In this document: in pieces, positions 1 to 64,000 of the stretch
Position numbering within the stretch: position 1 is the first letter of the stretch
Layout: each line of letters begins with the position of its first letter
DNA from: Membranipora membranacea
Taxonomy: Eukaryota; Bryozoa; Gymnolaemata; Cheilostomatida; Membraniporidae
Direction: 5' to 3'
Assembly (NCBI GenBank): GCA_914767715.1
Contig: OU612066.1
Span: 9,365,001-9,429,000 of the forward strand
Length of the DNA stretch: 64,000 nucleotides
Notes under the pieces: model-generated
Seen by the model: only the letters and a program-made list of their open reading frames with translations
Database searches by the model: none
Told to the model about the DNA's origin: nothing
Position numbers and translations under genes: made by a program

Positions 1-1145
1 ATATTTGCATCACTTAAAAAACTAGTCCTACATTTGTTATAATCTTATGTCATTGTATCATTACACATATGTACAATTTTTTCTTAACTTCTATCTCATT
101 GTATTAAAATAGGGAACTGTGAGACATGTCAACCATGGCGCAAATCAAGTAGTCTGAGCCTCCCAGACTTTTGATCCCCCCTCCCCGCTCGACGGATGGA
201 TGGGGTTCTGAATAAGTCCCTGACGGGAAGCGGAGAATTTTCCATCCCGGGTTAGAAAGCAAATAAAATATCTAAAAATGAAAGTCTAAAAATACCTTGG
301 AACAAAACCGTGGTCAGGTGAGAAGAGCTATAGTGATTAGTGCTTATCTCCTCTCGATGTTTGAGAAGACAAATCCTATCAAAAAGAGGAAGGTTAGGGT
401 ATAGTTAGACTCGATCTTTGTGATGTTTGATGTTTGATTCAGTGAAAATCTATCTCTCAGCTTTCTTTATTATTATACATAAAAATGTGTTGAAAATATG
501 AGAAGGGTATGAAAATATCACAACCATGAGTTTTTCTTGGGTACAAAATTTCAATAATAATTATAATCGACAGTTTAGCATTATACAGGATTCACCTGCT
601 TTCTTCAGTAATAATCCTAGTACAGGTAAATCGTGATCATGTATGAGCCTCAAGGCAAGATCTATTTGTGCTAAATTTATAACTCTAGTTTGCCACACAT
701 TTTGATATTAGAACAAGTTTGATATTTCGATTTTAATATCGAGGAGAAGGCCCTTAGCTTAACTTTTGCTAAGCTGTTTTCAGATGAAGAGATAGGAAAT
801 GTTTGACTGATTCACAGACTGCTGCCCTCTGTTAAGTGCAGTAAATCAAATATCTAAAACGGACAAAGTTTCAGCGAGAAGTAGGGGAGGATCTCCTGGG
901 TCCACAGATAGGCCGCAGAGAAAGAAATTTCCTAATGATACATTTCGGTTTCAACCATCCAATATTCATTTTTAATTTTTTCTTCACCACTTGCCCTACC
1001 GACCTACATGATAACATAGAGCATGGTTACATATAATAGTACTCTTTACTTGAAGTGACAAATTTATACAATTGGGGCATTCAGCAGCAGGCATTGTCAT
1101 TGATGTGAATGACAGTCGATTTACATCATAAACTTTAACTTGCCA
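1..1145. other. Intergenic, no gene seen
   Basis: AT-rich DNA upstream of the BRI3-like gene with no convincing coding exon. Bases 151-200 are a GC-rich segment that recurs in inverted orientation at about 3510-3546 (see the repeat entries). The promoter of the BRI3-like gene should lie in the last few hundred bases, but I see no clear TATA or initiator that I would defend. Confidence 0.6.
151..200 (+). repeat. GC-rich dispersed repeat, copy A
   Basis: About 45 bases beginning AGTCTGAGCCTCCCAGACTT match, with a few substitutions, the reverse complement of bases 3510-3546. The segment contains a C-rich run and is much richer in G+C than its surroundings. It is probably one copy of an interspersed repeat; its ends are not defined. 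Confidence 0.6.
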
Positions 1146-2549
1146 ATGGCTGAACAAGGTGAGTAAGTTTTCATGAAGTTGGAAGTTTCCTTCTCCAAGA
1201 GGTGGTTTTTAAAGATGTTACTTCAGTGTAAGCTGGGTAACTCAAATCATTCAAATTTCTTTCCGATTTCGATTTTCTCACAAGTTCCCCTGAGCAGCAG
1301 TAATGACATTCACCTAACCAATTTTCAAGCAATAATTCAAACAATTTTACAGCCAGGAGTCAGGCAAACTTACTTTGAAGTTGCCATTGTATCAATCACG
1401 GCAGCAATCATTGAGCCGTTAGCTTGTTGTCACATCTGATGAAAATACAACATGTACAGCTTTTAGATTTTCATCTTTACTTTTGAAGAACAGAGCTGAC
1501 CTCTATAGAAGAGATGGTTTGAGTAGGGTAGTAATGGAAAATTTCTCCTTTAAATGCAAGGCAGTTGGTTCAGACTCTTGCTAATTCAAACAAAAATATT
1601 TGACTTGCTGGTCTTTCAATTGAGTGGCTACCCTGCAAGCATAAGCTCACAAAATTTCTGGAGACTGACAGCACAGAGAATATCTAACCTGAGTTTAGAT
1701 ATTTTTTGCCGATCAGTGCATTTTTGTTGTATCTACCCGGCAGGACTGATAACAGGGGTTATGGTCAAGAATTTCTAATTGAATATGAGTGATTTCTTGT
1801 TCTGTAGGTCAGCTGCAGGTTTATCAACCACCCGGTCAGTACCCACCACCAGGTCAGGCTTATCCCCCTCCAGGACAGTTCCCATTACCAGGAGTTTGCC
1901 CAAACTGTAAGGTATCGTACACCTGATTGTCTTGTCTGGAAAATCGCAGCATTTTTATTAATCACATTTATATCAAATTTACCATTATTGTTAGGCCATG
2001 GGTGACTGCTGGTGTAAATTTTTATTTGGCTACTTCTCTCACTTTAAAATTTGAGTTATACCAACATGGCCTTCGATTGAAATATGTCACACCATCACCT
2101 GATAATCTATCACGAAACAATTCATGTCTATTATCATTTCAAATGGTTTTCTTTCATTTTTTACTATGGTTAACCCTACAGCATTTTCTATGAATGTGCA
2201 ATATAAACCAGCACAACAAATATTCCATTTGAAGAGAGATCTGGTGTCATATCTTTACAACACGAAAACTTAAAAAAAATTTGATCCAATTTGCCTGCAG
2301 TCCGGTCATATCCGTTCTATTGGTGAGCGGGCGGCAGCCCAAACCCTGCACGCAGGCAAATTGGATCATTCTCGATCTAACTACGCCAGATAACTTTATT
2401 TGTAGACGGGTTATATGAGTGATAGCTATGGCTGCTATGCGATAGTTCTGGCTATCCTATGCTTCCCGCTCGGTATTCTCTGCTGTCTAGCTATGAGGGA
2501 GAAAAAATGTACCAACTGTCACTATGGCTATACCAAAAGCTTTTTCTAA
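1146..2549 (+). CDS. BRI3: BRI3-like (brain protein I3 family) small membrane protein
   Basis: Three coding exons, 1146-1158, 1808-1911 and 2406-2549, join in frame (phases 1 and 0) to an 86-aa protein. The first exon is only 13 nt and encodes MAEQ plus one base of a Gly codon; its ATG is the only start that fits the frame. Residues 6-33 are a Pro/Gly/Gln/Tyr-rich N-terminal tail. A CPNC pair (Cys35, Cys38) precedes a hydrophobic, Cys-containing membrane segment (about residues 47-69), followed by MREKKC and a second CTNC pair (Cys74, Cys77). This CxxC - hydrophobic - basic - CxxC layout is that of BRI3, a small lysosomal/endomembrane protein; the LITAF family has a related plan, but the short spacing and the FPLGILCCLAMR-type segment fit BRI3 better. 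AATAAA overlaps the stop region at about 2549-2556. The second intron holds a foldback repeat. Confidence 0.8.
2282..2368. repeat. Foldback (MITE-like) element, 87 bp
   Basis: Terminal inverted repeats of 17 bases (TGATCCAATTTGCCTGC and its exact complement) enclose about 53 bases of GC-richer DNA. The element lies in the last intron of the BRI3-like gene, 37 bases before the acceptor site. I see no convincing target-site duplication, so it may be an old MITE or a structural hairpin. Confidence 0.65.
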
Positions 2550-3477
2550 TAATAAACTAATACTGAAAGTTAAATCACAACTGAAATTAATTTTACATCA
2601 CTAGATTACAATACAAAATGTTGGTACAGTTCAGCTTAAAAGGTAACGTTCTGCCAATCACATATTCATAATAGAATATAGTAGATGCATTGGAACCGTG
2701 GATAAGAAAAACTACAATCATTAATGAGTTACATTCATAGTTTGTTCATCAGCACTGCCTAGCGCCTAAAACAAAGTTATCAATTAAAGGTCAACTCTCT
2801 CTAGTAGAAAGGTTTTTCCTGGTTATTTTTGTGTGGTTTGGATCTAACCATCCTTGCAATCCGTGGTCGAACTGTTTCAATGTGGTCAAGGGCATTTATA
2901 ACAGCAGATCTAGGTTTCAATTCCATCCGTTGACTGAAATCAAGCTCAATTCAATTCAACCAACCCCTCCCTCATCCAGTAGAAATGGAGCAACTCGATG
3001 AGGAGGCAAAGTAGGAAAATTTGACTGAGGAACCGGAAAAGAATATCGAACTTAAGCTGACCACTAAGTTCGAATGCAGGGCAAGAGTTTGAGAGCCTCA
3101 AACAAAGGAATATGCTGTCTTCTGTGGGTGTGAATAAAATGGCCAATTATGTTAGAGTGACAAGAGGTAAAAATGTTTTATCTCAAAAGGAGTTATCTGC
3201 TTAATTAGCAAGTAGAGATAACTTCACCTGTGGTTAAATGCAATAATTCCCACAATCTCAGTTGGGCACAAACTTTGTTTTGATTGAGGGTCAGTGACAA
3301 AATTATCATACTGATCTTAATATCTCAAAAACCAGATCTGCCGGTTTCAATAAAAAGCTAAATATCCAAAGCTTAAAAGCCAACCATTGTGCCAGGTTGA
3401 GATGAGATCATACTTATACATGTAGAAAAGTATAGAACGGACTAAAATAGAAAACCTTAATATTATATAATCCTACT

Positions 3478-3549
3478 TATGGGATGAGAACAGGGCCTCG
3501 CCGGGGGGCCGTCGGGCGAGGGGCAAAAGTCTGGGGGGCTCAGACTAGG
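3478..3549 (-). repeat. GC-rich dispersed repeat, copy B (inverted)
   Basis: Read on the minus strand, about 37-45 bases match bases 151-197 of this window, including the AGTCTGAGCC start, the CCCAGACTTTTG core and the following CGACGG. The segment contains two runs of C/G and sits alone in AT-rich DNA. Its boundaries are approximate. Confidence 0.55.
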
Positions 3550-4177
3550 TCTTTGGTAAATCATCAATAATCTTATGGTTTCTATACTCAATAAAGACCA
3601 ACTGTTCTCAACAGCTTGTACATAGTTTTGCTTGTTGAAAATTTGTGCTAAAATGATAATGTGAATCATACAACATAATGCTTTGGTTGAATTTGTGTGG
3701 TGATGTATATGGATACAAAGCTCACACCATTGCAATGCAGAAAAAATGACATTGTACCGGAAGCTGAGCAGGGCAAAATCGTTTTCAAGTGGTATCTCGA
3801 AGGGCAGTATGTGAGCAGATTAAGCACCCTCCCAAAAGAGGTAAACTTGTGTGAGCAATGGTCAAATAGGAGACAGTCTCGTGATTTTCAGCTAAGGAAT
3901 TGTAACATGTCACATTTTGTGTTGGAACCAAAACTGAAAACTTTGAAAGTAAAAAACATCGTCGTTTTAACTTCCCAAGGTCAGGAAAGGGTAAAATAAA
4001 AACGGCATCTGTTCAATTGTTTTCTACTTATGCAATGCTGTAATTAAGTTTTGTTTTGGGGAGGTTTTCAAATCTGAGAAATATGAAACAATTGTACGGC
4101 CAACCAAAAAGGGGATTATTGATATTTTGATAATTTTAAGTTGGTTTCAAAATATGATATAACTTATTAGTAAGAGG

Positions 4178-4215
4178 CATAGACTTAATATACTAAGTAA
4201 TATATTAAGTCTATG
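4178..4215. mobile_element. Micro-palindromic element, 38 bp, with 8-bp TSD
   Basis: A perfect inverted repeat with 15-base arms (CATAGACTTAATATA and complement) and an 8-base loop. It is flanked on both sides by the identical octamer GTAAGAGG (4170-4177 and 4216-4223). The same arms occur at 30669-30701 with a different loop and different flanking octamer, so this is a recurrent insertion and not a chance hairpin. The 8-bp duplication and CA...TG ends fit a minimal hAT-type element. Confidence 0.75.
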
Positions 4216-4423
4216 GTAAGAGGTGAAAATTTGCTGTTGCTATATTTTCTGTTTTTGGATGTATTGATTATTATTCATATATATTGACAATCTGAAGGGG
4301 CATAAATTGGAAATCTGCCCACATTTCATTCAGAAAACTTTCAAGCCCAACCTGCCAACCTGGCATCTAAGCTTGCAGAGTTCTTTCAAGTCACAGAGTC
4401 AAAGCATAGCTGCGTTGATGTGT

Positions 4424-4437
4424 GTTGCCATGGTAAC
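4424..4437. promoter_or_regulatory. RFX X-box-like palindrome upstream of the Hox gene
   Basis: GTTGCCATGGTAAC is close to the ideal dimeric RFX site (GTTGCCATGGCAAC), with one change in the right half. It lies 264 bases before the Hox4-like ATG in a locally GC-richer stretch. RFX sites usually mark ciliary or RFX-controlled genes; use by this Hox gene is inference. Confidence 0.45.
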
Positions 4438-4700
4438 CTGTGGGGGATTGAGATTGTGTGGTCTTCAAACCCGTTGACTACAACGACGCGGGAGTTGGCA
4501 ACAAAAAGCGATTTGTCATTATAGTTGGTTTCAGATTGGGCCAGCTACGCCTTCTATCAACACCTTTCTCGGTGAATACTCCAACAAGCTCATTATTTAT
4601 AGACTAATTTCTTTTTTATCAAGTAATTTATAATCAAAATTGAGTCAGTGACAACTATCATTACCTAGATCCTGGTGACATTATAATTAATATAACAACA

Positions 4701-7700
4701 ATGAGTACCTTTGTGATGGGACAACCGCCATTCTATGGCAGCACGACAGTGGATGGAGCCGTGGATTACACAAATCCTTACCTACACGTACCTCGCAGCA
4801 CAGAATACTACACAACCAGAAATCCAGCGTACTCTCCTCATGTATACTCTCCGCCAGTTACCTCAGAACCAGATAGAATCAGGTATGAAATTAATCAAAA
4901 CCTTAAATTGCGACCAGCTACAACTTTAAACTGTTGAAGAGTAGTTATGAGGAAGAACGATGTTGATATCTTTTTGCGAGTCAATTTGATTACTTTTTTT
5001 GTGGGAAAGGAAACTCCAGGAAGGAAGCTACTTTCGCTTGAAAAAAGTGATACCTCTCTGTGATAAAAAAAAATTATTACCAAATAATGTAAGGTTATGA
5101 AAATTATAATAAATTTGGAGGGCTGGTATTATGTTTTCTGTGTCTATTTGAAGCATTTCTTTGCAAAGTCATCCCAATATGATTTCCTTGACATCGCGTT
5201 TTGTTTTACCATAATTCAAATGTTGAGAAGTGTTGTTGTATACACATATATATGCGGTTCATTCAATATTCCTTGAAAGCTTGAAAATAAATATCAGCAA
5301 TCTTTTCTTGCAGTACCCTCTTATCTAACCAAACAAATGATTGAACCTCCCTTGCGACATCCTGAGTATTGGCAGTTTTATCAAACTCAGGCTTCTTTTG
5401 CTCTGATGTGTCAAAATCCTCATCTTCTGGTTCATATTGCCAGAATCTTTGACACAAGATTTTTTTGCACTTTCAGGTTTGATGGCAGTGACATAGCTAC
5501 CTCAGTGGGAGCATACCCGACCAGCACAGTACCGTCCGGTTATCACATGGTATACCCTACAACAGCATCAGCACCTCCTCATTCTGCAGTGTCTCCAGCT
5601 AGTAACCATGGTAAGTAAAAGTATATGATTCAATTTATTTTGTGTTCTTTACTGTAGATAGAATTGTCTTCTCGTTCCATATTGGAGAGCACATGCTGCT
5701 GCCGAAACACACTGATCTCGTGATATATGTATATCTCCGAGCATCAGTAGAGAATGTACTATTTCATTTAGTATGAGCACCATCACAAGGAATTTGGTGT
5801 GATGGCGTCAATTACGGGTGGATAATGTTTGGTACTGATACTAAATTGACTCTGAACAATCATAGATACAAATGTTACTAGTGTAGTCTCGATGGTAGTG
5901 TGATTATGAAATACAGTAATAATTGCTGACAAACTCAGCCTTTCTTTCAAACAGATTATTACAAAATTCATATCACAGTCTAGCTGCCTCAAACTGTAAA
6001 GTTTATTGTTCTGGGAGTTTCCTTAGTGGTTAATTTTAAAATCTGAGGCAGCTTAAGAGTGGTATGCATATTTAATCAATCTCTGGAAATCATGCTGAGT
6101 TCATGATGATGCTAGAAAGAAGATCATATGGTATGCCAATCAAGACAAACATGTTTTTATAGACTTGAACTGGTTGATTCGCCACTCATAATCAGAAAAC
6201 ATCTGGAAGGGCTTACTGGGCATTTTGAATTAGGTCTAAAACCTAGCTGGTGAATCACATCTAAATAATAATAACAACAACATGAAGGGTTGCTTCATCT
6301 AGATCTATAGAGTAGAGTACAAGAATGCACCATAGAGATACACAGTTATGCTTTGCCGAAATCGAGTTTGTCCAACTTGACCTTTGTTTTGATTGTGGGC
6401 ACGCCTCCTCTGGCTTAAAGCACTCTTCTCTGAAGGAAGATAATTTCTGCTGCAATGGCCCATTTTCAGTGAACACGAGCCCAACACCTGGGCGTGCACT
6501 TGCAGGTTATGCTAATACGACACAACCTGCGACATACAGCATGGTAGGCAAAATATAGAATTGTAACTCCAATAAATGTTGTGGTTTTGTCTGGGTGGGT
6601 ACTGGGAATTTAATTTGCATCTCTATGTTTATTGTTTTATCGGCAAATTAACTGGAAATTCTTTTGCAATTGCTCAATGAGCCTTTTTTTTAATGTTAAG
6701 GCTTCTTACAGGTAAGTTGAGTCATAATTTGAATAACGCAATTAATACCGGAAGTAGCTGGTAAAAGATTAAAGAAAGTGGATCCCACTTGCACTGAATA
6801 TATTAAGACCATGAAAGTGACTTCCAGTTACAGAAATAACATTTTGGGTCTATTTCAGAACTGAACAAAGATTTGGCATCGGTGCAGTTGAGGTCTTCTC
6901 AAATCACGTCAGTGTTAATCTTGCTCCACATTATTGTTTGCATGATATACCAGAAAAAGATATTTTAAGCAATTCAGGCAACGAATAGCACCAATAAAAG
7001 TACAAATACATTACCCATCTATGATACTAAAATTCAAAAGAAATGTTGAGAGAAAAATCAAACAGATTTTATTTTCTTTGGCAATCATGAAAGCCAAAGC
7101 CCATACACTGGGTGGCAAAGTTTAAATTACAAAATCTCTTCAAACATTAATAACTTGACTAGGAAAACAACACGCGGAACTCAGCTTGCCAGCAGCATAA
7201 TATTATGTTACTGTCAAATGTTAGACATGAGACATTCCGCACAGTAATGTAGGACAAACCATAATTGTTTAGTTGATCCTGTTTTTTTGGCCAAACCCAA
7301 CTAAAAAATTGCCTAGGCCAATTGCGAAATTGAAATCGTACAACTGTGTGATGATTTTGACAACCTGTGATAACCATTTTGTATTCTTTATTTTAGGCAT
7401 GCCAACCGGAGAGCCAACATCTAACACACCAACACCTACACCGAATGAAGGATTTAGCCCAGGTAGTAATGGCGGCAATGTCCCAGCAGTTATTTACCCT
7501 TGGATGAGGAGAATGCAGGCACCAGGTGTGTAAAGATATATTTACATATGAGTATTATGATGTATTATGTATATTATTATGATGTATAGAAACATGAATG
7601 AACAGAGATGCAATATATATAATTGAATGGATAGAAACATAAATACTGGCAATATTACAGCACATCCAAACAACAGTCAGGAAAATCTGGCCATCATTTC

Positions 7701-9305
7701 AACAGTAACAGATTTTCTAAGTTTCTAGATATCTGATCTCAATATTTGATCATGGCTGAAGCACTTCAGATAATCAGTGGCGTTAATTGGAAAGACCTGA
7801 CCTTGTAAGTCACAAACCTTGCCACAAAAAAACCTAAAATTTCATGGCTTTGTGGCGAAGGAGAATGGCAGGCTGAACATTCAGGCTTCCTCTTTTTTAA
7901 ATCCATGTAAATTGAAATCTTGTAACAATATGCAAATAATTATCCATGGACGTCTGCTATGCTTTGAAGTTTTATTCAATCAAAAATCAGAATTGTGATT
8001 CAATCCCGCCCGATACAAACCTGAAGCCGATACAAACCTGAAGCCGATACAAACCTGAAGCCGATGCAAACCTGAAGCCGATGCAAACCTGAAGCCGATA
8101 ACTGAATGGGAATTAATTGGCTGCAACCTCCAAAATTTTAATTCATGGATTTGATTGATTATCACCTTAGCACCGGTGAAGTGATTTTTAATTGACTGGA
8201 CTTTCATTGATAGTTTATGTTGGTTCTGTGATCTAATAGGTCTCATTTTTCATCCTCACAGCCGACCATCAATCTTTCATAGCAGTAATAATAGGAAGTT
8301 GATTGTGAGCGAACAGGTTAAACTCCTGCACAGACATGGTGATTAATCTTAATTCTAGTTTATTGGATAATACAGGATAAGCTCTGAATCCGTGGTCTTT
8401 ATATGCTCAAAGATTTACCTTAAGCTGATAAGATGTTAATCCAGCAGCCTAATATAGATCACAGTATGCATCGACTTGGGAAGACTTAGAAATAAATCAT
8501 GGGAATAGGCTGAGTTTATGTGAATAAGATCTGATCACCAAATGTGAATTGCGTCACATTTAGGTGTCAAGATCAATTTCTTATCACAATGTTTAAATTT
8601 TTACTGTTTCACTGGCTACATATTCAGCTGCAAGATAGTTAGAAGGGAAACGTGTCATATCAAAACAATACATACCATGAGTGGGGTGTCTGAAATGGAG
8701 ACGTCATCGTGTCAACATTTCTGCCAATTTTTTCTAGCCCATTTTATCCAAATTAACAAGCGGTTGACAGTCGGCTCAATCATTCTTATATTTATCTTAA
8801 TTCTGTACAAGATGTTTCAGTAAGATTTAGATTATTGCGGTCTTATCATCTGCCGTAGTTTCATTTTACAACTAGGGTATTTGTAGGCAAATTCTACTTA
8901 AATACCATCAAAAGCAAACAGCATCAAGAGTGTTTCCATATTCTATTTATGTTCCCACTCTCCTGTTTTATGCGTTCAATTGAATATTTGTCTTGTTTTT
9001 CAGCCACCACATTTGATGGAGATAATAAACGGACAAGGACAGCATACACACGGCAACAGGTGCTGGAGCTGGAGAAAGAATTCCACTATAACCGCTATCT
9101 GACCAGACGTAGGAGGATCGAAATAGCTCACACTCTGACCCTCAGTGAGCGACAAATAAAAATCTGGTTCCAGAATCGCAGAATGAAATGGAAGAAAGAT
9201 CACAAGATGTCCAGCTCTAAAGGCAGGTTACCAGAAATTAAAAGCCAGAGTTCCACAGGAACCGAGATGGACAATGAGGAATCTGATGGCGGCGATAGCC
9301 TCTAG
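4701..9305 (+). CDS. Hox4: Hox4/Deformed-like homeobox transcription factor
   Basis: Four coding exons, 4701-4882, 5477-5610, 7397-7525 and 9004-9305, join in phase (2, 1, 1) to 248 aa. The N-terminus starts [11 protein letters not shown] and is rich in Tyr, Pro, Ser and Thr. A YPWM hexapeptide lies at residues 139-142, just before the last intron. The homeodomain, about residues 156-215, carries [39 protein letters not shown] and [15 protein letters not shown], with Gln50 and Asn51. These residues are diagnostic of paralogy group 4 (vertebrate Hox4, fly Dfd). The C-terminal tail is short, acidic and Ser-rich, ending GGDSL. The protein should act in the nucleus as a DNA-binding axial patterning factor with PBC partners through YPWM. 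Most Hox genes have one intron; this one has two extra introns in the N-terminal part. A possible 38-nt cassette exon (6506-6543) would shift the frame. A minisatellite lies in the last intron. Confidence 0.93.
6506..6543 (+). other. Possible frame-shifting cassette exon in Hox4-like gene
   Basis: The 38-nt segment has a good acceptor (TTGCAG) and a plausible donor (GTAGGC), and would join in phase to the preceding exon, adding [13 protein letters not shown]. However, its length is not a multiple of three. Including it puts the next exon out of frame and meets a TGA before the homeobox. It is either not an exon or a regulated poison exon. Confidence 0.25.
8012..8100 (+). repeat. 17-bp minisatellite, about 5 copies
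   Basis: The unit GATACAAACCTGAAGCC is repeated head to tail five times (starts at 8012, 8029, 8046, 8063, 8080), followed by a partial unit. The last two full copies have GATG in place of GATA. It lies in the intron just before the homeobox exon and does not encode anything in the spliced gene. Confidence 0.9.
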
Positions 9306-12300
9306 TTTCCTAGCATTCATTTCAACATTTTTATCTGTGTTTATTATAAATATACACTCAAATCCGACGACTTAAAACGGCGCTCAACTCACAGTCCTCT
9401 TAACAAAATATTTATAGACTTCATATATACCGGTTACACTTTTGCTATTTTTAAGCCAGTTTTGCAAGCCTAAGGCTTCGAAATGATGCTCTTTACTCAG
9501 CATCAGGATCTCAAAATATTCCTCCTTCATGCGGATTAGCAAACACTCAACACTAAAACTGCTGATATTGCCAAAATTCATTCAACTAATAGAAGAAATC
9601 CTAATTTATTACCTTGCAAAATCTTCATCATGAATTTTACGCTATCTAGGTATCATTGTTCCAACATTCCAATATGACTCATAGATGATGAGGGAAATAA
9701 TACAGTATTGTTTTTTGGTCAGCTCTAAAGAGTATAACAAAGCATTTAAATGTTTATTTATTTAATACGTCATGATCTTACTGTAAATAATAATTCAGCC
9801 TTATTTAGCGAAGCCTTCACCTGTAAATACGTAATACATTTTTTATGTCAATATAAGAATAAATAAAACAGAAAGACACAAACTAAATACATACAAGAGA
9901 CTTTTCTAGCTCAAAGAATTTCAGACAAAGATATTTACGCTTGTCCGGATATGACAGTATCTTGAGTGATTTTTGAAAGGGTTGAAAAATGTCAGATTTC
10001 ACAGCCCACAGAATACTCTCTATGGCAACAAAAACAACAAACTGATCCGCTCGGATATATATATTTATCTTGACCCTCCTACGGCTGACCAAAAATAGGA
10101 AAATTGTCTTCTTTATTTCCCATTAAAGCAAAAGAATTTGGAATAATTATTTGTGAGGCTAATGCGGTCAAAATAGAAATGTACTTTTGAGATATGCATA
10201 AACAACTTCAACTTCTTGCACCGCTCAGGAACTATCCCGTAAACAGCAGTGCATATAATTAACTCGTATTCAAAGGGCCCAATAGTTATGTATGAGCCAT
10301 CCAGTATCCTTAGGCCCAGTTATCATCATACATAGAGGTATCAAGGTTCCACAGTTAAATGTGTGGGAAGGTACACCTGCTGTGTCAAATGCATTTTCTG
10401 ATAGATGAATCAAATACTTGTAAATAGGACAAAACTGCAAGGACATTCATATATCATATATCTACTACTTTTTTGGCATTGTAATAATTACCAAGGATGC
10501 TTTTCAAACTAAGCCTTGCATAGGGTATGGATGAAATCTGGATGTTTTCGTCATCACTTGGATGTCAAATGACCCAATCTTTTCAAAAAGTGGCGACAAA
10601 ATCATTTCTCTTTATGATGGAATTATTGAACAACGGATAAAAAAATGCTAATTGTTGTGCCATCATACATCATCAACAAGAATAGCCCCCCCCCCCCCCC
10701 CCAAGGTCATAATTTTGATCTCACTGGCCACGACATCACCGCACACAGCTTACCCAAGCCAGGAGAATTATTCATAACAATTACGTGTTGGTACCCGGCC
10801 ACACGCATCCCACTATAGACAGATTCCTTCAATTTGTATCGATTAAACTTCAAGGACAGGAGTAAAAATAATCAGTTTCCTAGTGTACTGCAGGTGCTTG
10901 TCTTTTTGGTTTGACGTAGGGGAGTTCGGCTTTTCTTAACTGATGTGAATTCTTAAAAACAGAAATGACAAGTGCAAGGTCACCATATAAGTTTAAAACA
11001 GCTCGAAATGTTATACAAGCTCGTAGGTTTTCAAAATTCTGACAAATTCTCTGAAATTTTAAGAATTTTTGATATTGAAGTTGCCCCTCAACCATAGGCT
11101 CCAAGTCTGCAGTGGAGGCAGACACTTCTATCCAGCCTCAAGTGATCTAGTAGTATAGTATGGATGATAGCTCATTTTTTTGTTGCCCATGCCTGAGGTC
11201 CATTATCTCCTCTGCTCTTCTGCTTCTACTTTCTGCAGGGGAGATAAACCTTGGGAAGACCCCATCAAGCTCAAAATTGAAATCATGTATGGTAGGTGTG
11301 GTGGTATTGCTATTCCAATGATACAAGAAAAGTACACATGTCATATCTGCTTCAAGTCAGACAATGCAGGGAGGCATGCTACAGCTTGGAAAAGTCAGCA
11401 TACCCTGAGTTCTCCTCATACAATCAAAACGCAGACCCAGATATTTTTACCAGTCAGGCGTTGAATCACAAATAAATATCACAGCAAAGATTTAAATACA
11501 CAGCTTTTTTATTGCCTGAACATCGAACAAAGCATTGGGTTCAATCATAAAATCAATTTGGTTTAATTATACTGGAAGAACAATCAAATTACCCCTCACA
11601 AGTGGTTTATGTAATGATATTGAATCAATGATTTTGATTGAGTAGTATGTAGGATTTAGCAAACAAATGGATTATTGTGTTCAAGTGGTCCAGATTGGTT
11701 TTAGCACCTATTCTTGAATTAACTCTATATTATTAGTATACCAAAACTCCGGCAGGCATGATTTTCCTGAGCAGCTTTTGTTCTTAGTCATTGAGTTTTG
11801 TGCTGATCGCCATGGAAACGAGAGACAATCAATCACGCTTAAACCACGTAAGCCTCTCACGGTGACAGACAGAGCTAATGGGAATGTAAACCGCAAAGTT
11901 AAAAATTCTCTCCCTCCGCTCATAGAGAGAGGTTTGCTTAATTACCATACTGCTAAGTCTGATTGATGGAGATTCAATTATTAGCTCTGAAACTGGGAAT
12001 GGTTGCCGCCTTATTCCTTCCTCAGGCGCTGAGCGTTTTATCCTCACTTCTCCTACCCAGCTCCAGACATTCAGTCTACCCTTGTGTTCAGTATGAGGGT
12101 AAAAACCAGGAGATGGGCTTCAAAGCACTTGTCAGCGCTTGTCAGCTAGACTTTCCTAACACAAAACTCAATTATCCACCTGTCCATCAAAACGAATATA
12201 AAGCCAGTTCGCTTTCGGACTTGCTCCTCGAGAATAATGGGGCTGTCAGGTGCTCGGTTTTTGAACAACTTTGATGGTTTTGCAATTTTTGCAAATCAAC

Positions 12301-14567
12301 CAATGTCTATTGTTATTTCTCTGTGGTAATTAAATTATTTTGGTGTTGGCTGAATACACTTACAATACTGATGTTATAATGTTTGTTATAAACCTCTTTT
12401 CCTGATGATGTGGTGACGCGGTCTGCTTAAATGTTGAGCAAGTGCCTAATGTAGAACCTCTGATGTCACATGAGTGATGAGATCGAAGCTGTTATGACCA
12501 GGGTTATAATACCTGCGATGGATAATTTACAGTAGGGAAGGCAGATGAGTCAGAATTAGATTCCGTACAACTCAAATGACCAAAATAAGATCAGTATTGT
12601 CAGTCATCTTTTCACTAACACAGCCTTTGCAAAAAAACAAGTTTTAGCAGAATTTGTTCCAATAAAATGATAACTAAGTTATTTTTGTCGACCTGCCTCT
12701 GGTTAGCAGACAATGGTTGATTGTTCGATAACTACTTGGTGGGAACAGTTTTCAATTACAGAAGGGAAGGCAGAAGAGTCCAGAAGCAACGGACTAAAAA
12801 ACATTATAAATGATAATATTCTGACTTTAACCATTCCAAGTTTACAGGAAGTCATGGCAGCGAAAGATGACAGCACATTTTACTACAGCTGTGCTGGTCC
12901 AATATTAGAATTTCTCCAGATACATGACCAGAACTTGCAAGCTGCAATGCATCCTTTGGTTCCATACATATATATATTATATATTCATCTAGGCTATCCA
13001 TAATATTATGAAATATTGCTTTCAAGGCGCTTAAAAATTGCAGCATATCCTGCGCTGAAGGTTTGCTGATGAAATTATATTCCTTTTTACTTCCACATGC
13101 CCTTTATTTGTCTTGATAGATTTACCGGGGCAAATAAAGTGTAGAGTATTGTGATCTCCTTTTTAAAGACAACTTGAGGTGTTTATGAAATCATTAGCTT
13201 ACCAATTATAAAAAAATAACAGAAAAATGGAAAGTCATTACAAGGGTTTAAATTATATGATTGATTGAAGGTCTAAGTTTCTGGTACGCGGTTGGCACAG
13301 GATTATAGATTGGTAAAAACTTGTAGAAAACTTGTCACTCAACCAGCGGTATAAATAGGTATATCAAGGCAATTGCAATTTCCTGTTTTACTATTTATTA
13401 CATAATAAAGATAAATTGCCTATAAATTTGTCAACTACCGTTTGGCAAAGATGCGATGTATTGAGTCACACTAACCGATTGGTAATGTGTGCTACAAATT
13501 AAACGAAATAAATGAGCTTATTATCACTATGTCGATTAGCTGTTACTCTCTAAATAGACTGTAATAGCACTCTAAATTACCCAAATACACATTATAAGTA
13601 TTGTCAGGACAAGGAAGCGATGTTGATATGACATTAATAGACTGCTGCACTGCGTCTTTGTGTTGGCATTTTTCGTACAATGTTGCATATTATGGTATTG
13701 CTTTCTAAACCATAATTTTACAATCAATCCTGATTTTTTGTCAGAAATATGTGAATAATATTGTCCTAGAAGTGTTATGTATTTGCAGGAGGAAAAGTTC
13801 GCCATTTCACAAATGATATAGCTAGCTTTAAAGCTAGTAACATTTATCCATCCTCCTCATTATGAAAAGACTCTTACCTCAGCTTTCGCATTCGCATTCA
13901 GTAATAAAAATAGATCATCTATAAAATTAAATACCTGATAAATACCAGTTATATTTATCCACTTAAAATCAGCAAGAATTCGCAAATATGGAATGTCTGG
14001 TGTGGTATGGTACAGGAATTAAACAGATGAACATTACCAGGTAAGAGTAAGACATTGAAAGATTGATCATTTACATGCACAGGTAAATCATAGACAAGTG
14101 TCTGCAAAATTCTCTGACCATTTGAGACAGTGTCTGCACAGAATACAATGATATCTGTGATATTTGCGCTAGTTTTCTCTTGTGAGTAAAATACTACTCC
14201 AACTATAGCCTGAAATAGGTAGCTTCCTTCTTTTATCAAATCACAGGTACTTTATTATTGCCCATCAAAGTCTAAGACAAATAAGACCATGCATAAATAA
14301 ATAAAATCAAAGCAGTTGGGTGTATTTATGGAAAATATTGTCGTCTATAAATGATGTTCTATTAATGGAAGGGTGATCTTGGGCTTCAAAAAATTTCTTA
14401 CATGGATGTTTGTCATATTCCCTAACCTGATGAGGTTATCCTATCAAAGTTGATCATCAAACTTCACTAGTTCAACTATAATCCTCTGCTAGGTGTTTGT
14501 AAATGTATAAGACAACCCTGGTGGTACCCCCTGTACTTTCCCCGATGATTTCACCAGTCATTTCACA
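9306..14567. other. Gene-poor stretch downstream of the Hox gene
   Basis: No exon I can support over 5 kb. Landmarks are a 17-base C run (10686-10702) and a locally GC-richer block at about 11750-12270. That block contains AACCGCAA (Runx-like), TGGGAA (RBPJ-like) and TAAT motifs and could be a cis-regulatory element, but short motifs are weak evidence. Such long non-coding flanks are usual for developmental regulators. Confidence 0.4.
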
Positions 14568-16751
14568 ATGGATTATCCGTTACACTATGCTAGCTACGGA
14601 CACCCAGTGAGCAACGCTCGACCCGGGTAAGCTTGAATTAAACACCAGGAGGTATATTGCGGCCATATTACACAAATAATCCATTTATTACAACATTTTT
14701 ATCCTAATATAACTATAATTTGTGTGTCCAGTATAGTATAAACAATAATTTATCATCCCGCCTAAATTTGTCCCAGACCTGTTGACCACAAATCTTACAA
14801 ATCTCGAACATCTTACTCAGACAATTAGCATCTTAATAGTTCTTTAAGTCGTCTACGGCTGTGAAATTTGAATATCCGATTTCACTTTTTCAGTGCACTG
14901 CCCTAATCTTCTGATTGGGAAATAAAAATCTAAGTGTTGAAATTCTCGGGGAAACATTGTTTCATTCTGGATTAAGAAAATTGTGAAATGCCTTTCTCTT
15001 TGGACAGCCTGGCCAAGTGTCTGATAGATGACACTCAGATTCAGCTTTTTCACGGTGGTTTATCCGAATTTTGCAATCAATATCAATTTATTTTCTCATT
15101 AACAATTACAGGAAGTTTAATATTGTGAATCTAGGTGCCAATAGTTTTACAACCGAAGTGTAAAATATAATCTTATTAATATAGCGGCAGTTTAGCTTGC
15201 AGTGGAAGCCTTATTTTTATATATCGATCAAATCTTCAGCTCACAAAAAATAGAGATTTTAACTTCTTTTTCATATTTATTATGATGGCAAGTAAGCTCA
15301 TCTTTTTGAATTGAACAATGAACAAGGTGCAAACATAACAACATAGCAACAAAGCAACGTAGAAAACATAGTATGGCGAGGGCTTTAAAACAGGGTAAGG
15401 CCGAAGAAGGCAAAGCTATCTAAATACCGGGCCTCAAATACGTCTCAAGAATGGCAAAAAATAGAAATAAAATGATGAGCGTGAGCGTGGTATGACCCCA
15501 GAATTATAAAAAAAACCAGTAGCAGTACCATTGTTCACAACTGCGCATTAATTTGAAGTTTTAGAGCTCTGCCAAATCATAGGGCATTGTTTTTCTATTA
15601 AAAGTTTGCTCTCTCCGGCTGCAAAAGTGATATTGCAAACTTGTTCTTAATAGGTCAGGATGCAGAAGGGAAATTTTGATAAGTTTTGTTTGTGAGCTGG
15701 CTCATCAGAATTGGCAATACCTATCCCAGTCCAGATAAACTTGTCAGTATAGGCTAGAAGGCAGAATTATGATTTACCTTTCTTTGTTTTAAGAGTTGCT
15801 GCCGGAGGATGGCCTTCCAATTCAAAACTACAGTTGGATTTACATATTATAAAATAACTTTGTTTGACTAAAGTTTTGTTTTGGGAAAACTGTCGGTTAG
15901 CATGTTCTAATTAAATTTTTGAGGCTATTATAGTTATAGAGGCGGCCATGATCTCTAGATCGTCTTCCATCACAACATCAAAGGCGATCATTCTTATTTT
16001 CATAGATTTTCCATCAATCATAGTCTCTCACACTGTGGAGGGCTAATTATTCAGTTTTATGATCATGTGGTATGAAATGCGGTTTCGTCGTCTATTCTTC
16101 CGCTGTTATGTAATCAACAGCTAGAATTGATGGCTTTTGTGCATTCATCCTTAATCAGGAATGCGATGGTGTGGTGTGGTCGGATTTTTTAAGCAGGCTG
16201 CTTTGCGTTGAGTATGGAGGTTGGTGTCATCTGTTTGCTGGGTTGGGCGATGATATCTCTGATATTCCAGTGCACATTTTTAGGGTGGTAAAACTTTCTA
16301 ACCACAAATATCAGTTTTTAATGAGTGTTCCCGATAAAATATTCCTTCGTTAAATATGCGAGAAAGAAAGAGGCCCGACTTCAAATACGGCAGAATGGTA
16401 ATTGGTTTATTAACTCTCTCTTTTTCATTACAAACCCTTAAATATCGCTTAGTGCGCTGCAGCTTAAAGAAATTGAGAAATAATCTTTTACCACATCATA
16501 TCACATCGTACGGGAGCCTGTACACAGTCTTACACAAACCCTGAACATATTTCATTATTCCAGAATTCAGCACAATTGCATATTACGGTAACAATGGTGG
16601 AGTTGGCAGAAAAGGAGAGTGGTGTAATTATGTTTCCAGTACCGAATTAGAGACAATTAGAGTAATGCATAGCGATGATTGTTGGATAGACGGAAAAAGA
16701 AAGTTTCATATCAAATTTTTCAGCAACAAGCTAGAGACGAAGGCTCAGTAA
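14568..16751 (+). CDS. Candidate two-exon small ORF, 79 aa, unknown
   Basis: A short exon (14568-14626) encodes MDYPLHYASYGHPVSNARPG and ends at a good donor (GTAAGC) in phase 2. An acceptor at 16570 opens a second exon (16571-16751) in the matching phase, encoding TIAYYGNNGGVGRKG and then a Cys/Trp-containing basic stretch to a TAA. The joined product would be 79 aa. I do not recognise it. The Tyr-rich N-terminus resembles the starts of developmental transcription factors, but there is no homeobox here. Support rests only on splice signals and phase; the second exon may belong elsewhere or be chance. Confidence 0.25.
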
Positions 16752-18677
16752 CACCACAGCAATGGTAGAGATAGATAACCCGGATTTTATTGACTTATTC
16801 TGCAAAAAAGTGATATTTTCTGTCCTTGGAAAGCCAATGAACTCGAGATGATCAAGTTTAATCTGATAACTGGCAACCACTGTGTTCACATAAATAGCCA
16901 TGTTAGATGAAGCCTGAAATTTTGATTAATGATGACATAATTGTAATCTTATATCTACACTGGGTTATATATGTTCTCACCATTACAAAAATGCCACCAG
17001 CTAAAAATAGCTGTTCAGTTCATAGTTGTCTTGAGCGACAACAGCTCTAAGATTTTTTATTTTATTAGACAGCTGGTGTTTACTTGCAATTTGAAATGGA
17101 ATCACGAGAAAAACATTTCGGATAATCTTGTTCAACCTTTGCTTGACCTAAGATTTGGATTTTCGATATCCGTCCTTTAATTAATTAATAAAAGTCCTTA
17201 CGGAACAAGACGAGAAATTATTAGTGCAATAAAGGTGTGGGCTGATCTCAGATTCGCCTGCCAGAATTGAACCACAATGCAGTGTAAATCGAGCCCCAGA
17301 TTTTCTGGGTAATTATAGTGGTCCAGATTGTTGACACTCTGCGCATGTGCGAACTAATGAGGCATAATTTTGTCTCTGCAGCATAGGGTATGAATTAATT
17401 CACCTAAACTGAGTATCAAAATTGGGAAAACGATGGAAACCCATGATTTGGAAATATTTTGGTCTCAACGGAACAACGGTTTCGGTGTCTCATAACCTTG
17501 AACTCCGGGAGTTGCCTTGCTTGATGGGAGGCAGCGCCATCATTGCTGTGCTGCAGAGATAGACTATGTCACAAGGCTATCCTGCAGGCATAATGGTAGC
17601 GGTTTGGTTGAAAGAATCGCATAGTTTCCTGTCCTGCTGTATTGCTGTTTGACCTAAGCTTTCCGCCTATCTGACCTTAGCTTTCACACATCCTTATTAT
17701 TTGGAATTTTGTGCTAAAACTGGTAAACTCAGTATTATCCAATACGGATTAACATACTCTCATTTACCACGAAAAAGGCAGCTACATAACGACAGAATGA
17801 TTCCTAGTGTGTTACCATTAGGGTCAGATATCTTATCACACCCCTACTGTAAAAGATACCCTAACAGACGTGTCAAATTGCAATGAGTTGACATAAAAAA
17901 AAGAGTAAATGACTTTGCTGTAAATGCTAAAGATAGTGTCACCCTTGACCAAGTTATTGTCCGCCGATTTGGTTAATCTCAAATATTGAGTGCCTCGATA
18001 CTCGGGGTGCCTAACTACTAGGTATTTGACTGTTGCTATAATCTTCCTATGCCAACAATCAAATGGGATATTCAACCTCAACATGCAACAGAAAACTGTA
18101 AAAAATCAGATTGTTAGATTGAACAGTAATAAATGGTAATTATATTAGTAGCAAAGATTCATATTCATATAATCATTTCAATACTATTCTAAATTAAGTT
18201 AAAACTGTAATGTTTTCGCAAATTGAATCTAATAATCATGATAAATAATTACAGGTTTGGAGAAACTGTTATTGTACTGGTTAATCCTAATGAAATTCAG
18301 GCTGAGTCAATATGTATCAGTACCAAATGTCTGTTCAGAAGTATCAGGAGTTTCTCCTTTGCTGAAGTTGTATTCTCATTGTTCAAGAGAGAATAACTAT
18401 TTACCCATACCCATTCTAATTTACAAAACTGATAAAAAGTGATAAATAGCTGTAATATTTCATAAATTTATTGTCATGGTCCAAATCAATCAAAAATTTG
18501 ATAAATAAAAAAGGAAGATCAGTCCAGATTATATAGTTAATTTTCTTTTAAAAACTCAATAATAACAGGTCACAGGATGTGTGAGTGAATGAGATCCCTA
18601 GACCACTGGCCAAAGTCAAAAGTGCATATGGTATAATTGTCAACAAACTTCAAAAGTCAGCATGGTTGTACAGGGAA
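16752..18677. other. Intergenic before seipin, nothing convincing
   Basis: AT-rich DNA with only short chance reading frames. At 17339-17351 there is a TGCGCATGTGCGA inverted motif resembling an NRF1 site, with no recognisable promoter next to it. The last 150 bases should contain the seipin 3' untranslated region. Confidence 0.45.
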
Positions 18678-20361
18678 CTACCAGTCTGCAGAATGATAGT
18701 TATCCTCAGGCCCATTCATGTAACGATAATCACTCTGAGTACGGGCAGGTACCTTCCCTAATGGAAGCCACGAATAAAGTGTGCACCATAAACCAAAGTG
18801 CCATATGAGCAAATTTAATATGTATGCAGCACTGGAACACAAAAACACCAACACGACTATGAGAGTGGCTGATGTCATTCTCCAGTGATACATGTAGTAC
18901 CTTAAACCTTTATATAGGGTTTGTACGCTTATACTAGCTTCGTATATTTGAATTTCCGGATTATCTATTGTGAGCTCTAGTATGGAAGTTTGTCTATCTC
19001 CATAACCTTCCATATAGTTTCTGAAGAGGACAGCTGATGTTTGGTACCTTTCCTCTGAGAATCCCAGAAGATAGAGCGGAAGGTACAGCCAGGACTCGAT
19101 GACGCGCACTAGAGGAGACTTATAGGTGAGCTGGATTAGCCTTTCTTTCTCTGTCAGAACGCGACCAGTTCCATCTCTTAGGGTTGATTTTAGATTGAAG
19201 CAGCCGACATATGCGTTGACTGCAGATTCAGGCATGTCTAGATGTAGTGTTATTCTATAGTTTAGTCCGGGCGTCATGAAAAACTCCGTATCGCTCACTG
19301 ATAGTTCTGAGGCTATGGTTCTAACAATTGCTGTCTCCTTACCGTCTAAGCCTTCCCTCACCTTTGGAATAAAGTTATATAGTTAATATTATTTTGAACG
19401 TTAGTTGCTAGCTAGCTCAGTATTTTGTTTAACTGTCTTACCGTTCATGTAATCACTGTCTCACTGTCACTGTCTAAAATATGAACTCCACTAGCTATAA
19501 AAACACGTGCATTTATTAGTACATCCCATCTGAGAGGTCTTTCAACTTAAACCTGCCAAAATCGATATCTGACCATTCTCAGCTTGATGACACTATATAC
19601 CATGTCAGTGAAGGTTTTGGCAAAGAATTGGCCTCATCAAGAGCCAAGCATTGGAGTGAGGCTACAGCAAGGATTAGCCTATGAGAGTTTTGCTCGGTGT
19701 ATATGAAAGACCGGACAACCCAATATAATTGATTAATTAATAATGATAATTACCTTGAGGGTTATTTCCTCAATATACAAGCAGAGACAACTCAGTTGAT
19801 ACAGCGGTCACTAGACACATGAAATATACAGCCAGATACATGTTCAGAGAAAGGGGCAGTTTGAAGACTTAATTTACATATCACACACATAGTCGTTCCA
19901 AGCCAAAAATTGTGCGTGTGTTGTTACTATTTTTCTCAGAATAATAACCATAGATCTGGATGCAGGTTTTGCTGAAGCTCACAATGTTCCCTTACCTTGG
20001 TTAGTGTCTTGCGATAGAACAGCACAGGCCGTGTCATAGAGTACTGAGGCACATAGTAACTGTAGATTACAAAGTAGCACAGCACAGATAGCAAGAACAG
20101 TCCAACTACTGAGGCCACTGTTTTGAGGGCCAGTGTACTCGAGTATGTTATTATTGATATGGGAAGCTCAAATTTCTGTTTGAGAGTGTAAATAATTCTT
20201 CTAGCAATGCTCTGCTTTCTGTTAACTCGTACTTTCCCGCTGCTGTAGTAGCCATGTCCAATTTTTGTATTCATCGCCTCCACTGCTGATGTGGTGAGTA
20301 GTCTTCCTTCTGATTGCAGTGACTGTCCGACACCAGATCCGATATCCTTGCTTTCCTCCAT
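18678..20361 (-). CDS. BSCL2: Seipin (BSCL2-like), lipid droplet biogenesis
   Basis: Two coding exons on the minus strand, 20361-19996 and 19361-18678, join in phase 0 to 349 aa. Seipin is an ER membrane protein that forms rings at ER-lipid droplet contacts and organises droplet budding. The N-terminal cytosolic part (about 1-79) is followed by a membrane segment at about 80-103, then the family motif YVPQYSMTRPV. The lumenal domain includes MPESAVNAYVGCF, YKSPLVRVIESW, LPLYLLGFSEERYQTSAVLF and IQIYEASISVQT, all typical of seipin. Near the C-terminus, GLRYYMYHWRMTSAT leads into a second membrane segment. Length and topology match the family. The second exon starts with GTG directly after AG, so it is an internal exon and not a translation start. 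The start codon is the first ATG of the open first exon. The gene is divergent from the GPCR, with 1.8 kb between them. Confidence 0.93.
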
Positions 20362-22129
20362 GTCGCTTACTTGAGACCCGAGTGAGAGTTACATATTCGT
20401 TGTTTGTTTCTTAGTCGTTGAGTACCATGATGTTGAAAGGTTGACAGATTTTACATAACGATCAGACACCGACTGACCGAATGTACTCTGCATCCTTGTA
20501 CCATCACCATATACTGCGGACTTTGATCAACATGTTCTTGGCTGTCTGATAACAATCTGTATTGGGCCGTGATTTCTGATTGCTTGCACATTGTTAACCA
20601 CTATCTAAGTGACATGACAGTCTGGCTTTGAAATCTAGAGGAAATGTAAAGCTCATGGAGATCATCAAAATCCGTCAAATCTGAATAACATTGACTGAAA
20701 CCATCATTCCAAACCACATTGTTTTAAAATGCACTTGTCATCAGCTATCACTGTGCAATAATCTTTGATGGGTGCTATACACTATTTTTAAAACTTTTAT
20801 TTTAACATTAAGCTATTTCAAAACTTGAAATTACTGTTCCAGTACAGTTGCACGTCATCTCTTCCCTAAATATTTTCCAATACTTCCTTATTTGATGAAG
20901 ACACTCATTTGTTTAAATTTCATAAATAATTGATATGTTTTCAGGGTCGTCAGACTTGCCTCAGCCGATGACGTAATCTCAAGGAGGGATTACAGCATGT
21001 GAGACCTGTCAAATACCAGTGAACACACGGAAAACTCACATGGAAAACTAGAAAGTAAACACTTCTATGCTGATGGATAGGGTATCCATAAGCCGTCCTT
21101 CACAGCGAGGTAAAGTAACTAGGATTTATGTGAGGTGAAATGTAGGTCAGAACATCAAACCTTCTAAATAAACACCTACTATGAATATGTACAATGAGCC
21201 TTACACATAAGGCAGGTCAAATTGCGCTGACCAGTCACAGACGATAAAAGTATTGAGCAAATAGGTCTTGGGGGTGGCATTACAACTTGGGTAATTTTCG
21301 CATTGGAAACTATTATGGATTTTAAAAGATGATTTGCAATTAGAAAACTGGATTATATAGAAACACTGCTAGGTATGCAGGTTTATATTTTACCCACAAT
21401 GTGGTTTTTGATTGGCTTAATTTGTTTAGACAAGAGGCATCCATTATCGCAAATTTATGATCTCAAGAAAATACCCAATGGGAGCGGATCATTTCAGCCG
21501 CTGACTTGTTATGCATTTTGTGCTCGTTGCGCTATGTGATTCACGAGAGCTACTTCACCTCAAATGAAGGCGTTATCCTGTATATAAGAAAAAAGCTATT
21601 AAACTGGCTATTTTTATAATTCAGCATTAAATCACTAATTACCGAAGCAGCGTGATAGTGCTGCTAGAATTGATGTGCAGACATCTCACCATTGAAATGA
21701 TTGGACAATATTGCAGCAAGTGGGGAAGAGTTTACAAGGCAGTCGTGGAAACTTGTGTAACATCAGAACAAACATTGCTCTTAATCAGCCAATTACCTCA
21801 CACCATAACAGCTTAGTGTGGTATGCTGTAAAGATAAACATTTTATCTCTTCTCATCCAACCAGTCAGTAAAGACCTGGTCAGCTGCGAGAAAAATCATC
21901 CATCCGTCATCACATAGTAAGTAGCAGCCGTTAATAGAAGGCACAATAGCTGCTAATTGCTATCTCCAGGTGGTAGAAACTAATGTTCTCAATGTCAACA
22001 GTTCAAAGAGCAGTCATTATGGGGTGCAAGTATGGACTAATTGGTCAATGCTCTATATACAATGTAATGTAGGAAAATTCATTAATTTTCTGTACTAAAT
22101 TTCAGACTGCTGCAGACGTTTTGGACAGT
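20362..22129. other. Divergent intergenic region, seipin / GPCR
   Basis: Shared upstream DNA of two divergently transcribed genes. It contains TGACGTAA (20969-20976), a CREB/ATF-type site, in a locally GC-richer patch. A tract ending TTTCAG at 22104 just before the GPCR start could be the acceptor of a non-coding first exon. No coding exon is seen. Confidence 0.4.
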
Positions 22130-25100
22130 ATGACTCGGAAACCGGAAGGAAAACCTTATCTTTGTGATCAAATTTCAAATCAGAATTTGTCAGAACTATC
22201 CAGCAGACACTCTCCTCTATGGAATTATAACCCTGACACGCTGTCGACGCAGACAATTCTTGGATATATTTGGATAACTATAGCTGTTATTGGATTTATG
22301 CTGAATATTGCGCAGATATGGTGGGTGCTGTCACGGGGCAAGAAAACAGTCATAGATGTGTTTATTGTTTCCTTAGCCGTAAGTGTTTTATAAGCTTTTA
22401 GCGTATCTATACACATTCTATTTTTCTTCAGAATTTTTACTTTTCTTTCAAAATATGGTTTGAATGTTAGGGTTGGTGCAGTGTTTCGAGGGTACGGTTG
22501 TACCCCATTACTAATATTATCGATCCTACCAGGATAGCTAAGAGAGGGCAGTAACCAAGTTTTTCCACAGCCACTTTTGCATTCTACTATTATATATTGG
22601 CGCTTGCAAAAGACATACGCATTGACCAAGAAAAGATGAGGAAGACCGTACAGCATTCCAGTGCAGCAAAAACCACTTATCATCTGTGTCTGTTTTACAG
22701 GTGGTAGATTTACAAGTTTGCTGCATGAATATTCCATTTCAAGTATCTGAACTATTCAACAACTTTGACTGGAGTTATCTGGGATCATACTCTCAGCTAG
22801 CCTGCACGGCTCACTGGGTCTTCAGATATGGGAGTGTGGTCAGCAGCTCAATTATGATGTCACTTATCGCGGTCAGCAGGTAAGAGTACAAAATTATACC
22901 TTAGTCAGTAATTCAGTGAAAGGGTTCTGTATAATGAACATATGATTTAATAAGTTTAATCTGGGAAACCAATGCTCAACCACTCATCTCCCATTAATTT
23001 CTATCAAAATTGCAAATAACATCGGGCTGCTGCGTAGGGGGATCTATTTCATCTGTCGTTCTATCTTTTTTGTCTTATAAATAAAAAAATTAAGCAACAG
23101 CTCTTTTGGCTTTGTCTCAGAACTACAAGTAGGTCTCTACATAGCTGAGCAAGTTGATGCTTAACATTTTTTGTTCGACTTTCGCCCAAGGGATACAACA
23201 TATGGTGGTGTGCATACCACTGCACAATACACAGGTCTCCAGCTAGAAACCATCAGTCAGTTGCTGTTACTTGGCCTTCTCTATTACAGCATTCTTGTGG
23301 CCTGACTCCCCCCCCCCCCCCCCCCCCGCCGACATGAAGTCATCCCTTTGTGTTGATGAGTAACTCACTCTCATTATCTTATGGTTTCACCAAAACCCGT
23401 AGATATCTATAATACTGGTCTCTGGTTTTCATTGGGCATTGACAGGCAGTGTTGCTGTTTTCACGTAAACAGACAGGTGTTAAACAGTGAGAAAATTTAG
23501 GGGAGTTCAATGTATTTTTTACTTTTTGGAAAAGCTGAAGTATCAGATTTCACAAAGGTGTTATATTTATCCTCATTGGTTTTGCCGCAATAAAAATTAT
23601 AATAATGCTAAAAATTGATACTGTTTTGATGGTAGCGCATTCCACCAAATTAGCAAAGACCATTTGTTTACTTTCTCCCTAAGCTACTAGTACTAACGCT
23701 AAATTCCTACAAATTGAGTACGGAGGCACAAACAATTCAGTTTACAAGTTTTCTGAAAATAGGAAAGCAAGAACATTTATATTTTCTTCAGCAAACAAAC
23801 TGTTAATTTGTTCGAACTCAATACAACATGCCCTCATTGCTCATAATGGTTTATTTACCTAATAGTTCATTGAGAGGTCATTGGTATAAGATTATGGCAT
23901 CACCTTTGCAAGTCATAGAATAGAATCTGGTATAGATATGGTAGAGATAGTTAACTATGCTGACACAGACGAAGCACTGAATACCCTGCACTGACATTAA
24001 AAAAACAACATAAATCTTACCACATTGCCTATACAGTCATCATAATTCATTCCTAATTAAAAGGGAAATGTTTTTCAACCACAGTTATAGAGTGTAAAGC
24101 ACTAGCAGCTTTCGGCTCCTCATATCCTCACCAACTCTTAAAACTTGGTCCCTTTATAGTATCTAGTGTACCCGTACATTAGGTATCATATATTTGATAT
24201 TATCATATTATATTATATTATACATAGATATATATACTTATATATATATATACATAATATATATAACAGGTATATAGCAGTCTCACATCCCCTAAGAAGA
24301 CTCAAAGAGAAATATTCCTCTATGTGTGTGAACTCTACCCTGGCAGTATTGGCATGGATTGTCACAGTAGCACTTGTAGTGCCTGTCGTTTCAGTGACAG
24401 CTGAAGTTAATACCAAGTATATCCTCACCAATCACACACCACCAACAGGTTGGTAAACTGTCATTTCACTCATTTTTGGGATACAAGAAGGGCGAAATCC
24501 ACCAAGGTGTAAAATGGGGATCAAAGCACGCGGGAATGATACGGCCACCGTAGCATCATCTTACTACCTCGGCAATAGCAGTAATGATCCTGATAATTTT
24601 AGTGTCAGAAATATAGCCATCACACAATAAAAAAATGTTTGGCAATCAAAGAGAGTCTGGCCATTCAACAAATATAATCTTTCTTTTCAGATGCCCATAT
24701 ACTGGACAACAACCAAACATCTCTATATTGTGTGAAGAAGGTACAGATATGTGAGCAGAGTGAGGTATCTACAGGTCCAGTAATCTACGGCTCTATACTG
24801 TTTTTTATAGCACCTCTACTCATAATGTCAGCGTCTTATGCTTCTGTCATCAGGATTCTAATCGAAAAGTGAGTTACATATCCAAAGGTTATTATTATGA
24901 TTTGATGCCAAGTGATGAGTGTTTTCTAATGGATAAATTTGGTTATGTCAGGGTTACTCATATCACTGCCATTAAAAGTGACATCTGACTCATCTAATTA
25001 TGGCGTAATATTACGTCTTTAAATAATACACAGGGGAGGTGAGTGAGAATGTGTCAAAAACAGTATGAAAGCAATTTTCGATTCATTAGGAGATTCATTG

Positions 25101-26246
25101 GTAAATAAAAATTTTTCATCCAGCATACCCAACAGATCAAAAACACCCCAATGAATTGACAATGCGGGAAGTTTTTAGAAGATGGGTGAAAGTTTGAGTT
25201 CTCAGTTGTTTTAGTTCAGATCTATGATCATATCTGATAATATCATGTATATAATATAGGAAGTTGGCACGCACGGCAGTTATTTCACATTTCTATTGTA
25301 GAAAGAAGCTATATGAACACATAGGACTGCGAAAGTCCAGGCCTGACAAGAGGAAAGGATTTCAAAAATCCATAGTGAACAGTGGTCTTGGGCTGGCTTA
25401 TATTCTATTAGTAGCTCCCAAGGGTGTATATGACATCATAAAAATAGCGAAATATAACCGAGCAGAAGACAAGACAACTCCCCAGGAGAACGATATAGCT
25501 GATTTGGTTTTATACGCTATAGCTACTATGATAGTCATCAGTAACCCTGTCATATACTCATTCCTAACTCCCAGGTGAGGCAGCACATCATAACCTTATA
25601 ATTATGTTATACACTGCTGCCACAAAGGTGTACATTTGTGCATGCTTCATCACAGCTTTGGGTTGCTTCAGCAAAACTATATATTCACAACTTATCTGGA
25701 AAGGGTAAATTTATTTGGCCTGAATATGGAGTTTGAGCTGGTCAAACAGTAGAGTCGGAACAACCCGGAATGCGGCTGAATTGGAAGAAAATTGATCAAC
25801 CTCGGAATCCCTCTCAAACAGAGACCATAATATTAACCTAACTTATCTGTTTCTGATCTTTCAGATTTGCCAAGTTTGTGGAGCAGCATTCCCAGCATAG
25901 TAACCTCAGCAATTTCAGCTCAAGAAATCCTCTCAACAAAATGGGGAGTCTATTTTCCCTAATATCTAATATAGACTCTAAACCGACAAAAAGGCTCTCA
26001 GTGCGGAGGTATTCTGTGCCTAGCCTTTTTGAGCAGAGACAACGAGTTACAAAAACAAAAATAATGGAGGCACCATTACTCGAAACCTGTCTGGAAATGA
26101 GTCCCGAGAAAATCTGTTTTGAGCAAAACATAGAAATGTATCCGAAGATTACGGAGGATCTCCCAATCTTCAGGAGAATATCAACTACTGGAAAAAATCT
26201 TAATGAAGCGGGAGCTAGAACTTTAGGGCAGTATGCCACTCTGTGA
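22130..26246 (+). CDS. Rhodopsin-like (class A) orphan GPCR
   Basis: Six exons, 22130-22378, 22701-22879, 24270-24448, 24691-24868, 25260-25574 and 25865-26246, join with consistent phases to 493 aa. Seven hydrophobic segments can be followed. TM1 includes ILGYIWITIAVIGFMLNIAQ; TM2 is SLAVVDLQVCC with a downstream Pro. TM3 ends in IAVSRYIAVSHPLR, so the DRY box is SRY. TM4 is LAVLAWIVTVALVVPVVSV, TM5 is SILFFIAPLLIMSASYASV, and TM7 carries NPVIYSFLTP (NPxxY). Cysteines in the loop after TM2 and in extracellular loop 2 (LYCVKKVQIC) could form the usual disulfide. TM6 is atypical, with no CWxP; it reads GLGLAYILLVAPKGVYDI. N-glycosylation sites occur in the N-terminus (NQNLS) and loop 2. The first ATG in frame is used; TTG at 22121 is not a likely start. 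The ligand is unknown. Intron 2 contains a 20-base C run and a TA-rich microsatellite abutting exon 3. Confidence 0.85.
23308..23327 (+). repeat. Poly-C tract, 20 bases
   Basis: Twenty consecutive C in the second intron of the GPCR gene. Similar runs occur at 10686-10702 (C17), 27274-27289 (C16), 31047-31058 (G12) and 58684-58693 (C10). Long C/G homopolymers are conspicuous in this AT-rich window. Confidence 0.9.
24185..24269 (+). repeat. TA-rich microsatellite at an intron end
   Basis: Imperfect TA/TATT repeats run directly into the acceptor site of GPCR exon 3, replacing the usual pyrimidine tract with alternating T and A. Confidence 0.8.
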
Positions 26247-26904
26247 AAGTAGAGTTCATAACAGTTTCTGACAGCCATACAAATCTCATGCAATCTTTTA
26301 CATCCCAACATCTCTACATATTTTGCAACTATATATATCTCCAAAGGCATCACAACAGGAAAACCAATCGTTGTTGGTTCTAGTCTAAGTTTTCCATGGC
26401 CTTGGCACTAATGGCTTTTGCTTCTAATTTGTGATTTTTTTAACTTACTACCGTCTCAGGTTAGTTATTATACTTTGATACCAAAATTTATACTGGTAAG
26501 GGCTCACTTTGAGTATAAAGTTCATTTGAAACTTGAACTTTAATCTTGACAATCAAATCAAGATAATTCCCAGCAAGAAACGACCATTACATTATCAAGT
26601 TTGCGGTTTTTTTCATGATTATCTGTTTTCTGAAGCTTGTGGGGATTTGAGCATTAACGATTCACAATTAACAACACGCTGACATAATCTAGTCTGACTT
26701 TTATTTATTGATTTTGGCAGTGTATGGTATCAAAATGAGCGTAATAAGTAATCCTATCAAAATAAGGAAAAAAACTACAGTCACAACTGACGGGGAATCT
26801 GTCAACAAACTAATCTAGCCAACTCAAGACAAGAGAAAAGTTTACAATAAAATGGAATAAAAACAACATTACAAAACTGGAATACCTGGCAGCGGGTCAG
26901 GCTG
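26247..26904. other. Convergent 3' region, GPCR / SAMM50
   Basis: About 650 bases between two convergent genes. It holds the 3' untranslated regions of both and an imperfect hairpin near 26515-26543 (AAAGTTCA arms) with no target-site duplication. No coding exon is seen. Confidence 0.5.
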
Positions 26905-29900
26905 TCAATCTCCGACACTGATTCCGAACTGGAAACCCGGATGCACCTGAAATATGACAACAGAAACGAGCTACATCAAACGATGCTATAATTCTACATA
27001 GCAAGTACATGACAGGTTGTGCATAGGAGATTTTATGCTGGCAAAGCTAGACTTGGTTTGTTGACATTGGAAAGGTCAGACATATAAAAGGCTAATAAAG
27101 CATGCTATGCATTAACCAATAATTAACAGTAATGTACATGTATTAATATAACTGCTGCTACAAGGTCATCGGGAATGTAAAATCCAATAATACCAAAGAT
27201 GGGTTTACGTAGCAGAGTCAAAATCCTGCTGTGATACTATTGATAGTACAATGATAAAATTAAAATACATTGACCCCCCCCCCCCCCCCGGGTCAGAGTC
27301 CCTCCAAACCAGAGAAAGAAAGCAACAAACTTGTCATGAGTCATGATATTGGTATATTCATCAGCCTTTAATAAACTTTAAAATATGGGGAACATGAGGG
27401 AAGAGAACTATTATCCTTAGGTCATATAACTGAAAGGTCAAACAGATGTTAGTTCAGTGCTAGTAAAATTCCAACATCATCCATATGCACTTCCAAGCTA
27501 CAAACTCCAGTGACTGAATGAATAGAGAACGTCTTAGTTTGGAATTAGATGTTCATAGAGTGATATTATTATGATACCAATACTACCTTATCCTGAGATT
27601 GATGCCAGGCTGGTATGCAGTAATTCAGTTCTAATTTAACTATTCCTAGAAAGTTTGTGACAAGTCCTACACCATATGTGAGCCGTGTAGTATCTCGGTG
27701 TAGTTTTACTCTCTCTGACATGGTAGATTCTGCAATTAAAACTTAAATCTGTAGCGTCCTTAAAATACTTAGTGTTTAGAAGAACAGTCTATTCATAATT
27801 CTGCTAAGAGCACACAACTCCAGTTCAATATTTTTCACATTGTATCAGTAGAAGGCTAAGGGTTCGCAGGTACTTTATGTATGTTAGTCCCACATTACAT
27901 AGATGGCTGAGACATGATCTGGGTTAGTCACTATCTCGGTGAACAAGATCTCAGAGCTCTAGGTTTTGTGGTATTGACCTTTGTGGTATGATGCGGGTCC
28001 CTACTTTCAGAGAATATAGACTTAAGATTAGTTGCTGTATAAATCATGCTATACAACATTATTTAAAGAAACAGAATTAAAATTCAGTAATGCATCATTA
28101 AAGCCATAGTGAAATTATCAGGCTTTTGGTATCATTCAAGTGTACTCTGCCTAATTTAGAATACTACACTAGTTTCGTAATCGGCATTTGGTCCAGTCTC
28201 AACTGATTTTCACCCAAAAACCTGGGAAGGTACTACAACTGTACCATTTCCCCTCTATACATGTTTATTGAAAATAGTACCTTTTCAGTAAATTCTTATC
28301 TCAAGTTTGAGTGGAAACTCATCATAACTGGGCCTTATACTTCATAATACCAACATCTCATTCTTTCACAATCACTTAAATCTATAGTAGCGCTTTTGGG
28401 ATTGTGATATTTGATTGGGTAATTAAACAGAATCACATGCCAGCAATCATATTTTTCAAAGATTTTGACCAACTGCAGGTGCACCATGATCTGAAATTTG
28501 GGTATTTCATACATATTTTTATGTTATAGAGCGATAAAGAGGGGACAACCTTAGTGTTTGAGAAAAGTTGAAGTGAATTGTCACTTTAGTAAAGCTAATG
28601 ATTTCAACTATGACCATGGGCTATGGCTATTTGAAAGGTTGCTATGGTGCTCTTAATGATACTGAGACCTTCAATACGACACCAATATGGGGAGGCGCTA
28701 CTATAGCTTAAAATAACACTGGCAATTCTGTATCCCTCCCAGAGGTGTTATGTAGTAGCCTTGTCACGTGACCGTTTTCTTGTTTTAAAACAAATGGCCA
28801 TGTGACAAGGTTAGTTATGTAGAAGGGGTGGGGTATGTAGAGTCCCTGCTCACCTGAGGACCATTGCTGAGCATTACCAGCGTTAACGAATAGCTGAGTT
28901 CTGAATCTGTCTAGTATTCCTCCTCTTACACCCGGTAAGGGTAAGAGTAAGTGTGCTCCAGCCCGCCAGTAGAAATCAGATCCTAGTGCATTCTCTACAA
29001 TACGTTAGGTACTCGAATATATAAAGCATGACTGCCTCCTACCCAAGCATGAGTCTATTATAGCCTGATATACATTCCATCAGAGGAGCCATGATGGGTC
29101 TGGAACACAACGCTTTATGAAAGATTTCATGTCCCTGGGATCAAGACTTAAACTAAGACTACAGTAATGAGTTAGTTACTAGAAAGGTAGCGATGAGATC
29201 AAGTTACATTTTAAGTCACTGCCATACCACTGGCATACCGGCGCAAAGGAGGTGCAACTCCAAATGCATTCAATTCTTGATCTAGGAGGTATGGATTGAT
29301 AGTGTACATGAAGAACTTGAGAAAGGGTCATGAAGGACACTGATCAATACCAACAGTCTGATAAGACAATATGGTTCCATCACTGATACAGAAAACTAGG
29401 ATAACATGGGGATCGTACCTTGTTGTCTTGGTCCTATTCCTTTATACTCAAAGCCTCGTAATGACTGAGGTCCTCCCAGATAGAATTTATCCATGATTGA
29501 TAGCGGCTGTGGTTTGGATAGACTAAAGAGATTCAGCGGCTGGACATGACCCACGCTGGCACCGACCTGTACCACCTGTAATTCAGAAATATAGTTTAAA
29601 AATAGGTGAATTGGATAGAATTTATGTTCAAACACTTGTAGAATCTGTCTGATTCCTTCTTCTGTGCAACTCGATAGATTACAAATCACTAGAGGACAAA
29701 CAAGAGTCTCAATCCAGCATCTGAATTAGTATGTTACTAGTCTATCATTTATTGATGGCAAATTGTCATGTGATGACTGTATTTGGATTACTGTACAGGT
29801 GGAAAAGATTCATCGCGATTTGCTGAGTTAGCTGCTAATAAGATGGAAATGCAGCGATTCAGTCCAGACAACTTTGTGCAGTATGATGAGTTAAGGAGAG

Positions 29901-32900
29901 CACATCCGTCCCGTCTTTATTCACTGCCTGTTAAGTCAGGTATAGTCCCCTACACCTACACCTATGTCTAATACATACCACTCTGTCTATGAGTTGTTGA
30001 TTGAGTTGTACAGACAATTCTTTAGAGTAGAAGTGAGCGTTGCCTCCTAATCCAGCGAGTTCCTGAGTAAGTTTGACTAAGTGTCCTTTAGTCGGTAATA
30101 ACTGATCGTCTCGGCTATCTTGTCTTAGTTGATACTATAAAAAGGGGACAAAACACCATTGTGTAACCATATCATACATTGAAGCTGGAGTACTGATATC
30201 CAGTTATCATTTAAATCATAATACAATTGGATAAGAAAGGAATGAGAGAGTATGGAAGGAGATATGTATGTGTCCGCAGAGAATCAGAGAGTGACTGCAA
30301 CTGTTTCTGAATTATGAGCATTTAATTACCGGCTATCAAAAGCGGTCATTATTTTTTGGAACACTGGAAAAAGTTAATTTACTAGTTGATAAAAAAGGAA
30401 TTATTTAATGTTTTGAGAGGTCTTATTAATATGATATTTCATAAATGACAAGAAATTTTAGCTCACAGTGCACTCTACTCCCATATCATCATAGAGGTTA
30501 AACAGCTGCTTGCATTCAACAATGAACAGAATAACAATAATCTTCAAAAAACTTAAAAGTTATGCTTGCAAGGCATAGTACAACTGTAAATGAGAGTTGT
30601 TTCCTCTCTGAACTATAACTTCAGGGAGAGGGCAACTCTAAGTTATAACGCTATTTGCCTTCTGAGACCATAGACTTAATATAAAATATATTAAGTCTAT
30701 GTCCGAGACCAATACATGGTGACAAAGGAGCTCTTCATATAAAATTATACGATGACATTTCAAAAATATGGACATACTTATAAGCTTAGCTTGGTTTTAG
30801 ATAACGACTTCATTGTCACCGGAATTAGCTGAGAAGGTTGTAGCAAGGAGTATTCCTCCTTGGCTGTATTATGAAAACAACCTTACCTGTACACTAGATT
30901 TTAGTGAGTGACCTGCCTGCTCCCTGACAGCGACTGCTGTTTTATCATTCAACGCCGAAAGTTGTCTCCATACACCTCGCCAGGATAACATGTGATTAAA
31001 AGTGTCGGTGGGTACCTAGAGGAAAATGAAAATTGTGAATAAGATTGGGGGGGGGGGGAATAGAGGAAATATGAAACAGAATAGGCGCGTATATAGATTA
31101 ATCCAGTCTAAATCTTCATGGCGGAGAGAATTATCCCCGTTAGAGTACAGGTGCCGGGACCCATGGTATTCAAGCCGCGCTCTATACCCTTGCCCGCCGA
31201 AATTCCGGCTACTCCTTATATTGAAGAGGCAGAGGGGATCTTGTTACTTCATGTGGGATGTGTAAACGTAGATACATTGGACATAGTACAGTATAATCAG
31301 TTGAGATAATTAAGTAGAGATGTCTCAGCTTAGTTATGTGTTGAACTTACCGTAAGACCGAGGGAAACTCCAGAGCTCCTCTCTTTGTAACCACTGAGAG
31401 CCACCTGCGCTCCATCATCAAATACTGTAGATGTGATTCTAAAACAGCAGATACGAAATGATTACATTCAGAGTCAACTTCAATGATTGGTCAACAACTA
31501 CGTTGGCCAAAAATATTGATGGTAAATGCATCGTATTTTCAAACATTAAAGTGGTCCAGAAAACCTGCGCTATGCAACTCGATCATAGTATAGTTCCCAG
31601 GCAGCGCTCTTACATATTCATTTTAATATTCCAGTCGATAGGGATATGAATATTTCAAGAAAGGGAATCACGAAAAGAATACATCTCCTGAAACATACCA
31701 TGTCACTCTTTCCCTGCATTGTGCACGATGTCAAAATTGTCTCCTACATCATGAACAAATACTGTTGTGAGTTGAAAGTTGAGAAGCTAGATACTATCAC
31801 CTCTATAGCTTTATAGTTCTAATTACGCACACAGGTTCATGATATCTGAACACCTCACTCTGGGTGGTTACTCACGTTGATCCATATCCAGGCCTTAATG
31901 GTTTGTGAAAGATAAGTTCTCTGCCACCATCAGTTATACCCTTAGTAAATACACAGGACGCCTGCTCACCTCGTCCTAATAAATTCAGGTAACGTCCAGT
32001 CAGTTTCTGAAATATAAAGGGTAACACCTCAATATTGCTTTGCATAGTCTGACAACATAAAAGAGATGAGAGCTGTATTTTTATGTAAACTGGCCAATTA
32101 AATGTTTCCAAGTTGACCCCTGCATCTTGATCTGTATCAAATAAGGAACATATCTGGGAACCCATTATGTGAATGGCTTGAGAAAAAAGGTCAATTGCTG
32201 AAACTCTGCCTGATTTGCTTGTAATGGCATATGATTATTAGCCACAGCCCGTCTCATCTCATGGTTTGGCAATGGTTGATGGTGGAAGGCAACCTCCAAC
32301 AACCTGAAAGATTTTGAACACTTAAAATAGAAAAAAAATCAACACAAAGTAAGTTCACATGCTAACAAGTCTATTATAATGACTACTTAAAATACCTAGC
32401 CCTGACTAATCACATTCATCTTTGGGGTATGAATGTACTCTAAATATTCTCAGTGACAACTTGATTAATATGCATCTCGTTTTAGTTAGAGTAAACAATG
32501 GAGATGGCGATAAATTGATTACCATGGACCAGGGACTTCCCATATGTTTTAAGTCTGCAATTAGTGATGAGAACAGGGGTGGATACAAAATGTTGAGGTG
32601 TGGATCCATTGCTTAGAATTCTTTACTGCTATTAGAACCATCACCTCGCTGATGATTTGACAGCGTATCTTGTACCACTAAAAACTTATTTACATCAATT
32701 TTCGGTACAAGTGAAGATTTAAAACACGAAAGGAATGAATAAGTGAATATACAACATTTCGATCATGTCTACGCTCCTGATGAAGCAACATTACTGCAAA
32801 CTACGATAACAACAGAGCCGAACGACTTAGTCGACACTATTAGTTTTGAAGTGTAGATAAAAAGGCTTATCAAAACATCTTAAGAACAAAGTGAATGAAT

Positions 32901-35900
32901 ATATCTGTCTACTACTAGCTTGTAAGCACAAATATTCATTTATCAGTGGCTGTAAAGGTACCAATCTATGGATCAACATGATACTACAGGTGAGCCAGGA
33001 AACTTAGAAATCAGGTGTTCTTTGGTTTCAATATCCTTAGAATCACACTTATCAAGAGAAAGCATGCCAAAACATGGAAAACATAAGCACCTGAAGCAAA
33101 GGGTGATGGGTTATACACGTTATTGGTGCCCTACTAAAACATGTTGAATATTTTTCAGTGTTGGAAATTTGTACCTTTTTATATTTCAATGTTTAGGGTT
33201 CCTCCTCTGCATGGTGTCAGAGGAGAGAGTGAGAGATGTTACCCAGTGGCTTGGAAGCGGGAGCATCAGTGAACTGGAAGGTTTCCTCAGCACAGCTGGA
33301 GAACATTCTCAAATAGTCAGTCATTGGGTGGACTTACCACAAGCCAATAATGGACCTGTGATGGCTTGTTTACTTGAGCCAGTATATCACAGAGTGATAG
33401 GGCTTCCTGTTATTTCAGCTTCATGTATCAGGGGTTCAAGGTGCGGACTGGTGGCACCTTTGGAGATATTACCAGCTCAGCATGCTGCTCTCAGCAAACC
33501 TGTTAGGATTACTGGTGTCAAAAACTTTTCCATCAGAAGGGACGAGCATCGCAAAGCGAAAGTCTTTGTGGACTCCTCAGCAAGAGTGAATGCGATATCT
33601 ACCATATTGGACAACAAGAGGAACACTACTAGCGCTGCAGTTTTCTCCAGCCAGCAGGATGCTGACTCAGTACAGGGTTGGCAGTCAGTCCATATCAGTA
33701 CACTGCCAGATACAAAGTCAATTGCAGGATACATTCTAAACAAAATCAACAACACCAGTGACAGGACCAAGTTTGTTGATGCTCTGGGAAGAGAAGGTGT
33801 AGACTGGAGTGATCACGCCAAGGAGATGGGATCCCTGTCTGCATCAAGTGGCATTCAACCTGATGAAACTGACTCTGAAACCGAACATGAGTATGAAGAC
33901 TGGGTCATTTTAAAATCCTTTGCCGTAAGCAATCCTGGATCTACTATGGAAGCTCTGCAGAGGAGATTTGATACTGAACCAACTGACTGGAAAACATTTG
34001 TGTGCTGTATGACGGGAGGACAGGCCTCACTTCATATATCCATAGCTAAAGATATCCGAGCACTAGTGTTTCTTATCACACTGGAAGGTGCCCAAGACAG
34101 GAGCGAATGTGAATTTCAGCTGCCTTCTTTGCATGAAGCGGCAATGAATGATGACAGCAGTCTACTTGAGTGGTTGCTACAAACTAGTTCTGCACAGGTA
34201 GACAAAATACTTCAAGAAACTGATGAGGAAGGATTCACGGTATTGCAAGCGGCTTGCAGAGTAGGCAGCATTGATGCTGTACAGCTACTGACTTCTGGGA
34301 AGTTAATGGAGAGCACAGTACTTACAGAGCTGGTCACTGAAACTACAAGCCGCGGCGATACAGCCCTACATGTCAGCTTGAAAAGTGATTACCCCCTGAT
34401 TCTCCACGAACTGCTGAAGTCTGCGGACAGAAAGGAGAGGTCCAGACTGATGTCTCTCAAAGACCACGATGGTAAAACATGTGAGGAGGTTACAAGATCA
34501 GATCTTGTGAAGTATAAACTAGCAGCAGCAGTTCTGAAATGTGAGTTATCTTATACTCACAGCAGTTGTATAGATATGATGTTATGCCATTTTGGGAATC
34601 GTCTTATCAAAACACAAGAGCAACAGTAATATATACTAACCAAAGATATAAAAACTGTTTTTATATCTATGATACTAACCCAGAATTTCAAAGCTCTAAA
34701 ATGGTAGAAGCAGCAGCTTGAATATTTTGATTGTTTAACTACAATGATTCAACTACAAACTTTTTCACTTTTCTATTGCAGACCATAGTTGGATAAGTAG
34801 TTTGATGTTTGAAGAGTTCTTCACAAACTATGACTACAGCCTATTGGGCATCGATGTCAGCGAGAAAATGTTGCGCTCCAGACAGTTAAGATCTCAAGAC
34901 CATGATATGATGCAGCATTCACAGCAGAGACTCAGTGAAGAAGGTCATTTGGAAAGAGGCGAAATACATTTCCTAAACTATGACAGTATGGTTTTTCTGA
35001 AAAGTTACGATCTACAAAAAAAGATTGGCAACCAAGCCAAATGTAAGGAGTTTATAGAAAAAGCAGTCGACTACACAAATAAAGTGTTGACTATAATTGA
35101 TGATAGGAGTATCCATGCATTGTCAAACAAGGCCTTATGTCTGATTCGTCAGGATGTTCACACAGATAAGAGGCTAGAAACACTGGCTCACAGGATATTG
35201 GAGATGCAGGTGATGAAAGGAAAACACCACTATATATCAGTGGTTGATTATGCCTTTGCCTACGCAGAGACACTCATCACAGATGAAGCCAGGAGAAGAA
35301 GCAGTGCTATACTCAGAGAAGCCCTAGCAGAGATCCAGGCAATGCCAGACGCAAAATATCTCAGCGCATACTGTGTTTATTTCCATGCAAAGATCCTTAT
35401 TCGTAGAGCACAAGCACAAGCACAGGAGAATAGATCAAGGGTCCCACTGCAAGAGCTAGTTAGGGATGCCTTGGAGTGCCTGATAACTCTAGCCAAACAA
35501 GACATTCCAGAATTCAACTGTGATCTTTGGATATGGCTGGCAGAATTGCAGAATGTACGAGTTAAGCAAAAAGTAGGGCCTGACTTTATGGCACAGTGTA
35601 TAGCCCAATACCAGAGAGAGGTCGGTGTGGATGAGGACGTCAATGTGGATGTAGCATTCTGTATTAACCAGGGTGAGCAGGTGGTGGGCGCCAGAGGCAA
35701 TGAGCCTCGATTCATCAGAAGAATAGGGAAACTTTACCTTCAGCTAGCCTATGACACCAACAACAAAGAGGAAAAGACCAGATTCTACACAAAAGCAGCC
35801 CAGGTTTCAGATCAGCTTGTTTTCAATGTTCCGAGGCCAATATTCATTGCCGTCACAACAACAACTAAAGCGAGAATCGGCATCTGGGCTATAAGGTATT

Positions 35901-37855
35901 CTGAGACTCATCAACAGCAGATAGAAGAAGACTCCATCGATTGGTACGGAAGGCGAAAAGGAAGAAAACGAGATGATGGTACAATGCATAAATAAAATTA
36001 GTATTAATACATGTGTTTTGTATATCATATTGATCAAGACGTGCAACTAAAGTTTTACGGCGTTTTTAAGAGTTCTGAGTTGGTCTTGCTGTCTGAAATT
36101 AATCTAGGTCAATATACTAATTTGCTAACAAAATTTATGCTGACTTTTATCATGATCACAATAATCACAAACAAAAGCCCATCCAATTATAAATCAAATT
36201 TACCTCGCAATAAATGGTATAACTTTAAGTTTTGTTTTTAGTGGAGGAGGCCCGATTATGGTCCCAGGCAGCTGACAAATACTTTGGGCCGGCAGAGGAC
36301 ATTGATGGTCTTCTGAAAGCAACAGAACAGATTCTACACAACCTTGTGGTTAAACACGATGGTTCAGATGTATGTGGCGAGCGCTTCGCTAGAGTTAAGG
36401 CATTGCTCCGTGCCCCAAAGAACGAGGTTGAGAGTGTTTTTTACTTCACATTGCAAAGGTGTGATGGAAGGAACAAATCCTTTAACTATGAGAGATTTGG
36501 TAGATATTATGAGTCAGTAGCTGACATAACAAATGCACTTCAGCAGTATAAGTACTCAACTGCATATTACAAAGAAAACGGCGGGACAAGTGAGCCGTGG
36601 CTGGCAAAGAAAAGAATTAGAGCATTGACGGCAAGACAAAGATCCGGACGCACCAACAATCGGAGAAGTAATAGATATTGATACTCATGATCTCAGATAT
36701 ACTTTAGTATCACTCTCCCGTCAATTTTTGAAATTCACATCTTAGTCATGCACAGGCTGTTGTCTCCACATACCAAAGATCCGTTGAATCCCATTTGAGC
36801 ATCAGGATCATTGCCAGCATCACTATATACACTTCCTCTTAGCCTGTCTGTTTCGTGTAACTTCAGGTGAACATTAAGGCCACCATCATCACCTCCGACG
36901 TCTAGTTTTACTTGGCACCCTTTTGTTACTCCCAGAGTTTTAAACGTCTGTTGCACCTCTTGGGCTTGCTCGAAGAACTGCAGAGAGAAATAATGATTTT
37001 TTTTCAGATTCAAAAATATATCAAAAATATTTAACTAGAGAAGGTAAACCCACTTATGAAGCAGTATGAAAGTTTGTAACTTCTCATGATTATCTATACC
37101 TGTTTGTGATTTTTAACAAAGCTAAAATAATAAAAATATTTAAAAGTCATCTTACCTGCCCTAATGTTTTGGCTTCAAAGAAGGCACCTGATACATCTTT
37201 TGCAAAGTCATCTTTAGTTCGTCTTAGGCCATTTATGAAGACCTTTGAAATATGTATCTGAAACATAAAAAAAGACAGTGTTGAAAAGTGCGCAGCATAA
37301 TACCAGCCTGGTGTGAAGCCGTGCAGAGCCTATTGACTATTCTACCATTTCTGTGGTTCGCCAAGAAACCGGTTCTATTAATCTTTTTGGTTAGGTGCAT
37401 CTCCCAAGAACCCAATGTGAAGTTCCTTCCTTAGAGCATGATAAGCGAGAATCAAATTGACATAATATTTGAACACTCCAGGTTGATTTCAATGATAAGT
37501 GACAGCAGAAAATAATAATACTATATAGAATGTCGTAAACCAGAGATCTCCGCCTCAGAGAACTGAAAGTCCAAGTGCTTAAACTTTCGGTGGGTTGCTG
37601 TCAGTAACATTTTTTCTTATTGACAACAATATAAAGAGGTTGATAAAATAATACAACTAACAGTGACCTGAATCGGAGAACTAAGACTGGTTGTTTTGCT
37701 AATGATACAGTGGTCTGTAATGACCACATAAATGAGATGTAGAATACTGGTACAGCAAAAAGAATTGAGAGCCGTTTATATTTTATTATCAGTCTGGAAT
37801 TACTTACGGGCTTCTCGAGTATCTCTCTAATCTTATCATCTTTACCATCGCTCAT
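26905..37855 (-). CDS. SAMM50: SAMM50 / SAM50, mitochondrial outer-membrane beta-barrel assembly
   Basis: Eleven minus-strand exons: 37855-37808, 37257-37156, 36977-36774, 32006-31876, 31438-31351, 31015-30887, 30134-29979, 29575-29419, 28994-28854, 27729-27587 and 26946-26905. All phases agree and total 446 aa (human about 469). SAM50 is the Omp85-family core of the sorting and assembly machinery, inserting beta-barrel proteins into the mitochondrial outer membrane. Exons 2-3 encode the POTRA domain (KVFINGLRRTKDDFAKDV). The barrel includes NLLGRGEQA, WRGVWRQLSAL, VREQAGHSLKSSVQ, TQELAGLGGNAHFYSKE, the strongly conserved DKFYLGGPQSLRGFEYKGIG, FRTQLFVNAGNAQQW and VKLELNYCIPAW, ending FQFGISVGD. 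An upstream in-frame ATG at 37909 would add 18 residues. Intron 3 (4.8 kb) contains a whole gene on the other strand. Other introns carry a TTAA-type MITE and two micro-palindromic elements. Confidence 0.93.
28098..28379. mobile_element. TTAA-flanked MITE, copy 1 (about 282 bp)
   Basis: The element starts TTAAAGCCATAGTGAAATTA and ends CTTTCACAATCACTTAA, so its outer ends are inverted repeats. Nested inside is a second inverted pair (GGTCCAGTCTCAACTGATTT against AACTGGGCC). Ends, inner repeat and length match copy 2 at 60702-60996. Both copies start and end with TTAA, as in piggyBac-type insertions. It lies in a SAMM50 intron. Confidence 0.7.
28756..28814. mobile_element. Palindromic element, 59 bp, with 8-bp TSD
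   Basis: Imperfect inverted repeat centred on TTGTTTTAAAACAA with outer arms CCTTGTCAC / GTGACAAGG. It is flanked by identical octamers TTATGTAG (28748-28755 and 28815-28822). It lies in a SAMM50 intron about 40 bases past the exon 9 donor. The longest of the set of micro-palindromes, and the only one whose ends are TAG rather than CA. Confidence 0.65.
30669..30701. mobile_element. Micro-palindromic element, 33 bp, second copy of the CATAGACTT family
   Basis: The same 15-base arms as at 4178-4215, here around a 3-base loop. The flanking octamers TCTGAGAC (30661-30668) and TCCGAGAC (30702-30709) differ at one base, consistent with a slightly older target-site duplication. It lies in a SAMM50 intron. 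Confidence 0.75.
33211..36681 (+). CDS. Unknown ankyrin/TPR-like protein nested in a SAMM50 intron
   Basis: Three exons, 33211-34540, 34782-35978 and 36242-36681, join in phase 1 and 1 to 988 aa. The start is the first in-frame ATG; upstream coding sequence joined through an acceptor such as the one near 33197 cannot be excluded. Residues 1-300 match nothing I recognise. Residues about 303-430 look like two to three degenerate ankyrin repeats (LPSLHEAAMN, GFTVLQAACRVGSIDAVQLL, GDTALHVSLKSDYPLILHELL). Exon 2 and the start of exon 3 are long amphipathic helices resembling TPR-type repeats (ALSNKALCLIRQDV, ALECLITLAKQDIPEFNCDL). The C-terminus is basic (RQRSGRTNNRRSNRY). There is no signal peptide or membrane segment, so it is probably cytosolic or nuclear. 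Codon use and frame are clean over 3 kb, so it is a real gene. Reading through the second donor gives an alternative stop at 35993 with AATAAA at 35991. Intron 1 contains a micro-palindromic element. Confidence 0.8.
34641..34671. mobile_element. Micro-palindromic element, 31 bp, with 8-bp TSD
   Basis: Inverted repeat with 15-base arms (CAAAGATATAAAAAC, one mismatch) around a single base. Both flanks are the identical octamer ATACTAAC (34633-34640 and 34672-34679). It lies in the first intron of the nested ankyrin/TPR-like gene. Confidence 0.75.
35991..35996 (+). terminator. Candidate intronic poly(A) signal in nested gene
   Basis: AATAAA overlaps the TAA stop reached when the second donor of the ankyrin/TPR-like gene is not used. 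It would give a shorter isoform ending TMHK after a basic GRRKGRKR stretch. Confidence 0.35.
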
Positions 37856-39013
37856 TGTATCTACATGTAACTCTGAATCAAAAGTATGGAGTGACAGATT
37901 ATGATTCAAGAAAAATTATGCATTGTCAAGATAGGAACAAGTGCTCAGTACTCAAATGCAGTTACATAATCATCACGACTATAGCATTACGTCAATTATG
38001 AGATTAGTCCAGACAACTTAGTCTGAAGTGTACTGTAATGTAGTGTAGATTTACCTTAGCAAGATTACTAACATTGACTTGATATAAAACCAAGTAGGGC
38101 CTTCCACTCTACAAGGTGGTCACAAAAATACTACACAGCCATACTTCCACGATGAGCCACTGTGGGCGGTTGAGATGTTGATACAAATGAATTAATGTGT
38201 TTGTAACCCGAGCCTTTGGACAGCAAGCTGCTGTTTGCTGAGTCCATCTAGAGCTCAGTGGTTAAGGCAAGAGCCTGGTTTTGCTTTTTTTATTGATTTC
38301 CAAATACAATTTCAAGGAGTGATATGGAATATAACCTTAACTTGTTGTTTCAGTCACACACTGCTTGGACCTTCACATACAGAAGATGTCTGACTAGTCT
38401 AGTGACAATAAAAAATAAGCCAAGAAAAATGTCTAGTAGTGAAAATAACAAATGCACTGTTGCTGTGGCACACACAGGAACATCAGGCATCAAGTGTATA
38501 AGAACAGAAGTACAGGAGTGACTAGACTGGTGTACAATTGCGGCTGACAAAAGTTATAGACAGAACTTGTGTCACCAATGCCAATGTGAGCAAAGTAGGC
38601 CCACAAACATGAAACAAATTTAAAAATAATGAAAGAATAAAACAACAGGGAATCTCTGTTATCTCATTCTTACTCTCTCTTAGCATCAATTTTTTCACCT
38701 AGAAGGCCCCATGAAACCACAGTATATTGCGATCATCATCTATCACTCTGCTCAGACAAATCCAATCCATCACTTACCATGCAGATAGATAGGAATGGTA
38801 TGGATTTTATGTTTCCAATCTTTTTTCTTTTCCAGCTCTTTTGCAAATTCTTGCTGCCTGAGTTCGAAGATTTAGTGGATCGAACTAATACGGGCCGGTG
38901 AATTTACACACGTGTTCATCAATAATCACATTTTATATCACCAGCTTTGTCAAGGTGACTAGTCTAGTCATGAGAAGATAACTTCTAGTGATAATCCTGA
39001 AAATTGGTACATC

Positions 39014-39048
39014 CAGGGAGGGTGGGATATCCTCTCCCACCCTCCCTG
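39014..39048. mobile_element. Micro-palindromic element, 35 bp (CAGGG ends), with TSD
   Basis: Perfect inverted repeat, 14-base arms CAGGGAGGGTGGGA around 7 bases. Flanks are GTACATC on both sides (39007-39013 and 39049-39055); if the terminal G is counted as flank, the duplication is the octamer GGTACATC. CAGGG termini with an 8-bp duplication are the classic hAT signature. A similar CAGGGAGGGTGGG stretch without the second arm occurs at about 57220. Confidence 0.75.
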
Positions 39049-39354
39049 GTACATCATTTACCAATTTCCATGTTCTAATAAACTACCAACTTATGGTATT
39101 TTAATAACACAGACACTGTTGCTATCTGATTGTTCGTTACTGAGTTGTGCAGGATTCCAAGCAAAGTTATTGCGTGGATTTGGCTCATACAGCATGGCTC
39201 GTTCTATTTGTAAGACACCAAATAAGTATGATATGAGTATACTCAAATAAATACAGCAATTGTAATTATAATTGCAAAGTCTCAAAAATGGCCTTTATGT
39301 TTTTGGGTCTTTGAGATAAGGCTAGTCAAAATGGGTTTGATGTAAACAGCCAAC

Positions 39355-39390
39355 CAATGAACTCCCTCTTCAGGAAGAGGGAGTTTATTG
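39355..39390. mobile_element. Micro-palindromic element, 36 bp, with 7-bp TSD
   Basis: Inverted repeat with 17-base arms (CAATGAACTCCCTCTTC, one mismatch) around AG. It is flanked by identical heptamers AGCCAAC (39348-39354 and 39391-39397). It lies 306 bases from the preceding element. The CAATGAACT end is shared with the element at 57841. Confidence 0.7.
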
Positions 39391-40027
39391 AGCCAACTCA
39401 TTGACTCATTAAGTTATAACAATTCTAAAAATGGAATTAAGTGATGAAATATCGTTAGCCATAATGATTTATACCATTTTTACACAGAGAGAGTATAATA
39501 TTGTAATGTATTTTATATAGACAAGAATACAGGGGTGTATTCAGTTTTTTCAGGACGGATAACAGTTACATGTACATGGACAACTATATATATATATATA
39601 TATATGTTACGGATCAAAAAAATAATTAATGCAATTAACAAAAGCTGAGCAAAATTAATGGCATTGAGCAGTGTGTGAAATACAGTCCTATACAAATAAG
39701 TAACACTATGAGACATTAATATATAATATTGTAATATCAAACATTGAAAGAGTTCTTGTAATTTATCAAAAGTTAGGTGTTTTCATATCACAATTGGTAC
39801 CACTGGGGTTGATATTATTAGGTTGGGGATTTGCATTTATGAAAGATTACATGTTGTTCACTAGGGACACAAAAAGAGCTGACAGAAAGGTAAAAAACCT
39901 GATTTGGTGTGTCGGTGGGGAAAAAGCTGAGTCATGGCTGTCTACAAACCCCTCAGTTTAGCACAGATCTTGAGCCAAAGTTATTTGTTTACTCTCTCTC
40001 TAAATAAACGGTCTCAGTTACCCTACA

Positions 40028-43000
40028 CTATGTTGATGAAAGTACCTTTCTAGTCTTTTCTACAACCTGAGGCAGGTTTTGCCTGTAGAGCTTATCATTG
40101 TACATCTCAATGACCTCCACGGCTTTACTCAATGACTTTTTAACACTCGGTGAGGAGCCCTCTGGTGGCCAGTTACTGAATCTAAGCAGGATGGCGATCA
40201 CAGGCTTATTGAGAGCCTCAGCCATACGTAAATCTGTTATACAGTTCTCGCTCTGTAGATATTTAGGAGTTATACAGCATATTACTGCTGAGGCCGTCTT
40301 TAGTCCTCGCTGGGTGTTGTTCTCCAGTGATGATGAGGGTAGATCTGTTTGGTTTCTGGTTTGTATTGTAGTCAGGCTTAGGGAGGAGGTGAGGCCGGAA
40401 TGAGATGACTTAGCACTCATACTGCTGCGTCCTCTCATCCTAGCTCCACTGTCCACCCAACATGAAAATCCATTATGCTCCAATACATGACGTATCTCCT
40501 CAACCTGAAAGTACATTATAACAATTTGTAAAGTTACTAAAAACTGGCGGTCTTAATAAACCTGTTCCAATAATGGAACTATGATAACTTGAGAATATTG
40601 GTAATGCACACCTTTTGGAACATCTCAAAAGTAGGTAATATAGTTAACTGGGCCAAGACGTTGAAATAAATGTCAGACCAGCACATTACTATATAAATAG
40701 TCATTTATCACGATGATAATTCATTGTAATTAACTCTATTTATGGTACGGCATAAGTATACATACCTTGGACTGCATATCCCACTGGAAGCTGATAAATA
40801 TGACTGGAGGACTAGAGTCTCTTTTTGACTGGGTCACCAATTCTAGAAAAAAAGTAATAGAGTGACAGTCAAATTGCCCCATATCTTGAAACTTGGATAA
40901 AGTATTGTAATAGCTTGGCAGTGTACTGTAAATAAAACTTTTACGCAATCTTAAGTTATATAAAAAATTCCTCATGAAATTAAGCTAGGAAATCCTGTCA
41001 TTATTGCTTTTGAACATAAATATTAGGGAGGGCTCACACAAATTAACCCTCATAGGTGATCCCTGAATCCATGCAGCGCACAACTACCTCATGCAATCAT
41101 TGGGTTGCCTGCCCACAAAAAAAGGTAGGATAACTCACACTTAAAACCTCCAAGATTTCAAAAGAATAATAGTCTAGCAATAATTCAGTCTAATTCATGG
41201 CACTCTACGAAAATTGTATCTGGAGGCCCATTAAGAGGAATTTTATTATTAAAGTGGTGAGATCAAAATGTAGATGGACAATTACTGAGTAACCAGCAGG
41301 TCTCACAACAAGAAGGGTTATTGGGTACGCTGGAGTGAGAGGGGTACAAAATAATTACAAGCGCTCAAATGTAGTTTGAGGTTTGATCAACTTCATGTAA
41401 TATTTGGCTGAGCTTTGAGCTTTAAAGCAAGAAATTAAAGCATAAGGGAAGGTGCAGGAATTAAAAAGCGTGGTAAGATTAAATAGTGCAATCAAGTGAA
41501 CTTAGATGACTGAGGTAACATATTATGAATATAATGCAATGTTCGAATGGATAGACTTTATAGCCTCACAACAACTGATATCTAGCAGCTAATTTTTGCA
41601 TTACTTGGCTTTGATATTGTAGGAAAACATCTCTATAATAATAAAATCATTATATAATTAAGAAAAGTGTTGCAGAGATGAACAAGATATGGTGTACTGA
41701 CAATAAAAATCAAGACACGTTTTACAGCGGTGAGGCTGTTATATGCTAGCCTTTTTTCACTGTTTGTGACTGCTACATAGTGCCCCTTTTGTACGAGGAC
41801 CCATAATTCCAGCAGAGAGCTGCATGATTCAGACCAAGGTACATAAATGCCTAAAGACAAGAGTCTAACCAGCTGAATGACCTGAAAATTGTCTCAGAAA
41901 TCTAATAAAGTCTTCAGTAATCAAGGAATCATCACGAATATAGATATAACCAATTTTATAACAACTTATATCGGCAAATAATCAGGTCTGATGGTTGTTC
42001 ACCAATAGAACTGAGACCTCAGGAAATACAGATAATTTGTCTGACTCAGGGAATATTCATGCCAAGTTATTTCTAGATGTCGATCTTGATGTAAATAAGC
42101 AGTAGGCCTACCTGTGTTTTCTGCAGCTAGTAGAGCGAGCGGTTTCACTCCCTCAGCCATTCTGTCCAGGTAGGTTTGTTCTAAGACTACACCAGGTAGA
42201 GATCTGAAGGGTCGGAGGTGATGTTCTAATACATCAATACTCTCTGTGTACATACTCTTCTCAAAATCCACAGACATGCATTCACCTGTAAAAAAAGTTT
42301 TCTATAGATAATCTTTCTTTAACACTCTGAACAAGAAATGACCTAGCTTGCACATAGCCTTAACTCCCTGCGAGAGGCTCAGAATAGGGTTTGTTTTCAC
42401 TGGAACTTCATGTATGTACTACTGATTTAGTGCATCTTAGGTTTGACATCTTTCCTCACATCACTGGTGATATTAACAGGGTTTGGTCACAACTCAAAAT
42501 GAATATGTACGAAAACCTCATTGGGTTTTACGAAAAACAAGCAGATTTTGGACAATAAATCTGTAGATCGGCCATTGTTTCAGATAAGCGTGTTCTCACA
42601 ATATGCTTTGCTGTACATGGTCTTATATGGTCTTTATATTAGGACGCCTCTAACAGGTCATGAGGTAAGACCTTACTTAGCCCTATTCTTTGTGTGGACA
42701 TTACCCTCAGAGCTGGTCTTAGACTCCAGGTAATTAAAAATGAGTTTAGTCAGCGATTATTTACAGGATATGTGTATGTAATCATTTGTGCCTAGACTAG
42801 CAAGTTTACTTTTGGATTATAAAATGGTTAGATTCCTGTTTAAATACACATAACATGCATTGCACACACTTTTTTGTTTCCATGTCAAATGTTTGCTGCC
42901 GGAGGCAAGCTCGTGACTTTTAACTGGGCCTAGATACAGAAATACAGTCAGCAGGAAAAGATTAAACTGTTACAGAAGCAGGATATAGGAAATGAACAGA

Positions 43001-46000
43001 CTTATTTTTACAAACCTATGATAGCTTTCATTGACGGTCTCAGGTTATGCCAGTCATTTTTAAACATAGACACGATAATCTTCTTTCCAAGCCAATCAGC
43101 AAATAAAACCTCGTGGAAAGCAAAGGGAGAGTTTGTGACATGCTCTGTCAGTACCAGTAAGACATAAGTACATGTAGCCATGAAGGGTCCGTTCAGGTGC
43201 AGAAACTCTTCTTTAGACTGACCTAGCTTCTGGTGGTGGATCACCTGATAACAGAGAAAGATGTAACATGAGATTATCACAGATTCCATCTGGATTCATC
43301 TCTGAGTCTCGGCTCAGAGCCACAAATGATGTTCACTTTTACATCTCCGCAAGGGACAAAGACCGAAATTTAGCTACGGGTTTGCTGACAGTTAACATTT
43401 TGTTGCCTTACATGATATATACTGGCTAGTGTAAGCCCCAAAACTCATACCCCCTTCTCATCCTACAGTCCCGTCCCATCTCCTGTAATTATCTCCTGTT
43501 TATTACAGGAGAGTTGTAAAGGGCAACAATTTATTGAAATTAAGTAAGCATTTAGGCAACAAATAAGTGATTTGTTTGCGCAAAAGTAAACGCAACACCA
43601 TTTTTCAAACCTGCAATCCTTTTTTGATGAGATCAGACTTGAATGTTTGAGCGAGGCGCACATCTGCTGGGTCGTATATAAGATACACAGTGTTAGGTCG
43701 GGATCTTACTGCCCTTGCTCTCAGGTGCCAGTTGTCAGCTAACCTCTGCTCTTTGTCTAAGGCTGTCAAAATGTTCTGCATCAGTTTCTTTCTCACGATC
43801 CGGCTGTCGATACCTGTAAATACAAGCAAGAACATACTAAGTATAGATTGCAAAGGAATCACAAGAACCATACATCTCTTTAAGGTTGATTAAAAGACTT
43901 ATATCAACTTTGTAGTTTTTGACCGATTTCAACATCACATAATAATATATCGTTGAATCATAATTTATCTCAAGGGACAGAAAAGAGGGGACAACTACCA
44001 ATTTGAAATAACTTGTTATGCACCATCCGTAAACAAATAAATATTGGTGTGTTTATAGCGCCATCTTTAATCTCCTGGTGGAAAGATATGTACCATGGTT
44101 GCAGTTTAGAAATTTTGGCTTGTCATCTAAAAGGGGTGGGAAATGCGTTTGACACAAGACAAAACACAGGATGCCAATTCTTCACATTTAGTAGTCGGAA
44201 CGGTAGGTTTCTCAATTCTTTGCTTTGTTTTATATGCCAATATTGACAGAAATTAGTTCCAGCTAGCGTATATTCTGTTGTATTGAAGTGTTTGTAAGCA
44301 AACATTGTGACTTGATTCTGTATTGATCTATCATTGAACAGGCCCGGTCACTTTTGTCTCATTTAAAGACTTTGGTCTGCAAATCAATATAAACACAGAC
44401 AACTCTATAGCCTTGTACTTGGATACTATTACCGTAGTCAACTTAAGCACAATATTCTCAAGATATTCAAAGCAGAGTCCTTAGTTCTGAATATTTTTCA
44501 CTTTACCCTAAAGGCCCTAACAGCTGCATTACACGGCATTTGATGGAAGGCCACATTTATCCTGTAAAGAATAGCCCTTAGGTTGGCGACATTTAAATCG
44601 GCAAACTTTAAATACGAATTGGCCAAACAAATCCCTTGACACCGTGTGAATGCCACACAATTTTATACTTTTCTTTATTTTTAAGACATCATAAAATGGC
44701 AGTAAATCAAACAGAAGCAGCATTAATTATTTAAGCTGGGACAAAACCTAATCAAACATTTTCTGGCCGTTAATACAAATCAGTCAGGCGGAGATTAAAA
44801 TCCAATATCACATTCAGCAACTATTTAATGTTTGATATGTTTTAAGTTTTTACAACTAAGAGCAAACTATTATTCTGTTGCATGAATCTAAAGCGGAGAA
44901 AGTAGGCAATCAAATCAATAGAAAACTTAATTTAATTAAGCAATTATTCTAAAATTTAAATCAAGCTAACGGTGGGAAGGACCCTTTTTCTCTCGGGTCA
45001 GGAATATAGGCCACTTTGTTAAGTACATGTGAAGTTGGGCCACACTTGGACATGCAGACACAGAAAGGGCGTCATGCAGTCTTTTCCCATGCGTGCTGCA
45101 CGTTGTAGCTATGACATAGTCTGAGCATTAGATTTAATTAGTCTATTAGTGAATAATGTCCTCTGAGAGACTCACCTAAATGGGTTATCATGTCGTTATC
45201 AGTCATTGACATCAGTAAGAACCCATCCACCATATTCTCAGCGAGGCTCTGCCTGTAAAACTCTTTGACACCGAGATTATACAGCCACTCTTGTAGGTTA
45301 GAGACTTTCCATCGACATATTTTCTGCAATTATCATCAATAAAAAATGTTATTAAAAACGAGGTAGCTTACAATGAAATTTTGATATATCAGCTCGAATC
45401 AAGAACAAATCATATACTAGTAGTCCAGAAGCTACTTGGCAATAAGTGTTCAAAAAATTGCGATCAATAATTCCTCTTTGGATGGACCTGGAATCAAGTG
45501 ATTCTAGACCAGAATTTCGCTGCGAATCCAAATATGCAAAATTTACACCTCTCAGAGGACACAAATTTTCTATAATGGCAAAAAAAGACGGAAAAACGCA
45601 AAAAAAAAAATTTTTGTTCAGATGTCCGTTTGGGGTGTGTATTAACTTCTGAGGCACAAACAAATCCTTGAATCAAATGAACCTAGACCAGAATTTTGCT
45701 GCGAACTCAAATATGCAAAAATTGCAGCTCTCAGGTTGCCCCTTTTTTTTCAATGGCAAAAAAAAAGATGGAAAGACATAAAAATCCGTTATTTTTGTTC
45801 AGATTAGCACTTGGTATGTGTATTAACTTCTGAGGCAAAAAAAAATCCTCTCTATTGACTAACGCATATCCAAACCTGTATAAATTAAAATATATACAAC
45901 AGTATAAAACATATAAGCAAATGTGACCATAAGACAGCAAATTGACGACAATTATTTCTATGTCAAATACACATGTGCAAACCTGTATAATCGTTTTCTA

Positions 46001-49000
46001 CATTCTAGGTAATAAAATGTACTGAATGAGAAGGAAGAATAAATGCACAGACTTGTATAAATTTAACATATACAGCAAAAATGTAAAACAACAATATGAT
46101 CTGTGCAAAAAAAGACCGCAATAATATTCATATTACATGAGAAAACATGCATTGACCTTGATGCTTTTAGAGGTAATAATAATATTGCCTAGAACTTCCT
46201 TTTTCTTTCCTGCCCTTTCTTTCTCTACGCTCACACATCTGCAAAAATAAAAAGAACACTAAATTATCTAATAAAATGATATTTGATATTTGGTAGTCTC
46301 TTTGAAGTCTCCGCTTCACCATAGATGGCCTGAAAACAAAAAGCACATAATTAACATTTTGGCCCCAGAAACCCTGAGGCATCAACATCTTATCAGCCAA
46401 CTTTATCAACCATAGCAATGAATGCTACTTGTCCGTCTAGCTTGTCAAGATCTTGTTAGTTAATTTTAAGTTGGCGAAGGCCTATCTAAGCTCAACTCAT
46501 ATATGGGAAAAAAAACAACCATATCATATCACAACTTACAGTATGTCCTCAGCATCAGCGCACTCATGTTTTCTCACTTGGCGTGAGAATATCCTGGCTA
46601 GCGTGGTCATCTTGTATATCTTCTTATTCTTCACCAGTTTTTCGCCGATGATCTTGGGTCGAAATACGTCATTGTACGTCTTTGTGTATAATTCTTTATC
46701 CTTTGCTGTTTCACTGGATAAATGATAAAAATTTAAGATTAATGAGTGGCAATAAAAATTGCTTAGCTGGATTTCGACACAACAGCGGAAGGTAGAACTA
46801 TCTTCATACTAAAGATGTTTTTGCAGCTAAGCTAAAAGCTTACAAAAAAAATTCTGTTGAGGAACATATTACTTGTATTACAAGCAAGCATATATAAGAT
46901 AGCAAAGCTGTGGAGCGGGGAGGATTATCACTTCTGGTAACGGGGTGTCAACAGCTTAGGCCTATGGCATCACCACACCACAAATCGTACGGGCAGTCTT
47001 TACTTACCAAAATACGTAGATGCTGAAATAGACATAACAGTATACAGAAATACCCTGCAGTTACCCTAGAGGAGTAAATTCAACTTAGCTTCGCTAGTTT
47101 TGGGGTGATTTAATTTTAGCTAGCAAGAAATTTGGCTAGCATGCGTGAAATGGTGCTTTACTCTTCTAGGGTATTCAAATTATTGAACTATTTCTTTGAC
47201 AATCAAAAAAGCAATCACCCAATACAAGTGTCAACAACAATCAGGACTTTACTCACGCTGTGACCTTCTCATAAGTCTTTCTAGTAAAGTTTCTGTAGCA
47301 GCGGGTGTGGTAGTGTACCTCTCTTGCAACACAGTCTGAGGTATAGCCAATAAGTCTTAGTATTCGATGATCAGCTTTAGCAGTGGCGCAAGCCCTCAAT
47401 TTACCTGCAACACAATATGTGTTTGCTACCTTAGGATATGTCTTTGATTCAATTGTTTGATATTCGAGAGAAAAATGTTGCTGCTGTTTAGTTAGTGCGC
47501 TCCTGACATAAACACATAATACATTTAAAACTTACTCAACATGTATTGAAAACATATTTGCTACTTAAGTCTGCTTCCAGGCTTACCTCCATCTTTTGTT
47601 TCTGCCTTTGCAAGGTGATCACGCTTACCCATCACCCACTTGTCCTTCTGCTCACAAATCACACAAATCTGAGGTAACACCACACCTTTGTCAGGGATAC
47701 CAGCTGAAGCACGCGTGGTCTTCTTAGCAGGGGCCTACAGAAAAAATTCATCAACCAATTAAATAGCTACCAAACATCCACCAGCACAGTGAACAATAAG
47801 ATTCTTACCGGTGAGGGTGATTCACTACACAAATGTGGTGTGAACAGTGAAAGATACATTCGTATTAACTGCCCCTTGCTTCATCAAACTCTCTCATAGA
47901 TATAGGAAAAGTACTTTGCTTATGATAGATGTAGAAACAAAATTCAAACACACAGCACCATAGATAAGACAAGAGGATTTCTTTTCTTCATCAAATCGAT
48001 CAAAACAAACAGTAGATTTAGCAAGGAGTGATAAACATGCGGTTCCTCCCTTTAATTAGGCAATCATTTTACTCCTTAGTTGTTTCATAGTCACTTACCT
48101 GGCTATCATCATCAGCTTTCCTTTTCTGAGCTCTACTCAGAACTTATTTGTTACAAAAGCGATCAACACATTTTTTGTGACAGACAATATCTTCTCTATA
48201 GTCAATGTTTTGTAATACTTGAGCTGCCAGATCCTTATATTTATGATCCTCAACCTCTTGCCAGTGCCTTGCACATTCTACTATAGTAGTCCATCTTCTC
48301 TGGGTGACAGGAGTTACAGTTTCATTGCTGTCCTCATACCAATGCAGCACACATGCCTCCATTTTCTAACACATTGTTATGTAAACAATACCATGTGACC
48401 TTGGTTTTCCATTGCAATAATAGAGGTTTTCTCACGTGATCACTAGGATTTCCCATTGTATTTGAAAGTTTTCTTATGTTATCAATTTCGGTCCCTAAAA
48501 GGGGCCCCAGCTCACAACTGTGACCACTGAGAGGTGTAAATTTTGTGGTTTTGAACACAGCTAAGCCCATTCATGTACAATACACAAACAGATTGTCCAT
48601 CCAAAGAGGATTTATTGAACTGAATGCTAGAGTCTGGTGGCTTCTGGACTATAGGGTTTGTTGAATTAGATGCCGCCCTCCCAAATCTCTGTAAACTATT
48701 TCAATTGCATTTTTGCAGTTCAAAATTGAAAAATAGCTCAAAATTAAACGATTTTTCCTTCATATTGAGGTCCCCAAGATCAAGGGAATAATTTGGAGTG
48801 GCCTAAGCATATGAATTAGAATGCTTATACTTGTAATCCACGGCTGTAAAGCAAAGATGTTAAATCAGTTAAACGAGAAACAAATTCAAATAAGATAACC
48901 AGTACCTTCTCTTTGTATTCCCCAGTACAATCAGGCTCAGACTCGGTAGCTACACTGAGAGGCGTGTTTATCACCGCATACTTCTCTAAACTATCCATAA

Positions 49001-49616
49001 TACCTCTGAGCACTACAGAAGTTTTCTCAGCAACACTCAGCTTACTGTGCGCTGGTAAAGTCAAATCTACTGTGTCTTGTAGCAGGCTCTCGAAGTACTT
49101 TGGTAGTTCGGTCTCAGTGAGTTCTGAAAACATGACGCTGAATATTTTGACTGGAGAGTTTGACTGTCGCTCATATAGTGTTCTTGCTTCATATACTGAC
49201 ACAGGGCATGTCAGATATCTGTCAGAGAGAATCATTATAGCTGCCTGACACTTCTCGACAGCTTCCATTCTTTGACTAAACCAGATAGGACTATCGATGC
49301 AGTTTTCATCTTTATCAAACCAAATATCATCCGCCATATTGTTTTCCTTCAATTGACGCACTAAGTCACTGATGAAAAGTCTCTCGTGAAAGCCGGCGTC
49401 GGGTGAGTAGGAAATGTATATCCCCTTCTTGATCTTACGCAGTGGCTGTTCTGGCTGTTCATACGCCATGCTCTGATGTTGTTCTGAGTCTGAGTAGCTT
49501 TTGGTTTGGTTGTCAGCCTCAAAGTTGTGTATATTATAAGGAGCTCTATATTTGCTGCCTATACCATTAGCAATATTGACAGCAATAACTCCGTTACCTT
49601 CTGGGATGCTCTCCAT
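40028..49616 (-). CDS. Multidomain TIR-SAM-TIR-like-TIR protein (probable innate-immune or NADase-type)
   Basis: Eight minus-strand exons are proposed: 49616-48906, 45323-45176, 43813-43611, 43244-43016, 42285-42112, 41850-41719, 40842-40766 and 40504-40028. Phases agree and total 716 aa. Exon 1 holds a first TIR-type domain (about residues 64-215): GIYISYSPDAGFHERLFI, DDIWFDKDENCIDSP, AAIMILSDRYLTCPVSVYEA. Exon 2 is a SAM domain (WKVSNLQEWLYNLGVKEF). Exons 3-4 form a divergent TIR-like domain (NTVYLIYDPADVRLAQTF, YVLLVLTEHVTNSPFAFHEV). Exons 5-6 look helical and ARM-like. Exons 7-8 form a third TIR domain (PPVIFISFQWDMQSKVEEIR, GFSCWVD, SAVICCITPKYLQSENCITD, MAEALNKPVIAILL) with a Ser/Thr-rich insert after box 2. 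SARM1 also combines ARM, SAM and TIR, but in another order. The exon 6 donor (GTGTCT) is weak and exon 6 could be skipped in frame. The gene is divergent from IFT57. Intron 1 contains another ORF and repeats. Confidence 0.82.
45491..45850 (+). repeat. Tandem duplication, two units of about 179 bp
   Basis: Unit 1 begins GAATCAAGTGATTCTAGACC at 45491 and unit 2 begins at 45670. Both contain CTAGACCAGAATTT, AAATATGCAAAA, CTCTCAG, a long A run and GTGTATTAACTTCTGAGGCA. Inverted, part of this repeat is recognisable at about 48520-48680 on the other side of the Cys/His-rich ORF, sharing 19 bases exactly (CAAAATTTACACCTCTCAG). It lies in intron 1 of the TIR gene. Confidence 0.75.
46167..48362 (-). 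pseudogene. Spliced Cys/His-rich ORF with an in-frame stop, nested in TIR gene intron
   Basis: Minus-strand exons 48362-48099, 47734-47587, 47404-47257, 46713-46540 and one beginning at 46329 have good splice signals and matching phases. The conceptual protein starts MEACVLHWYEDSN and contains CHKKCVDRFC, then ICVICEQKDKWVMGKRD, DCVAREVHYHTRCYRNFTRK and a helical basic part (KELYTKTYNDVFRPKI). The Cys and His spacing suggests zinc binding. Exon 1 is interrupted by TAA at 48144-48146, directly after DRFCNK, while the rest of the exon remains open to its donor. I do not recognise the family precisely; such HxxCYxxFTR modules are common in repetitive invertebrate genes, which suggests a transposon-derived or transposon-carried gene. 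Diverged inverted repeats on both sides support that. Its last exon and stop are uncertain. Confidence 0.5.
47064..47171. mobile_element. TA-flanked MITE, 108 bp (CCCTAGA ends)
   Basis: Ends CCCTAGAGGAGTAAA and TTTACTCTTCTAGGG are inverted repeats with one mismatch, flanked by TA on both sides (47062-47063, 47172-47173). Inner GCTAG / CTAGC pairs extend the symmetry. The TA duplication and size are typical of Tc1/mariner-type MITEs. It lies in an intron of the Cys/His-rich ORF, itself in intron 1 of the TIR gene. Confidence 0.65.
48480..48700 (-). repeat. Diverged inverted copy of the 45491 repeat
   Basis: Read on the minus strand, about 48520-48680 resembles the 179-bp unit at 45491. A 19-base exact match (CTGAGAGGTGTAAATTTTG here) is followed by a diverged stretch and by TTCTGG-CTA-TTGA-TT blocks in the same order. 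The pair brackets the Cys/His-rich ORF, giving about 3.2 kb between the arms. The ends are not resolved. Confidence 0.4.
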
Positions 49617-50544
49617 TACCTAAATTTTATTATTCTCACTGAGTCATGTCACGTTTTGTACGCGACGTCTTTACATGGCCGAGATGCTGCACAGCGAATA
49701 ATGACACCTGCAACCAACAAAGAGCAAACTGAAAAATTGAAAATATGATGTTCATCTGCCTTAGTTAGGCCAAAAACCAAATTAGGAATCAGGAACACAA
49801 ATTAAACTTTAACCTATTTTAATGTCCATGTGACGTGTACTAAACATCAAACACCACTCAACACTCCACGCATCAAAAGCATTTTGTCCCAACTGATACA
49901 ATAAAGCAATCAGATGAGTCTTCTATATTTTACACAAACAAATCCATCTCCTTGCTTTTACTTTGTACACATTTCTTCCCTATGTTCGCTTAGTCTTACC
50001 TGGTGGTGACATTCATTCACAATTATTGAAGAAAGTAAGTACAGTATCCTTTCTCAAGAGCAACTGCAACAAAATGAATGATGTAGAGGCAGTAGCAACA
50101 GAGTGTTCAGAATCAATTGAGGCAATGCTGTGCAACTATGGTTTGCGCAAAGGAAAAATAGTTGTGTTCACATTAAATTTAATGATTAATTAATAATGTA
50201 TATAATTATCATGTTCAGCATGGTGGTCACTATGTAGAATTTACATCACATCCGTAAACAACAGTCTCAAAACCGACACAAAATTATTTATTCCTTTCTT
50301 AAAATATAAGGCCTCTTGCAAGGATATTATAATTGAACCTAAAATTTTTTTGACCATACTGCTTTCGTTTTTCTCATTCTAAAATCATTTTTAAGAAGTA
50401 CACTTTGAAAATTATTGATATTGTAGGCTATAAAATATTTAGTACGCATGCGCACATTCCAGGTTGCTTGGAGGAGTGAACACAAAAGTTGAACAGCATT
50501 TTCTTTCTTAAAGTTAGTCATACCATATTGGTGTTACAGTGACA
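49617..50544. other. Divergent promoter region, TIR gene / IFT57
   Basis: A 928-base spacer between two head-to-head start codons. An NRF1-like TACGCATGCGCA lies at 50443-50454, about 90 bases before the IFT57 ATG, followed by a GGTTGCTTGG that could be half of an RFX X-box. No coding exon is visible. The region probably carries both promoters. Confidence 0.5.
50443..50454. promoter_or_regulatory. NRF1-like palindrome in IFT57 promoter
   Basis: TACGCATGCGCA fits the YGCGCAYGCGCR core of nuclear respiratory factor 1 sites except at one position. It is the most CpG-dense spot of an AT-rich spacer and is suitably placed for a TATA-less promoter. Confidence 0.4.
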
Positions 50545-53500
50545 ATGTCAGAAGACAGAAGGAGAGGTGATGATGCAGAAGAATCTGGAGGGCCTGGAGC
50601 AATATATATGCAATATGTTTTGATGGAAGGTATCATAGAAAAGTTGAAACTACTTGACTATGAAAAACAATTTTGCCAAGAGCTGGGCTTCAAACCATTC
50701 TCAAGGTACACCAATTATTTTCCTAGTTGTTTTGTTAATCTCATTCCAGTGCCTAAATTGTAAGACATCAACTGATCTCGGATCAATGATTGTATGTTAA
50801 TTCTACATTGTTAGGATGTTACACTGTAAATACAAAATACAGTCTAGCAACTCATAGTAGAAACTGTATCCTTACTTTCTTGTTCAGCAATCATCATCAA
50901 ACTTGTTTCCAAAAATTGTTTATTAAAATACTTACAATAATGTACAGCAGACGTTCAGTGACCCTTTCGCCATTTGTATAAACAACAAAAATAATCATAA
51001 TCAGTCCATAGTAAGTGCTATGATAGGTAAGAAAAATAGATGCATGGCTCTGTCGCTGCTCTAAGTCTAAACATATTACATTAATCGTTTAGTTGAGGTG
51101 GTTGAAATCAGTTTGAGCAACTAGCCATTAGAATCAATACGCCCAGACTTTAAATTATCCCATGATCAATCTTTCGTATACTGCCAAAAATAATCAATCA
51201 TTTCTATCGAGTATGCCAAAACTGGTCAGCAATTATTGCTGTATTGGCGATTTCTCTCGCTTTGTCTGATCAAAGATTTCATTATTTTGTAAGGGCAATA
51301 AAACACACCTCTTTCAAGTTTAACCATAGTTGGTGTACAGACTAAACCTTTCATTTTACTTACATATCCTATGTATGATTATATTATATGATTGCAGGCA
51401 TTACTTTGCAATACCAACTAATCCAGGAGAGCAGTTCTTCAACTTCACATCATTATGTGCTTGGCTGGTGAGAACTGCAGGGCGTAACTTTGATCCTCCC
51501 CAGGAGGTAAGTCTGCTTGTTTAGTAAAAAGTTATAATTGCTATGAAAACGAAGTTTCCAGTCCATTTCGCTGAGAAGTGCATTCTTCATGGTTGGATTT
51601 TTTCGCTTATCACCTGGCGTAATGGAGATTTTAATCTGGATGTTGCCGAGGGTACAGCTCTACACTATTTTTGTACCATGGTACTACTATGCTATTTGGT
51701 CTGAGTACTGCGACTTTTAAGAAAAATATTGTAGAATCAGCATTTCCTTCATTCTGTAAATTGTATACAGTAATGCTTGAGGATTTGAGCCAGCTTTCTC
51801 TCAGTAAAGCAAGAGAAATGTCATGCCACCTTTTATGTTTCATTTGCTCTACTCTATTTTACATGTTTTAGTATGATGATCCAAACGCTACGATATCTAG
51901 TATATTATTAGAGCTGAAGTCCCTAGGTCACACAGTGGATTTCCCTCCTGCTAAGCTGAAGACTGGTGCTGGAGAACAGTGTATTGATGTAGTCAATAAG
52001 TTGTGTGATAGTGTACTCAAGCACAAGGGCTTCTCCTGGGGCAGGTATGTGACTCTGTGTTATTGTGACCATGATAACAGATTTTGTGAATCAAATGAAA
52101 TATTGCGGCAAGGGTACTGAAATGGAGGAGACCTTCCTGTGATAACCCGGCTCATGTGTCAATCTCTTATCCTCCCGTAGAATGATGAGTTTTATGTTAG
52201 TGTATTTTTGGGGGCCACTTATACTCTCTTGAGTAGGTATTGTTTGTAAAATTCATTACTTGCTTGCTCATTCTTTTTCTCTCAACAATCAACCAGTCGC
52301 CAGGTCGTATTCTTTATTGAGATTGACACTCATAACATGCTCATGCTAACTTTTGCCCCCACTATCATACAGGCCAGTCTACCCAGAAGAGGAGGAGGAT
52401 GTGGAGGATAATGCTATAGATGATGAGGCTGAGTTAGATCTGAATAAAGTTGAGGAGGAGATGGCGGGAGAAGATCTCGATGAGGAGTACGGGGAGGAGG
52501 AGAGTCTACTCGATCTCGACGCTCTCAAAAATCAGAAGATGGAGAGCGGTACTAAACCTGAGAATATCATGCTTAGTAATACTACGGCAGCTGAGTGGAA
52601 ACTAGAACTGGAACGTGTACTACCTCAACTCAAAGTCACCATCAGAACTGATAATAAGGTAAGAAATTTAAATTGCATTTTTACATAAACCGGAAACAGC
52701 ACGTTTATGCTTTCCACGATAATCAAGACTGTCAACTTCAATGATCCTGACATTTCAATTTAATTTTAGTTAGAGTATGGCTTTCAGTCATGTCAGGACA
52801 TTTTGATGGGGAACCAGTTTGTAACATAACAGGCACATAGTAGTTTCTATTCAGCGTTGACGACTATAACCCTCAATATTTAATAATGGTTGAATATGAC
52901 AGTCTACCCAGACCGAATAAATATTCACTCTAATTTAGAGCTTGGTTGAAGCTTATGATACTAATCACAAATGTTTTGTCTATCATTGTAGGATTGGAGG
53001 CAGCATGTTGAACAGATGCACTCACACTCAGAGGGTATAGAGAAATCGCTAACAGAAACTAAGTCATTATTGAGTAAACTTCACGATGAGGTCACTAAGA
53101 CTCTGGAGAAGATTGGGACCAGAGAGAAATACCTGAATGGTCAATTAGAGCACTTCCTTAATGAATTCAGAGGAGTTCAGGTATGTTACTATCCTCATCA
53201 TAATATCAATAATTGCTGCCGAGTCACTAACAACAACATGTATGATGTAATCACCTGTTTACTGATTTCAGACGATAACACCTCCTTCTGTTTGATAATA
53301 CAGATTTTAGCCCTTGATTATTTCATGTTGGCGCATCATTGATATAAGCGCATCTCTAGTGTAAAAGAGTGAGGCAACTCTGCTTCCCTACATTTGCGAC
53401 CATGGAGTACAACTAATTTGATTTGACAATGTCACATACGGATTTCTTTAACTTGTAGGATCAATTAGCTGAGAGTAAGGAGAGGTATAAACAAGCCAGC

Positions 53501-54028
53501 GGTGGAGTGACAGACCGTACACGTACTCTAGCAGAGGTAGGCAACTCTACAGCAAGCAAATTATGATATGAATAAAAGAATGATCTTGTACAATTCGGTC
53601 TATAAACACGTCATATTACACGGCTTAGATCAACATTTGCAATATAGCATAGACTAACCACTCAATTAATTGTACTAGGTAGACTTCTATGAGACATACT
53701 GCATGTGAAAGGTCACTTCCAAACACATGGGCTCAATTTAATCAAGCAGTCTTTCCCCCAAAGACCTCTAATCAGCCGCCTCGTTCTTACATTGCAGGTT
53801 ACTGAGGATCTGGAGAGAGTGAAGTCAGAGATGGAAGAGAGAGGTAGTAGTATGACAGACGGCGCACCTCTAGTGAAGATAAAACAGGCTCTCATTAATA
53901 TCAAGAAAGATATCACTCAGATGGACATTAGGACAGGCGTATTAGAACATCATCTAATGCAGGCCAGATTAAAGGACAAAACTAACAATGCTCAGAGCTC
54001 AGGGATTGAAGTAGGGTTAGATGATTAG
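50545..54028 (+). CDS. IFT57: IFT57 (HIPPI), intraflagellar transport complex B
   Basis: Seven exons, 50545-50705, 51398-51506, 51872-52044, 52373-52658, 52992-53180, 53459-53536 and 53798-54028, join in phase to 408 aa (human 429). IFT57 pairs with IFT20 in the peripheral IFT-B complex and is needed to build cilia. The N-terminal calponin-homology-like domain includes EGIIEKLKLLDYEKQFC, RHYFAIPTNPGEQFFNF, CAWLVRTAGRNFDPPQEYDD and LGHTVDFPPAKLKTGAGEQC. An acidic linker (residues about 150-200, runs of Glu/Asp) follows. The C-terminal half is coiled coil (HVEQMHSHSEGIEKSLTETK onward), ending GIEVGLDD. Order, length and residues match the family closely, and no exon is missing. The start is the ATG at 50545 (MSEDRRRGDD). 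The gene is head to head with the TIR gene and tail to tail with the secreted Cys-rich gene, 284 bases away. Confidence 0.95.
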
Positions 54029-54312
54029 ATGTGTGAGGAGGTCTGACTATGTCTCTATTTGGTTTATTCTATTTAATTTATATTTCAGAAAATATATATA
54101 TACAGTAAAAAAAACTTAAAGTAGAGCGGCAAGTTGGCAATCATATTAACTCATGCTCAACATGACCTTGTGGACGCTCTACCCTAAAAGGCCTCTCTGC
54201 CAAAGTTTTCTTGATATCATACAGTTAGGTTACTGTAAACATTTGCAAAAGGTCTATCTTTATTGTCCAAATAAGAGACCAGATTTAGTTTATAAATTGG
54301 GATGATAAGCAT

Positions 54313-55804
54313 TTATCCGACAATTGGAGGGCATGGTCTGCCTACTGCAGTGTTTTTTTCCTTATAGCAGCATAATCTCTTTTCCACAGGGTAAAGACCC
54401 TCCAATCCCTTTCTAGTCGGCTTTCCACAGTCTGATACACTCTGTAGTCTGACTACTAAATTTGACTTGGATTTAGATTTTGCCAGCCTTGTACACACAT
54501 AGTCACCTGAAAGGTTATAATCAACATCAGTTTTATTGTATGTTTCTCACATTATCGGCCTATGAAGCAGAAAGTTCACCGGCCACCTCACACGTATTCA
54601 TTCTTCTATATGGGACAAAGTGATACAAGGGTGGCGTGAGAAAAAAAGAAACTTGTCCATCCCACAACTAGGGTGGGTGATAGTAAGGTGGTATAAGCAG
54701 GTACCTGCTCTGCATCGTTATGTGGATCACTTACCTACAGACCGACCTCCCAGAAGTTTTGACTGATATCCAGAATAAAGGTAATTCTTTCCTGAAAATA
54801 AAAACATGCAGTCATCACAACTTGTCTTTTCTTTGCACATGAGAAGACAATCCTTTATTGGAATACAAAACAATGTCACATTGGAAGACCAAAATTGGCA
54901 ACCTCTACATGACTGATGCTTTGCTTCATTATTGCTCAGAATCTGCTTGCAGAAAAAAAAGGGCATATCTTGTACCAGCTTGGGAAACAGCACCACTGAC
55001 TAACCTATAGCTTCACAATGCTCTACACATCTCTCTTTCATAGAAGCACATGAAGGTCTTTTCGAAGTGTAAACTAATTGGACATTATCTGCGACTGAAT
55101 TGCCGAGAATATCCTGCAACCTGACTTCAAATAACTTCTTGGTCTGTCCTTGAAGGACCATCAGTTTACAGCTGCAACTGGAATAAGCAGATAAATATAA
55201 AAATAACGGCCACATATGCGCAACATATCAGTGCAAGGAGTTGTATTTATTGATCTATCTCAACCATAGGTTTATTATTGAGTCTATGATCTCAACTCAG
55301 TGAATTTTCCTATTTATATGCTGTGGAAAATTACATTTTATCAACTTACGGTTTAAGGGTTGAGCCAGAAGGTAGTGTATTGACACCTGGTGACTGGTCC
55401 GGTCTGAGAGACTTGATAATATCGTCTGTAACAAGAAGCAGGGTGGGGTGGGTTCCTAATGCTGACTCCGTTACATGAAAGAGATATGAGCACCACATGA
55501 TTCTGAGGCCCGTTTAAGAAGCTGGAACAGCCATACCTTAATTACCAACTGCAAACTATGGAATTGAAATTGGTCACATAATTTTTCATAACATATGAAG
55601 CTGTATACAATGAGGCATCAACTGGTGCACAGATATTTTTATTCGAATCAAACACACAGGTTCATGCTCACCCACAACTTGTTGCAAGTCACGATCGATG
55701 CCAGTTTTATTGTTTAGCAGACCAAGATTGAGATGATCCCCAACAATGGCACCAAGCGCAGAAGTTGGTAAAAATACCAAATATACAATAGAAAGAACAA
55801 GCAT
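54313..55804 (-). CDS. Secreted cysteine-rich protein, about 210 aa, unknown
   Basis: Five small minus-strand exons, 55804-55672, 55425-55350, 55177-55005, 54791-54735 and 54506-54313, join in phase (1, 2, 1, 1) to 210 aa. The N-terminus MLVLSIVYLVFLPTSALG is a clear signal peptide. After a polar stretch come CSCKLMVLQGQTKK, a KRPSCASMKERCVEHCEA cluster, YVCTRLAK, VSDCGKPTRK and LCCYKE, ending GRPCPPIVG. There is no membrane segment or GPI-type tail, so it should be secreted and disulfide-rich. The C.C - GQ.KK - C/C/C - CC - PCP order faintly recalls the invertebrate follicle cell protein 3C-1 family, but from memory only. The small exons with consistent phases make the gene itself credible. 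Convergent with IFT57. Confidence 0.7.
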
Positions 55805-57415
55805 TTCATCACAGTATCAGAAATACTAAAGGAAAGTAATTTAATCAGAATAAGATTGGACTGATGGCAACATATGACATTTCCCAAGGCTGTGATGAAC
55901 TTGTGGATACCGAATACCCAGATAGCGAATTGGGCTGTACGATTATTAGTGTTGACATATTAAGGCCTGGATTGCGTACAGTGCACATATCACTTTGATT
56001 GTAACAGCAGGCTGTGAGAGACCATTGATGTCAGCGGTAGCTTAGAAGATAGAGCGCTGAACCTTGTTTCATACAGTTTGAAATTTTTTGAATCTTTTGC
56101 TAGGTTTGAGTAGTCCTGCATATTTCTTTGCTGTTGCAAAGAATAAGTTGTTTCTTAGCATTAAAAGGTTGATTAAAATCGATGTCATATCACACGCCAC
56201 ATCCCGAAGGATGGGCAGCGAAATATTGTTTTGCCTTAATGGCAAGGCCGCAATGTCTGCGCCAGTTTGCTCTCTGTTTGCAGGCAGGTCGGAGCACACT
56301 TGGGGGCCAACCAAACCTCAGTAGTCGATAGACTGCAGTGGGATTCGAACCCACGACCTTCATCACTTACACGTTGAAGCACCAACGCTCTAACCAACTG
56401 AGCTACCTCCTACTCCATTGAGTGTTCAGCCCATATAAACTATTAAAACATAAACATATTAAAACTGTGAATTACCATTCCCTTAGAACGTTTGGCAAGA
56501 AAACCTATGCGCTGCCTTTATTTCTATGTTTTGCTACGATTTTGAATCAGATAGTATAATAACTGTCTGTAGTTTGCACCCAACTATTTCACCATCTGAT
56601 TTATTTACATAGGGGCATTACATAAAAAATTATTTTTGATGAAAATAGTGCATCACTGTATTGTCAGGGAATCAATGTTGGTTTTTCCATTCTCATATAA
56701 ATGTATTTATTTTATTATCTGTGACCAATTATTTGTTTTTATTCCAACTAAGTTATTACTCTAAACTCTAAGACTATGACAGTCGATGCTCTTTGAAACC
56801 TCCTAATGCTATGTTATGCTATGTTGATTAGCAGTTATCCAATTCAGAAACTACAGGGAGCTGGTAGCTCACATAGGGCTAAATTTTATAATTTGATATT
56901 AGTCTAGTCAATGAGCTAGTCTTGGTACTTGGTCCTGAGTCTATCATATCTTATATATCTTTTTGAAATAACAATATCATTCCTGCCCAGCGCTCTATCT
57001 CAATATATAATTACAAATTGTTTAAATGATTCCATCGGTGTGCATTTAAATGTATTCATACCCTCATACATTTTCTGGCTCGGTCGAAGAGGTTAAACCT
57101 TGGTGCAGATTGCTATTAGCGGTGAACCATTATTCACAACCGGGATCAAATAGTTTTGGTTTTTTTGGCATTAGGTCCTCAAATAGAACTAGGGGATTAT
57201 TTGGCACTTTTTAGGAACAGGGAGGGTGGGTTGTGGGATCAGGGAGGGACAGGGTGGGATAGTCCTGATTGTCTAGGCATCTAACTAAAAAGTTGTCTCC
57301 TTTCAGATGTAGGTAGTGATAACTCTTTGGGGATATTTAAAAGTACCTTTATCCTGAAGGTTTTCTAGCACGAGAAAACTTCGATTCAACCAATCAAATT
57401 TGAAATAGTACAAAT
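55805..57415. other. Intergenic before MRPL46, tRNA-derived sequences
   Basis: No protein-coding exon. It holds a tRNA-derived repeat at about 56330-56412 (minus) and a second box-A-like stretch at 56028-56058 (plus). A G-rich stretch (57215-57265) resembles the arms of the 39014 element. A CCAAT motif lies just before the MRPL46 start. Confidence 0.5.
56330..56412 (-). repeat. tRNA-derived (SINE-like) sequence
   Basis: On the minus strand the sequence reads GGTAGCTCAGTTGGTTAGAG with a proper D-stem, and later GTGGGTTCGAATCCCAC, a perfect T-arm. The anticodon stem does not pair and the acceptor strands are not complementary, so it is not a working tRNA. It is better read as a tRNA pseudogene or the head of a SINE with intact polymerase III A and B boxes. 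Confidence 0.65.
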
Positions 57416-60400
57416 ATGGCAGCCCCCATGAAGAACTTGTGTTTGAAGGTCTCTGCACAAGCTTTTGGGATTTCCCGGAGTTTATGCACCTCCCTTCGTG
57501 CAAAGAATGGTAAGAGTGATAATGGATTGACCACCAACAATTTTTTTGTCCTGTTTTATAATTCTTAAGTCCCTAGTTTTCCACATCCAATCATGAATCA
57601 GTCAACACACTTTTCACATTTATGATTATATTATTTTATTATTATTAATAAATAATTATCATCAACATCATTTATCATCATTCATTACTCATCTATCATT
57701 CTTTGGCTTGCTTGTATGTATAAAATGAACTCACCTCGTAGAATATAGAACACTCAAAATCACCTAACGGTGCAAACAGGGAGTGCCCCTTTTGTCAGTG
57801 TTTAGTCAGTCAGTGTAATCAGCAGTCAGTGTAATTTCAGCAATGAACTAAACCTTAGGTTTAGTTCATTGATTTCAGAGTGTGGCAGCGATAGCTGCTT
57901 ATTGTCGAGTGTTATTTGACCCCAGCCTTAGATCCCTTACACTACGCGGAAGGAAGCTGTTGTAATACGTCTGACTCGAGGCATATATTGAGGTTGGTTC
58001 CCCTCTGTTAGCAGCTCGTGTAATCATAGTTGTTTGGCTCCTACTGTTAACCAGCTCATCATATGCTGAGGCAAGGGTCTGGTGTCTGGTTTCATCTGAG
58101 AGTATTCTCATCAGTAAGGACAGCCTGTGTGATTTTCGCTTATCTTTTAGCGGTTTTAGTTCAAGTTGCGCTCGCCCTTCAGTTACTCCGCGTCTACCTT
58201 TGATGTTTTTGATAAAGCGCACTGCTTGGGATTGCACTGTTCTATGGCGTCACTGGTAGCATTGTCAGATGGGTCCCAAAGGGTATCACCATACTCAAGG
58301 ATTGGCCGACAGAGACTGGTATATGCAAGCAACTTTCCTCTCTCGGACGCTTCATGTAGAGAGTATTTTATACAGCCGAGAATTTTCAATGCGCTCTTTA
58401 TTTTGAAATACTATAAATGTAGTTTATGAGATTTGTGGGAAATTTGCCTACTATAGAGGGTTTCCTTGTGCCAACCTTAATGTAAGTAAATTATGGCCGT
58501 TTTCTAAGCCAATGATTAGGCCTAATGTAATCAGGGAGACTTATCCCTGCTGTTGTAAGTAACCAAGGAGTAGTCCTTGATTGTAGCTGTTGCATGCACT
58601 GGGCTTGCTATCAGGATGTCTCAGCCATCTGACTACGGTTGTGTTGTTACTAGTCGAGTAGAACAGGCGCTACTATTAGTGGGCCCCCCCCCCTCCTACT
58701 TATAGTATAGATTATAGATGACCATTTCTTAGCTTATATGCTTGAAGGCTTATAGATAGATGCAAGTAAAGATATAGATTTATAGATTTCTAAAGTGCTG
58801 TCAGTGCTGTGCTCTCTTTGTGTGTGTATGGTCGTTGTGTGGCAAAGCAGAGCAGAGCAAACGGAGGGTTGTATCTGATATGATACATCATTAAGGTAAG
58901 TACAATAGGTTGTTAATTTATAGGATTTTATGGCATTCATTAGTCCAAAAGCCACATGCCATCGCAGCAGATTGGGATTCTTAATTTATAGATATTATAG
59001 ACAGTCCTGTGTGGGGGGAGCCCCATTAGTCAAGTGCAATAGTTGCCACCCCAGTATCTATTGCCTATAGATCTAAACATAAACCCAGACAGGACACTAT
59101 CTATATGGAGCATTAGCATTGAGGCGATTAGGTATTTGATTGTGGGTATTACGACATTGAAGTGTGTTGTAGCATTTGTAGGCCCACCAGGCTGTTCTAT
59201 TGATGTATCAATCAATTTCAGATCACAGCAAATTGTCGCGAACACCTTGATATTAATTGTCACCAAATTGTACCGAATTGCACCTGCACCGTGTGACATA
59301 GAGTGGTACTCAGGGCAGGGAGTTTGTCCGCTGAGATCTCCTGATTTCTGGGTCAACCAACCTGTCATGTATGCCAACAATTAATATTTGTACCACGTGG
59401 TTCCAAGATACCTAATGCTATTTGGTCACCATGACTGGTAATTCTGTACATGGGCAAGGGTGTCAGAAATTACAAAAATGTACCAAATTTTATTTTGGTC
59501 ACCCTGACTGGCCACCCTGGATGGCAAAATTCAAACCACTAATTCAAAGCAGACAGACAGTAGAAAACTTGGGTGGCAACAAATTGGTGGAGGACAGAAA
59601 AATAGCAACTACGAAAAAAAAAAATATCAGGTTGTTCTGTAAGGCTGTATCTAGGAAATGATGCAAGCAGCTTTAAAGATTGAGCAAAAACTTTCGTTAC
59701 ATAAACTCGTAGCTATTTGGTTTCGATTACTCCTCCATCCCCACAAAACAGCCCAGGGCTGCTGTGAAAAATGGTGGGTAAAAATATGGAATTTAAGTTT
59801 ATTTTTAATGGTTGTGCATCCAATAAGATGATGCTCCATGTAAACTCGAAATCTGATCAAAATTAAACGAGTTATCAACGCAAAACCTGGACTGTGGACT
59901 GAAATTCAATGATAACATCGTTGGCGTTACACGATCCAATTTTATAGCGTCACCAACAATTAAGTGCCTCATCCTAGCCGTATATAGTGTCCTGTCTGTG
60001 TTTATTAAGAAGTCCATGAGTATTGCAAAGTCCTCGGTTTGAGGATGACCTCCTGTTTTGCCTGTTGCAACTCACTCTCCCTGTCTGACCCAAAAACTAG
60101 CACCAAGTCTGGCTGCCAAATTGTTATCGCCAGTTCAGCTCATGCTACCTAACACAAATAACTAAAGTCTTATTTTTCTTGCAAAAGCCTAACACACTTG
60201 TACAGACTGCAGATGTGGTGCAAAAACAGAGTCTGAATTTACAATAAAAGTACATAGTCTTTTAGCAATCAACTCCCTCTCCCAAAGAAGGAGTTGTTTA
60301 CTTGCATTGTTAATTGACTACAATATTGAGCTTGGTGTTTTTAGACTGTACCTCCCATTTGGTACATAGACTGGTAGCCTTTAAACTGTAGAAGATTCTT

Positions 60401-63400
60401 CCCATTTGCCAAGGTGATTGCATTCCCATAGTTGATAGGGCGACCCCCTTGTATAAGGAGTTTTTGGCCTGACAAACTCTCGGCTCGGTCTCCCCTCCTG
60501 TATAGGCCTTTATCATATCTTTAGACGCAGTGATATGATTCTGGCTCCTTTCTGCCTTGCTTATGGTTCTGATAACTCTGATTACAGAGAGATGTTGTTT
60601 AAGTTGTTAAGTTAACTTATATCAATGATGCAGACCATTTGATCTCTAAAAAGAGAGGGGGGAGGGAGAAACTGTTGAAATTATTACTCTGGTTTGGTCA
60701 GTTAAAGTGATTGTGAACGCATCAGGTTCTTGGTATCATTGTCGGTTCTCAGAAACTGCTATAGGGGTTATTAACAAAATATAGCCTGGTTTCAATTCAT
60801 TTTCACTCAAAATTGAGATGTGATGGTACTAGAAAGGTACTATATTGATGATAGTACCTTCCAATCTCAATTATGAGTGAAAGTCAGTTGAAACTGGGCC
60901 ACTTGCTTTTATCTAAATTTTCTAAACCTTACAGCAGTTTTCTAAATTAGACTGAGGATTAATACAAAAAACCTGATTCCTTCACAATCACTTTAATATC
61001 ACCGAGTTATTTTGTGATTATCAGGAGTTGCTGCCGCTGCAGCCGTTCAGGATGAGCGCGCACCTTATCGCTTATACGGAGGGCTGATATTAGAAAGGAG
61101 GCCCGTGGTGACCGCTGAACTCAGTGACATGGAGCAGAAATATCACCAACTACAATCCACTGTAGAACTGGAACTGAGTCAGCTGTCTCACCATGAGATG
61201 AGGCTTAGAGAAGATCAGTAAGTTATATAGAAGGTAGAGAGAATGGTACAGGTCATATATTAAAATGGAAAATGTATTCCGAGATATTATAGACAAGGAT
61301 ATATATACAATGGGCGATACTGAGACTTGTGCAATCAGTCATGCAAGCTCTCCCAGTGGAACTAAGACACACGACTCCTAGCGCACCAATTACCCAGCAG
61401 TGAATAACAAGCGCGCTAACCGAAAATTCCATCTCACTGATTCAATTTCCTGGTGATAGGTGCTGTAAGAGTAATGAGTTTGAGACCAGCTTGGGAGCTT
61501 TCGTGAGTGATTGTCCCAGCCTCAAGTACCCTCTGTGAATGTAATGTTTTTTTATTTGTGATCTTTATTCAATTGAAACGATGTACAAATTGGCAAATGG
61601 TCAGAAATTTGATAGTACAAGAGTTGTAAAGTCGTCTACAGTTATTGACTAGAATATGGTCACAGTTATTGACTAGAATATGGTCACAGTTATTGACTAG
61701 AATCTGGTCAATCAGACTTGTTTTTGTTTTTCCAAATCTTGTGGGTGACTTAATGATGTTGAAAAATGCATTTTTGTTCAAAATATCAGAATAATTTAGG
61801 GTGAAGGCGTCAGGGCAATTTTGTGTATTTAAATCAATGTTGAGGTCTCCTACAACAAGCGAGTTTGAGGGAAGTGAGGGCAGGCACTCAGTCAGGTCCC
61901 TGAGGAAAGCAGGCAACGCACCTGAGGGAGCACGGTAGACAGCAAGCAGAGTACAAAGGTCGCGCCTGGCATCACCAACACGAATGAGAAGTGACTCCCA
62001 GCCCTCCAGCCGTACAGTCTCTGCTCTAGCCTCATACTTATCATTGACATATACTGCTACTCCTCCACCATTACCACTATCTCTAGAAGCAGAAAACAAG
62101 TTATAACCAGCAATGGTAAAACTTCCTAAAAAACTGTCCCGCTGAAACCATGTCTCAGATATAACTATGGATGAAAATTCAACATTAATTTCTGATAAAA
62201 ATAACTCAAATTGAGACATTTTGTTTTGCAATACCCTGGGCATTCACATGTAAAACAGAAAAATTGTTCGTTGAAAAATTATGTGTATTGACATCTTTTG
62301 GAGCTAGGTTGGCAGCATGAGAGACGAATAAATCGTCGGTGATTTCTGGTCTGTCGTCCATTCACAGAATATCGGTCCATGTTCAAATACTGCTCGTAGT
62401 AGAGTGTTGTATGACTGAGACCAATGTGCAACTAGGATAGAGATTGAAAGATTGTGTCATCAGTGACCTTGACCATGTCAGACTCCTTGGTTTTGCGCAT
62501 GAAGATCTGGCCGTGGTGGGTCCAGACATACTGGTAGTTGAGATCTTTTTTGCACTGCCTAGCCTTGAAGAATAGAGTGTTAGCAGCTTTTGTCAGGGAT
62601 TCGTTGATGTATATTTTGTTGTCACCCGAAAGGCCATGTTTCTGCACCGTTATCTTGTTTTTGCCTAGTAGTTTTCTGCAGTTGTAGAATTCGTCTCGTC
62701 TGACCAGTGAGCTAAATCTGACGACAATGGTGGTTGATGGGGATTGATCAGAGTTCTTCAGTCTAAACACAGTCTCCAGGTCTGACTTGTTGATTTGTGA
62801 GCAGGATATCTGACTGGCCAACTTAGAAATGATGTATGTGAGATCCTCATTATGAGTTTAAGGTATTCCACAGATCCTCAGTGTTTTCATCGATTTATCG
62901 CTTTGGAGTTGTCTGACCCTGTCATTATCAGCAGCAAATCTAACTCATCCATCCAGCCTTTAATATCCTTGATCTCATCACCACAAAAGGTCAGTGCTTG
63001 TTCATAGTCTGATTGCTTTGACTAGATTGACGAGAGCCTGGTGGTACTTCCGGTTTGTGCAGCTTCTAAATCTGATTGTTTCATTTCAATAGCTGTGATC
63101 CTGTTGGTATTTGGACAATGTTAGAATTGAGCATATCAATCTGTTTCTTCATATATCTCCGACTGGCGGTCACATTCTCTAGAAGCTGAGTAAGAGTCAC
63201 CTCCGACTTAGATGAAAGTATATGATTGTCTATCTTACTAATAAGGTCTTTTGCGGTATGATCTTCACTTTAGGCGTTCAGAATGATTTGGAATTGCAAT
63301 CACAAGTAAGTATACATGTATTTATATAATTGTCTTGATTTACAGAAAAATCGCTAAAATGAGATTACAAGAGAATTTCGATGAGTCAAAGATTGCTGCT

Positions 63401-64000
63401 GGTTCGCTGACAGCTCAGGATATGGAGGACAGCTGGGTAGCTGAGAGCGCTGCCTTCACACCTGCTGATAGAGTTACTGGTATGTCTGAGTAATCATTTC
63501 AATATCATTGATCTAACCAAGGAGTTAGAGACTCTAACTCCTTGATCTAACGTAGTATTGTAATCGATCTAAAGATAGATATGTGTGGTCTTTAGGTGAA
63601 GTGACAACAAGAAAATTGACATTTTCCTCACATATTATGGGCATTGTGAGTTGTTTTCTAACCAACAGAAGGAATAAAACTGGTAAATTAACTCAAAAAG
63701 CAGTAGATGATAGCCTTGCAGTGAGATCTAATAGAGAGTTATGTAGGTGTGTGGTAACCAATAGTTGTGAACTGACAACCTTTAGGTGGCAAAACTCAGA
63801 GTCTGATAGTAAAACCTTCCCATTTTTCTAACGTCTAAGCTGCGGTACATAATGATTGATGTAAACTGCTGTTGTCAAACTTCCAATAATCGTATTCATA
63901 CTTTTGCTTCAGACGCAGTTCAAGAATTTAATTCCAACCTGCTTTTCAATTAGACAACATCATGTACACCTTGGTAATCCTGGTATTACAGACCAACATA
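57416..64000 (+). CDS. MRPL46: MRPL46, mitochondrial large-subunit ribosomal protein (incomplete at right edge)
   Basis: Three exons are visible: 57416-57509, 61025-61217 and 63346-63479, with phases 1, 2 and 1 matching. Exon 1 encodes MAAPMKNLCLKVSAQAFGIS and more, a basic, Arg/Ser/Ala-rich mitochondrial presequence. Exon 2 carries PYRLYGGLILERRPVVTAEL, matching the conserved start of mature mL46 (LLGALCLQRPPVV in human), followed by a helical ELSQLSHHEMRLRED region. Exon 3 continues KIAKMRLQENFDESK and TAQDMEDSWVAES, matching the LAQDLEDMWE block. The Nudix-like second half must lie beyond the window; AG acceptors near 63595 and 63914 give no convincing homologous exon. The protein is part of the 39S subunit of the mitoribosome. 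Intron 1 (3.5 kb) and intron 2 (2.1 kb) are loaded with LINE, MITE and inverted-repeat DNA, all outside the exons. Confidence 0.85.
57841..57871. mobile_element. Micro-palindromic element, 31 bp, with 7-bp TSD
   Basis: A perfect inverted repeat with 14-base arms (CAATGAACTAAACC) around TTA, flanked by identical heptamers ATTTCAG (57834-57840 and 57872-57878). The first nine bases match the start of the element at 39355. It lies in MRPL46 intron 1, about 30 bases from the 3' end of a LINE fragment. Confidence 0.75.
57899..58430 (-). mobile_element. 5'-truncated LINE, C-terminal end of reverse transcriptase ORF
   Basis: Minus-strand frames encode LLAYTSLCRPILEYGDTLWD, then, after a frame change near 58230, QSQAVRFIKNIKGRRGVTEG and LKDKRKSHRLSLLMRILSDE. 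This is the conserved end of non-LTR retrotransposon ORF2 downstream of the polymerase domain (CR1/L2/RTE-like clades). The polymerase core is missing, as expected for a 5'-truncated insertion, and the frameshift shows it is dead. It lies antisense in MRPL46 intron 1. Confidence 0.75.
59070..60017. repeat. Diverged inverted-repeat pair, about 0.95 kb apart
   Basis: Bases about 59083-59230 on the plus strand and about 59880-60010 on the minus strand share CAGACAGGACACTAT, then a series of matching blocks ending near AATTTCAG. In plus-strand order they form an inverted pair around about 650 bases that contain no recognisable gene. It could be one old foldback element or two copies of a dispersed repeat in opposite orientation. 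Confidence 0.5.
60702..60996. mobile_element. TTAA-flanked MITE, copy 2 (295 bp)
   Basis: Ends TTAAAGTGATTGTGAACGCA and CCTTCACAATCACTTTAA are inverted repeats extending, with changes, through about 40 bases including ATCAGGTT / AACCTGAT. An inner inverted pair (CCTGGTTTCAA... against TTGAAACTGGG, with GGTACTA / TAGTACC near the centre) is also present. The structure matches copy 1 at 28098-28379. It lies in MRPL46 intron 1, 28 bases before exon 2. Confidence 0.75.
61569..62243 (-). mobile_element. LINE endonuclease fragment (ORF2 N-terminus)
   Basis: A 224-aa open stretch encodes an apurinic/apyrimidinic-type endonuclease of a non-LTR retrotransposon. SSIVISETWFQRDSF carries the catalytic SETW motif, GNGGGVAVYVND follows, and NSLVVGDLNIDL is the GDxN motif, with SLIDQILVN further on. 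The reading frame breaks at the right-hand end of the domain, where a 24-base unit is tandemly triplicated (61638-61709), and no reverse transcriptase follows. The piece lies antisense in MRPL46 intron 2, directly after an ORF1 fragment of the same strand. Confidence 0.8.
61638..61709 (+). repeat. 24-bp tandem triplication inside a LINE fragment
   Basis: The unit starting ACAGTTATTGACTAGAAT occurs three times at 61638, 61662 and 61686, the last with one change. On the coding strand of the LINE it repeats the peptide NNCDHILV. It is a local slippage event in the dead element. Confidence 0.9.
62432..62821 (-). mobile_element. LINE ORF1 fragment with FP-type domain
   Basis: A 129-aa frame with VFRLKNSDQSPSTTIVVRFS, RRDEFYNCRKLLGK, KIYINESLTKAANTLFFKAR and YQYVWTHHGQIFMRK. 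This is the C-terminal RNA-binding-like (baculovirus FP-type) domain found in ORF1 proteins of many invertebrate LINEs. The upstream part (about 62830-63280, minus) is broken by stops but still resembles the Gln/Leu-rich coiled coil that normally precedes it. With the endonuclease piece downstream it forms one decayed LINE copy. Confidence 0.75.
63518..63544. mobile_element. Micro-palindromic element, 27 bp, with 7-8 bp TSD
   Basis: A perfect inverted repeat with 13-base arms (CAAGGAGTTAGAG) around one base. Flanks are ATCTAAC on both sides (63511-63517 and 63545-63551); sharing the terminal G gives the octamer GATCTAAC. The smallest of the set. It lies 38 bases past the donor of MRPL46 exon 3. 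Confidence 0.75.

Follow-up and report, generated by a model that had tools for sequence, protein, structure and literature searches.

Overall Features of the Short Inserts

The window, i.e., the whole 64-kb stretch of DNA that was analysed, contains nine very short inserts (24 to 58 bases), each lying between short duplications of host DNA. Eight of them form the main class, which is characterized by a length of 24–38 bp, ends of the form CANNGA...TCNNTG, and a duplication of 7 or 8 bp. We consider it probable (roughly 0.6) that hAT-type (Ac/Hermes-like) transposases produced these eight as non-autonomous insertions that consist of transposon ends only, placed at RT...AY targets with a 7- or 8-bp staggered cut; the activity of two enzymes is suggested. 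Seven of the eight consist of two ends of 13–17 bp joined head-on in inverted orientation, with a linker of 1–8 nt between them. Membership of the class was decided by the CA..TG ends, and CA at positions 1–2 is hence selected rather than a result.

The observation made in the first-pass annotation is confirmed, since the eight palindromes that it reported are all present and seven of them start with CA and end with TG, as claimed. Flanking repeats of 7–8 bp had been given for all eight, which holds for seven; the remaining one, 28756, has a 9-bp repeat, and it measures 58 bp, where the upper size had been put at 59 bp. With its TAGCC ends, 58-bp length, and 9-bp duplication, 28756 belongs to a different class. 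A ninth element, 55265, was located when the window was searched for the CATAGACTTAAT end, one mismatch being allowed. The inserts are as follows (none carries a strand assignment):

4178..4215, 38-bp palindrome of the CATAG family with 15-bp perfect arms and an 8-nt linker; 8-bp duplication GTAAGAGG at 4170–4177 and 4216–4223
30669..30701, 33-bp palindrome with the 15-bp arms of 4178 and the 3-nt linker AAA; 8-bp duplication TCTGAGAC/TCCGAGAC with one mismatch
34641..34671, 31-bp palindrome CAAAGATATAAAAAC-T-GTTTTTATATCTATG, the arms differing by one mismatch; 8-bp duplication ATACTAAC; intronic
39014..39048, 35-bp GC-rich palindrome with 14-bp arms CAGGGAGGGTGGGA / TCCCACCCTCCCTG and a 7-nt linker; 7-bp duplication GTACATC, longer (GGTACATC) if the terminal TG is shared
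39355..39390, 36-bp palindrome CAATGAACTCCCTCTTC-AG-GAAGAGGGAGTTTATTG with one arm mismatch; 7-bp duplication AGCCAAC
55265..55288, 24-bp element CATAGGTTTATTATTGAGTCTATG; perfect 8-bp duplication ATCTCAAC
57841..57871, 31-bp palindrome CAATGAACTAAACCT-T-AGGTTTAGTTCATTG, its first 9 bp common with 39355; 7-bp duplication ATTTCAG
63518..63544, 27-bp palindrome CAAGGAGTTAGAG-A-CTCTAACTCCTTG; 7-bp duplication ATCTAAC, longer (TTGATCTAAC) if the terminal TTG is shared
28756..28813, 58-bp imperfect palindrome TAGCCTTGTCAC..GTGACAAGGTTA, outside the main class; 9-bp duplication GTTATGTAG

The eight main-class elements, all from this one window, carry about five types of end: CATAGACT (4178, 30669, and one end of 55265), CAAAG/CATAGATATAAAAAC (34641), CAATGAACT (39355 and 57841), CAAGGAGTTAGAG (63518), and CAGGGAGGGTGGGA (39014). 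Within the 64 kb, three elements thus carry the CATAGACT end (55265 on one side only), and two carry CAATGAACT, with a common start beyond which they diverge. The arms of 4178 and 30669 are identical over 15 bp, and their linkers are CTAAGTAA and AAA, respectively; no linker in the window is common to any two elements of one end type. MITE families, by definition, comprise many copies with a common interior. Element 55265 is lopsided: its right end is a match to the CATAG family, and its left end matches in CATAG only.

Genomic Surroundings

The window is bilaterian nuclear DNA. It contains a Hox4/5-like homeobox exon (8859–9305, Pfam homeodomain), for which the best match by E-value is hamster Hox-A5 (76% over 53%), while many other listed matches are vertebrate Hox4 proteins; matches other than these are the closest by identity, at 84–92% over most of the exon. 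A seipin exon (18678–19382; three matches, one of them the window's own), an exon at 34748–35995 (seven matches), two IFT57 exons (52350–52688 and 53693–54028), and TIR-domain and ankyrin exons (Pfam) were also found. The open reading frames (ORFs) at 61569–62857, with endonuclease and Baculo_FP_2nd matches, are taken for a retrotransposon.

All eight palindromes had been assigned to introns or intergenic DNA. This is borne out for 34641, which lies inside a GT..AG intron (34541–34781, read by eye), and none of the nine inserts falls inside a Pfam-matched ORF, a statement that covers 16 of the 25 ORFs. Element 55265 is located about 1.2 kb past the last IFT57 exon seen.

Flanking Duplications Are Far above Chance

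Of the 13 window palindromes with an arm score of at least 10, 8 are flanked by direct repeats of 7 bp or longer, when boundaries may slide by 4. These eight are seven main-class elements and 28756; 30669 is counted by the automatic test because of a shifted 7-mer, the repeat proper being mismatched, so that the strict count is 7 of 13. Such a repeat was found around 356 of 39,000 length-matched random intervals (binomial 6e-14 for the excess). It was seen around none of the 39 window palindromes of score 8–9 and around none of the 24 palindromes of 12 Markov-simulated windows, in which a score of at least 10 is reached by chance about twice per window. One palindrome finder was used for the window and the simulations alike. 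The flanking duplications are therefore far above chance, and there is strong support for the claim that each insertion occurred independently and duplicated its target site.

A stricter anchored scan gave six candidates, namely five of the reported elements and an AT-rich stretch at 9702–9784, compared with a mean of 0.5 and a maximum of 2 in 40 simulated windows.

Viral contigs provided a further comparison. No repeat of at least 7 bp was found around the 61 palindromes of 41 viral contigs (378,585 bases), which are a non-random sample because they were chosen for carrying the CAATGAACT palindrome, and for which the early stop of the finder was slightly unlike that of the window count. At fixed boundaries, the 41 viral palindromes with identical CAATGAACT ends likewise had no such repeat (less than 5 bp in 40 and 5 bp in one). 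A search of viral contigs for the CATAG palindrome gave no match.

End Motif and Target Site

When both ends of the eight main-class elements are aligned, G5 and A6 each occur in 15 of 16 ends, T9 in 13, and A10 in 12, while positions 3, 4, and 7 are variable; the 16 ends come from eight elements of about five families and are not independent. CANNGA is present at both ends in six of eight duplication-bearing palindromes and in none of the 44 without a duplication. At one end or more, it is present in seven of the eight and in two of the 44. In this test, the eight include 28756, which lacks the motif, and exclude 55265. In hAT elements, the inverted ends as a rule carry A2 and G5. Here, G5 is found in 15 of 16 ends and A2 in all 16, the latter by selection. 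CANNGA also agrees with the ends of Ac, hobo, and Hermes.

The duplications show a sequence bias. Of the 16 half-sites obtained by reading each duplication from both sides, 12 have T as their second base (permutation 0.0003) and 11 begin with RT (0 of 20,000 permutations; window frequency 0.148); these counts vary with the boundary choice at 39014 and 63518. According to the available part of PMC10368747, Hermes prefers 8-bp targets of the form nTnnnnAn and makes 8-bp duplications; for Buster-type hAT elements, a preference for nnnTAnnn is given in part of PMC3517528. A Hermes-like RT...AY target bias is thus supported. From the inserts and their duplications, together with the end motif and this bias, all observed directly, we infer a hAT-type transposase as the agent. 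By far the best explanation of the duplications is a staggered insertion of the transposase type, for which a hAT enzyme is the best fit. The hAT-type ends proposed in the first-pass annotation, together with a hAT-type target preference, are supported by these tests of CANNGA ends and RT...AY targets, which are additional to that annotation; 28756 is outside the class.

The length of the duplication is 8 bp in four of the eight elements (one mismatched) and 7 bp as drawn in the other four. Within the latter group, 39014 and 63518 allow a longer repeat, which runs into the TG at the end of the element, so their 7-bp reading depends on setting the boundary at CA/TG; 39355 and 57841 do not. A length of 8 bp is the rule for hAT duplications in parts of PMC3517528 and PMC10368747, and the 7-bp readings depart from it. 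The four elements with CATAG/CAAAG ends are those with 8 bp, and the four with CAATG/CAAGG/CAGGG ends are those with 7 bp as drawn. This split by end type suggests two enzymes, although the 4-and-4 partition (1 in 70) was noticed post hoc, depends on the boundaries at two sites, and serves as a lead only. Across hAT elements, duplications cover a wider range of 5–8 bp.

In the mechanism proposed for seven of the eight, one transposon end of 13–17 bp (CANNGA...) would meet its inverted near-copy head-on through a linker of 1–8 nt; the eighth, 55265, has only CATAG at its left end. The target would be cut in the RT...AY manner with a stagger of 7 or 8 bp, and filling of the resulting gaps would create the flanking duplication. 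One enzyme would act on CATAG/CAAAG ends with an 8-bp stagger, and another on CAATG/CAAGG/CAGGG ends with 7 bp as drawn.

Longer Relatives and the Size of the Inserts

Longer elements with CA..TG ends, from 150 bp to 12 kb, were sought in the window by requiring terminal repeats of at least 9 of 12 and duplications of 7–9 bp, and they occurred at the control level. With a 7-bp duplication, there were 4, compared with 0–5 for other end pairs; with an 8-bp duplication and one mismatch allowed, there were 16, compared with 0–34; none in the 64 kb had an exact 8-bp duplication. A possible parent end at 57218 (CAGGGAGGGTGG) was rejected as part of a G-rich low-complexity stretch, and those at 16835, 23864, and 60266 had, by eye, no partner end with a duplication. 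When the flanks were joined, they matched only themselves, i.e., no empty site was found in the window, and neither a transposase gene nor a parent element was seen in these 64 kb. The proposal of a distinct class of minimal element fits the lack of longer elements with such ends above the control level, in a single 64-kb window that showed neither parents nor empty sites.

For Tol2, Tag1, Ac, and Hermes, about 100–200 bp of each end is needed, as stated in part of PMC10368747. Ends of that length, and the subterminal repeats that hAT mobility also calls for, are lacking here, the whole elements being 24–38 bp. Elements this short should therefore not move as such. Since the requirement was measured on those four transposons, it bears on the mobility of the short unit more than on its origin.

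Three routes remain for the eight inserts: (a) the short unit is mobile; (b) two short tips entered together and were linked later; (c) a long element underwent collapse at its site. The identical arms and unlike linkers of 4178 and 30669 suggest that these two were joined separately. This separate joining and the lopsided 55265 favour routes (b) and (c), while the presence of eight short elements with no above-control longer CA..TG elements favours routes (a) and (b). Given a hAT origin, entry as short pieces appears slightly likelier than later shrinkage.

Alternative Explanations

Route (c) would make the palindromes scars: longer hAT elements or MITEs would have inserted and then lost everything between the terminal repeats, as might occur in failed excisions during which the transposase shielded both tips. 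The size paradox then vanishes. Identical arms with unlike linkers in 4178 and 30669 are expected if they were joined separately, the two elements that share CAATGAACT diverge beyond it, and the lopsided 55265 resembles an uneven deletion. Yet no CA..TG element of intermediate or greater length exceeds the control in 64 kb, whereas eight short ones are present, and in seven of the eight the interior would have to be removed to within 1–8 nt. We regard collapse as a possible but rather unlikely origin. More doubtful still is a form of route (b) in which a hAT-type transposase synapses two separate single-tip fragments of 13–17 bp and inserts them in concert, after which the cell would bridge the inner ends with a few random nucleotides. 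It would yield near-equal arms, variable linkers of 1–8 nt, mixed end types, and an absence of longer forms, and no 30-bp duplex would have to bend between two active sites. If true, it would be a new kind of insertion, in which the element never existed as a unit.

The ends of P elements read CATGATG, and the G5A6 motif found here fits the ends of hAT elements, not this sequence. That the same structure was produced by a P-superfamily transposase (P, 1360, Galileo) is therefore improbable, even though part of PMC4168063 describes Galileo duplications of 7 or 8 bp with the consensus GTATTAC. Indeed, all eight duplications can be read as 7 or 8 bp, the lengths are mixed, and a GT...AC tendency is visible; the four 7-bp duplications (GTACATC, AGCCAAC, ATTTCAG, and ATCTAAC; n = 4) agree with the consensus mostly at T2, A6, and C7. 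However, a hAT enzyme would be just as likely to give T2 and A6, and the central bases of the consensus are not reproduced. The alternative of repair raised in the first-pass annotation, by snap-back or polymerase-theta-type templated insertion at breaks, would explain palindromes with short direct repeats alongside, and a 9-nt match occurs between the arm of 57841 and the flank of that element, which only 2 of 83 random stretches equal. In eight of the nine inserts, however, the arms fit the ±300-bp flanks no better than random stretches do, and neither an end motif common to unrelated sites nor a repeat length of 7–8 bp is expected of repair; this explanation has little support and is very improbable. 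Least credible of all are hairpins formed by chance or an artefact of sequencing, for example, from tagmentation. Short palindromes do arise randomly, at about two per simulated window (score of at least 10), but no such repeats accompany the 24 simulated or 61 viral palindromes, and the arms vary by site and seem to bear no resemblance to library adaptors. The interpretation offered in the first-pass annotation is, overall, partly supported.

Comparison with Known Elements

The proposed insertion by a hAT-type transposase invites comparison with Mar, a hAT MITE of Drosophila willistoni. According to part of PMC3517528, Mar is also noncoding and has short inverted ends starting with CA, 8-bp duplications, and a target bias. 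It differs in being 610 bp long with 11-bp ends, against a total of 24–38 bp and almost no interior here, and its duplication follows the Buster-type nnnTAnnn, whereas the inserts show the Hermes-like RT...AY and are half of the 7-bp kind as drawn. Copies of Galileo are long and carry extended inverted repeats. They share with the inserts, as far as the available part of PMC4168063 goes, duplications of 7 or 8 bp and a palindromic GT...AC target, but prefer GTATTAC, and CANNGA is not the P end.

Anopheles gambiae has palindromic MITE-like elements, some of them made up of nothing but palindromic repeats, with total lengths of 430–1678 nt and inverted repeats of 18–204 nt, as given in part of PMC3212995. 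Mobile hairpins of comparable size occur in mitochondria. GC42, a palindromic GC cluster of yeast described in part of PMC4478555, has 42 nt, little beyond its hairpin, and many sites, and the repetitive hairpin-forming elements of sponges, described in part of PMC2800124, have arms of 15 and 18 bp and likewise many sites. Both differ from the present inserts in residing in organelle DNA. The most abundant yeast GC clusters are flanked by AG or ACT, and GC42 by AG (PMC4478555, in part). Neither hAT-type ends, a hAT target, nor 7–8 bp duplications are described in the available parts of PMC4478555 and PMC2800124. Among the matches listed in the open-licence literature, there was no report of nuclear hAT-like elements of such size.

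If the 24–38 bp pieces, eight in 64 kb, entered as such, either the transposase would recognise little beyond six terminal bases, or short ends would be inserted and joined by a route that we did not find described for hAT. The inserts would then rank with the smallest mobile inserts of nuclear DNA, contribute short hairpins to introns, and probably escape repeat finders on account of their size. As single-stranded DNA, 55265 forms no stable hairpin (z of −0.3), while folding gave z values of −5.0 for 28756 and −5.7 to −9.7 for the seven CA..TG palindromes.

Repeats and Palindromes

Three reverse-strand stretches are apparent fragments of a non-LTR retrotransposon:

57899-58249, minus strand, putative non-LTR retrotransposon piece
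61569-62243, minus strand, putative non-LTR retrotransposon piece
62432-62857, minus strand, putative non-LTR retrotransposon piece

Matches in Pfam to endonuclease and to Baculo_FP_2nd fall in the latter two, and the first, which has no match in Pfam, looks by eye like the terminal part of a reverse transcriptase. The short palindrome starting at 57841 lies 28 bp past the end of this first piece, whose tail it may have inserted into. Two other such palindromes, 39014-39048 and 39355-39390, have differing end types and lie a mere 306 bp apart.

Further repeat-like features are as follows:

2282-2368, perfect 17-bp inverted arms enclosing 53 nt
56338-56405, minus strand, tRNA-like match (Rfam)
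60784-60899, inverted repeat (48-nt arms, 81% complementary, 20-nt gap)

At neither inverted repeat was a duplication seen in the flanks; the one at 60784-60899 is perhaps an old transposon. The tRNA-like match is marginal (29.5 bits against an Rfam cut-off of 29) and could be a tRNA-derived SINE.

Coding Regions and an Upstream Repeat

8010-8100, tandem repeat (17-bp unit, 5.4 copies, 97% match)
8859-9305, plus strand, Hox4/5-like homeobox exon
33148-36681, plus strand, ankyrin ORF and further ORFs

The top relatives of the homeobox exon by identity (91-92%) are unnamed proteins, and no other homeodomain was found in the 16 ORFs scanned against Pfam. The tandem repeat lies upstream of this exon. 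The ORFs across 33148-36681, including the ankyrin ORF, look like a single large gene; for ORF 34748-35995 just seven relatives turned up in the protein database, none of the seven named.
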